DNA of 41,081 nt from a virus. The stretch spans positions 1-41,081 of IMG/VR virus record IMGVR_UViG_3300047373_000487. One strand, given 5' to 3'. Position numbers and translations under genes: made by a program. Each line of letters starts with the position of its first letter. Positions within the stretch are counted from its first letter, which is position 1. The notes beneath the pieces are model-generated. The model ran no database searches, was not told the origin of the DNA, and saw only the letters and a program-made list of their open reading frames with translations. Of this stretch, positions 1 through 41,081 are shown in pieces.

Positions 1-2662
1 TTGCATAGTCAATGTTGGCGTTCTGAATACCCTCGGTTCCGGCAAGAGCAGATAAGTTTGCAGGAAGATTACCTACGTCAGTACCCCACGTTGCACCTAT
101 GGTGGCTTCTGGGTCAGTCACTTGAGTGCTAATCGATGTAAGTTTTTCTATACCCGCAGATGAATTGCTAACGCGGGTCAGCAGCGCTAGAACGACATCA
201 TCGTCTGCTGGTGTAAACGCTACCGAAGCGCCAGCGTTGTTTTCGACTTTCCACGTTGACGCGTTGACATCCCAGTACGCCAAAAATAACCCGGCAGTAC
301 TACTGCTTGCGTCAAAGCCAGTTGTTAAAGTAGAAAAACGACCCCCAACTCCATAAGCTTGCCCGGTGCCCCACAAGATGTACCGAGTGCCAACAACTCC
401 ACTACTGGCTCCTTTCATATCAGTCAAGACGCGGCTATCAGCGCCAAGGGTTCTCACTGTTCCGTCTTGAAGTTTTAGTTTTCCCGATTGAATTCGAACT
501 TCGCCATCGCTCGACCCTCCGCTTGCGTTCTGGTTTATTGTAAGAACACAAGACGTACTACTCTGCCATTGCAGCGCATCGATCCACTCTAAGCCTATGT
601 TAAAAGGACTGATGCTGATACCGGTGTTAATCACCGAACCGTCGTTCAGAAGGTTTATTGCAGTGCCTTCTACAGTGAGATCAAGGTTTGTGTACTGCGT
701 AGCTTCGAAATTAAAAAGCTCCCATTCGCCAGCAGTTATTTGCGTTGCGCCTACACTTCGAGCGATGTAAACCGCGTAGGTGTCAGACGCAAACCAAATA
801 TCTCCAATTGATAGGGACGTTGGTACGTTAGTAGACAGGGCGTTAAAAGTGGTTGTTTTGATTGCAGAAGCAGTCTCCGCTGCTTGCGCAACGAAAACAC
901 CCGTACTGTTGTTCAGCTCGCTGGTTCGCAGGTCGCTCCAGTAACCAATAACATCGTACTCGTCTTGAGACGTATCATTCGTTTCCAGATAAAAGCGTCC
1001 CGAACCTTTCCAACGCCAAGGTGCGTTTCCTGATTCCAAGTCTGCATCAGCGGTCGCGCCAGACTGAGAGCCGACCGGTAAAGCAAGCGGTTCTTTTTTA
1101 CTTGCAAGGCTTAGGTCGATAGTGGCGTTGGAGGAAGGCGCAGTCCATGCCGACCCATTCCAATACTCGACTGTGATAATGGCGGGTTCGACAGCGGCTA
1201 CAAGGTAGCCTTTGATAGCATGTCCGACTACATAAGTGTCCCCCAAAGCATTAAGCGGGTGCCCATGCGTTGCATCGTCGCCTGCGCCGTCACCAATATT
1301 GGTGCTGGCTAAAGGGCTGTCCGAATAATAGAACTTTGCACTTGTTGCGTTACCAGAAGGATCTTTTGCGGCAACCTGCTTAACGCTTGTGTTATCCCAA
1401 GATGCAAAACTGCCGCTGCTTCCGAGCACTTCTGCTTCTGTACGAGGCACCCAAACGTTGTCGTATGTGTTTGGATTTGCTTTTTTAACGACAAGTACAG
1501 GCGCGGACGATAGGAATGCGTGAAAGTTTGTTGAAGGGTCTGTGGTGCTAATTGTTAGCGTGGTAACTGTTTTTTCAGGAACCGCTAAAGTCGAATAGGT
1601 AATTGAACCGCTGTTGTCCTCCCAGTTTACGTTTGCGCCAATATCAAAAGAAGTGCTTGAAGCATACTTTACAACTGCGGGGCCAAACGGGGAGTAAAAC
1701 TTTATTTCTTGGCTAGTGCCTCTGGTAGAGACAGTCAAAAAGCGATAGCCCGTCTGAGCAAACGATGGGACGCTGTACGAAAGCTCATCGTATAAAGCCG
1801 TAGGTCTTGTAGCCTCAATCAAATCACCTTGGACAACAGCAATAGTGCCAGTTGCACCATCAGCCAGTGCGCTTGCGACTTTTGTGCCGCTAACATAAAT
1901 GTCTGTTCCGCCAGCTTCGAACACTGCGTAACTGAGGTTGCCTGTCCTAAAAGCAACGCGTGTGGCGATTACACCAAGCGCTTGTTGTTGTCGATCGGAG
2001 GCACTGGCATCGATAACCGGAGCGCCGCTGGCATCGAGCACGTTACCGTCTGCCCCTTGGATTGCGCCAACTGTCGAGAAGGTGACCCAACCACTACCGT
2101 CATAGATCCTTGCTTGCAGTGGAAGATCATCGGTATCAATCCAGATGGTCCCCATTGTTGTGTCTGCTACCCACGCAACTGGATTTGCGGGCGGGTCAGG
2201 GCTGTAAACAATGTTTATAAAACTAGCGACTGAGGCAAAGGATGTTAAGTCAGCAACTTCGACCCAAGCTCCGCTTTGGTAAATGTAGTACGCCTCCGTC
2301 TCCGCTACGTAGGCATAGGCACCATCAGCGACAGTTGCAAGATCCCTTGTGGCAATATCGGTGTAAGTCTGAAATGGATTTGCCGTTGCACCAGATTCAG
2401 GAGCATTGTAAGTGTTTGCAACATCTGCCCATTCGGTATTCTGGTTAAGCAGTTGAGCGTCTGCCTGCACAACGTTTCCTCTCTTGTCTAAGAGGCCGAC
2501 CTCTAGCAATTCCCGCGCAGTAATAGAGCGTTCAAGATTGTTTTTTGTTTGTCCGAATCGAATACGGCTGGCGTCTACTACGGCTTGTAGAAAACGTTGT
2601 TGCTCGGGAGTAAAGCTACGAGGAACTCCGGGTATGGTCGGAATACCATCTTTAATTGCCAT
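1..2662 (-). CDS. Tail fibre-like virion protein, 3' end outside window
   Basis: The frame is open from an ATG at 2662 to the left edge with no stop, giving at least 887 residues, so the C-terminus is missing. The first 60 residues (start MAIKDGIPTIPGVPRSFTP, then a DASRIRFGQ segment) resemble the N-terminal attachment segment often seen in tail fibre or tail tip proteins of podoviruses. The rest is rich in Ser, Thr, Gly, Asn and aromatic residues with no cysteine pattern, as expected of a beta-rich fibre. The ATG shares one base with the TAA of the upstream 569-residue gene (TAATG), so it is probably translationally coupled. Role in host-surface binding is inferred from composition, N-terminus and position at the end of the late operon; no receptor-binding or enzymatic domain can be named. 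Confidence 0.75.
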   Translation of the reverse strand, partial: MAIKDGIPTIPGVPRSFTPEQQRFLQAVVDASRIRFGQTKNNLERSITARELLEVGLLDKRGNVVQADAQLLNQNTEWADVANTYNAPESGATANPFQTYTDIATRDLATVADGAYAYVAETEAYYIYQSGAWVEVADLTSFASVASFINIVYSPDPPANPVAWVADTTMGTIWIDTDDLPLQARIYDGSGWVTFSTVGAIQGADGNVLDASGAPVIDASASDRQQQALGVIATRVAFRTGNLSYAVFEAGGTDIYVSGTKVASALADGATGTIAVVQGDLIEATRPTALYDELSYSVPSFAQTGYRFLTVSTRGTSQEIKFYSPFGPAVVKYASSTSFDIGANVNWEDNSGSITYSTLAVPEKTVTTLTISTTDPSTNFHAFLSSAPVLVVKKANPNTYDNVWVPRTEAEVLGSSGSFASWDNTSVKQVAAKDPSGNATSAKFYYSDSPLASTNIGDGAGDDATHGHPLNALGDTYVVGHAIKGYLVAAVEPAIITVEYWNGSAWTAPSSNATIDLSLASKKEPLALPVGSQSGATADADLESGNAPWRWKGSGRFYLETNDTSQDEYDVIGYWSDLRTSELNNSTGVFVAQAAETASAIKTTTFNALSTNVPTSLSIGDIWFASDTYAVYIARSVGATQITAGEWELFNFEATQYTNLDLTVEGTAINLLNDGSVINTGISISPFNIGLEWIDALQWQSSTSCVLTINQNASGGSSDGEVRIQSGKLKLQDGTVRTLGADSRVLTDMKGASSGVVGTRYILWGTGQAYGVGGRFSTLTTGFDASSSTAGLFLAYWDVNASTWKVENNAGASVAFTPADDDVVLALLTRVSNSSAGIEKLTSISTQVTDPEATIGATWGTDVGNLPANLSALAGTEGIQNANIDYA

Positions 2663-4371
2663 TAGGTCAACTCCTGCATTGATGAAGCCAAAGTAATCCG
2701 GCTGACTTCGTTGGCCGTGCTAATTTTCACAGAGTAAGTGCGGTGCCTCCCCGATTCCGGCAAACGAAACCAATCTTGGTCATTGGTGTAAGCGTTGGAA
2801 ACTGTTTGAATTACCTGCTGCGTAATCTGTACCCCGTCACCAAAAACAGTGACTGTAATCGGGAAAGTAGCAATGTCCTTTTCGTAGTTGACTCTGCAAA
2901 CTGTCATGCACTCGGGACGCGGCAAAACAAATTCTTTGCTCTGCCAAGTCAGATTTGAATTTAAAAAAGAGCTAAAGTTTCTACCCCAAACTCTTGCGCC
3001 AGTTAACTGACTTGCTCCGTTCACATAAAGCTGATCTGTGTATGCGTCGTAGTAGCTACCGTAGACATCGCCAATGTCAAAAGTCACAAAATTTGGATCG
3101 CCGTTTTCTATAGAGAATAAAAACCCTTTGCCTAAAGGCTGGTTAAAGGCGATGTAGTAACCCTCCCAGTTGTTGGCGTGTAGGTCTTCAGGTTGCCAAT
3201 CGCTATTCCATTGCGCCCTAGTAAAAATATCGCTGGTAATTACGCTGGCGCGAGTGCCGTTTATAAGCACAAGTCCATCAGGTGATGCGTAGATTGCGTA
3301 CTCCCCCATGTCCACAAGTGACCTTTGGGAAACGCAACTTTGCAAAGTGTCGAGTTCCATCAACGTCATCGCGCCGGGATCTACACCAGTTAACAAGTAG
3401 GGCTTTCGTTTTGTCGCAACGACTAACCCCTGCGCAATTGCAGTAATACCCACGATCTCGTCCGGCACTGAAATGCGGTAGGCTCCCGGCCAAGCGTGGT
3501 AGGCAAACGGCTCGCTAAGACAAACCTGAGTGCCACTGAATCCTGCCATTACGCCATTCGGCAAGTTGCAAATGCCGAGCATTGGGCCATCAGGGTAGAG
3601 TGTCGTGTCGTCATCCGGCGGTCCAATCCAGTCGGTGGTGGGGATAACTTCACCTAGAAGAGCGTTGACCGTATCGTCTGTCACAGTCGCTTGCGCGTCT
3701 GCAATTGGAAATTCTTTAGTGAACTGATATGCGGTTGATTCTGTACCGGCGTTTGATCTGTATAGACGAAACAAAGCTCCCGTACCGAAGTTGTATGCCC
3801 CCGATGCTGGCGTAGGAACTGCGGGCAACGTTAAGGTCACATCCGTATCTATTTCCCTGTCCGTTAAAGTAGTGGGCGGTGAAGGCGGGCCTTCAGCTCC
3901 CCAAGCATCGACAAGCGTTACTACGTACACAATTGTTTCGGCATCGATATCGTTAGGGCTTCCGGGCGCAGTAAAAGAAGTAACGGAAGGAGCGGCAGGT
4001 GCCGGTATCCCGAGCCTGTAAATATCGCTGCCTCCTACGCCGTCATCCCCATAAATTCTTGGATAGAAAATAGAGCTAGTATTTACAAGGCGGTACTTGG
4101 TGTCATTCGCAATTGGAGGTTTTGCATAATGCGCAATGCCTCCTATTGTCGTTATAAAAGAAGTGGTCGTAGCATTACTTTCGTAAAGGTATGCCCAAGT
4201 TGCGGTAGCGGCGAAACCGGTTACAGCACTAACGGTAGTGTCGGGGTAGGGCGCTAGTGTCCGGTGCTTCAGATAGACGTTGTTGGCTTCCTGCCCGATT
4301 TGATCTGCAAGCTTTCTGGGATTAACGGCAGGGGCTATCCCTCCAAATTGATCAAGAACAATTTTACTCAT
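2662..4371 (-). CDS. Tail/virion structural protein, 569 aa
   Basis: This protein has no signal peptide or membrane segment. It starts MSKIVLDQFGGIAPAVNP and has a central proline-rich hinge near residues 120-165, then beta-rich segments with repeated aromatic/Gly turns (for example SPDGLVLINGTRASVIT). This pattern resembles propeller-like podovirus tail proteins such as the P22 gp10 or T7 tail tubular B type, but I cannot assign a family with certainty. It is preceded by the holin gene, a 30-base gap and a copy of the 15-bp dyad (4384-4398), with AGAGG as ribosome binding site, so it may head its own short transcription unit with the tail-fibre gene. It is a genuine gene by length, coupling to the next start (TAATG) and RBS. 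The exact role is uncertain. Confidence 0.7.
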   Translation of the reverse strand: MSKIVLDQFGGIAPAVNPRKLADQIGQEANNVYLKHRTLAPYPDTTVSAVTGFAATATWAYLYESNATTTSFITTIGGIAHYAKPPIANDTKYRLVNTSSIFYPRIYGDDGVGGSDIYRLGIPAPAAPSVTSFTAPGSPNDIDAETIVYVVTLVDAWGAEGPPSPPTTLTDREIDTDVTLTLPAVPTPASGAYNFGTGALFRLYRSNAGTESTAYQFTKEFPIADAQATVTDDTVNALLGEVIPTTDWIGPPDDDTTLYPDGPMLGICNLPNGVMAGFSGTQVCLSEPFAYHAWPGAYRISVPDEIVGITAIAQGLVVATKRKPYLLTGVDPGAMTLMELDTLQSCVSQRSLVDMGEYAIYASPDGLVLINGTRASVITSDIFTRAQWNSDWQPEDLHANNWEGYYIAFNQPLGKGFLFSIENGDPNFVTFDIGDVYGSYYDAYTDQLYVNGASQLTGARVWGRNFSSFLNSNLTWQSKEFVLPRPECMTVCRVNYEKDIATFPITVTVFGDGVQITQQVIQTVSNAYTNDQDWFRLPESGRHRTYSVKISTANEVSRITLASSMQELT

Positions 4372-4383
4372 AATAGCCTCTGT

Positions 4384-4398
4384 ATAGTTAATACCTAT
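4384..4398 (-). promoter_or_regulatory. 15-bp dyad upstream of 569-aa tail gene
   Basis: On the minus strand the site reads ATAGGTATTAACTAT, followed by a 12-base leader with AGAGG and then the ATG at 4371. It is one of a family of near-identical sites in this window (see 10918, 24401, 30733, 31645, 33457, 34455, 35565). It is preceded by an AT-rich TAATTT. It lies in the only gap between the holin and tail genes, so it may be a promoter element or an operator. Confidence 0.5.
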
Positions 4399-4401
4399 AA
4401 A

Positions 4402-4785
4402 TTATTTTTTAAAAAACCGATCGCCAAAGTAAAATCCGAGAACGCTTAGTATTGCCCAATGAACAACTTCGTTGAGGAGAGACAAGACAAAAACGGCGCT
4501 TTCCTTCGCGCCGGGATTATCAAAGCCGCCGATGATCCCAAGTGTTGCACACGCTAGTACCAACAAAGCCCAAACAACTGTAATGATAATAGCTATGAAA
4601 CGCCGGGCTATTTTGTAGGGAGCAGTTGCCTCGACAAACTTGAGGTATAGCTCCATGCGCTTTTGGTTAAACTCGGCCTTTTCTTCTTTTGTAAAAATGG
4701 CTTTATCTAAACCGTTGTATATGCCATCCGCAGCTTTTTTGACTACATCTGCATCACCGAACATTTTTCCAATTAGCTTAAGCAT
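4402..4785 (-). CDS. Holin, 3TM family (GTA-type)
   Basis: This 127-residue protein begins MLKLIGKMFGDADVVKKAAD, the characteristic N-terminus of the 'holin of 3TMs' family. A charged helix (residues 30-60, FTKEEKAEFNQKRMELYLKF) is followed by membrane segments at about 63-85 and 97-121 and a basic C-terminus. The expected role is to permeabilise the inner membrane at the end of infection so that an endolysin reaches the wall. It overlaps the upstream 109-residue membrane protein by 8 bases, forming a small lysis cassette inside the tail-gene region. The only peptidoglycan-hydrolase candidate in the window, the M15 peptidase, is about 16 kb away in the same operon direction. Family assignment is from recognisable sequence; function was not tested. 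Confidence 0.8.
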   Translation of the reverse strand: MLKLIGKMFGDADVVKKAADGIYNGLDKAIFTKEEKAEFNQKRMELYLKFVEATAPYKIARRFIAIIITVVWALLVLACATLGIIGGFDNPGAKESAVFVLSLLNEVVHWAILSVLGFYFGDRFFKK

Positions 4786-5107
4786 CCCGCCTCCCGATAA
4801 TGGCTACTGTCGTATTGAACGCATTGATAGCGCTTTCAAGAGATTGGAAAGCGCGGGTGTTGTCTTTAATTAACTCGTTGTTAGTTCGCAACAACTGTTG
4901 GCTAAGCTCTACTTCATCGTGAACTTCAGTACTTGTATCTAGTAGTCTGTCCATTTGCGCAACTAGTCCTTCTAAAATCTGGTTGTTTCTTTCAGTTTCT
5001 GTTGCGGTGTTTTCGATTTTTGTTTTAACGCTGTACACGACAAACAAAATCCCTGAATACGTAGCTACCGCCCCTAGAATCCCTAAAGTAAGTTCAACAC
5101 TCAACAT
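4778..5107 (-). CDS. Small membrane protein with coiled coil (possible inner-membrane spanin)
   Basis: I chose the ATG at 5107 because it overlaps the previous stop (TGATG) and has GGAG upstream; this gives 109 residues. An N-terminal membrane segment (about residues 5-27) is followed by a long charged helix (about 28-95) with heptad-like spacing and many Glu, Gln and Asn. A single N-terminal anchor plus an extended coiled coil next to a holin is the topology of Rz-type inner-membrane spanins, but no sequence match to that family can be claimed and no partner outer-membrane lipoprotein was seen. It could equally be a holin regulator or a phage membrane protein of unknown role. Overlap with the holin start (8 bases) suggests co-translation. 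Confidence 0.65.
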   Translation of the reverse strand: MLSVELTLGILGAVATYSGILFVVYSVKTKIENTATETERNNQILEGLVAQMDRLLDTSTEVHDEVELSQQLLRTNNELIKDNTRAFQSLESAINAFNTTVAIIGRRDA

Positions 5108-5352
5108 CACTCCGACTCCCAAGTAATACTAGTTGTGTTAGCTGAAACCTTTACTTGAGTTGCAGTTTGGCGTGAAGTTATTGTTTGTACAGGTTGACCG
5201 CTACCCGTGATCTGTACCGCCGAGTAACCCGTCTGCACAGGTGTCTCGTTTACAACAGGGTTTAACCGCTCAAAATTAAAAATTTCGCGGTTAATACCTT
5301 GCACACCGCGCAAGCCCCTAGTCGCCAAAGCTAAACGCGTGTTAATTGTCAC
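5107..5352 (-). CDS. Hypothetical protein, 81 aa
   Basis: The GTG at 5352 overlaps the stop of the 417-residue gene by 4 bases (GTGA), and the stop overlaps the next ATG (TGATG), so it is locked between two genes by coupled overlaps. The protein begins MTINTRLALATRG, is soluble, and has a Thr/Gln/Val-rich second half (VQTITSRQTATQVKVSA) that suggests beta structure. There is no recognisable domain. Its position after the virion-decoration genes suggests a minor structural protein, but this is an inference from context only. Confidence 0.6.
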   Translation of the reverse strand: MTINTRLALATRGLRGVQGINREIFNFERLNPVVNETPVQTGYSAVQITGSGQPVQTITSRQTATQVKVSANTTSITWESE

Positions 5353-6602
5353 GTTCGAGTAACCTGAGTAGTGGAGCCATCTGGCTGAGTAATAGTAAGC
5401 GTAATATCGTCTGCGACAATCGAGGTATCTGTCACTGTCTGGGGGTTAGTGGCATCTAGGCCAGCAATCTTCCAAAGCTCGCTTATGCGAGCGTCCGATA
5501 CTGGATCACTAGCGTTATCCTCGATCGCTTGATTGACTGTCAGGTCTCTGACACTAGCTGTCCCCGTGCTGTTGTCGAATACAAGTCCCACACCTCGAAC
5601 TGGGAAATCTCCAGCAACAATAGTTGGATCAAAGAAAATCGCAGCACTGTTGAGATCAATACACGCATCACCATCTAAGTTTGTTTCCGTGTGGTTAAGA
5701 AGCCTCAACGTCCCGCTGTAGTTTCGCAGCAACAATTCACCAGAGCCACCCATGTCGATTTCAGGTGGCGGTCGTCCAGCAAGCGTGTTACCAAAACAAT
5801 CAAGAGCCCCCAAAAGTGTGTTGGGGTTCAGTGTTATTTTTCCGTTGAAACTGCATTTGTAAACGAATCCGCTGGTGTAGGTTACGTCTTGAAGAACACA
5901 CTCTCGGTATACGTTGTTGCCGTCTAAAACTCCCGCGATGTTCATATTGTAGAAAGTACAGTTCGTTACGTTAGCTGTGGTATCTATGGTTATCGCTTGC
6001 TTGACTGGTGAGTCAGACGTAAATTCAAAACCATCCGAAAAATCTACGGCTGCAATAGTCGTAGTGCTTAAACAGCGAATGACATGAATGCCCTCCCGCT
6101 CTGCGATTGTTTTTGCATCAGCAAAATTGTTCACTGGCGTTGATCGAGTTCCAATCGGAACGACTGTCCCGGCTTGTCCCCTAGATTCGGTATCCACACA
6201 AACTTCGCCTTGGTAGGCGGCAGATAAAAGCAGCGACAAATCTTGTAGTCCAGCCGAATTCGACGAGCTTACTGACACTTGGTTAACGTTAGTAACATCA
6301 GCAAGGTTAGTGTTGGCACCAGATAAATTTACCCTGTACTGACCGTCCTGAAACGTCACAGTGTAGCCGTTTATAATTTCTACAACTCTTGCAAGTATAA
6401 CGCCGCCAACGGGAACAGGATCGGAGTAGCTATGGGTAGTCTCGAATGCCATACCGTCTACGTCATCTTCAAGATTTCGTAAAATCAAATGCAGCGCATC
6501 CATGTTTAGCTGGTAAATTTCGACTGGAGTGCTTTGGGTTTGAACCATGTCACTCTTGTTTATGCTGATGACCTTTGTCGGCCAGTCAATTGAAATAGCC
6601 AT
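5349..6602 (-). CDS. Virion protein, predicted beta-helix, 417 aa
   Basis: The protein has an N-terminal globular part (about residues 1-90) followed by a segment rich in short beta strands with regularly spaced Cys/Asn/Thr (NCTFYNMNIAGVLDGNN, ECVLQDVTYTSGFVYKC), typical of a right-handed parallel beta-helix in phage decoration or tail proteins. The C-terminal 60 residues include a helical SDARISELWKIAGLD segment seen in other phage virion proteins. A smaller version of the same architecture is visible in the neighbouring 583-residue gene, which also contains NCTF-like repeats (residues about 390-400). No catalytic motif is seen. The structural role is inferred from architecture and location. 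Confidence 0.7.
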   Translation of the reverse strand: MAISIDWPTKVISINKSDMVQTQSTPVEIYQLNMDALHLILRNLEDDVDGMAFETTHSYSDPVPVGGVILARVVEIINGYTVTFQDGQYRVNLSGANTNLADVTNVNQVSVSSSNSAGLQDLSLLLSAAYQGEVCVDTESRGQAGTVVPIGTRSTPVNNFADAKTIAEREGIHVIRCLSTTTIAAVDFSDGFEFTSDSPVKQAITIDTTANVTNCTFYNMNIAGVLDGNNVYRECVLQDVTYTSGFVYKCSFNGKITLNPNTLLGALDCFGNTLAGRPPPEIDMGGSGELLLRNYSGTLRLLNHTETNLDGDACIDLNSAAIFFDPTIVAGDFPVRGVGLVFDNSTGTASVRDLTVNQAIEDNASDPVSDARISELWKIAGLDATNPQTVTDTSIVADDITLTITQPDGSTTQVTRT

Positions 6603-6610
6603 ATCAAACC

Positions 6611-6811
6611 TCAGTCTTCGCTATGGACGGTACTCCCCATACCTCGACCATTCAGATGTCCAATTAACTGTTTGGTGTTTGCCAAATCTCCGCTCACAAT
6701 CAAGATCGTGTTTTCAAGATACTTTATTTTCTTTTCCAGCTCTTCTACTCGCGCCGCTAGGGTTTTGCTATTTTGATGAAGCGCGTTAATATTTTTGTCT
6801 TGATAGTCCAT
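6611..6811 (-). CDS. Small coiled-coil protein, 66 aa
   Basis: The protein is almost entirely one predicted coiled coil (LAARVEELEKKIKYLENTI in the centre) and has no membrane segment. I chose the ATG at 6811, four bases after the TAA of the 583-residue gene. An upstream ATG at 6841 would add ten residues and overlap that gene by 26 bases without a visible ribosome binding site. It sits between two virion proteins, so a trimerisation or chaperone role is possible but unsupported. The gene stops 8 bases before the ATG of the 417-residue gene. Confidence 0.55.
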   Translation of the reverse strand: MDYQDKNINALHQNSKTLAARVEELEKKIKYLENTILIVSGDLANTKQLIGHLNGRGMGSTVHSED

Positions 6812-6815
6812 GCAG

Positions 6816-8567
6816 TTACTCGTCAGATATAAGTTGAACATTCAGCGAAAGGCCAGCGGTGGAGCTGATAGATGTTCCACCCGGAACCGTAGCCGCTTTG
6901 TAGAAAGGCGAACTCGAGGCTTTTCTGATGTTACCAACTACTGGCTGGTCGCTTGCTAAACTTAGACTAGTACTAGCAATTCCAGATACCGTTAACACTT
7001 TGTCAATGATCACGGTGCCAACCGACAATGGGCCTCCTGCTGCTGCTTCTAAGTAAACACGAGCCCCGTCAATCGTGCCTCCGCTTGAGTCAACAACTGT
7101 TACTGACACTGAAACCTGATTGACAACGACATTTATCGCACCAGCTCCATCGTTTTTGATAGTCGGAATGGTTGCTCCAGCAGCCACGCCTATGACTAAG
7201 GGGTTGGAGGTATCAGTATATGTAACCCTGATTGCTTCCTGCCCCGTGGACGTTGTTGTGACGGGCGACCCAGCTGATCCAGCCGTATATCTGCCCTCTA
7301 GTTTGCTATCCCAAGTAAAAGTCGTTGCGGTACTGATTGTGTTTAAGTCTACAGCGTGTCCGTAAGCCCCCGAGGTTCCAATATCTTCAAATGTACAGTT
7401 AGATATCTCAAGCGGATCTTCGATGCTGATGATAGCTACGGTTGTAGATACACTACTGCCCCTTTGAAACTTACACCCGACAAAACGGTTAGCAGTGTTG
7501 CTGCTGCGGATGCAAGCCACCCCAGCGTCAGGGTCAAGTTTTGTGAACACACAGTCTGTGAAGGTGGCAGTGTGGTTAGACAAAAGATCAAAGTCGGCAC
7601 ATCCGCTAAAAGTACATGCAGTAACTTCACTCGTCCCTTGCTCCCAACTCATTGTTGGACAGTTACTTGTAAAACTGTTTGAAAAAGAACTCTGCTTTAA
7701 CTTAACTTCAGTATTAGTTCCACGAACTTTGAAAACTAGGTCTCCGGTTCCATTGCTCGCCCCGTATCCGCCCTTAAAAATAAGTGACTCACCGACGGAC
7801 TCCATGAAAGAGTCAACGTCAGTGCCGCCGGATGTTTGGCCGATCACGACCCAACCGTTAACGTCAAAACTGGATTCAGAAAGTTTTGTGACAATGCCCC
7901 AACGATTAGCTTTATTCTCATCGTTATCGCCAATTCCCAAAAAAGTTATGGGAGTCGATGTGTCACCGTCTGTGACGTAAAAACCAGTACCCTTTCTAAT
8001 GACATCTGTCGCAAAGTTTGACCCTTTACTGTTTTGTGAAAAAGAAGCACAACTACCAATGTAAGTGTACGGAGATGTGGGATTTCCGCTTGTCTCACCT
8101 GCCGTGCTAGGACCAGCCGATGTGTCTAGCCGATAACACTGCCCAACCCGGTTTGCCGCCCCAAATGAGTCTGCGGTGTTTACATTATAAATAAAATGAG
8201 CGCCGTTCGAGTTGGTTGAATCACCCACGAATAGCCCCGAGCCAAACGCAGTACCGGGACCGCTTGAGGGCGTTAAAATACCCGGTGTCGCTACAAAACT
8301 CCAAATGAAGAACTTTTGATCTCCGGTTATTGAAGCGCCTCCGGTCGGTTGAAAGATTGGGCCGCGAGTGCCGTTTGATGAGCTGATCTTCATATCAATG
8401 GCGTTCGTGCCTTGCATACTAAAATCTTGACCCGCGCCCAACGATGACCCACCTGAACCGTTGAAGCTGGTCCAACTGCCGCCGGGCCCACCAGCTCCTG
8501 TCCCCTCACTTGTTGCTTCTGCGTCAGCAATCAGAACTAAGTCAGTGTCATAGGTAGGCGCGGCCAT
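6816..8567 (-). CDS. Virion protein, predicted lectin-like plus beta-helix, 583 aa
   Basis: The ATG at 8567 follows a good AAGGAG ribosome binding site. The first 130 residues are Gly/Ser-rich with a pattern (WTSFNGSGGSSLGAGQDF) often seen in concanavalin-like or carbohydrate-binding folds. Residues about 280-420 contain repeated short strands with Cys and Asn (ACTFSGCADFD, NCTFEDIG), consistent with a beta-helix. The C-terminal 100 residues look like an immunoglobulin-like or carboxypeptidase-regulatory-like fold (VSVTVVDSSGGTIDGARVYL). This is a typical modular phage surface protein, perhaps capsid decoration or a side fibre. The assignment rests on sequence texture, not on a matched family. 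Confidence 0.7.
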   Translation of the reverse strand: MAAPTYDTDLVLIADAEATSEGTGAGGPGGSWTSFNGSGGSSLGAGQDFSMQGTNAIDMKISSSNGTRGPIFQPTGGASITGDQKFFIWSFVATPGILTPSSGPGTAFGSGLFVGDSTNSNGAHFIYNVNTADSFGAANRVGQCYRLDTSAGPSTAGETSGNPTSPYTYIGSCASFSQNSKGSNFATDVIRKGTGFYVTDGDTSTPITFLGIGDNDENKANRWGIVTKLSESSFDVNGWVVIGQTSGGTDVDSFMESVGESLIFKGGYGASNGTGDLVFKVRGTNTEVKLKQSSFSNSFTSNCPTMSWEQGTSEVTACTFSGCADFDLLSNHTATFTDCVFTKLDPDAGVACIRSSNTANRFVGCKFQRGSSVSTTVAIISIEDPLEISNCTFEDIGTSGAYGHAVDLNTISTATTFTWDSKLEGRYTAGSAGSPVTTTSTGQEAIRVTYTDTSNPLVIGVAAGATIPTIKNDGAGAINVVVNQVSVSVTVVDSSGGTIDGARVYLEAAAGGPLSVGTVIIDKVLTVSGIASTSLSLASDQPVVGNIRKASSSPFYKAATVPGGTSISSTAGLSLNVQLISDE

Positions 8568-8577
8568 CGTTTACTCC

Positions 8578-10347
8578 TTACACATCCGCTGTACGGATGG
8601 CGGTTACGCTTGCTGTAGCGTTAGAGCGGTTGGTCTCAACCTCAAAGGTCTTAATGCCTTGGGTGTCCCCCGCTGTGCCGCCGTCTCTTACTCGGACGAA
8701 CAATTCTCGGTCACCGGCGGGTTTAGAACCAAAATACTGAGCGGTGAAACGGTCGGTTGCCGTGGTCCCGTTATAGAGAGAATCGACGTAACTGATGAAG
8801 GCTTCATTTGCCGCGTCGGCTGTAGGCGCTCCAGAGCATCCCGTGAAAGTGATAGTTCCACTTCCGTGGGTGACACCAGTGTAAGTAACTCGCTGGTAAA
8901 CACCGCTATTGTCTGCGATTCTGATAGTTCCAGCTTGTGGGGTGTCCTTTTCGGATTTCGTGCCAGTTCCCGGTGTTTCTTGTCCAGCGCTCAGCGTAAC
9001 GGACGTTGCGCCGCTGGTGATGCCACCTGTGTCTACAGCAAACTGATTCTTCTGAAGCGCAGAAGAGCCCGTTGAAGGACCGACCAAAATGTAGTCCTCG
9101 CCACTGACAACACCACCTACTGAGATGGTGACGTTTAATGGTGGGCTCTTAGTGCCGCCGGTTAGGTTGGTAACAATGTCGCTCGGCTGTAAGTCTGTAG
9201 CTTGTACACCAAATCCAAAGGCTCCGATAAGCGCAGAGCCAGTCGATACACCACTGTATGGTGTACTAACAGCGCGTTGAGTGTTCCCGGTCACAGTTGC
9301 GGTCGCGCCGCCGTTGCCCGTGATCGTTCCAGAGGTTGGGGCTACGCCCGTTAGGATCTGCATCCAAATTTTAGTTGCAGAAGAACTGGAGGTGTTATCG
9401 ACAGCCAACAACTGCCCAGTGCCGCCAGACCATGAGAGGCTTTCAGGCTCAACCCACGTTCCAGCTCCAGACGAGATATCTAGCTCGTTTGTAATGCCTC
9501 TGAAGATCTTTGCGTCAATTCCATAAAGCGTACCAGAGTTGGCCGCTTCTCCACGCGAGAGGTACTTGGTGTACTGGTAAAGTTCGGTGATCGTGTTAGA
9601 GCCTAAGTCCCACTCGCTGTAATAATCTTCGGTAGAACCATCGACATCAACATCGAACTGTCGGAAACCTTCGCTGTTTACAAATCCTGTGAATGTTGAG
9701 CCGTCCACAGTATCATTCAAATCAATGATATAGCTTAAAGCCATAACATTGTTCCCTCTTGCAGAGCCGTTCACCGGAAATTCACTGAACGAGAAACCAT
9801 TTGCACCGCCCTGACTTTGATAATCAACTCGGGTAGTACCGATAAACCTTCGTCCGTCGATATCCGCGCCTGAATTTTTAACTTTCAGCAAGAAACGATG
9901 AGAAATACCGTTAGCAACATCGCGGTTAAGCCCTTTTGTCGATAAACCGTTTGGTATCGAATTCCAAAAGTCATTGGCAATCTGAGCGCCGTTTTGGATA
10001 ATCTGAAGATCCATTCCTTCATTAGCAATAACAACCAGACCGTCATAAATTGTGTTGCCGCCTGCTTGCTCAATAGAGCCGTCAAACAAATGCTCGGCAG
10101 CAGTGTCGGTTATGTTGTATCCATTGATAAGAACGATGTAGTTATCCGTCTTTCGATCAGACGGCGTGGCGCTGGTAATATCGACCAAATCGTTTGCTGT
10201 GGCAGGAGTTGCATCGTCTGCAATATCCTGAAGCCAGCGGTGAAATTGAATAGTAGTGTAGTAGCCTGCACCCGCAGCTCCGTGAGCGGCCCCCGTGTAA
10301 GTAATGTTGCCAATAGCATCAACTGCAAAATCGTCTTCAATTGCCAT
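8578..10347 (-). CDS. Large virion structural protein, 589 aa
   Basis: The start is supported by AAAGGAG ten bases upstream of the ATG. The protein begins MAIEDDFAVDAIGNITYTG and contains the segment YYTTIQFHRWLQDIADD at about residues 28-45, then long beta-rich Gly/Thr/Ser stretches with several GTGTK/GATATVTGN-like turns. I recognise the type as a recurrent phage virion protein of unknown fold, found with capsid decoration or tail genes. No enzyme motif or membrane segment is visible. It is followed after 10 bases by the 583-residue virion gene, so both belong to one operon. Confidence 0.65.
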   Translation of the reverse strand: MAIEDDFAVDAIGNITYTGAAHGAAGAGYYTTIQFHRWLQDIADDATPATANDLVDITSATPSDRKTDNYIVLINGYNITDTAAEHLFDGSIEQAGGNTIYDGLVVIANEGMDLQIIQNGAQIANDFWNSIPNGLSTKGLNRDVANGISHRFLLKVKNSGADIDGRRFIGTTRVDYQSQGGANGFSFSEFPVNGSARGNNVMALSYIIDLNDTVDGSTFTGFVNSEGFRQFDVDVDGSTEDYYSEWDLGSNTITELYQYTKYLSRGEAANSGTLYGIDAKIFRGITNELDISSGAGTWVEPESLSWSGGTGQLLAVDNTSSSSATKIWMQILTGVAPTSGTITGNGGATATVTGNTQRAVSTPYSGVSTGSALIGAFGFGVQATDLQPSDIVTNLTGGTKSPPLNVTISVGGVVSGEDYILVGPSTGSSALQKNQFAVDTGGITSGATSVTLSAGQETPGTGTKSEKDTPQAGTIRIADNSGVYQRVTYTGVTHGSGTITFTGCSGAPTADAANEAFISYVDSLYNGTTATDRFTAQYFGSKPAGDRELFVRVRDGGTAGDTQGIKTFEVETNRSNATASVTAIRTADV

Positions 10348-10371
10348 AAAAAGTACTCCTTTAAATATTAA

Positions 10372-10548
10372 TTAATTTTTTATTACCGCTTTTAGTGAGT
10401 TATTCACTGCTTTGGTGCTAACTGAAACAGTGTTTACTCCGTTTAAAGCAACCGTAGTGGTTTGCATCGGAACTGTAAGAGCAACCGCCCATGACTGGAC
10501 CGTAACTCCTTTGCCCTGAACAAAGTCTGTCACGCTAATACTTGGCAT
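10372..10548 (-). CDS. Small virion-region protein, 58 aa
   Basis: Translation from the ATG at 10548 gives 58 residues (start MPSISVTDFVQGKGV, end KAVIKN) and a TAA at 10372. The start overlaps the stop of the 118-residue gene by one base (TAATG), which argues for a real coupled gene. The protein is Val/Thr/Ser-rich (VPMQTTTVALNGVNTVSV), predicting beta strands and no membrane anchor. It is unrecognised; the position between two virion genes suggests a minor structural component. Confidence 0.6.
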   Translation of the reverse strand: MPSISVTDFVQGKGVTVQSWAVALTVPMQTTTVALNGVNTVSVSTKAVNNSLKAVIKN

Positions 10549-10904
10549 TAGCTAATTGCTAAAGTTATGTCGCGCAGGACTTTAACTTTCCCAAGAAGTA
10601 GTGTTGAGACCTGCCCGTCATCTACTTGCTGCAGATCGTAAAAGTATTTTCCGGGGGATAGCGCGGCGGTTTGTGCGCTAGAAAATACTACATACACGAT
10701 TCCTGCTAGTGCATCGGCCCCTGTTGCAGTGACAGTCGCTTGCGCGTCTGCATTCAAATCAGTGACTTCTGGGTCTGCTTTTAAAGTGAGGTAATAAACG
10801 TTATCTGTAATGTCGATAGCGGCATTGTTCTCATCGGTAAATGCAAATTTGTTTGTCCATGTGTCACCTCGGACAAAAGTGTTTAAATCGACTTGCGTGA
10901 CCAT
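10548..10904 (-). CDS. Small beta-rich virion protein, 118 aa
   Basis: The protein begins MVTQVDLNTFVRGDTWTNKF, followed by a TDENNAAIDITD segment and a LSPGKYFYDLQ segment. This RGDTW...F.....G.P.dlTg...Y.y.l arrangement is typical of small phage proteins related to the BppU N-terminal or Ig-like baseplate/tail modules. It is preceded by a copy of the 15-bp dyad (10918-10932) and an AGGA ribosome binding site, so it may head a transcription unit for the decoration and tail genes downstream. It is coupled to the next 58-residue gene by TAATG. A precise role cannot be given. Confidence 0.65.
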   Translation of the reverse strand: MVTQVDLNTFVRGDTWTNKFAFTDENNAAIDITDNVYYLTLKADPEVTDLNADAQATVTATGADALAGIVYVVFSSAQTAALSPGKYFYDLQQVDDGQVSTLLLGKVKVLRDITLAIS

Positions 10905-10917
10905 TATAGCGTCCTGT

Positions 10918-10932
10918 ATTGGTGATACCTAT
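10918..10932 (-). promoter_or_regulatory. 15-bp dyad upstream of 118-aa virion gene
   Basis: On the minus strand the site reads ATAGGTATCACCAAT, in the 31-base gap between the giant ejection protein gene and the 118-residue gene. A TAAAAT hexamer (10933-10938) abuts it upstream and could be a -10 box. The start codon lies 13 bases downstream with AGGA between. It has both half-sites of the family consensus. Confidence 0.55.
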
Positions 10933-10935
10933 ATT

Positions 10936-13900
10936 TTAATCCAATTCTTGTAGAATTTCTCGACGTAGAATAGGCAGTTGACTAACGCCGGGTGTCGATT
11001 TCAGCATCTTCAAAGCTAGGGTTCGATCACCATAGTCCTCAAACATCAGCTCGTAGAGATGGTGCGTAGTTGGCCCCAAAGCATACGCCGCAGTTTCAGC
11101 ACTAGGATTAGTAATAACATCTGTAAACGGCAAGGAAAACAGTCCCGAGCGGGTAGCCCAGTTCTCTATCATTTGCCCACGGTCTCCTCGTGCGCCGTCT
11201 AACGAACCTTGTGTACCGATACTCTTTATTCGATTTCTAAGCTCATCAGATAATGCTCCAAAAAGCATAAAGACATACAACATGCCCATAAGAGTAGGGA
11301 GTAATGTATTCACCTCTTCCCCGTTTTGGACCCGCTGATTAGCCTCCCTAGCAACACCGCCCAGGATTCGCTTGTTGTATGTGTATGCAAACTGCTTTAA
11401 GTGGAAGACCATGCCGCCAAGAGCCGTCTCCGCCCAAACCGTCTTTTCTGAGGCGTTTGGCCGCAAAACAGCTTTGTTTATAAAGGTATCTATGCCAAAC
11501 AAAACTTTTTCTACGGCAACGCGCTCATCGCCTTTGAGAGCCCACGCTTCCGCCGGTTCCCCAAGTTTGACCCAGAGCTGGACATCCTGCGGAGTTATGC
11601 CGAGTTCTGCTAAATATCGAAAGGTACTAGCAGAGGCATTTCCGGTAACTGCTTGGGCAGCTATCCGCTTTACAAACAACCTACCTGCTTGAGCGGCGAT
11701 AACTCTGGTGTAACGGGTTACAAAATCGTTACCGTTGTATTTAAACATAGCGGGCAAGATTCTTCGGGGGCCAAAGCCTGTCCCCATCCTAGCGTCTTTC
11801 TCCAGATCCTGAATCATCGCGCCAGTAGCCGCGCCAGCTAGAACCCCCATATCTTCCGCAAACTCTTTCATCTGCTGCGGGTTTTGTAGGGTCTCTGCAA
11901 GTATGCCCCGAAACTCTCTCCCCGATAGAACGCCCTTCATCGAGCTGTAGATTCCGGCCAGTTCCGCTGTACTAGCAACACCAGAAAATAAAAGGGTTCT
12001 AAGGCTTTCAAACGCTTTAACTTCCGCCAGAAAGTTGTGCCATTTGTTATTGGGGTCTAAGCCGTTAGGCCAGATTGACCCATTTACTAAATTTATAAAC
12101 TCCGCGTGTTGTTCTTTCGGGATGTCTCTCAGTGCAGTTTGTAAATTTAGCAAGGAATTGTATTTTCCTGTCGCGGGATCATACCCGCCAAAGACGCGCT
12201 CAAAGTTTGTTCGAGACATTACGTCTTCGATATAACGAGTGAAATCGCCTACAGGATCTGTATTCAAAAAACCGGCTTTTACCAAAGCTTTAATAAGTTC
12301 TGGGTCTTTAAGTGTACGGTTGCGCTCCCAGCCTCGCACCAACGTAGTTGCGCCGTTGTCGTTCACTTTATTTTGCGGCGTTAAAATATGGTTGGTAACT
12401 ACCGTAGGGTTCTTTACGCCGTACTGTTTCAGGACAGCCTCAAAGCCACTGACATCGTTTGCGATATTCACTTTATCAAAAACGCGATGCCAAAAGTTCT
12501 CGACCTTCGAATCGGCCAAGTAAGGCATATTTACTTTGATGACGGTTTCCCACAAGTCTTCCATCAAAGCACGGAACTGTTTAGCAACGTCCGTTTTCAA
12601 TTCATTAGTAGGCGTTTCGGTAGCTAGTTCGTAGTACGCTTTTGACATCTCTGCTTCCGAGGCACCTTTTTTTATGCTCTCTGCTCGGGCAAGCCACGCA
12701 TTTCTATCGCGCTCGTATCCCGAACGCCATGATCTCCCGCCGTTAAGATACGTCACGCCTTTTTCGTATCTAATCCCTTCACCGTGCCTATAAATATCGT
12801 CAGTATTTGCGTAAATAGCGCGAGCGGTTGGTTCGTGTACCTCAGTGAGTAGCGCGTCACGGGTCATGACGAGCTGCCCAACTCTTGTGTTAGTGAATGC
12901 CTTCACGCCTTGCCTAATTTTGCTCGCGGCATAGCGCAATGTGTCTTTGCTTATAACGTCTTGTATACGCTTTTGAGTCTCACCAAAGTTAATGTTTATA
13001 TCGCTGAAGCCGTCTTTACTCAAAGCGACCGCCATATCTATGTCAAAAACTCCCGGCTTGAGCCCGTCTATAAATCGATCAAAGGCTTTGTTGTTAGCAA
13101 AGCGCTTTGGGACAGTCCCTTTGACGGCGTTGAACAGTGTCTTTAATTGTTTAACAACCTTTTCGTAAATATGTTCGGCTAAGTTAGTCGGCTTGCGTTT
13201 GTTAACCTGACGTTGCCCCCATCCTGCAATTTTGTCGGCAAACCATTCTTTGAAACCTTGTTTTCCTGTCCAAGCCGGTTGAGGGTTTTCCTCCGATTCT
13301 TTTTTCCAAAGTTTTACTAAATGCGCTTTTTGGTTTGCGGTTAAGTTGTTCCGGGCTGAGTCCAGCAAAACATGGCCCGCTTCATGCGCTAGTACAAACT
13401 TGTGGTTGGCATCTCGCTCTTGGGCGAGCGCTGTCGAATCAGTTTCAACGGGTGCGTTCGGGCGGGTAACAATAATCCGCCTTTTGCCAGTTCCAAAAGT
13501 AGTCGCTTTTACATTAGGGTCTCGGAATTTAGCCTGTATCGCTTCTCGATATGGGGTAAGCGTTGGGCCTAGTACAGAAGAAACCGAATCCAAATCCATG
13601 ATAGTAATAGTGGTTTCACTTACTTCGCCTGCCGGTCCAGTAAAAAGCCCCGCTTGATTCAAAACGTAGCTGACGTAATCTACATCGTTTTGAGTCACGC
13701 CTTTGCCGATCCCTTGGACTTGCCCAACGTTGCCTCTTCCTTTTCCAGTGCGAGACTCGGTTAAAGGGGTAGGGCCGGGGGTAGATACTTTGCGATTCTC
13801 CGCTACATACTGGGTCAAAGCGTCGGACACTGCCTTTGTTGTAAGTATCTTCTCCTGCTTGCTTTCAAACTGCGCTACGCGCTTTTGCAATCCTCGAATG

Positions 13901-16900
13901 GCACTGCGAGCCTGTCCGGGTTGCATCTTTGAATCGCCAATACTAATCACCTTGGCTTTCGCATTAAGTTGATTTACAAGCTTTTCAATATTCTTTTTGT
14001 CTGTATCCGCCGAGCGTTGATTGTACTCGCCAACGGGTACAGTCGTCTTTTCCTCAACTGCTGGGGGTAGCACTTCAGTAAGCAGACGGGCTTCTTGCGA
14101 TTGGTTTGCAAAATCTCCCGCCGCCGTTACGTTGCCTTGGGCATCCTTCCTAACGGTAATTTCTTCGGGGCGATTGTCTTGGGTGTTTGTTGCTCTTTCA
14201 GTACCAGCGTATGGTCGCCTGCTTTGTACGGCTGCTAAAGCGGGTGCCCACGAAAAATTATCATCGGGCGTGAAAGGCCGTTGTCCGTCTTTTGTTCGTG
14301 CCGAGTTGATAGACGCGAGTTTGGCTTCCTCTAGCTTTTGCGTGGCTTGGTTGTATTTTTGAATCAACTGCGGCTCAGTAGGGAGGGGCGCTACTTTTGC
14401 TTTTTTACTGCCACGGTTTTTTCGTGGAATAATTTGAGCGTCCAAGCGACCAGTGGTACGAGCGATGCGTAATTGCTCTAAAGTTTCCATCGCCTCGATA
14501 GCCCGAGTTTCTCTGGTGTCTTTCTCGGCTTGTTTCTGTTTGCCCCACAGTCTTGTTCCAGTATCTTTTAGCCTTGTAACCCGCTCATTTTTTATAACGT
14601 TACCGTGCTGAATAACTTGATTCGGAGATGTAGCTTTTTCTGGAATCTGCCAGCCACGAGTCTTTAGCTCGCCAATCATGCGAAGATAGCCTTGCCCGAT
14701 CATTTCGCCGCTGGTCATATCGCCGGTCTGTTGTTCTCCGACGAGCATGTCGATACCGCCGTTTGTGATATCGGAAACGGCCAAGGGGACCGGCTTGCCA
14801 CCCCTCGGTGGGATAGCATAGATAAGCGTTTCTTCAGCCCGTTTGCTGACCGCTTGGTTTCGACTGTTCGTTAATTTCGAACGTTGTTGCCCCTGCCTCT
14901 CTGCGGCTTTTATCGTGTCATGAGTTAACAACGCTGGAGTAGTGTAGGGCACCCCTCGTGTGAGATTCGTAAATTTGGTCTTACGATTAGGAATGGTAAG
15001 CGTGTCGGTTACAATGGCAGGTGTCGCAAACTCCAAAACTCCAGTGGAACCCTCGCGTACAGGCGGAGATAGTACTGGATTACTTTCACCGAGCCATTCC
15101 TGCAATTTGCTGTAATCAAGTTGTAAGTTGTTAAACACACGGTTTTCATAAGAAGCTTGCCCCTCTGGTGTGGCTGAGTCTGTGGGGTTATAGCCGTATG
15201 AAAGATCTACTCTGTTTAGTAAGTTCCCGCCACGTTCGTTAAATTCCACATTTTCTTCTGACGCGATAACTCCGCTAATCGTGGGCTCAAACGTACCTTC
15301 ACCAGCGGGTTTAGGACCAACTTGTGCGATTTGCTGGTCTCGAAGTTCACTAGCATTTTGTGGTGTATCTTCAAGAATGTCTTCGGTAATAGCGCTATCG
15401 TCAAATTGTGTGAGAAACTGGGCTTGTACTTCAGGTTTTGCATTGGATAAAGCGATAATCTCATCCGCTGCCATTGTTGTGTTGTCACGTAGCGCCTCTG
15501 CCATTCGCGTTTGCAGAAGTTCTCGACCTTTTTTTCGTTGGGATAGGTTGTTAAGTAACTGCCCGATACGTTCGGCGGAGGCTACTTGCGCATTCTCAAG
15601 ATCTTGCGTTCCAGTTTTTGCAATGCGCCCTGCGAGGGCTTGTAGCGTGGCTGGAATGCCATCTTGCTCGGAAAGGACGCTTACGTTTCGTCCTTCACCC
15701 GCTTGGAAATAAGCCTCTTCCAACGCTTTGCCCAAGCCTTCTTCATTTGTTGCAATCTCAGTAACAACACCGCCCGTAGCTGGGTCGGTAACTTGGACCA
15801 CTCGGTTGCTATCAACCGGCTTGCCCGCTTCACTGTTATATAAAATTGAACCAAAAAGACTATCAGAAGCTTCATTTGTCCTTACCTTTTCTGCTGTTTC
15901 ATTGTCGTTGGTGTAAACCGTTTCGCCAGTTGGAAACTCAATTCGTTCCATACCAAAAGGCAAGGGCCTGCCCATTGTGTAAGGATCGTAGCTTCCCGGT
16001 GTTACCAGCATGGCCTTTTTGGTACTTCCCTCGTCCTCAAGCGCTGTTGCTTGAGCCTCCATGTCAGTTTTACCTTCTGGTATAGGTGCAACACCCTCAG
16101 CATCGAAGGGGTCGCCCGTAACAGGGGTTTCAGTAACGCTTTCCATTTCGGCTTGCGCCGCTTGGTAGTCGTAGTCTGTTGGTTCTGGGTTATCGTTTTC
16201 ATTAGGCTCTGCCTCGTATCGTGCGGCAAGGTCATCAACTTCTGTTTCTGCGCCTTGTTGACCTGTGCCAAAAGCCTCTTCGTCCATGCGAGCGTTTGCG
16301 TCTTGCTCTGCTTTTTTCACCTTGGATATTTCGTAGACTTGCGCGGGCACTGTCATGCCAGCAGCAAATGAACCACCGACGATGCCGCCTTTCAAAAAGG
16401 CATCGCCAATTTCTTTGAGATTTTCGTAATCTGAAAATTCGTAGCTAGGGTCGAGGAGGTTGGTTGCGCCCATGTCGACTACAGTTTGCATAGCCTCTGT
16501 TAAGGCTTCTCGGGAAGACCCTCGACCAAACGTAGTCCCTAAATTTGTAAGCATATCGAGCCAGCCGGATACCGGCTTATTGGTAGCCCTAGCTGCGTCA
16601 CGAATACCTTTTAAGCCAACCATGTCCAAGGCGGCTTTCACGCCGCCTGTTACAAAAGCTGCTCCGGGTTCATCTAAACCCCTTTGGTTAAACCCGACTT
16701 GAGTTTCGCCAGTGTTTAGAGTGTAAGAAGCGGCGGCGGCACCAGCAATTTGTCCTCTGTTTTTCGCCTTCATGAATTCAGCCATGGCATCTTTGCCCAG
16801 CTTACGTTTCATGTATTTGCCTAATGTCGCGGAAGCCGCTTTCGATCCTACGGCTTTTGCGCCAAGCGCTGCGGCACCACCGGCACCTCCAGAACCTAAG

Positions 16901-17178
16901 ACGGCTAAAAGAGTAGGTGCGCCTTCTCCAAGCGCTTCAATAAAGTAAGTACCGAAGTCAGATAAAGAGTCGATGTCATCCCAACTCTCTATGCGGGGAG
17001 GGTTGCGGCGCAACTCCTCAAGGTTGCTCTCAATACCGGCTTGGCTCCACTTCTCAAGAGAGTCAGCCCCCAAAAAACTACCGATGGCATTGGCAAAGCC
17101 ATAGCCCATCATTTGCGTTTGGTCTACGCCTCTCCCGAATGCGTTTCCGAAAAGGCTACCATCATCCATCTCGGACAT
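10936..17178 (-). CDS. Giant internal virion (ejection) protein with zinc-peptidase motif, 2080 aa
   Basis: This is by far the longest gene, occupying the place of T7 gp16 or DarB-like giant virion proteins, directly after two or three smaller ejection-type genes. An Ala/Gly-rich hydrophobic stretch lies near residues 86-120 and another near 255-275. A long low-complexity, Glu/Gln/Thr-rich middle follows. A zincin motif HEAGH is at residues 1265-1269 inside the segment NHKFVLAHEAGHVLLDS. The C-terminal 700 residues are helical, with a hydrophobic segment near 1960-1975. Such modular giants ('polyvalent' or ejection proteins) are known to be carried in the virion and delivered to the host. The peptidase might process host or virion proteins or open the wall; that is an inference. 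An AGGGAG site precedes the ATG. The gene could encode more domains than I can recognise. Confidence 0.8.
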   Translation of the reverse strand: MSEMDDGSLFGNAFGRGVDQTQMMGYGFANAIGSFLGADSLEKWSQAGIESNLEELRRNPPRIESWDDIDSLSDFGTYFIEALGEGAPTLLAVLGSGGAGGAAALGAKAVGSKAASATLGKYMKRKLGKDAMAEFMKAKNRGQIAGAAAASYTLNTGETQVGFNQRGLDEPGAAFVTGGVKAALDMVGLKGIRDAARATNKPVSGWLDMLTNLGTTFGRGSSREALTEAMQTVVDMGATNLLDPSYEFSDYENLKEIGDAFLKGGIVGGSFAAGMTVPAQVYEISKVKKAEQDANARMDEEAFGTGQQGAETEVDDLAARYEAEPNENDNPEPTDYDYQAAQAEMESVTETPVTGDPFDAEGVAPIPEGKTDMEAQATALEDEGSTKKAMLVTPGSYDPYTMGRPLPFGMERIEFPTGETVYTNDNETAEKVRTNEASDSLFGSILYNSEAGKPVDSNRVVQVTDPATGGVVTEIATNEEGLGKALEEAYFQAGEGRNVSVLSEQDGIPATLQALAGRIAKTGTQDLENAQVASAERIGQLLNNLSQRKKGRELLQTRMAEALRDNTTMAADEIIALSNAKPEVQAQFLTQFDDSAITEDILEDTPQNASELRDQQIAQVGPKPAGEGTFEPTISGVIASEENVEFNERGGNLLNRVDLSYGYNPTDSATPEGQASYENRVFNNLQLDYSKLQEWLGESNPVLSPPVREGSTGVLEFATPAIVTDTLTIPNRKTKFTNLTRGVPYTTPALLTHDTIKAAERQGQQRSKLTNSRNQAVSKRAEETLIYAIPPRGGKPVPLAVSDITNGGIDMLVGEQQTGDMTSGEMIGQGYLRMIGELKTRGWQIPEKATSPNQVIQHGNVIKNERVTRLKDTGTRLWGKQKQAEKDTRETRAIEAMETLEQLRIARTTGRLDAQIIPRKNRGSKKAKVAPLPTEPQLIQKYNQATQKLEEAKLASINSARTKDGQRPFTPDDNFSWAPALAAVQSRRPYAGTERATNTQDNRPEEITVRKDAQGNVTAAGDFANQSQEARLLTEVLPPAVEEKTTVPVGEYNQRSADTDKKNIEKLVNQLNAKAKVISIGDSKMQPGQARSAIRGLQKRVAQFESKQEKILTTKAVSDALTQYVAENRKVSTPGPTPLTESRTGKGRGNVGQVQGIGKGVTQNDVDYVSYVLNQAGLFTGPAGEVSETTITIMDLDSVSSVLGPTLTPYREAIQAKFRDPNVKATTFGTGKRRIIVTRPNAPVETDSTALAQERDANHKFVLAHEAGHVLLDSARNNLTANQKAHLVKLWKKESEENPQPAWTGKQGFKEWFADKIAGWGQRQVNKRKPTNLAEHIYEKVVKQLKTLFNAVKGTVPKRFANNKAFDRFIDGLKPGVFDIDMAVALSKDGFSDININFGETQKRIQDVISKDTLRYAASKIRQGVKAFTNTRVGQLVMTRDALLTEVHEPTARAIYANTDDIYRHGEGIRYEKGVTYLNGGRSWRSGYERDRNAWLARAESIKKGASEAEMSKAYYELATETPTNELKTDVAKQFRALMEDLWETVIKVNMPYLADSKVENFWHRVFDKVNIANDVSGFEAVLKQYGVKNPTVVTNHILTPQNKVNDNGATTLVRGWERNRTLKDPELIKALVKAGFLNTDPVGDFTRYIEDVMSRTNFERVFGGYDPATGKYNSLLNLQTALRDIPKEQHAEFINLVNGSIWPNGLDPNNKWHNFLAEVKAFESLRTLLFSGVASTAELAGIYSSMKGVLSGREFRGILAETLQNPQQMKEFAEDMGVLAGAATGAMIQDLEKDARMGTGFGPRRILPAMFKYNGNDFVTRYTRVIAAQAGRLFVKRIAAQAVTGNASASTFRYLAELGITPQDVQLWVKLGEPAEAWALKGDERVAVEKVLFGIDTFINKAVLRPNASEKTVWAETALGGMVFHLKQFAYTYNKRILGGVAREANQRVQNGEEVNTLLPTLMGMLYVFMLFGALSDELRNRIKSIGTQGSLDGARGDRGQMIENWATRSGLFSLPFTDVITNPSAETAAYALGPTTHHLYELMFEDYGDRTLALKMLKSTPGVSQLPILRREILQELD

Positions 17179-17188
17179 GGTGCGCTCC

Positions 17189-19084
17189 CTACTGGCTTGT
17201 GTTCGGCGGTGCTCGGAAAGCCCGTAGTCGATCTTTGTTGTTTTCTGCCACCTTGCTTATTTGCGCTGCTGTGATGGTGGGCGTTTGTCCGACAACTTCT
17301 CTTTTAGCGCTATCTAGCCACTTGTATGGAGCGTCTTTTTGGATAAGGCCGTACAGTGCAATGGCTTCGGCATAATCGGCTGTCGTAAACTCCTTTTGGT
17401 TTTTACCAAAGTATCCTTCCCACGGGGCAAGGTTTTGGGATATGGACTCCTGTGCTTGAGAATAAAGGCGCGTATTACGGTCTTGTGTGTTCGATATGTT
17501 GTAGACATCATCAAAAGAGCTAAAGTCCCCGTCCGTAAATTGCGAAATGAAACCCGGACCATCGCCCCAAATCTCTTGAATAGCGTTTATATTATCCTCT
17601 AATGCCCTGTTAACTCGGGTTTTTGCTAACGCTCGCTTTCTGCCTGCGTTCGTGCTCTGCTCATCTTCTACCGCTCGTATCTGTTCGCTATCCGCGATCT
17701 TTTCGGCTAGTGGCTGCCTACGCAATTCGCCTTCTGCTGACATTGCACCCTTTGCTATATTTGCTTCATTTTGCCTTGCTCTATCTGGTGCGCTGTAACG
17801 CTCGCTTTCTGTCGCTATGGTGTCTATTGCGGCTTTCATACCGTTTCTGTTGTCAATATCGGTGCCGCCTTTTTCATAACTCCGATACGCATCCGTTGAT
17901 TTGGCGAGTAGTGTGCCCAATTTATCCATATCTCCGCCGGATTCTTGAAATGCTCTGGCGTATAGTGTTTCAACGTCCTGCGGTGACACTCCTTGCTCGG
18001 TCAAGACATTTACGTCTTCAACAAACCTAAACATGTTTGCCTGGTATTGATCTGGATTGTTTGCATTTTTTGATTCTTGAACGACTTGATTTACTTGGGC
18101 CGGTGAGAACGCTAACGGAGTAGCGTCTGGATCACTTACTGGTTTTGCTCCAACTGTCAAAGGCACTGTAGACGTTGTGTCCCTGCCTTCCATACGGTTG
18201 TTAACCGCTTGCAAGCCCTCGTTAACACGTTTGTTAAAAGTAAGCTGCTCTTCCATCGCTTCAGGGCGATATCCCTGCTGTCGTGCGCGAGCCATGACTT
18301 CTGGAGGAAGGTTATATTTTTGTTTTGCGTCAACCATAATCGACACATCCTCGCCATTCTGGACTGCCTTTATAGACGAATTGTCCTGAACACCGGGGCG
18401 GGAACGTGCTACGTTTTGCAGAGCAGGGTTGTTATCAAAAAGCGCTTGTACGGCACTCGCGGGATTACCCGCTTGCATTCCTTGCTCGAAGCCTCGAATG
18501 CCCGGAGTGGTGTTTCCGCCACTTCTGCCTTGCCGGTATGCGTCTTGCCCACGGACCTCTTGGGCTGTAGACCGAAGCCCTGTCCTAAAAGATCTGCCCG
18601 TAGGGTCTGTAAAAACCTGATACACCTCTCCCGGCGTCGTCGCTTGCAGTATCCTTTGCTTTGAAGGATTGTCGTCTGGCAACGTGCTCGCATAATCGGC
18701 GGCCCTGTTCATGTAGCCCTGTGTCTCTCGTAGGCTCTCCTCGCTGTCACCGCCGAACTGCGATCCTCTCATGTTAAAGTCAGCAATTAACCCGCCGCGC
18801 AATCTTTCTTGTCTGTCGAAACCCCTGTCTCGGTCATCTATCCTTTGGTTCTCTGCATATCCAGCAGCTTGGGCCGCTCGTTGGGCGTCATACCCCATCT
18901 GCGCTCGACGAGTTAACCCCTCTTGTACTCTCTGTTCTCGACGACTTAACCCCTCTTGCTCTTCACGAAATAGGGCCGCTTCCAAAGCGCGTTGATCTTC
19001 CATAGCTGCACGGTTTTCACGGGCATTTACAAGCCCCATGTAGCCATCAGCTAACGGCCTAAAGTCAAATCCATATCTAGCCAT
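17189..19084 (-). CDS. Internal virion (ejection) protein candidate, 631 aa
   Basis: The protein is almost entirely helical and rich in Arg, Gln, Glu and Ala. An imperfect internal repeat in the first 65 residues (EGLSRREQRVQ, EGLTRRAQMG) is visible also in the DNA around 18908-18957. There is no signal peptide, membrane segment or enzymatic motif. Size and position, between two small Gly/Ala-rich proteins and the 2080-residue giant, match the T7 gp15-like or P22 ejection-protein slot. The start has an AGGTGA site inside a partial copy of the regulatory dyad (ATAGGT followed by GATAT). Ejection function is inferred from synteny and composition. Confidence 0.7.
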   Translation of the reverse strand: MARYGFDFRPLADGYMGLVNARENRAAMEDQRALEAALFREEQEGLSRREQRVQEGLTRRAQMGYDAQRAAQAAGYAENQRIDDRDRGFDRQERLRGGLIADFNMRGSQFGGDSEESLRETQGYMNRAADYASTLPDDNPSKQRILQATTPGEVYQVFTDPTGRSFRTGLRSTAQEVRGQDAYRQGRSGGNTTPGIRGFEQGMQAGNPASAVQALFDNNPALQNVARSRPGVQDNSSIKAVQNGEDVSIMVDAKQKYNLPPEVMARARQQGYRPEAMEEQLTFNKRVNEGLQAVNNRMEGRDTTSTVPLTVGAKPVSDPDATPLAFSPAQVNQVVQESKNANNPDQYQANMFRFVEDVNVLTEQGVSPQDVETLYARAFQESGGDMDKLGTLLAKSTDAYRSYEKGGTDIDNRNGMKAAIDTIATESERYSAPDRARQNEANIAKGAMSAEGELRRQPLAEKIADSEQIRAVEDEQSTNAGRKRALAKTRVNRALEDNINAIQEIWGDGPGFISQFTDGDFSSFDDVYNISNTQDRNTRLYSQAQESISQNLAPWEGYFGKNQKEFTTADYAEAIALYGLIQKDAPYKWLDSAKREVVGQTPTITAAQISKVAENNKDRLRAFRAPPNTSQ

Positions 19085-19091
19085 ATATCAC

Positions 19092-19868
19092 CTATATAAA
19101 TGCGAGCATGAGTGCGGTTGCCGCTAAAGACCCCACCGTACCGATTGTATTAGCGCGTCGAGCGGATTGAGCTTGGCTAACTGCGTTTTGCCTATTTACC
19201 TGACTATTCGCGGCTTCGCCTAAGCCACCCATTGCGTTGCCTTGTACACCTCTGAAGTAATTGACCAAACCCTGCCTAACTTCTGTATCGCGCTGGTTCT
19301 GGTCAATTCGTGCGTTGTTAATTAACCCAGCAGTCGCAGTGGCGTCACCCATCTTGGCTTTGCGATCCACTTCAGATTGTTGAAAAGCGGTCAGCCCACC
19401 GTATCGAGACGCCATCCTATTGGCACGTTTACCTGCACCGCCCATTGCACTTTGGGCCGCGTCCCGCGCAGTTTGTACAATCTTGCCGTCGCCTAGCGAG
19501 CCGATCATTTGATCTTCTAAAGGGCCGTAGAGCCGGTTGCGAAAATCATTCTCACCACGAAGAATTTGCCCCATAGCGGCATCGGGATCGTTCGGGTTTA
19601 TGTAGCCCGGTTGAAATCCATACCTAGAGGCCAGTCCACCAGCGCCTTGCGTTCTGCTCGCGGGGTCTAGCGCGGCACCTGTGTAGCCGGTGTTGTATTG
19701 CCCTAGGCCGCGCCAGCCCCGACCGCCACCGCCCGGTCCAAGTCCCGGTCCGATGAACCCTCCAGCGCCGTCCATCATGATCTCACGGGCTTGATTGTCG
19801 TATGGGCGATTACCGTTTTGGATATTCGGTATGCCTTCACCGTCTTGCTGTGTGTAGTAATAAGGCAT
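19092..19868 (-). CDS. Internal virion protein candidate, 258 aa
   Basis: The N-terminal 75 residues are Gly/Tyr/Asn-rich and probably disordered (GPGLGPGGGGRGWRGLGQ). Residues 120-240 are Ala/Gln/Arg-rich helix, and the last 18 residues are hydrophobic (TVGSLAATALMLAFI), which suggests a membrane-active tail. This resembles small ejection proteins (T7 gp14-like) that insert in the host envelope. The ATG overlaps the preceding stop by one base. No family assignment beyond this is possible. Confidence 0.65.
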   Translation of the reverse strand: MPYYYTQQDGEGIPNIQNGNRPYDNQAREIMMDGAGGFIGPGLGPGGGGRGWRGLGQYNTGYTGAALDPASRTQGAGGLASRYGFQPGYINPNDPDAAMGQILRGENDFRNRLYGPLEDQMIGSLGDGKIVQTARDAAQSAMGGAGKRANRMASRYGGLTAFQQSEVDRKAKMGDATATAGLINNARIDQNQRDTEVRQGLVNYFRGVQGNAMGGLGEAANSQVNRQNAVSQAQSARRANTIGTVGSLAATALMLAFI

Positions 19869-20560
19869 TAGGCGTACCTCTGGCTGTTGTCGTACACCGT
19901 TGTGGCTGGGAGAAATCCATCGCCGTCGTATTCGTAGGAGCCCTCGTAACTTGAAGCTTCAGATTCCTCGGTGTAATTCTTTTGTTTTCTGTCATCCCAT
20001 TTTTTCATACCAATCTGTAACCCTGCATTAGCGATATCTCCAAACGCCTGCGCTCGTGCAGCGTTTTCCCGCTGTTTGTTGGCGAAGCTTGTCATCACCC
20101 TAGAGTTGCCGCGTCTTGCCGCTGAAGCCAAACCTGAGTACATGTTGCCTGCTTGCTTCGCGCCTGATTGCAAAGAGTTAATCCGCTGGGCATCTTGGAT
20201 ATTGCGACCTTGAATTGCGCCACTTACTTTTGCTTGCGCTGCGCCAGTTTGAGCAGCGGCGGAAGTATCGGTCATGGGCAGCATGTTTGATGAAGAGCGT
20301 AGCCCTTGCCCACTTCTAAGTGCCGCTTTGCGAGCAAGATGTTGCGCCCCGACTTCTGCTTGAGCGACATCTGCGGATGCTCGACCGCCAAGTAACGATT
20401 GTCGAGCGCGAAGGACATTTGGGTCCATGCTTTCTTCGACAGCAAATGCCTCCAATGGAGCGCCTTTCGCCGCCCAACGTTGGTAATCCGCAGCGCTAAT
20501 TGAAGCTAACGCTATTTCCTGAGACGAAGGGCCCGGATCTTTTGGCTTGCTTCCACACAT
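19868..20560 (-). CDS. Internal virion protein candidate, 230 aa
   Basis: The protein starts MCGSKPKDPGPSSQEIALAS, a short Cys/Gly/Pro opening seen at the start of small internal virion proteins of several podoviruses. It continues with Ala/Gln/Ser/Arg-rich helix (residues 45-185) and ends in an acidic, Tyr-rich tail (EESEASSYEGSYEYDGDG). The start shares one base with the TAA of the M15 peptidase gene (TAATG). The ejection-protein role is inferred from composition and from synteny with the 258-, 631- and 2080-residue genes that follow. Confidence 0.65.
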   Translation of the reverse strand: MCGSKPKDPGPSSQEIALASISAADYQRWAAKGAPLEAFAVEESMDPNVLRARQSLLGGRASADVAQAEVGAQHLARKAALRSGQGLRSSSNMLPMTDTSAAAQTGAAQAKVSGAIQGRNIQDAQRINSLQSGAKQAGNMYSGLASAARRGNSRVMTSFANKQRENAARAQAFGDIANAGLQIGMKKWDDRKQKNYTEESEASSYEGSYEYDGDGFLPATTVYDNSQRYA

Positions 20561-20934
20561 TAGACTTGTCCTCTATAGGGTTCTGATCGCATATCCAAAT
20601 GCACCCATCCGGGGTACAAAATTACACCGTACTTGTCTGGAAACGCGTTATCTAAATGGTCGTAGATTTCTGATGGGTCCACGCCGATCATCATAAAATC
20701 TGCGGCAATACCGAGCATGTGCTTGCTTCGTTTTGCTCCCCCGACTGCTTGATTGTGTTGCGGGCAACGGCAAGCACTTGTAACTACTAACGGTTTCGCT
20801 TCTTTATAATTGACCTCAAACCGGTCACGTACTTCTTGTAAAATTTCAACCAAGGCGTGATCTGCCGCAGCAAAACCGCACCCACATTTGCACTCAAACT
20901 CACTTCGGCTAAGGTTTCTAGTTAGATCACCCAT
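20560..20934 (-). CDS. M15 family zinc peptidase, putative endolysin
   Basis: This 124-residue protein has the M15_3 signature. A Cys-rich N-terminus (FECKCGCG, residues 13-20) is followed by SKHMLGIAAD with zinc ligands H72 and D79, and by GWVHLD with the third ligand H112. The family cleaves D-Ala-D-Ala or L-Ala-D-Glu bonds in peptidoglycan. There is no signal peptide, so the protein would need the holin (4402-4785) to reach the wall, or it might be a virion-associated lysin, since it lies next to the ejection genes. It overlaps the acetyltransferase gene by 8 bases and the next virion gene by one base. Family confidence is high; the choice between endolysin and virion lysin is open. Confidence 0.85.
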   Translation of the reverse strand: MGDLTRNLSRSEFECKCGCGFAAADHALVEILQEVRDRFEVNYKEAKPLVVTSACRCPQHNQAVGGAKRSKHMLGIAADFMMIGVDPSEIYDHLDNAFPDKYGVILYPGWVHLDMRSEPYRGQV

Positions 20935-21379
20935 GTTTGTGATATACCTCGCCAGCTTTTTTGAAGCCGTGTCGCTTCATTAATTGAGTATGCGCGGCTC
21001 CTGTGAGCCCTGTAGTCGTTCCCGCCCATATGCGCTTTGCATCTTTCGTTTCTGCCCACGCTATAAACGCTTCGATTAACTTGGACCCCGCATCTCCACC
21101 ACGCAGTTCAGGTAACGTAAACAAAATCTCCTCGTGCGCGTGTAGTTCTAGTCCCATAACAGCGGGGGTCACAACGCCAAGGAGCGCTCCACAAATGCCG
21201 TCTTCATTTTTCGCAATCAGGCAACACTTGTTTTCATCGTGTATGTGACTGTAGACAAAAGCGCCTGCTTCTCTTTTTATAAAAGGAACATCGCGGTAGA
21301 TGGGGGACTCGGAGTGCATTACTTCGCCTCCTGCAACTAGATCCCAAATGTCATCTTCCGTCGCTCTATAAACCTCCAT
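20927..21379 (-). CDS. GNAT family N-acetyltransferase
   Basis: I chose the ATG at 21379 (150 residues, start MEVYRATEDDIW), which overlaps the previous gene by 14 bases; an ATG at 21412 would add 11 residues. The GNAT acetyl-CoA loop is visible as LRGGDAGSK at residues 92-100, followed by a helix and a TTGLTGAAHTQLMKRHGF segment typical of motif B. Such acetyltransferases are common in the structural region of phages and may modify virion or host proteins; the substrate is unknown. It is embedded between a tail-adaptor gene and the M15 peptidase in a coupled operon. Confidence 0.8.
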   Translation of the reverse strand: MEVYRATEDDIWDLVAGGEVMHSESPIYRDVPFIKREAGAFVYSHIHDENKCCLIAKNEDGICGALLGVVTPAVMGLELHAHEEILFTLPELRGGDAGSKLIEAFIAWAETKDAKRIWAGTTTGLTGAAHTQLMKRHGFKKAGEVYHKHG

Positions 21380-22007
21380 AACTAACGATTCTTCTTTTAG
21401 GGGTATTGTCATTGTTTGCCTGCGATGAAGCTTGAGCGATGCCAGTCAGAAACATGGCTCCGTGTTGGCTTCCTTGTTGGGGGTTATACCAAGGTGCGCT
21501 TGCTATCGTTAATAGCTTGAAAATTGCGCCATCGACGATCGTTTGGTAATAACGATCTATAAACACATCACTTACACCAGTTGCGGTAAGTGTTGGTTTT
21601 AACGCCACTTCACCAATTAAACCGGGCGAGCTATACGCTTTTTCGGCTTTTGGGGAAATGATGATGTTGTTAAGTTCTTCAGTAGACCTTAAATAATATT
21701 TAGGGGTGCCGACTCTTGTTCGCCACTGAGGATCGCGGTCATTCTCCAAGGTAACGGAGGATGCCTCTAAAGTAGTTTTCCCAAGAGTTAGCTTTATAAC
21801 TTTGTGTAAAGAAGTGCCGACTGGTACGTCAATCTCGATGTCATTAGCGTTAATGCCGACCCCTTGATTTTCGATTGTGAACCGATAACAGTCAGCTTTT
21901 TCGCATAGATCGCGGACAGCCTGCCTAACCGTCCGAATAATCGTCGGGTTAGGGCAGTCTGGTGCTGCAGCTAAAACCTCTGGAACAAAATCAGAGAATT
22001 CAGCCAT
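21366..22007 (-). CDS. Head-tail adaptor/tail-associated protein, 213 aa
   Basis: The protein begins MAEFSDFVPEVLAAAPDCPN, followed by a helix (TIIRTVRQAVRDLCEKA) and a beta-rich body that ends in a segment WYNPQQGSQHGAMFLTGIAQASS. This helix-then-beta arrangement, close after the capsid gene, is usual for connector or tail proteins of N4 gp56-type podoviruses. The start overlaps the preceding stop by one base (TAATG). I cannot separate adaptor from tail-tube-like roles on sequence alone. Confidence 0.65.
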   Translation of the reverse strand: MAEFSDFVPEVLAAAPDCPNPTIIRTVRQAVRDLCEKADCYRFTIENQGVGINANDIEIDVPVGTSLHKVIKLTLGKTTLEASSVTLENDRDPQWRTRVGTPKYYLRSTEELNNIIISPKAEKAYSSPGLIGEVALKPTLTATGVSDVFIDRYYQTIVDGAIFKLLTIASAPWYNPQQGSQHGAMFLTGIAQASSQANNDNTPKRRIVSYGGL

Positions 22008-22702
22008 TACCGCATCGCTCTACTCGTATCCCATCGACCGGTCTCGTCCATGTTAGGAGTAACAATTTGCTCTACTTGAACACGGTTGCCCAAGCTATTG
22101 TTGTAGGCGGTGTAGTGGTTGGTAGCACGTTGCGCGTTACCAGCGTAGTCCGAGTCTTTGGAGTAAGCTCGGTAAAGCATGTAATCCAATATTACGTTTC
22201 CGTAAATATCATTTAACGTTATCGGATCAGTAGTAGCTGCCAGATCAGAGGGGGCAGAAGAGTACGAAATCTCCAATGCAGCGTCTCCGCTGGAAGCCGC
22301 TAAAGCAGGTGGGTAGACGTAGTACACATCGGGGTTATCCTCATCAAAGATGTAATGGATAATCGTGTCCGACGCTGCTGCGCTATGCCAAGTGGGGTTT
22401 TCTGAATCCAAGATATTTCGATCTACGCGTCGTACTGATGCGCCTGTCGAATCTTGTGCCCCCGTGTTTCGAATAATTGAAAGTAGGGTTAATCCGCCTG
22501 CTGGCAAACTTTGCTTGCTGCCTGCTGCTAGATCACTGGAAGCAACGACTGAATTAGAGTTTGGCTTAATCAGAACGATTTCTCGTTGAGCGTCGTTAAT
22601 CCAACCCAATAATTCGGCGTCGAGCCACCGAGTACCACCCGTTGTGGTGTCTTGTAAAATGCGGCGAGCTTTGTCGATCAACTCCGCGCCTGTGATAGCC
22701 AT
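22007..22702 (-). CDS. Head-tail adaptor (gp4-like/DUF6682-like), 231 aa
   Basis: The N-terminal part (MAITGAELIDKARRILQDTT, then TRWLDAELLGWINDAQREIV, residues 25-44) is the recognisable pattern of phage adaptor proteins of the DUF6682/gp4-like type. Further on, a DIYGNVILDYMLYRAYSKDSDYAGNAQRATNHY segment (split here over about residues 165-197) forms the second helical part. The expected role is to attach to the portal ring and start the tail. The gene follows a 120-residue protein after 18 bases and has a GGAG site upstream. Family recognition is from memory of the pattern. Confidence 0.7.
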   Translation of the reverse strand: MAITGAELIDKARRILQDTTTGGTRWLDAELLGWINDAQREIVLIKPNSNSVVASSDLAAGSKQSLPAGGLTLLSIIRNTGAQDSTGASVRRVDRNILDSENPTWHSAAASDTIIHYIFDEDNPDVYYVYPPALAASSGDAALEISYSSAPSDLAATTDPITLNDIYGNVILDYMLYRAYSKDSDYAGNAQRATNHYTAYNNSLGNRVQVEQIVTPNMDETGRWDTSRAMR

Positions 22703-22720
22703 CGGCTTCTCCTCAATAAA

Positions 22721-23083
22721 TTAAGATTGCGCCAACTCCCTCATAGCTCTATCACGCATTTCTACCGTTGCATCAGGGACTGCCTTTTTAACGACAGTCA
22801 TTTTTGGAGATCCATCTACAGATAACTGCTTGCGGTCTCCTTCTTCAAAAACACCTTGGACGGTCGCTTTGACTTCTTCGTATATAAGCTCCTCTGGAGG
22901 AGTCTCAGTTACGATCTGAAAGCTTGGCTCTTTTGCCTTACTGACCAGCTTCGCACCTTGCGCAAGCGCAAGCCGGAATAAGTCGTCGTTAGGGGGCGTT
23001 TTTGGTATCCCTGCGGTCAAACGCATAACGGTGCCGTTTAAAGAAGCAACGCGGATGTCTTTATCGCTAATAAGTTCTTGCAT
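22721..23083 (-). CDS. Hypothetical protein downstream of capsid gene, 120 aa
   Basis: I chose the ATG at 23083 (MQELISDKDIRVASLNGTV); a TTG six bases earlier is possible. The protein is small, acidic-to-neutral and without membrane segments. The opening (residues 1-40) contains a strand-rich DIRVASLNGTVMRLTAG, followed by helices. Similar small proteins between capsid and adaptor genes in phages are often head-completion or decoration factors, but no homology can be claimed. A strong hairpin (23109-23126) lies between it and the capsid gene, so it may be expressed at a lower level than capsid. Confidence 0.6.
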   Translation of the reverse strand: MQELISDKDIRVASLNGTVMRLTAGIPKTPPNDDLFRLALAQGAKLVSKAKEPSFQIVTETPPEELIYEEVKATVQGVFEEGDRKQLSVDGSPKMTVVKKAVPDATVEMRDRAMRELAQS

Positions 23084-23108
23084 ACTCAACTCAGTAATGG
23101 GGGGTTAA

Positions 23109-23126
23109 CCCTCCCCGAAGGGAGGG
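23109..23126 (-). terminator. UUCG-capped hairpin after major capsid gene
   Basis: In the minus-strand RNA, CCCTCCC and GGGAGGG form seven G/C pairs closed by a C(UUCG)G tetraloop, 12 bases after the capsid stop codon. No long U-run follows (UUAACC), so it may be a weak terminator or an mRNA 3'-end stabiliser rather than a full stop. The position after the most highly expressed late gene is typical. Confidence 0.65.
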
Positions 23127-23137
23127 GCTTACTTCAT

Positions 23138-24253
23138 TTAGCTAGAGAGATAATCAAGACGGAGTACGCCAAAGTCTTCAGTAGAACCGCTATAAATAGA
23201 GTTAAACTGAGGCTTCAGGAAGCCCATCATCTTGCCGACTGAGATACCAGTTTGGTTCTCATAATCGAACATATCTTCATCGTAGTAGGCGTTACCGATA
23301 TCAGCCATGCCGAGCGCTTGAGCGCCGCACATCAGAGCTGCACATCCGTTTTCAGTACCTGTCGCGCCCCACTTGTTACCGCTGGTAAGACCAGAAGTGT
23401 TGGGTACATGACGGAACTCGTGGATGACCAAGCCATCAACCATTGTGCTAGAAGTACCAGCGAACAATTCGTTTGACTTAGATCGAGGAGCCGCGTTTCG
23501 AACGTTAGAAATGTAGTCATTGTCGAGTTTGAGGTCGGCCATAACTTGAGGCGTTACAAACACATGGAACACTTCTTCGCCAGCACCGGTTTTAATACCG
23601 CGCACGTAACGGTCTTTAGCCAAAGCTTTCGCTCGAACCAAAGATTCGTAAGTGATCTTTAGGTGTCCGTCAGCCGTTGTATCGCCAGCGTCCCAACCAG
23701 ATGCAGTGTTTTTGAAATGACGGTCAGCAGAAGGTGCTGCTACGTCAGCAGCGAATTCCAAATCGCCCAAGTTTGCGCCAGTAGACAATACAGCGCGAGC
23801 GCCGCCATTGTTCTTCTGAGTGTACGCAATACCCGCCAAAGTGAGGAAAGCTACCTGATCCATACGATCAGCCATCCAGTAAGCCAAAACATCACGAGAT
23901 GTTTCACGGAAGTTTACGATTGATTTTTGATCCGCTAACCGGCCAGCAATGCGGTTTGCATTTCTGAGTTGGTCAATTCGGATTACTTTATCGTAGCTGT
24001 TGATCGCTTCTTCAGCACCCTCAAGAGTGTAGTCTCCGACGATACCGTCACCAGTAAGGTCTGCGATCAAAGTGATTACGGCGCGAGCGCCTTTTTCGGA
24101 TTTTTTAAGTTCTGTTACGCGCTGAACCATTGAGTTCGCGCCCGAGCCAGCAAATTGGTTAATAAAGCTGTTGTTACGGGCCATCCGCCAGAAGTCTAAG
24201 CTCCATGCGGTTTTCTGCTCAGAGGTTAGCGCAGCAAAATTAGTAAGTGCCAT
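23138..24253 (-). CDS. Major capsid protein, N4 gp56 family
   Basis: This 371-residue protein has the N4 gp56 (DUF4043-type) character. The N-terminus is MALTNFAALTSEQKTAWSLD, then NNSFINQFAG, a GAEEAINSYDKVIRIDQLRN strand-helix segment near residues 75-98, and RDVLAYWMADRMDQVAFLTL. The C-terminal half carries EVFHVFVTPQVMADLKLD and a GALALGMADIG-like region (GAQALGMADIGNAYY). It forms the HK97-fold icosahedral shell. The start has a GGAGG site. The gene is separated from the scaffold by 361 bases with a 30-residue peptide gene, hairpins and a symmetrical regulatory dyad, which suggests its own promoter and high expression. Length fits the family (about 370-410). Confidence 0.85.
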   Translation of the reverse strand: MALTNFAALTSEQKTAWSLDFWRMARNNSFINQFAGSGANSMVQRVTELKKSEKGARAVITLIADLTGDGIVGDYTLEGAEEAINSYDKVIRIDQLRNANRIAGRLADQKSIVNFRETSRDVLAYWMADRMDQVAFLTLAGIAYTQKNNGGARAVLSTGANLGDLEFAADVAAPSADRHFKNTASGWDAGDTTADGHLKITYESLVRAKALAKDRYVRGIKTGAGEEVFHVFVTPQVMADLKLDNDYISNVRNAAPRSKSNELFAGTSSTMVDGLVIHEFRHVPNTSGLTSGNKWGATGTENGCAALMCGAQALGMADIGNAYYDEDMFDYENQTGISVGKMMGFLKPQFNSIYSGSTEDFGVLRLDYLSS

Positions 24254-24287
24254 GAGTGGCCTCCATCAAATTAATTTTAGTCTGCGT

Positions 24288-24306
24288 GATCGCATTCGGA
24301 GCGATC
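24288..24306 (-). promoter_or_regulatory. Hairpin in capsid mRNA leader
   Basis: GATCGC and GCGATC form a perfect six-pair stem around a seven-base loop, ending about 35 bases before the capsid ATG. It lies in a 147-base leader between the dyad at 24401 and the start, which has no gene. It may protect the 5' end of the capsid mRNA or tune translation; this is inference. Confidence 0.4.
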
Positions 24307-24400
24307 TACCTACCGTCAGCTATTCGGCGCTGAAACCAAGGCCCGGCTATATGTCAGTCGGTCAACATAGCGTTTTCGTAGTTCTCACGATCTCTCAATT

Positions 24401-24415
24401 ATAGGCAACGCCTAT
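24401..24415 (-). promoter_or_regulatory. Perfect dyad and -10 box, candidate capsid promoter
   Basis: ATAGGC, three bases, GCCTAT is a perfect 15-bp palindrome and a member of the dyad family. On the minus strand an exact TATAAT (24414-24419) overlaps its upstream edge, but no good -35 box is seen 16-18 bases further. The site lies 147 bases upstream of the capsid ATG, with no gene between, so a capsid-specific transcript could start here. Confidence 0.5.
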
Positions 24416-24430
24416 TATATAAGCAAGTAT

Positions 24431-24523
24431 TTAATACCCCTTCGATTTTGTCGGTTTTGGCTTCGGTTTACGCTTTGTGCCGCTCGCGTTCAAAGTACAT
24501 TTTTTGTTTTTTCCTACGTGCAT
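24431..24523 (-). CDS. Lysine-rich 30-aa peptide between scaffold and capsid
   Basis: An ATG at 24523 with a strong AAGGAGA ribosome binding site seven bases upstream opens a 30-codon frame ending in TAA. The peptide starts MHVGKNKKCTLNASG and ends in a Lys-Pro repeat (KPKPKPTKSK), giving about ten positive charges and one cysteine. It has no match I recognise. Its position exactly between scaffold and capsid genes suggests a role with DNA or the acidic scaffold. The RBS strength is the main support for it being real. Confidence 0.55.
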   Translation of the reverse strand: MHVGKNKKCTLNASGTKRKPKPKPTKSKGY

Positions 24524-24548
24524 CGTTCTTTCTCCTTTATGAATAGGT

Positions 24549-24598
24549 GGAGGAAGGGGCCGAAGCCCCCACCTCCGTCGCGGAGACCCCCTCTCCGC
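24549..24598 (-). terminator. Two tandem strong hairpins after scaffold gene
   Basis: In the minus-strand RNA the first hairpin (24580-24598) pairs GCGGAGA with TCTCCGC around five G bases. The second (24549-24576) pairs GGAGG and GGGGC with CCTCC and GCCCC around a UUCG tetraloop, with one mismatch. They start 17 bases after the scaffold stop. No U-run follows either, so rather than simple terminators they may act as partial terminators or RNA-processing barriers that separate scaffold from capsid expression. Confidence 0.6.
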
Positions 24599-24614
24599 AA
24601 ACTGAAACCACCTT

Positions 24615-25643
24615 TTATAGTATGTCTCCTCTTAAACGAGCCAGCGTAGCCTGCGGTAATGCCGCAAACTCCTCATCTGATAGATTTGAAATATCTACCT
24701 CTGGCGGGGCTTTACTACCTTGCGTGGATGTAGGCAAGGAGGGTGGTTGCTGATTAGCGGCTGCTACGTTTTTCTCGACCGCTTGAGGGTTTCTCGTTTG
24801 TTGCGGAGGAGCCGTCTCAGTAGTTTGCTCTTGCAACAGTTCTGGTTTATTTACCTTGATTACGTAGTCAGCCGCTTGACGCATAGCGTCAGCAGGTTCA
24901 TAGCCGCGAGCAACGAAGCTGTCTCGGATGGCTAAGGTCTCTCCGACCAAAGCATCGTCGTATTCTTCGCTATCTACACGGAAAATTTCGTAACTATTCT
25001 CTAGCTCTTCGGCCACTTCTGCTTCCGTTTGAGCGCGATTTACGGATTGCACCTGATCGGCAACCCGAGAATCAATATTGGCTGTGGCGGTTTGTATGCC
25101 AGCCTGAACAGCCTTTGTCACCATGTCGCTGAACAATGTGTTGGCTGTGTCTAAATCTCCTTCAAGTACTTTGTCGAACATCTTTTTAGGATCGTCACCG
25201 GCTTCAAACACAAACTCCGTCTGCTGCCCAGGTGTATGTTTGTTCGCATCAAGCTGACGTTGTAAGTCTTCTACCTGATTCTGCAACGCTTTTTTACGAG
25301 CTATTTCTTTGTCGAGCCTGCTTTTAGGAATTTGAAAAGGTTTTTGAGGCGCTTCTGCCTCGGTCTCGCTTTCAACCGCGTTTTCGCTCGTAGGCTCCTT
25401 TTCACCTGTAGCCGTTTCAGCTTCACTTGTAGCCGTTTCAGCTTCATTTGGGGTCTCCTCTACGGTAGGTTCGGGGGGAGCGGTTTCAAGTGTTTCTGGT
25501 TCAGCGGTTGGAGTATCGCCTCTATCGACAGTCGCAGTCGCAGGCACATCCTCTATCGGTTCAGCGCCCGCACGAGAAATATCGTCGAATGTTTCGGCGG
25601 CAAAGTCTTGTTCGGGTATAGCTTCAGCAGTTTGTTCACTCAT
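24615..25643 (-). CDS. Scaffolding protein, 342 aa
   Basis: The gene sits between portal and capsid, the standard scaffold position. The N-terminal 100 residues are extremely acidic and Glu/Thr/Pro/Ala-rich (disordered). A coiled coil follows (PKSRLDKEIARKKALQNQVE, about residues 104-135), then helical segments and an acidic Gln/Pro-rich tail ending in NLSDEEFAALPQATLARL. This acidic-coil composition is typical of phage scaffolds that direct capsid assembly and then leave. A 21-bp tandem duplication (25407-25448) encodes repeated EATAETS-like residues in the disordered part. Start and previous stop share a base (TAATG). Confidence 0.75.
   Translation of the reverse strand: MSEQTAEAIPEQDFAAETFDDISRAGAEPIEDVPATATVDRGDTPTAEPETLETAPPEPTVEETPNEAETATSEAETATGEKEPTSENAVESETEAEAPQKPFQIPKSRLDKEIARKKALQNQVEDLQRQLDANKHTPGQQTEFVFEAGDDPKKMFDKVLEGDLDTANTLFSDMVTKAVQAGIQTATANIDSRVADQVQSVNRAQTEAEVAEELENSYEIFRVDSEEYDDALVGETLAIRDSFVARGYEPADAMRQAADYVIKVNKPELLQEQTTETAPPQQTRNPQAVEKNVAAANQQPPSLPTSTQGSKAPPEVDISNLSDEEFAALPQATLARLRGDIL
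25407..25448 (-). repeat. 21-bp tandem repeat in scaffold gene
   Basis: Two adjacent 21-base copies (TGTAGCCGTTTCAGCTTCAC on the plus strand plus one base) differ by one base and keep the reading frame. They lie in the disordered acidic N-terminal region, which tolerates length change; likely replication slippage. Confidence 0.7.
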
Positions 25644-27862
25644 TATTGGGGGTTCCTAGGTTGTTGGGACATATAAGCGGCTTTTTCCCGCTCTAATTGG
25701 CGATTCAACTCGCCTTTAACCAATTCCGTGCGCCGTTTTTCGGTTTGAGACGCTCGATCTTGGATAATTCTACCTTTGGTGCTAAGTGCTGTTTGGTCAA
25801 ATCGGCTGCGAGCAGACAATGAGGCAAGGTCACGGCGCAGCTGCAAGCCTTCTCGCGCTTTGAGCAAGTCAGCCTCGATCTCTTCACGCCGCATTTCATA
25901 CTGTGGAGAGTCAATACCACCTTGTTGCATGGAGGCTTCTGCTGCGATTTTCATCGCCTCAGCTTCGAGTTTCATAACCTCCGCTTCAGCCTTAGCCGTT
26001 TCTGCGGCCATCATGCGAGCTTGCATCTCCATCTCGAACTGCATCTGCTGCATTTGCTGTTCGCTCATCTCGCCACGGCCAGTGAGTTCGCGGATTTCTT
26101 CAGCCAACTCAAACTTTTTAGCCAAATGGCTGTATTCGATGATGCGATCGTCGGGAACAGCGACTCCGACTTGACGGAGGGACAAGGCTTCAGCAAATTG
26201 ACTGTCATCGAAGCTATCTTTGGCAGGCATAGTCGATAATGTGACCTCGTATTTACCTACCGAGATGTCATTGATGACTTCACCAGTCGCCTGTTGGATG
26301 TTTATCGCTAATTCTTCGTCTTGTTGGCTCTCAAAACCAATGCCTTCGGTCGTAATCGCAAAAACACGCGGTTCCGTGTAGAACTGTTGTACCAATTCGA
26401 GTACTTTCCGCCCAATAAAGAACCTAGTTCGCTGTAAATTATCAAAAGGAACAGCAATTTGGACTTGGCCGCGCATTGTCTTCTCTTGAAGCGCAACACC
26501 GGACACTTCCGCGCCTTCCATACCCAACATGGCCTCGTTTATGCCTGAAATCTCTTTAATAAACTGTGCCGATTTAATAGCAGCTCTTTCGATGCCCGAT
26601 GGCGGGCGATTTGGCTCTATTTTGGTCAAACCACCGATTCTGCCGGGGTTAGTTTCGATCACGAGCCCAGTTTCGGCCCCCTGATCCCGCAAATCATCAG
26701 CAGACATGCCATTTAACGTGCCAGCTTCCACAATCCAGCCTGAATTTGCTGTCGTGTTGAGAATATGTAGCTCTTGGCTCGATAATTTGTTGAGCTGCTC
26801 TTGCGGGGAGATAAGATTAGTGACTAGACCGAAAGGCTTGCCACGGCGGAAGTAAGCAAAGTACGGGATCTTCGTAAAAGTCGCATACGGCGACCAGTCA
26901 TCGTGCAAAACGACCCGATCAGCGGTTGTTGTCCATCGAACCTTCTTTTCGACCTTCTGCACAAGGCTGACCCCTGTGCGCATCGCAAAGTCCTCGATCT
27001 TCTCCATGTCCCAAGTGTTGGGCACTCTTTTTGAGTCACCTGTTTCTGGGTCAACGAAACGGTAGCAAGGCTCGTAACGAATATGCTGACGTTCGACAAC
27101 CCGGACTTGCCGGACTGTCTTCTCATCGTCCATCGACCGCGCCCATGTCGAAGTCTCTTCGTTGTCCCGCGCATCACCGAAGGTTGTCTCTTCATCGTAC
27201 TGAACAGAGTCCGTAGAGAAGCGATTACTGTTAATACCTATATTTCTAATCCGGTCTGCTTTGTCTTGTCCGTAAAGCTGCTCGATCTCATCGACGGACA
27301 TCCATCTTGTTTCGAAGACTTCGCGCCAAGTAGAGGGGTCGTACTCTTTTGCATCTGGGTCAAGCAGGATTTCACGCGGGTCATCGCTGCGAATAACAAC
27401 GTCACCGACCATATTGTCATCAAAGTCGACACGAATATCAAAAAACCCACGCCCATGCTGGATGATGCCATCAGCGAACACCTCACTTTCTACCCAATCG
27501 TAATGGTTGGCGTCTTTAATCGCTGCGCATAGTTTTGTAAGTACAGTCGCCGTGTCTTCGGAGCCGCCGTTCCGTGGTTTATATTTAAACTCAACACGCC
27601 TTGCGGTTTGTTCGCCTAACACAGCATTCACTGTACTGAGTATCATGTTAATCGTTAGGGCAGGGCGTTTCTGTGCAGCAAGGACTTGTTCGTCAGCTTT
27701 TTCCCACTGCTCTCCGATGTAAAAATTGTTGCACTTATCTGCCATTGCAAGGTATTCATTGTGCCCGTGATCCCGCGCTCGCTCATAGCGATGCCACTGC
27801 AACTCCGCAGCTTTGGCCTCCGCGTCAATTTCTTTTTGGTCTCTGTCTTTATTCTCGTGCAT
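25643..27862 (-). CDS. Portal protein, P22-like
   Basis: I chose the ATG at 27862 (739 residues), eight bases after the terminase stop, with AGGA seven bases upstream; a TTG start 24 bases earlier would overlap the terminase gene. The N-terminal part contains FYIGEQWEKADEQVLAAQKR and LTINMILSTVNAVLGEQTAR, the typical opening of P22-type portals. Residues 150-200 hold DPREILLDPDAKEYD. The C-terminus (about residues 590-730) is a long Gln/Met/Glu/Ala/Arg-rich coiled coil, the barrel region of P22-like portals. The protein forms the dodecameric vertex through which DNA enters and leaves. Length is close to P22 (725 aa). Context between TerL and scaffold confirms the call. Confidence 0.85.
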   Translation of the reverse strand: MHENKDRDQKEIDAEAKAAELQWHRYERARDHGHNEYLAMADKCNNFYIGEQWEKADEQVLAAQKRPALTINMILSTVNAVLGEQTARRVEFKYKPRNGGSEDTATVLTKLCAAIKDANHYDWVESEVFADGIIQHGRGFFDIRVDFDDNMVGDVVIRSDDPREILLDPDAKEYDPSTWREVFETRWMSVDEIEQLYGQDKADRIRNIGINSNRFSTDSVQYDEETTFGDARDNEETSTWARSMDDEKTVRQVRVVERQHIRYEPCYRFVDPETGDSKRVPNTWDMEKIEDFAMRTGVSLVQKVEKKVRWTTTADRVVLHDDWSPYATFTKIPYFAYFRRGKPFGLVTNLISPQEQLNKLSSQELHILNTTANSGWIVEAGTLNGMSADDLRDQGAETGLVIETNPGRIGGLTKIEPNRPPSGIERAAIKSAQFIKEISGINEAMLGMEGAEVSGVALQEKTMRGQVQIAVPFDNLQRTRFFIGRKVLELVQQFYTEPRVFAITTEGIGFESQQDEELAINIQQATGEVINDISVGKYEVTLSTMPAKDSFDDSQFAEALSLRQVGVAVPDDRIIEYSHLAKKFELAEEIRELTGRGEMSEQQMQQMQFEMEMQARMMAAETAKAEAEVMKLEAEAMKIAAEASMQQGGIDSPQYEMRREEIEADLLKAREGLQLRRDLASLSARSRFDQTALSTKGRIIQDRASQTEKRRTELVKGELNRQLEREKAAYMSQQPRNPQ
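27227..27241 (-). promoter_or_regulatory. Dyad-like site inside portal gene
   Basis: On the minus strand the site reads ATAGGTATTAACAGT, sharing the 12-base core ATAGGTATTAAC with the site upstream of the 569-residue tail gene. It lies within the portal coding sequence, far from any start, so it may be chance. It is recorded because the core is identical. Confidence 0.25.
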
Positions 27863-27870
27863 GTTCAGTC

Positions 27871-29616
27871 CTATGCGGTCATCCAAGATCCGCCATCTTT
27901 AGACGGCTTGATGAACTTATCTAGTTTGTCTTTCCAACTCGGTGCTTTTTTAGGTTTGCGTGGAACCGAGGGTGACATGTCCTGAATTAACAGCCCAACC
28001 CAAGCAAGCGCATCGACAATATCGTCGTGTACGCCAGCAGGAAATCTAAGCAGCTCATTTTGTAATGTCAGGGACCACGAACACTCACTTGGACTCGGTA
28101 CGAAGACATGCCCAGCTTGTAACATGCCTTGAATACTTCGTGCTCGCGCTTGCTTATCCCGCCTTCCGGTTTTCATGGGTTCTATATACAGCCCCCACGC
28201 ATTTCGCTCACCTATACGCTTTTGGAGAAACGGCCCTAAGCTCAGTTCTATCTGACCGCGTTCGACCCCTGTAATCTGAGATCTAAACTGTTCCCAAGTG
28301 TCTATGATTTTTTCAACGATCTGCATACCATCCCATTTGCCTCGTTGCATATCGACGACCCACAATCGGTCATGCCGGTCTAACGCAACCGTTATGCCCA
28401 CTGTGAAATCGTTCTCTTCTTTAGTGCCGATTGCCAAGTCCCAAGCGGTGTAGTAGACCAGCTCATCGGCATCTGGAAGCTCACTTAGCTCATACATCTT
28501 GAACCAATCTTTTTGGAAGTACGCGCCCTCGTCACCAATTGGTTTGCCTTGGTAGAGCGCGTTCCAATCTCGTTCGCCAACTGCCCGGCGTATACGCGCT
28601 AAGGCATCGGCGTCGTAGCGCTCGGGGTGCAGCGCTTCGCCTTTTTTACGGAACGCTTCGTCCTCTTCGGCAACTGCCGAGTAATTCACAATCTCAAACG
28701 GGTCGCCGCCTTCGTCCATCGCCTGTACTAAGCGGCCCGACAAGTCATCATCGTGCCAGCGCGTTTGGATCACGAGCACTCCGCCGCCGGGTGATAAACG
28801 GGTATACGCCGTTGACGTATACCAGTCCCAAGTGTTGTTCCGTGCGGCCTCACTGTCTGCATCTTCACGGTTTTTCACGGGATCGTCGATCACCAGAATG
28901 TGTGCGCCTTTACCCGTGATCGCACCGCCGACACCCGCCGCAACGAGTCCACCGCCTCCGGTTGTAAGCCACTGCTCAACCGACTGCGAATCAGGATCAA
29001 GCCGTGTAGTAAAAAGCTGTTGGTACATTGGGTCGCGCATGATCGAACGCACTTCACGACTAAAGCTCATGGAAAGTGCGCCTGAGTAGCTACAACTCAT
29101 AAACTCCCAATTCGGATACTGCCCGAGCACCCAAGCAGGGTAGCGCTTACTGGTGATCTGACTCTTACCGTGTCGCGGTGGCATCACCAGCATCAAGCGG
29201 GGGGACTCTCTGTTCGCTACCGCCTTGGTAAATTGTTCAAGCCGTTTGCAGATGTCAATGTGTACCCACCCCGGCTGATAATCAGGCGTGAACTTACTAA
29301 CAAAAGGTAAGAGCCTCCGCCGTGCTAACTCACGCTTGGCAAGCTCTGCCTTAGCTTGGCCTTTGGGTTCAAAGTTTTTCTCTAGCAGTTTTTCCTGCTG
29401 TTTAATTTTCTTACCAAGTGTTCTGCGCTTTTGGTTGTCAGTAAGCGGTTCCTGGTTCTCAGGCATCAAGTCGCCATCAGCAATGAGGCCGGGTAGCGCC
29501 GCCTTTGCGTTTTTAAGATTCATCGACGCTCGGCAATCGGCACATAGCCCTTGCAGAAGCAGCGTTGAGGGCAAGACCATCGCGCAATCGTTACAAGGTA
29601 ACTCAACAATGTTCAT
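27871..29616 (-). CDS. terL: Terminase large subunit
   Basis: This 581-residue packaging motor has an ATPase domain with Walker A MPPRHGKS (residues 145-152), Walker B ILVIDD (240-245) and a coupling motif QTRWH (284-288). The C-terminal nuclease domain carries the acidic residues D393 (AWDLAIG) and D531/D535 (VHDDIVDAL). An unusual N-terminal extension has two CxxC pairs (C8/C11 and C25/C28), a probable zinc-binding knuckle, then a basic helical linker. The start overlaps the TerS stop by four bases (ATGA). It powers DNA translocation through the portal and cuts the concatemer. Confidence 0.95.
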   Translation of the reverse strand: MNIVELPCNDCAMVLPSTLLLQGLCADCRASMNLKNAKAALPGLIADGDLMPENQEPLTDNQKRRTLGKKIKQQEKLLEKNFEPKGQAKAELAKRELARRRLLPFVSKFTPDYQPGWVHIDICKRLEQFTKAVANRESPRLMLVMPPRHGKSQITSKRYPAWVLGQYPNWEFMSCSYSGALSMSFSREVRSIMRDPMYQQLFTTRLDPDSQSVEQWLTTGGGGLVAAGVGGAITGKGAHILVIDDPVKNREDADSEAARNNTWDWYTSTAYTRLSPGGGVLVIQTRWHDDDLSGRLVQAMDEGGDPFEIVNYSAVAEEDEAFRKKGEALHPERYDADALARIRRAVGERDWNALYQGKPIGDEGAYFQKDWFKMYELSELPDADELVYYTAWDLAIGTKEENDFTVGITVALDRHDRLWVVDMQRGKWDGMQIVEKIIDTWEQFRSQITGVERGQIELSLGPFLQKRIGERNAWGLYIEPMKTGRRDKQARARSIQGMLQAGHVFVPSPSECSWSLTLQNELLRFPAGVHDDIVDALAWVGLLIQDMSPSVPRKPKKAPSWKDKLDKFIKPSKDGGSWMTA

Positions 29617-30122
29617 TGTTGGTCGTACTCCAGCGCATAGGCCGATGGATCTAGGTCGATTGTCGAGCCCGCTAATTTAATCAGTTCTTCGTCACTGGCG
29701 CGTTCAATCTGGGTAACGTTAGTGATTGTTTTGTTGACGTTAATTTCAACCTGCTTTTTATTGTCGGCATACAAGTCGTGCATTTTGCCTAGCTCTCGGA
29801 TGACAGCCACTTCTTCTGTGGCGGTTGCCGAGTGTGAGTGCGCATCGAGGAGCATTGACGTTAGCTTTTCACGAGTGATGGTGAGGTCAATTGCCTCACG
29901 AGCGCGTAGGGCATTTAGCAATGCAATCGCTTGTTCAGTCTGTACAAACTTCTGAGCATGGGTTGGTGTAAGGCCGACTGCATTGCAAGCTGTGCCGAGT
30001 GACATGCCTCGGAAAAAATATAATAAAAATTTTTCTTTCTGAGGCGAGAGTGGTTTCATATCTTCCTGCTCGTAGAGCGTAGCAAAAAAATATTTATCGC
30101 GGTCTGCAACTGATTCAACCAT
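29613..30122 (-). CDS. Terminase small subunit candidate
   Basis: The 169-residue protein carries a helix-turn-helix-like N-terminal half (LSPQKEKFLLYFFRGMSLGT, then ACNAVGLTPTHAQKF), typical of small terminase DNA recognition. A central helical part (EKLTSMLLDAHSHSATATEE) and an acidic C-terminus follow. It sits directly before TerL with a four-base overlap and follows the HNH-like gene with an eight-base overlap, with GGAAGA as ribosome binding site. It probably binds the packaging site and recruits TerL. The HTH fit plus synteny are the basis; I cannot identify the exact family. Confidence 0.75.
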   Translation of the reverse strand: MVESVADRDKYFFATLYEQEDMKPLSPQKEKFLLYFFRGMSLGTACNAVGLTPTHAQKFVQTEQAIALLNALRAREAIDLTITREKLTSMLLDAHSHSATATEEVAVIRELGKMHDLYADNKKQVEINVNKTITNVTQIERASDEELIKLAGSTIDLDPSAYALEYDQQ

Positions 30123-30465
30123 TCTGTTCTTCCACTAATGCCTCGGCTAACTCTATAACCGTGTCGTGACCCCAGAAATTTTTTGCCACGTTATACGCTA
30201 AACAAACGAGTTGTATATTTGAATGCACATAGCCTCCAGAAGAATTGATGCGATCTAAACTGGGTTGCCATGGGTTGTTAGCCCGATTGCTAAATTCAAA
30301 TTTGGTATTTGTTACCGCGCATCGCCAATTTGTTTTTTCGAGTGCGGCCAGAATAGAACTACGTGTTATTGCAAACGGTATCTTTTTTTTAATAGCTCTC
30401 GTTCTAGCATTGGTGTGCATAACGTGAATTTGGTACGTCACATAGCACTCATCGTACATGGCCAT
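30115..30465 (-). CDS. HNH-like endonuclease
   Basis: I chose the ATG at 30465 (116 residues; another in-frame ATG is at 30459), overlapping the previous gene by 17 bases. The basic N-terminus (NARTRAIKKKIPFAI) is followed by WRCAVTN, then PSLDRINSSGGYVHSNIQLV (residues 68-87) and a final N92. This SLDRI...GY...N arrangement is a known phage HNH-superfamily variant in which the first His is replaced by Asp. HNH proteins beside terminases assist genome cutting in several phages, so a packaging role is likely, though a homing-type role is possible. The single cysteine and lack of a CxxC pair mean zinc binding is not obvious. Confidence 0.7.
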   Translation of the reverse strand: MAMYDECYVTYQIHVMHTNARTRAIKKKIPFAITRSSILAALEKTNWRCAVTNTKFEFSNRANNPWQPSLDRINSSGGYVHSNIQLVCLAYNVAKNFWGHDTVIELAEALVEEQNG

Positions 30466-30724
30466 CTTCGGCAATGAGGTGCTCAAGACAGCGCTCCAGT
30501 TCGGCCACCGGGCAGTACAGACTTGGGCCAAGTTCTAGTTGCGCACTTTTGATTTTGTGTACTGATATAGCGACCTCCACTGCATGGTCGAACACCGGTT
30601 TTCGCGCTCTTCGGTTGTAGTAAGAGGAGCGATGTACGCCTACAGCCTTCAGTGAGCTAAGAACTGCTCCGGTTTCAGCGAGGCTGTGCAGCAACTTCTC
30701 CCGTTTTTCTGGGAAGAATTTCAT
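30449..30724 (-). CDS. HTH protein heading the packaging operon, 91 aa
   Basis: The segment EKLLHSLAETGAVLSSLKAV followed by GVHRSSYYNRRARKP (residues 9-43) is a helix-turn-helix of the terminase-small-subunit/phBC6A51 type. The rest is a short helical tail. It is the first gene of the late (minus) arm and lies directly below the candidate promoter and dyad at 30733-30764. It could be a second small terminase-like DNA-binding protein, or a regulator of the divergent region. It overlaps the HNH gene. No clear GGAG is visible before the ATG. Confidence 0.65.
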   Translation of the reverse strand: MKFFPEKREKLLHSLAETGAVLSSLKAVGVHRSSYYNRRARKPVFDHAVEVAISVHKIKSAQLELGPSLYCPVAELERCLEHLIAEDGHVR

Positions 30725-30732
30725 CTTAAATT

Positions 30733-30747
30733 ATTGGTAACACCTAT
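30733..30747 (-). promoter_or_regulatory. 15-bp dyad before the packaging operon
   Basis: On the minus strand the site reads ATAGGTGTTACCAAT, eight bases before the ATG at 30724. Both half-sites match the family consensus. It lies just downstream of the candidate -10 box at 30759-30764, a position expected for an operator or a start-site element. Confidence 0.6.
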
Positions 30748-30758
30748 ATTTACCGCCA

Positions 30759-30764
30759 AGTATA
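30759..30764 (-). promoter_or_regulatory. Candidate -10 box of late promoter
   Basis: On the minus strand the hexamer TATACT is preceded by TTTTG (extended -10-like TG), with a run of T and a poor -35 (TTCATT) 17 bases upstream. Transcription would start near 30752 and read into the dyad and the packaging operon. It is the best sigma70-like box I see in the divergent region, but still weak. Confidence 0.4.
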
Positions 30765-30918
30765 CAAAATTAATGAAAAAAAATGAAACGAAAAAATTTT
30801 GCATAAAAATTTGGTGGATTTCCGGCTTGGACGTTTTTCTACTTATTGGCACTTGTTCCATGTCGAATCCCTTTTTTCGATTGGAACCTTGTCATGTCGA
30901 TCATTGCTTTGAACCTAG

Positions 30919-30939
30919 GTGACATGTGTTTTGTGTCAC
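30919..30939 (+). repeat. Inverted repeat GTGACA-N9-TGTCAC
   Basis: A perfect six-pair inverted repeat with a nine-base spacer lies 36 bases upstream of the first plus-strand gene. Its symmetry and location fit an operator for early transcription. It differs from the 15-bp dyad family, so another protein (perhaps host) would bind it. Confidence 0.45.
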
Positions 30940-30974
30940 TGATGACATAACCAGTATCAATTAAGGAGATACAC

Positions 30975-31295
30975 ATGAACTTAGACAACCTAAAGAGCAG
31001 AGCACGAGAAGCCACGACCAACACAGTCGCAAAGGCGCTCATTAATTCTCATTTCAGCATTGAAAAAGACGGCGGGGTCTGGACTCCCAAAGCGATTGCC
31101 AAGTCAGTCGGCACTCAGCTCCCGACAATGTTCGCAGTCGAAGCAGTAACCGGCAGCTTCTTGACCGGCGCATGTATGGGCTTCATAGCCGATATCGGGC
31201 GTATGCAGGTCGAAGGCCACCTGTACGCAGAAAAGGTCTTGGGACAACGCGACCAAACGCAAGACGCGGACTTCTTTCCCGTCAACGAGATTTAA
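30975..31295 (+). CDS. Early protein, 106 aa, unknown
   Basis: This is the first gene of the plus-strand arm, with a strong AAGGAG seven bases before the ATG. The protein has a basic helical N-terminus (NLDNLKSRAREATTNTVAKA), a central Gly/Ala-rich segment with moderate hydrophobicity (FAVEAVTGSFLTGACMGFIA, about residues 55-74) and an acidic tail. The hydrophobic segment could be a weak membrane helix. It is followed after 26 bases by a small gene with an identical GGAGATA leader. I do not recognise it; early position suggests host take-over or regulation. Confidence 0.65.
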   Translation: MNLDNLKSRAREATTNTVAKALINSHFSIEKDGGVWTPKAIAKSVGTQLPTMFAVEAVTGSFLTGACMGFIADIGRMQVEGHLYAEKVLGQRDQTQDADFFPVNEI

Positions 31296-31321
31296 CCATC
31301 AGCTAAGAAAGGAGATAACTA

Positions 31322-31555
31322 ATGAGCAAGTTCAACATTCAAGAAGTGTACATTCAGCCAATGCGAACCAAGAAGGGCACTCGGCACTTGGTCTGTATTC
31401 AATCGGCAACTGCCAAGTATCGAGCGAAGATGCTCATGGACCGTAGGGAAGCGGTAACGCTTGCGCAAGCACTACAGAAGATGCCACACGGCGTCACCCA
31501 GAACTGGGTCAAGATACCGAGTTGGGGTTGTATCCCTAACAAAGTGTCATATTGA
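31322..31555 (+). CDS. Early protein, 77 aa, unknown
   Basis: An AAAGGAGATAACTA leader precedes the ATG. The basic protein (MSKFNIQEVYIQPMRTKKGT, then KYRAKMLMDRREAVTLAQAL) has a beta-strand start and a following amphipathic helix, ending in a Trp/Pro/Cys-rich tail. No domain is recognised. It is the last gene before the repeat-rich non-coding block. Confidence 0.65.
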   Translation: MSKFNIQEVYIQPMRTKKGTRHLVCIQSATAKYRAKMLMDRREAVTLAQALQKMPHGVTQNWVKIPSWGCIPNKVSY

Positions 31556-31644
31556 TACATTGTCCTTTGCTAATTGTCGATTATCGAGGGTCAAGTGTTG
31601 AATTTTGGCATGTTTTGCCCGAATTTCGACCACCCCCGCCGCAA

Positions 31645-31659
31645 ATTGGTCAGACCAAT
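31645..31659. promoter_or_regulatory. Perfect dyad ATTGGT-CAG-ACCAAT
   Basis: The palindrome has the same half-site as the dyad family (ATWGGT, 3-base spacer, ACCWAT) and extends to seven pairs with flanking A and T. It lies in the non-coding block rather than directly before a gene, so it may be the strongest binding site of the same regulator. Confidence 0.5.
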
Positions 31660-31825
31660 TGTTGGTTTTCGTACCACTAAGTACCAATAAACCAGTACCA
31701 AAGGCTAGGTAAACAAATAGGGCAAGGGACAGGTGCCGTTTGTATGCACTTTGACCGCTGTAATACGTTGTTTCTATTGGTTTATTTCGACGATAGCAAA
31801 GGGCAGTGAAATTGACCCCCAAAAA

Positions 31826-31848
31826 CTCTTATGTGAGAGCTTTTTTTT
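31826..31848 (+). terminator. Possible rho-independent terminator
   Basis: CTCTT and GAGAG form five pairs (one G-U) around ATGT, followed by C and eight T. The stem is short, but the T-run is good. It would end transcription of the first two early genes or of a short RNA from the non-coding block. Confidence 0.45.
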
Positions 31849-31875
31849 CTATCCAATCCATTCTTTCTCCACTTT

Positions 31876-31923
31876 CTGAAGCCAAAAACGTTTTTTCAGC
31901 TTCTTAGAAACACGTTTTTTTTT
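31876..31923 (+). other. Hairpin with inner palindrome and T-run
   Basis: TCTGAAGC pairs with GCTTC and AGA (a TT bulge between), enclosing the 12-base palindrome AAAAACGTTTTT. Nine T bases follow at 31915-31923. It may be a second terminator or a structural element of the control region. Confidence 0.35.
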
Positions 31924-32107
31924 AGATCTCCTTTGCTATTTCAATAAGTTCTATGAATAGTAGTGTTTAAGAATGTATTAATAACAACAACTTAGGGTCT
32001 CATTCGAGATTTTAAAAGAGCAGCAAAGGGCGTAGCAAAGGACATTTACTAGTGCTCGTCCCTTGCCACTCTGCACCTAACACCTTGATTTCATTAACTT
32101 AAAAAAT

Positions 32108-32142
32108 AGCAAAGGATATTGGCTGTTTCAGTGTCCTTTGCT
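32108..32142 (+). other. Hairpin from inverted AGCAAAGGA copies
   Basis: AGCAAAGGA (32108-32116) and TCCTTTGCT (32134-32142) form nine pairs around a 17-base loop, 34 bases before a small gene. It belongs to the octamer repeat family of the block and could form a cruciform or an RNA hairpin in the leader of the next gene. Confidence 0.45.
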
Positions 32143-32175
32143 GTTAATCACTCAAACTTATTAAGGATTACCAAA

Positions 32176-32292
32176 ATGACAGATATTAATGATATTTTCG
32201 CGCATTTCTTGCTTTCTTTAGAAACCGATGAAACTGAAGATTTACCAATAATTTCACTTTCTGTAATGGAGAATTTGTATTATGAAGTTTAA
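32176..32292 (+). CDS. Small acidic protein, 38 aa
   Basis: The ATG at 32176 has AAGGA nine bases upstream and encodes 38 residues (start MTDINDIFAHFLLSLETDET), acidic with a hydrophobic helix. The stop lies 11 bases inside the next gene, whose ATG is at 32282, so the two are likely coupled. It is unrecognised and too short for a domain. Confidence 0.5.
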   Translation: MTDINDIFAHFLLSLETDETEDLPIISLSVMENLYYEV

Positions 32293-32677
32293 TCAATTTG
32301 ATAATCTAATCGAGTCTCTCAACACTCGTCAATCGGCACTCACCAAAGAAACCGAGGCCCACCTTGATCGTGCATTGTCCATCATGGATGCAATCGACAG
32401 CATGTTCGCGCCAAACACAGATAAAAGTTCCCAGGGACGGGATGTTTGTGTAGACGCAAACACCGATAAACGATGTCCGGACGCTAATGTTTGTGTAGAC
32501 GCAAACAAAACACCCACAACTGAGCATGAGTTTTGTCAGTTCGTCGAAGTCATCAACGACAAATACCACATCAAACCTTTCCACCCTCGTCAATTGGCAC
32601 AGGTCACTCATGAGTTGCAAGTGCTAATTGCCGAGTCTGACCCACACTACGCATACGAATACTTTGGAGGAGAGTAA
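32282..32677 (+). CDS. Early protein with duplicated VCVDAN segment, 131 aa
   Basis: The protein begins with a helical part (residues 1-45, EAHLDRALSIMDAIDSMF), followed by a Cys/Asp-rich linker in which VCVDAN occurs twice (around residues 55-75), and a final helical part with RQLAQVTHELQVLIAES. The duplication is in the DNA as two identical 18-base hairpin-forming units 45 bases apart. It is not recognised. GGAG lies ten bases before the ATG. The gene starts the run of coupled small genes to 33450. Confidence 0.6.
   Translation: MKFNQFDNLIESLNTRQSALTKETEAHLDRALSIMDAIDSMFAPNTDKSSQGRDVCVDANTDKRCPDANVCVDANKTPTTEHEFCQFVEVINDKYHIKPFHPRQLAQVTHELQVLIAESDPHYAYEYFGGE
32444..32506 (+). repeat. Two copies of an 18-bp hairpin unit
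   Basis: GTTTGTGTAGACGCAAAC occurs at 32444-32461 and 32489-32506. Each copy can fold into a seven-pair hairpin with a TAGA loop (one G-U pair). The 45-base spacing keeps the frame. It may be a protein-binding site, an RNA element or a recent duplication. Confidence 0.6.
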
Positions 32678-32679
32678 AT

Positions 32680-32997
32680 ATGTTGCGTTCAGGAAAGAAC
32701 AAAAGCCGCTTCAGCAAAGCGTTTAAAAACCAACAGAAGGAAGAACAAATGGACAAACTTTCAGCAGCGCGGACCGGTTTGTTTGCGTTTTCAGCACTTG
32801 GCGCAGAACGCGTCAAAGAGATCGGAAGCCTCGCTTGGAAAAACCGTGGCGATATTGGTTTAGCCATTATCGGCATTATGCTCGCTGACGTATCTGCCGC
32901 CGCAGATGCCGCCGAAGAACTGTCTGGGTTCGTGGCAGTAGAGTTAGTCGATGACGGCATTATCGACGGTACGTTCGGCACTGGTGGCTGGCAGTAA
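32680..32997 (+). CDS. Early protein, 105 aa, unknown
   Basis: The ATG at 32680 has a strong GGAGGAGAG site; an internal ATG at 32749 also has AAGGAAG upstream and would remove 23 basic residues. The N-terminus is strongly basic (LRSGKNKSRFSKAFKNQQK). The middle holds a hydrophobic helix (GDIGLAIIGIMLADVSAAAD, about residues 57-76), and the end is acidic and Gly-rich. It may be membrane-associated. The stop overlaps the next ATG (TAATG). Confidence 0.6.
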   Translation: MLRSGKNKSRFSKAFKNQQKEEQMDKLSAARTGLFAFSALGAERVKEIGSLAWKNRGDIGLAIIGIMLADVSAAADAAEELSGFVAVELVDDGIIDGTFGTGGWQ

Positions 32998-33224
32998 TGG
33001 GCTGGTTCAAGAAAGCCTCCGTAACCGCAGACTTTGACGCTTACTACCAAGTCAAAGGTTGTGGCGCACTCGACAATCGGCAATGGACCTGTGACGAATT
33101 GATAAAAGCGGCTCAAGACCGCGTGTTCGTCAATCGTCCTAGCGAGATTATCTATCGGACGGTGACAACGGAGACATGTACGGGTGAGTTCGATGATTTT
33201 TTAAACGAACTTTACAAAACTTAA
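32997..33224 (+). CDS. Early protein, 75 aa, unknown
   Basis: The start is coupled to the previous gene (TAATG). The protein (MGWFKKASVTADFDAYYQVK, two Cys, C-terminal DDFLNELYKT) is small and soluble, with strands and two short helices. No domain is recognised. It lies in a run of small early genes. Confidence 0.6.
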   Translation: MGWFKKASVTADFDAYYQVKGCGALDNRQWTCDELIKAAQDRVFVNRPSEIIYRTVTTETCTGEFDDFLNELYKT

Positions 33225-33243
33225 CTCTTATAAGGAGATGTAG

Positions 33244-33450
33244 ATGTTAAACCAAAAACAGCTAGAGCGTGTCTGGTACAACCGTGAAATTGCAGCCGAT
33301 GCAGTTCACGGAATCAGCAGTTTAGCCGACCCAGCAACCATCTTAGAGCGCTTGGAGGAGCGCACAATAAACGAAGCGTCAGACTTAGGGACGCCGCAGT
33401 ACAAACAACGTTTGAATGAGCACTTTGAAATGTTCATGAAAACTTTGTAA
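33244..33450 (+). CDS. Early protein, 68 aa, helical
   Basis: AAGGAGATG precedes the ATG by a few bases. The protein is helical and acidic (KQLERVWYNREIAADAVHGI, then TILERLEERTINEASDLG) and has no cysteine or membrane segment. It is unrecognised and is the last gene before the dyad at 33457. Confidence 0.6.
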   Translation: MLNQKQLERVWYNREIAADAVHGISSLADPATILERLEERTINEASDLGTPQYKQRLNEHFEMFMKTL

Positions 33451-33456
33451 AGCATT

Positions 33457-33471
33457 ATAGGTATTGCCTGT
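33457..33471 (+). promoter_or_regulatory. 15-bp dyad before 277-aa gene
   Basis: The site reads ATAGGTATTGCCTGT and starts six bases after the stop of the 68-residue gene and 53 bases before the ATG at 33510. It is a member of the dyad family with one half-site slightly degraded. Confidence 0.5.
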
Positions 33472-33509
33472 AATTTAAATAACTGTTACTTTTAATTTAA
33501 GGGAAATTT

Positions 33510-34343
33510 ATGACTATCTATTCAACTGAAGACCACCAGCAAGGTACTGACCAGCCTATCCAAGTTGCTTTCGAAGCCGCAGTGGAGTTGCTCGAAGACA
33601 CTCAACGTTTCGGCGGTCAGTTCTACTCGGCACTCTGCAATCAAGCTGTGTTCGATATCGTCAACAACCAAAAAGTGGTATTTGACATGGAGGATCAGCT
33701 AGCTACAAACCCTGATTTGGAGCTTACCTCAGCGCAAGCTAACTATCTCGACCAATGCCGCAAGGCAGTCAGAGACGCTGGCCGTGTGCTAGATGTGGCT
33801 TATCTGCGGAGTAGCTTCACCTCAAACTACGATCTTACCCCTACGTGGGCGGTAAAGATCGCTTGCGAAGTACCTGACAAACTGGGCGCAGCAGACGAAG
33901 CTTTGTGTAAACAGGCATACAGAAACATGCTTTCTGCTTTGCCTAAAGATTATCCCGACTACGCAAAGCCTACGCTCCAATCAGTCTTAGACGAGGAGCT
34001 ACAAACAAAAGTAGCTCGCGCATCAAAGTATGTGGACATGCAACAACGCTTGCTTGACTTCACAAACGAGCGCATTAACGAAGCTAGGTCAACGACGATT
34101 GAGTTTTTCGCAGACTTTGCACCCAACGATCGGCACTTGCTACGTATTTGTAAAAAAGCAATGCAAACGATCGAAAAGCAGACCTTGCGCATGTTCAGCA
34201 GTCGTAATCCAAATGAGCAGGCTGATCTCGTCATCATGGGCGAATTCGGCAAGCGCATGGATGCACTAACGGGCATGTTGGAGCTGTCAATCGAGACAGC
34301 CAGCAACGACCCGTTCGGCATGGTAAATAATGCCACTCACTAA
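33510..34343 (+). CDS. Helical protein, 277 aa, unknown
   Basis: The protein has no signal or membrane segment and appears all-helical, with a central part (TLQSVLDEELQTKVARASKY, MQQRLLDFTNERINEARSTT) followed by RHLLRICKKAMQTIEKQ and NPNEQADLVIMGEFGKRMDA. It resembles early phage helical proteins of unknown function. It stands alone between a dyad (33457) and a strong terminator (34370-34407), so it is probably a monocistronic unit. GGGAA lies upstream of the ATG. Confidence 0.65.
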   Translation: MTIYSTEDHQQGTDQPIQVAFEAAVELLEDTQRFGGQFYSALCNQAVFDIVNNQKVVFDMEDQLATNPDLELTSAQANYLDQCRKAVRDAGRVLDVAYLRSSFTSNYDLTPTWAVKIACEVPDKLGAADEALCKQAYRNMLSALPKDYPDYAKPTLQSVLDEELQTKVARASKYVDMQQRLLDFTNERINEARSTTIEFFADFAPNDRHLLRICKKAMQTIEKQTLRMFSSRNPNEQADLVIMGEFGKRMDALTGMLELSIETASNDPFGMVNNATH

Positions 34344-34369
34344 CCACCCCCGCCGCACTGTCGGCACCC

Positions 34370-34407
34370 GCCCCTCGGCCTTAATTGGTCGGGGGGCAAC
34401 CTTTTTA
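34370..34407 (+). terminator. Rho-independent terminator
   Basis: GCCCCTCGGCC and GGTCGGGGGGC form eleven pairs (two G-U) around TTAATT, followed by AACCTTTTTATTT. It is the clearest terminator in the window and ends the 277-residue gene's transcript. Confidence 0.85.
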
Positions 34408-34454
34408 TTTAGGGCGCTTTTCTCGGGAATTCACTTTATGTCGATTCACAAGTT

Positions 34455-34469
34455 ATAGGTATTACCAAT
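34455..34469 (+). promoter_or_regulatory. 15-bp dyad directly before start of 128-aa gene
   Basis: The site reads ATAGGTATTACCAAT and its last two bases are the first two of the ATG at 34468. Its AGG would also serve as a Shine-Dalgarno, nine bases before the ATG. It follows the terminator, so a new transcript must start in the intervening 47 bases. A bound protein here would block both transcription and translation. Confidence 0.6.
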
Positions 34470-34854
34470 GAAAGATGCAACTTTGGCTATAAGAACACCT
34501 ATCGACCTTGCCGCGCTCATCGAAGCAATGGTTAGACGCATACAAACAACTGGCGACTCAACAGTCGTTGATTGGAACACAGGCGAAGTTTACAAAATGG
34601 CCTCTATTCTCGGGATTGTGAACTCACTGCGAACCGAAACAGATACTAACGAAGCTGAAATGATTGACATGCTACAAACAGAATTAGATTACGTTCAGCA
34701 ACTGCTTTACAACGCGATCGCGCAACTCGAACAAGCACAGTTTGAAGACTTAGAAAGTGTTGATGGTTCGTGGCATGTCAACTGCGCCGAACTAAAAAGT
34801 TACCTCAGTGCGACGATGTTCGACGCACTACCTCCCACTAATAAGGAAAGTTAA
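34468..34854 (+). CDS. Early/middle protein, 128 aa, unknown
   Basis: The protein is acidic and helical (PIDLAALIEAMVRRIQTTGD, then TELDYVQQLLYNAIAQLEQA), with a short beta part (VVDWNTGEVYKM). It is unrecognised. The ATG overlaps the dyad. The stop is directly followed by the ATG of the next gene, so they are coupled. Confidence 0.6.
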   Translation: MKDATLAIRTPIDLAALIEAMVRRIQTTGDSTVVDWNTGEVYKMASILGIVNSLRTETDTNEAEMIDMLQTELDYVQQLLYNAIAQLEQAQFEDLESVDGSWHVNCAELKSYLSATMFDALPPTNKES

Positions 34855-35058
34855 ATGACACACACAGAACCGCCTGGGCAGGTAACTGCATTGTTTGTTG
34901 CGGCGCAAATCGCTTTAGACATCACCGCTACTCAAGAGTGGGCTGATTTTTACTGCACCGCTCTCGGGATAAGTCCTTCTGAACTTGACAACCACCTATC
35001 CGCTGCAGCGCATTTTGTTAACGCAAATTTGTCGTTGCCAATGAAAGCAGTCAAGTGA
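34855..35058 (+). CDS. Small protein, 67 aa, unknown
   Basis: The ATG abuts the preceding TAA. The protein is small, helical and neutral (ALFVAAQIALDITATQEWAD, then LSAAAHFVNANLSLPM). No domain is recognised. It overlaps the downstream regulator-like gene by four bases (GTGA). Confidence 0.55.
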   Translation: MTHTEPPGQVTALFVAAQIALDITATQEWADFYCTALGISPSELDNHLSAAAHFVNANLSLPMKAVK

Positions 35059-35255
35059 GGCACCCGCAATCAACACGGCCTATGAAAAAAGGCAGGCCAC
35101 GGGCAAAAGGTAAATTTAAATCTCACGCTGAATTGCGAGAAGCAATCAAACAGCGTAGCCATTACCGCATTAGCCAACTCGCTCTCCACATGCAAATTCA
35201 ATGGCGTACAGCAAAACGTATTGTCGAAGAATTACGTGCGGAAAAGCGTACTTAA
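35055..35255 (+). CDS. Small AT-hook/HTH DNA-binding protein, 66 aa
   Basis: The GTG at 35055 overlaps the preceding stop by four bases; an internal ATG at 35082 would lose nine residues. The N-terminus is a basic AT-hook-like KKGRPRAKGK, followed by a helix (HAELREAIKQRSHY) and a helix-turn-helix (RISQLALHMQIQWRTAKRIV). The size and charge fit a phage transcription regulator, possibly the protein that binds the repeated dyad. That link is conjecture based on proximity to two of the sites. Confidence 0.6.
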   Translation: MRHPQSTRPMKKGRPRAKGKFKSHAELREAIKQRSHYRISQLALHMQIQWRTAKRIVEELRAEKRT

Positions 35256-35358
35256 TTAGCCTGAACTTTCTAATGTGTTAAAGCCCGGCAAGCAAGGGAA
35301 GTATAACTGACATCGAGCGGATGCAAGGCCGCAATTAAATTTAACAGAGGACATTTTC

Positions 35359-35568
35359 TTGAAAGCTTCTAACTGGACATTTACATACATGCCGGACGAT
35401 GCGACGCAAATCGAGTATTCGTTGCTCACCGATCCCCCTGAAGCAATTTATTGGAAAACCCACAGGCTCAAAAAGAGCCACATCAAGCTGTTAACAAAAG
35501 TTGACAGATCAAAAGCTGCCGAACTTCGGTCAGAAATACTGGAGGATATTTTACGCACCGAAACATAG
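35359..35568 (+). CDS. Small protein, 69 aa, unknown
   Basis: A TTG start at 35359 with AGAGGA eight bases upstream is the best choice; the next ATG is at 35389. The protein has beta-strand character (WTFTYMPDDATQIEYSLLTD) and a helical C-terminus (LTKVDRSKAAELRSEILEDI). It is unrecognised. Its stop codon lies inside the dyad at 35565. Confidence 0.45.
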   Translation: MKASNWTFTYMPDDATQIEYSLLTDPPEAIYWKTHRLKKSHIKLLTKVDRSKAAELRSEILEDILRTET

Positions 35569-35579
35569 GCATTACCTAA
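35565..35579 (+). promoter_or_regulatory. 15-bp dyad before ATPase cassette
   Basis: The site reads ATAGGCATTACCTAA and overlaps the stop of the 69-residue gene, 14 bases before the ATG of the ATPase gene. It follows the family consensus in both half-sites. It would mark the start of the ATPase/VWA/polymerase transcript. Confidence 0.55.
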
Positions 35580-35593
35580 CTACGGAGACCCCC

Positions 35594-36607
35594 ATGACTA
35601 TTACTGTCACCCCCAGCGAGTTGGCGCAAGAACTCGTAATAAACTTTGCGCTCAAAATTCCGACGTTAATCCTCGGTAAACCCGGCATTGGCAAAACAGC
35701 CATTGTCGATCAAGTCATTGCTGAACAAAAACTTGCCAAAAAAGAAGCCAAACTCAACCTAATGGAAAGCGTTGACGTTAAAGGCTTGCCTTATTTAGTT
35801 GACACAGAACTTGGTAAGCAAACCGCTTGGTCAGTCCCTGACTTTCTCCCGCACAAAAGCCTCGATGGTGAATTCGGCGTTATTGTCTGGGAAGAAATTA
35901 TGCAAGCGTCCAAAATGACACAAACGTCTACCTTCGGCATTATCCAAGAAGGTCGCAAAGACAACTGGGTTATGCCCGATGGCTGGACACACGTAGCAAC
36001 AGGCAATCGTGCTGAAGACAAATCAGCAACAAACGAAATGCCCGCAGCGCTAAAAAGTAGGTTTGCAACCATCCACCTTGAAGAAAGTATCCCTGACTGG
36101 AAAAAATACCACTACAGCGTAGGCGGTAATCCAGACATTGCTGCTTTTATAGACTTTATGCCGCAATACTTCTGCGAGTTTGACCCAAAGCTACACTCAT
36201 GGCCTAGCCCACGTACTTGGTCAAACCTGTCTAAACGTCTACAAAAATCTATGGACGTTACTCGGCAATTGGCAATCGTCAGTGGTTATGTCGGTGAGGA
36301 AGCCGGTGCAAAGTTTATTGCCTTCCAGCAACTCAAAAATGCCGCACCAACAATCGCTGAAATCGAAGCCGATCCAATGTCTTGCCGCATCCCCAACGAT
36401 ATCGGTACACAGTACGCAGTCGTTTCAACCTTAGTACAACACACCACCCCAATTAACTTTCAAAAGCTAATCCAATACAGCGACCGCTACCCCAAGGAAT
36501 TGCAAGTTAGCTACATACGCGATGTGGTGCAGCGCTATCCCGAACTGATCTCAAGTCCAACGTTTAACGCTTGGATTCAAGATCCTAAAAACCAAAACAT
36601 CATCTAG
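35594..36607 (+). CDS. MoxR-type AAA+ ATPase
   Basis: I chose the ATG at 35594 (337 residues) because GGAG lies seven bases upstream. Walker A is GKPGIGKT (28-35), the Walker B region is GVIVWEE (95-101) with Glu in place of the usual first Asp, sensor 1 is TGN (136-138), and the arginine finger is in KSRF (R156). The layout, with the short ATP-binding core and a helical lid to residue 337, is that of MoxR-like ATPases, which work with VWA-domain proteins to remodel protein complexes. A metallopeptidase/VWA gene lies three genes downstream. A similar ATPase/VWA pair is known in N4-like phages. The target complex is unknown. Confidence 0.85.
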   Translation: MTITVTPSELAQELVINFALKIPTLILGKPGIGKTAIVDQVIAEQKLAKKEAKLNLMESVDVKGLPYLVDTELGKQTAWSVPDFLPHKSLDGEFGVIVWEEIMQASKMTQTSTFGIIQEGRKDNWVMPDGWTHVATGNRAEDKSATNEMPAALKSRFATIHLEESIPDWKKYHYSVGGNPDIAAFIDFMPQYFCEFDPKLHSWPSPRTWSNLSKRLQKSMDVTRQLAIVSGYVGEEAGAKFIAFQQLKNAAPTIAEIEADPMSCRIPNDIGTQYAVVSTLVQHTTPINFQKLIQYSDRYPKELQVSYIRDVVQRYPELISSPTFNAWIQDPKNQNII

Positions 36608-36616
36608 GAGACCCCC

Positions 36617-37249
36617 ATGGCACAACTCCGCCTAAGCGACAAATTGCAAGCAGAGATACTAGAAAAAATCGAAAACTCTCGCAAAAGAGAGCCAAAATTT
36701 GACGTACCCGTTACGCAAGTCGCCGCCTTTGAAAAACACTTCATGAAACCCGGTTTAGTCGAATGGCTTGAAAAATGCCCGGACCCGGAAACAGCAAATA
36801 AGTTGGTATTAACGACCAACTACTACACCCACCATTATCTGCATTTCGATATAAAGCACGGCAACCATCACTTGGAAGTTAGATACCGGCCACAATACGT
36901 GGCAACTTTTTACTGCCAGAAAGAAAAAGATAGGTACAACCTTACCCCGCTTGCTGAAACCTTCCCGTTTGTAAAAGACTTTATTGCCGAGCTGCTCGAA
37001 ACCTCAATACACAATGAGCGCATCATTGTCTTAAAAGACTCACTGCGTAAGGCTATGTTTAATTACACATGGGCTAACACTTTTGTAAAAGAAGTAGAGC
37101 AGGCCAAATTGTTCATGCCCAACTGGGCCATTGCCAAAATGGAAGAAAAAGTCGTTCGAGACACAGAGCCTAAAAAACAAAACAAAATAGCTGAAGAAGA
37201 CCTCATGGCGCTTAAACAGCAACTGGTATCACACGCAATCGTTAACTAA
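36617..37249 (+). CDS. Unknown protein in ATPase/VWA cassette, 210 aa
   Basis: The leader GGAGACCCCCATG is identical to that of the ATPase gene, so the two genes use the same initiation signal. The protein has a helical N-terminus (LSDKLQAEILEKIENSRKRE), a central strand-rich part with many aromatic and His residues (TTNYYTHHYLHFDIKHGNHH), and a helical, basic C-terminus. No known domain is recognised. Sandwiched between MoxR and VWA genes, it may be an adaptor or target of the ATPase. Confidence 0.6.
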   Translation: MAQLRLSDKLQAEILEKIENSRKREPKFDVPVTQVAAFEKHFMKPGLVEWLEKCPDPETANKLVLTTNYYTHHYLHFDIKHGNHHLEVRYRPQYVATFYCQKEKDRYNLTPLAETFPFVKDFIAELLETSIHNERIIVLKDSLRKAMFNYTWANTFVKEVEQAKLFMPNWAIAKMEEKVVRDTEPKKQNKIAEEDLMALKQQLVSHAIVN

Positions 37250-37261
37250 AGGAAACAATCT

Positions 37262-38194
37262 ATGAATGTTTTAAAAGAAACGCTCTCAATTTACATTGAG
37301 ATTCGCAAATGGTCCGGTCGAATGCACGATGCCGGTGCTTCCGCTGAAGTAAATGCTCTGAAACAAGCAGACGCTAAAGCCGCGCGGGTTAACAGGCATA
37401 TTGTCCCGCCGAGTTACTTAACCGGCATCAACCGTATCGACAAAAACGCTCGCACCTATGTAAAAGAGCAAAGTTTGCCCTTTGTCGCTGGTCAAAACCT
37501 AATCGCAGCCAATCAAGTGTTTGAAATAACACACACGCTTAACCAATTTAAACAGCATTACATCGAGCAAACCGAAAACTTATGCCGACAGCATCATTTG
37601 TTGCCTGCAATTGCTCGAAAACACCTCGGCGCTTTATACAACCCTTCAGACTTACCCAGTGAAGACCAATTACGCGCTGCATTTTCGTTTCAGTTTGACT
37701 TCTTTCCAGTCGCACAAGGTAACGATTGGCTCACCAGTAAGATTACAAACATGAACGAGCACTTGGAAAACTACAAAAACAAGTGCGCCGATCAAGAAGT
37801 TCAAATCAACCGCAGTCAGATACAAGATTTGTTGATTCCTTTAGCCAAACATTACAACGACTTGCCCGGTCTCAAACGTATTCACGAAAATAAATTTCAT
37901 GACCACATCATTGTTGCAGATCGTGTACTCGCTAAAAACGCCATCACCAAATCCCCTGAAGTAAACAAGGCTGCTTATTTCGTTAAAAACGCAATCTCGA
38001 CAATCGACACTGGTTCTGTAGCAAAGGATCGTCGGCAAGCGTTAGACATGCTCAAGCAATCAATTGACTACTGCAACCAACAATTGGAGGCCCTCGATGG
38101 AACCGACACAACAAGCCAAAGCAAATTATTCGAAATGTTCAGTCCACGGTCAGATGAACGACCCGTTTATGGCAGCGTTGCATCTACCGCTTAA
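37262..38194 (+). CDS. Unknown protein in ATPase/VWA cassette, 310 aa
   Basis: AAAGGA precedes the ATG. The protein is largely helical, with no membrane segment or catalytic motif (NQFKQHYIEQTENLCRQHHL, ITNMNEHLENYKNKCADQEV). The final 32 codons (38097-38194) overlap the start of the VWA gene in another frame, an unusually long overlap. The VWA frame there is needed for its N-terminal domain, so the C-terminal part of this protein may be under little constraint. It may be a partner of the ATPase/VWA machine. Confidence 0.6.
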   Translation: MNVLKETLSIYIEIRKWSGRMHDAGASAEVNALKQADAKAARVNRHIVPPSYLTGINRIDKNARTYVKEQSLPFVAGQNLIAANQVFEITHTLNQFKQHYIEQTENLCRQHHLLPAIARKHLGALYNPSDLPSEDQLRAAFSFQFDFFPVAQGNDWLTSKITNMNEHLENYKNKCADQEVQINRSQIQDLLIPLAKHYNDLPGLKRIHENKFHDHIIVADRVLAKNAITKSPEVNKAAYFVKNAISTIDTGSVAKDRRQALDMLKQSIDYCNQQLEALDGTDTTSQSKLFEMFSPRSDERPVYGSVASTA

Positions 38195-39314
38195 CAAAAT
38201 TTACACAACCGAAATCGAAAGGGCTTGTACAAATGGCGTTGATTTAATTATCAACCCAGTTTGGTTTAACTCGCTAACCGACAGTCAACGAGAAATGGTA
38301 TGCGCCCACGAAGGCTTGCACCCCGCACTTGGACATTGTGGAGCAAAAAGCGACATCAAAAAAATGACCGCTTTCCCAAACGATATGCTGTGCAATATCG
38401 CTATGGATCATGCAATTAACTTGCTTTTAAAGTCTGCTGGTTACGCTATAACAGACGATGCTTATTGCGACAAACAATTTACAGACATGTCTTGGGAGCA
38501 GATTTACCGAATTTTAGACGCCCAAAACACAAAAACTAGCAGCACTACTACATGTAATGTTATCGGCCAAGGTATACCTGACGACAGTGATGCTGACGGC
38601 CAAAGTATACCTGACGACAGTGATGCTGACGGCAAGATAGCCAACCCCGTTGATTCAATTCCCGGTGACATTGACAAACAACTGGTTGAAGCAGAAATCA
38701 AAATACGTGTATCCATAGCAGAAGCTGAAGCTAAAAAACGCGGCAAACTTGGTGCAACCCAGCAACGCGTTATCGATCAACTGCTCAAACCTAAAATACA
38801 CTGGCCTTCGACACTGGAACATCTACTCCAGCACATTCGCGGCATCGAAGAAAGTTGGACTAAGCCAAACCGACGCTATGTGTCTCAAGGCATGTATCTA
38901 CCAGACGTAAATCCAGAACCTCGACTACCGCCTGTTTTTATCGCAGGCGATTCGTCGGGTTCAGTTAACAAACACGAGATTGAACAGTTCTGGAGTGAAA
39001 TACGCGACATTATGGCAAGCCTCAAACCAGAGCTTGTTTATTTCGCATGGTGTTCTTCTTACTTAGGCAAAGTATTCGAGCTTGAAGCTGACAACATGCC
39101 AAACGAACCAATCTGGCCTGACGTAAGTGGTGGTACTGACTTTGAACCTCCTTTTCAGTACATCGATAAACACAACATCGAGCCTGCTGCTGTCATTTAC
39201 TTCACTGACGGCCATGCCCCAACCAACTTCAAAGAACCAGATTATCCAGTAATCTGGATAACCACGGGCAGGGTAGACCTGAGCTTTGGCGACGTTATTA
39301 AAATGGAGATGTAA
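38097..39314 (+). CDS. Metallopeptidase-VWA fusion protein (DUF2201-like)
   Basis: I chose the ATG at 38097 (405 residues) because GGAGG lies seven bases upstream, inside the end of the previous gene. The N-terminal domain has the zinc-binding motif HEGLH (71-75) with a further His (H80), as in DUF2201-type putative metallopeptidases. A linker (157-178) holds two 11-residue repeats GQxIPDDSDAD, rich in Asp and resembling calcium-binding thrombospondin type 3 repeats. The C-terminal VWA domain has a complete MIDAS: DSSGS (285-289), T347 and D371. The partner ATPase is upstream. The likely role is a metal-dependent scaffold or protease that acts with the MoxR ATPase. Confidence 0.85.
   Translation: MEPTQQAKANYSKCSVHGQMNDPFMAALHLPLNKIYTTEIERACTNGVDLIINPVWFNSLTDSQREMVCAHEGLHPALGHCGAKSDIKKMTAFPNDMLCNIAMDHAINLLLKSAGYAITDDAYCDKQFTDMSWEQIYRILDAQNTKTSSTTTCNVIGQGIPDDSDADGQSIPDDSDADGKIANPVDSIPGDIDKQLVEAEIKIRVSIAEAEAKKRGKLGATQQRVIDQLLKPKIHWPSTLEHLLQHIRGIEESWTKPNRRYVSQGMYLPDVNPEPRLPPVFIAGDSSGSVNKHEIEQFWSEIRDIMASLKPELVYFAWCSSYLGKVFELEADNMPNEPIWPDVSGGTDFEPPFQYIDKHNIEPAAVIYFTDGHAPTNFKEPDYPVIWITTGRVDLSFGDVIKMEM
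38565..38630 (+). repeat. 33-bp tandem repeat in VWA gene linker
   Basis: Two adjacent 33-base units (38565-38597, 38598-38630) differ by one base and encode the 11-residue unit GQxIPDDSDAD in frame. They enlarge an Asp-rich linker that could bind Ca2+. A recent duplication is likely. Confidence 0.8.
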
Positions 39315-39461
39315 ATGCTACATACCTTTGCAACGTTTTTACAAAAACAAGTTATCCCCAGGGCAAGCAACATTTGTTTGGCCGTTTTTGACCTAATTAG
39401 ACAAGGCATCCATGTTACCGCTACATGGATAGCAGAAAAAACTAAGGAAAAACGCGTATGA
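39315..39461 (+). CDS. Small protein, 48 aa, between VWA and polymerase
   Basis: The ATG directly follows the VWA stop (TAA then ATG), with GGAG just upstream, and the stop overlaps the polymerase start by four bases (ATGA). The peptide (start MLHTFATFLQKQVIPRASNI) has a hydrophobic helix and a basic end (EKTKEKRV). It is unrecognised but locked in a coupled operon, so it is probably translated. Confidence 0.55.
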   Translation: MLHTFATFLQKQVIPRASNICLAVFDLIRQGIHVTATWIAEKTKEKRV

Positions 39462-41081
39462 CCGTGGTTGTAACATTAGATTTCGAGACGTATTTTGACT
39501 CGGAATGTAGCTTGAGAAAATTGTCCTACGAACAATACATCAATCATCCCAGTTTTAAAGTGCATTGCGTAGGCATCAAAATTAACGATCAACCAACGTT
39601 CGTTATCAACCAAAACATTCAAGAATATCTTGAAACTTTAATTCAAGACGACACTATTGTTGTTGCTCACAATATGCTCTTTGACGGCGCTGTGCTTGAG
39701 TTCTATTACGGCATTGCCGTCCCAATAGCGTACTGTACGCTGGCTATGGCAAGAGCTACATGGCCTTTTCAAAAACATGGCCTCGATAACGTAGCAAAAC
39801 TATGTTTCCCCGATAAACAACTCGGAAAAACAGAAGGTTTGTTCGACACTAAAGGCAAAACATTCTTAACAACGACTGAAATGCAAGTGTTAAGCGACTA
39901 CTGCAAAAACGACGTTGACCTAACGTTTGAGTGCTTTAAGACTATGTATGCAGCTTTTCCTGCCGAGGAACTTGCAGCAATAGACCTTACTTTTCAGATG
40001 TATCTCAAGCGAATTCTAAAAGTAAACCAATCACTTGTAAAAAGTTACCTTAAAGAGCTTGAGCAAGACACAGCAGCAAAAATTAAAGCGTCAAATTTGC
40101 CAAAATCGTTACTCAGTTCTAGTAAACAGTTCGCAGAATGGATAGAATCAAAGGGAATACCTATAAAGCAAATAGCAAGCCCAACACTCAAGAATCCAAG
40201 CAACATGAAGTGGCCTTTCTCTCAAAGTGACTTAGAGTGGGGCCAGCTACAGTTCGACTATCCCGAATACAAACACGTTTGGGAGGCACGAAAAGCAGTC
40301 GCTGCTCGCCAAGAAATTACGCGAGCAAAAACGTTTCTTGACAACAGCGACATGCAAACGCGCTTAATAGGTGTCCCTCTCAAGTATGCAGGAGCGCATA
40401 CGCTGAGATGGAGCGGCACAAACAAGATAAATCTACAAAACTTGCAGCGTAAAAGTCCTTTGCGAAATGCACTGACGGCGCAAGAGGGCTTTGAGTTAAT
40501 TATTGCGGACTCAAGCAATATCGAAGCGCGTTTACTTGCATGGTATGCAAAAGAGCCTAGGCTGTTAAGTATATATAAGAATAAAGGTGATCCCTATATT
40601 GACTTTGCAGAGCAGATATTTGGAGCAGGGCTTACAAAGGAAAACAACGAAAAAGAGCGTTACGTTGGCAAAGTATGTGTACTGGGCCTTGGCTACGGAA
40701 TGGGTTGGAAAAAGCTACGCCAAACATTCGTTACTGGTGCAATGGGCGAAGCGCTCAACATTTCAGCAGCCAATGCCAAACATTACGTGCAAGTTTTCAG
40801 AACAATGTATAAAGCCATTCCAGCGTTTTGGCGTACATGCGACTACTACTTAATGAAAATGCACGACGAAACGGCAAACTTAAAACAACGAGGCTTAACA
40901 ATACGCCACAAAGCACTACAAATGCCTGATGGAATGTTAATGCAATACCCGCAACTACAATCCATAGCTAGTGAGTACGGTACAAACTCAAACTACTTTA
41001 ATGGCAAACACAAAGTAAATTTATACGGTGGAAAATTAACCGAAAACATTATTCAGCGGGCAGCACGGTGTATGTTGCGCG
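39458..41081 (+). CDS. Family A DNA polymerase with 3'-5' exonuclease, partial
   Basis: The ATG at 39458 opens 541 residues up to the right edge. The exonuclease domain has motif I LDFET (D8, E10), motif II HNMLFD (D76) and motif III YCKND (Y148, D152). The polymerase domain has motif A ADSSNIEARLLAW (D351) and motif B RYVGKVCVLGLGYG (R401, K405, Y413). The Klenow-762 position is Leu409 rather than Phe or Tyr. Motif C (HDE) would lie beyond the edge. It replicates the phage genome; it is coupled to the preceding 48-residue gene. The fold and motifs leave little doubt. Confidence 0.95.
   Translation, partial: MTVVVTLDFETYFDSECSLRKLSYEQYINHPSFKVHCVGIKINDQPTFVINQNIQEYLETLIQDDTIVVAHNMLFDGAVLEFYYGIAVPIAYCTLAMARATWPFQKHGLDNVAKLCFPDKQLGKTEGLFDTKGKTFLTTTEMQVLSDYCKNDVDLTFECFKTMYAAFPAEELAAIDLTFQMYLKRILKVNQSLVKSYLKELEQDTAAKIKASNLPKSLLSSSKQFAEWIESKGIPIKQIASPTLKNPSNMKWPFSQSDLEWGQLQFDYPEYKHVWEARKAVAARQEITRAKTFLDNSDMQTRLIGVPLKYAGAHTLRWSGTNKINLQNLQRKSPLRNALTAQEGFELIIADSSNIEARLLAWYAKEPRLLSIYKNKGDPYIDFAEQIFGAGLTKENNEKERYVGKVCVLGLGYGMGWKKLRQTFVTGAMGEALNISAANAKHYVQVFRTMYKAIPAFWRTCDYYLMKMHDETANLKQRGLTIRHKALQMPDGMLMQYPQLQSIASEYGTNSNYFNGKHKVNLYGGKLTENIIQRAARCMLR

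What the first reader, a model, noticed from the sequence alone, without database searches (positions are those of the whole stretch)
4384..35579. A 15-bp dyad family marks transcription-unit heads on both strands
Seven near-identical sites lie just upstream of genes in the sense orientation: 4384, 10918, 24401, 30733 on the minus strand and 33457, 34455, 35565 on the plus strand. The consensus is ATAGGY-RTT-RCCWAT, an imperfect palindrome. All lie in gaps before likely operon starts, one right after the strong terminator. The minus-strand sites are preceded by AT-rich TAAWWT-like hexamers; the plus-strand ones are not. This looks like a phage-wide operator, or a promoter element read by a phage factor. 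No phage RNA polymerase gene is visible in the window, so the reader protein is unknown.
Basis: partly seen in the sequence, partly recalled or inferred. Interest (0 to 1): 0.78.

Follow-up and report, generated by a model that had tools for sequence, protein, structure and literature searches.

The report
Scattered repressor operators of temperate podovirus
The repeated 15-base palindrome is real and is almost certainly the docking site of a lambda-like phage repressor, present before most gene groups of a dormant-capable virus so that one protein can silence early and late genes alike; the window's record stops short of the repressor gene, but relatives carry it.

Summary
All seven sites exist at the stated coordinates; they are exactly the seven hits with at most one mismatch to ATAGGYNNNRCCTAT in the window, and all lie in the 4.6% that is intergenic. 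The same dyad recurs before orthologous genes in related viral contigs and in an integrated prophage of Parendozoicomonas haliclonae (major capsid protein 62% identical). It is absent from about 70 related contigs, four other prophages and the cultured relatives KPP25, AP1 and phiA008. The window is a 41-kb fragment lacking the lysogeny region. The two relatives that include it (51,988-bp contig G007; the prophage) each carry an integrase and a repressor whose DNA-binding domain matches lambda CI, with dyads directly upstream of the repressor gene. Pooled, the sites form a 17-bp palindrome, the size of lambda operators, inside sigma-70 promoters: -35 starts 11-12 nt before the dyad, and its right arm begins the TATAAT. 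Most likely function: dispersed operators of a CI-type repressor, some promoter-occluding, some operon-internal and perhaps transcription roadblocks. Binding is untested. The principle is known from P1, L5 and SP-beta.

The parts
4384..4398 (-). dyad ATAGGTATTAACTAT, 12 nt before the start of the internal virion protein gene 2662-4371 (-); operon-internal, no good sigma-70 promoter
   Evidence: ortholog in G005 at 47967
10918..10932 (-). dyad ATAGGTATCACCAAT in the 31-nt gap between the giant gene (10936-17178) and gene 10548-10904
   Evidence: orthologous sites in G005 39803 and Parendozoicomonas 269543
24401..24415 (-). dyad ATAGGCGTTGCCTAT, 147 nt before the major capsid gene; distance 147-158 nt in all relatives compared
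24398..24426 (-). sigma-70-type promoter TTGCTT-17-TATAAT enclosing the 24401 dyad (right arm gives the first half of TATAAT)
30733..30747 (-). dyad ATAGGTGTTACCAAT, 8 nt before gene 30449-30724 (small-terminase-like, phrog_4044)
30730..30759 (-). promoter-like TTGGCG-18-AATAAT enclosing the 30733 dyad
   Evidence: found by two separate scans
33457..33471 (+). dyad ATAGGTATTGCCTGT, 38 nt before gene 33510-34343
   Evidence: orthologs in G002 and G005
33445..33474 (+). promoter-like TTGTAA-18-TGTAAT enclosing the 33457 dyad
34370..34397 (+). intrinsic terminator, 11 pairs (9 G-C) then T-run, upstream of the 34455 dyad
34455..34469 (+). dyad ATAGGTATTACCAAT at the start of gene 34468-34854
35565..35579 (+). 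dyad ATAGGCATTACCTAA, 14 nt before the ATG (35594) of the MoxR-like ATPase gene (phrog_1297)
   Evidence: orthologs in G002 and G005

Best explanation
The dyads are operators of a lambda-CI-type immunity repressor encoded next to the integrase, in the part of this temperate podovirus genome that the 41-kb record does not contain. A repressor dimer binds the 17-bp palindrome TATAGGYRNYRCCTATA. At operon heads (major capsid, small terminase, 277-aa gene; in relatives also the PD-(D/E)XK gene) the dyad fills the spacer and the start of the -10 of a sigma-70 promoter, so binding excludes host RNA polymerase. At operon-internal sites without a good promoter the bound repressor probably blocks elongation or read-through. 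In lysogeny one protein thus silences replication and structural genes directly, and it controls its own gene through dyads in its leader. Shown: the sites, their conservation, the promoter geometry, the repressor genes with adjacent dyads. Inferred: binding, repression, roadblock, and that the window's own virus carries the repressor.
For: Sites exceed chance and are intergenic. Same dyad before orthologous genes in relatives, including a chromosomally placed prophage with MCP 62% identical. De novo palindrome counting picks ATAGGY-3-RCCTAT as top family in G007 and the prophage and finds no comparable AT-containing family in four other prophages. Both relatives with the lysogeny region hold a 231-aa repressor matching lambda CI in the PDB, with dyads 73 nt and 30/49 nt upstream of its start. 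The two repressors are 36% identical over 128 aa and share the HTH core. No homologous repressor in the four prophages without the motif. -35 position enriched at offset -11/-12: 0 of 5000 shuffles, also with one site per ortholog; window alone 29 of 5000.
Against: No binding or expression data. The repressor gene is not in the window's record; only two repressor genes were available, so the co-occurrence test is small. Four of seven window sites (4384, 10918, 34455, 35565) have no convincing sigma-70 promoter, and in some relatives the ATG lies only 2-3 nt after the dyad, so a promoter there could not serve that gene. The -10 match is partly built into the palindrome. G007 also has several of its eleven near-matches inside genes.
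Confidence: 0.83

Rival explanations
1. The dyad is a promoter recognised by a phage-encoded RNA polymerase or sigma-like factor.
For: Sites precede genes in sense orientation; upstream arm is better kept than the downstream arm (28 vs 18 perfect of 33); ATATAGG resembles T7-type start regions (own knowledge).
Against: No polymerase-like gene among the predicted genes of G005 or G007; the 846-aa protein is a DUF5906/VapE-type protein. Sites are palindromic, occur on the repressor gene's own leader, and carry sigma-70 -35/-10 elements in register. One search (PF00940) found none but its control failed to ring.
Confidence: 0.06
2. The dyad acts as a hairpin: an N4-type single-stranded promoter or an RNA element in the leader, close to the ribosome site.
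For: 6-bp stem with 3-nt loop is the size of N4 virion-polymerase promoters (own knowledge); many dyads lie 2-15 nt before the start codon; a giant virion gene is present.
Against: Only 13 of 33 sites can pair the full stem, and three of the seven window sites have a third-pair mismatch. The giant protein matches a virion structural family, no polymerase.
Confidence: 0.05
3. The operators are read by another DNA-binding protein, such as the excisionase-like HTH_17 protein of G005/G007, with a role in recombination, replication or activation.
For: G005 1903-2160 is a HTH_17/excisionase-family protein.
Against: Excisionase sites cluster at the attachment site, not at gene heads across the genome (own knowledge); the dyads overlap promoters and lie at the repressor gene.
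Confidence: 0.06

Closest known systems
Phage lambda CI repressor and its operators
   Same: N-terminal domain matches lambda CI structures; 17-bp palindrome with central base pair; operator overlaps sigma-70 promoters.
   Different: Lambda has six operators at two promoter regions (own knowledge); here 7-12 sites are spread over early and late operons. Bases 4-8 of the half-site differ (AGGYR instead of CACCG).
Mycobacteriophage L5/Bxb1 repressor stoperators
   Same: 20-30 sites across the genome, some in promoters and most not, oriented with transcription (PMC6550527).
   Different: L5-type sites are asymmetric and the repressor binds as a monomer (PMC9283540); here the site is palindromic and the repressor lambda-like.
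Phage P1 C1 operators
   Same: 22 operators dispersed over the genome (PMC8546580).
   Different: P1 operators are asymmetric 17-mers, ATTGCTCTAATAAATTT (PMC8546580).
SP-beta SPBRE and its repressor MrpR
   Same: 15-bp element in many intergenic promoter regions, first seen by sequence alone, later shown to be the master repressor's site (PMC10516654).
   Different: MrpR is a tyrosine-recombinase-like protein, not a CI-type HTH repressor (PMC10516654).
Phage phiC31 repressor and conserved inverted repeats
   Same: Dispersed palindromic operators (own knowledge, not verified here; one search found no paper).
   Different: Different repressor family and host (own knowledge).

Membership tests
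Dispersed operators of a temperate-phage immunity repressor | Many near-identical sites at gene heads across early and late operons | tested here: met
Dispersed operators of a temperate-phage immunity repressor | Cognate repressor gene in the same genome | tested here: met
   Met in G007 and the Parendozoicomonas prophage; the window's record is a fragment without that region, so inferred there
Dispersed operators of a temperate-phage immunity repressor | Repressor binds the sites and silences genes in the lysogen | not testable with these tools
   needs gel shift, ChIP or RNA-seq
Lambda CI family repressor | HTH domain homologous to lambda CI | tested here: met
   PDB matches 3kz3/1lmb, E 2e-5 to 5e-5; 3bdn, E 4e-9; HTH_3 over cut-off
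Lambda CI family repressor | C-terminal S24-type domain | tested here: inconclusive
   Weak Peptidase_S24 match, below cut-off, in the prophage repressor only; structure prediction failed
L5-type stoperators | Asymmetric site bound by a monomeric repressor | tested here: not met
   Site is a palindrome; repressor is lambda-like
L5-type stoperators | Repressor stops elongating polymerase at promoter-free sites | not testable with these tools
   Promoter-poor operon-internal sites exist but no transcription data
Phage RNA polymerase promoter | Single-subunit polymerase gene in the genome | tested here: inconclusive
   None seen in gene lists of G005/G007; PF00940 search empty but control silent

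The most novel reading that the evidence does not exclude
A lambda-CI-class dimeric repressor has taken over the stoperator strategy: besides occluding promoters, it stops elongating host RNA polymerase at promoter-free dyads between structural genes, so lysogenic silencing of late genes is direct.
Probability: 0.35. Interest if true: 0.65.

Novelty: new member of a known kind. Interest (0 to 1): 0.45.

Why it matters
It gives an uncultured group of environmental podoviruses a concrete regulatory map: it indicates that they are temperate, names the repressor, and lets immunity groups be predicted from the operator sequence. It also offers a palindromic, lambda-type counterpart to stoperators in which promoter occlusion and elongation block can be compared at sites of nearly the same sequence.

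Tried and rejected
The literal 17-letter reading ATAGGYNRTTNRCCWAT gives no real sites. DNA megablast to cultured phages found nothing. The motif is not in KPP25, AP1 or phiA008 nor in about 70 contigs with MCP at most 67% identical. DNA polymerase and integrase queries gave no, or only the known, contigs. Structure prediction of the repressor was useless (mean pLDDT 36), so no fold search was run. Repressor homologs in two other genomes of the host's order, and in contig L146, are loci without the motif. CsrA was considered for a 72-aa protein of G005/G007 but the Pfam match is weak. Matches inside the DNA polymerase gene (40150, 40583) are taken as chance or protein-driven.

Full report
OBSERVATION. 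ATAGGYRTTRCCWAT with up to 3 mismatches matches 31 times against 7.7 in shuffles. Intergenic DNA is 4.6% of the window by my gene list, and all seven lie there, two of them overlapping a gene edge by 2 and 4 bases. The terminator near 34380 is real.

WHAT THE WINDOW IS. The window is a whole IMG/VR record of 41,081 bases classed as linear, probably a fragment. It encodes a podovirus-like set: internal virion protein, major head protein, portal, terminase, a MoxR-like ATPase with a DUF2201 metallopeptidase/VWA protein, and a DNA polymerase-like gene cut by the right end (named from sequence by eye). Structural genes are on the minus strand, replication genes on the plus strand. The nearest cultured relatives by capsid are Pseudomonas KPP25 and phiR18 (56%), Acidovorax AP1 and Aeromonas phiA008 (46%).

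RELATIVES. Close contigs (G001-G011; capsid 81% or more identical where compared) carry the dyad. Some 70 contigs with capsid at most 67% identical do not, nor do KPP25, AP1 and phiA008. One exception is informative: a prophage in Parendozoicomonas haliclonae, capsid 62% identical, in a 703-kb contig beside what look like host ndk and rlmN genes, has at least ten dyads. Three of them are at the places of window sites 10918, 24401 and 30733. The distance from dyad to the major capsid start is 147-158 nt in all phages compared.

THE READER PROTEIN. Contig G007 (51,988 bp) and the prophage include the lysogeny region. Each has a tyrosine integrase and a 231-aa repressor (G007 12029-12724; prophage contig 315717-316412) whose N-terminal domain matches lambda CI structures. 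Dyads lie 73 nt upstream of the G007 gene and 30 and 49 nt upstream of the prophage gene. The two repressors share the HTH core ELNLTQVK...Q...QY.NG.I.LNT. In the ungapped alignments to lambda CI, the residues equivalent to lambda Gln33 and Gln44 are kept in both. From own knowledge of the lambda complex these contact the A of the outer TAT of the operator, which is also the part of the half-site shared here, while the inner bases differ. This is a consistency argument, not a test. Four other prophage regions of the wider family lack both this repressor and the motif.

GEOMETRY. Thirty-three sites from five genomes, aligned in gene orientation, give T-ATAGGYRNYRCCTAT-A with AT-rich flanks. A -35-like hexamer is enriched exactly 11-12 nt before the dyad: 0 of 5000 shuffles reach the value, also with one site per ortholog group; 29 of 5000 for the window alone. 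The -10 is formed by the right arm plus AAT. Examples: window 24401 TTGCTT-17-TATAAT, window 30733 TTGGCG-18-AATAAT, G002 5740 TTGACA-16-TATTAT, G005 7132 TTGATT-17-TATTAT. Promoter occlusion is therefore the simplest mechanism at these sites. Window 4384, 10918, 34455 and 35565 lack such a promoter; two of them sit in 30-nt gaps inside the late operon. There the repressor may block read-through, as L5 repressor does at stoperators (PMC6550527), but this is inference.

ALTERNATIVES. A phage polymerase promoter is unlikely: no such gene was seen in relatives covering most of the genome (one search is weak because its control stayed silent). A hairpin promoter or RNA element is unlikely: only 13 of 33 sites can pair fully, and the giant virion protein matches a structural family only.

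COMPARISON. Dispersed operators are known: 22 for P1 C1 (PMC8546580), 20-30 for L5-type repressors (PMC6550527), SPBRE of SP-beta (PMC10516654). The present case differs in pairing this layout with a lambda-CI-class repressor and a lambda-sized palindrome. I rate it a new member of a known kind. I found no paper describing it, but the library searched is partial.

LIMITS. No binding or expression data exist. Gene calls are mechanical. The window's own repressor is inferred. Orthologous sites are not fully independent in the statistics.

Noticed in passing
window 27227-27241 (-): A strong dyad match (ATAGGTATTAACAGT) lies inside the portal gene, in the NIGIN codons, kept in G002 and G005 but not in the Parendozoicomonas prophage; function or protein constraint is unresolved.
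   Followed up: partly
window 31645-31659: Perfect palindrome ATTGGTCTGACCAAT, using the half-site ATTGGT seen in the downstream arm of three window dyads, in the poorly coding divergent region; possible weaker operator.
   Followed up: no
window 35055-35255 (+): 66-aa basic, HTH-looking protein with no clear family match; not seen in G005.
   Followed up: partly
L110 12029-12724 (-) and L125 3717-4412 (+): By eye the S24-like domains of both repressors seem to lack the catalytic Ser and Lys, so induction may need an antirepressor rather than self-cleavage.
   Followed up: partly
L018 9700-9918 (-): 72-aa protein after the DNA polymerase with weak T7 gp5.5 and CsrA matches.
   Followed up: partly
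window 10936-17178 (-): 2080-aa protein, 3272 aa in the Parendozoicomonas prophage, matching only a virion structural PHROG near its C-terminal end.
   Followed up: partly
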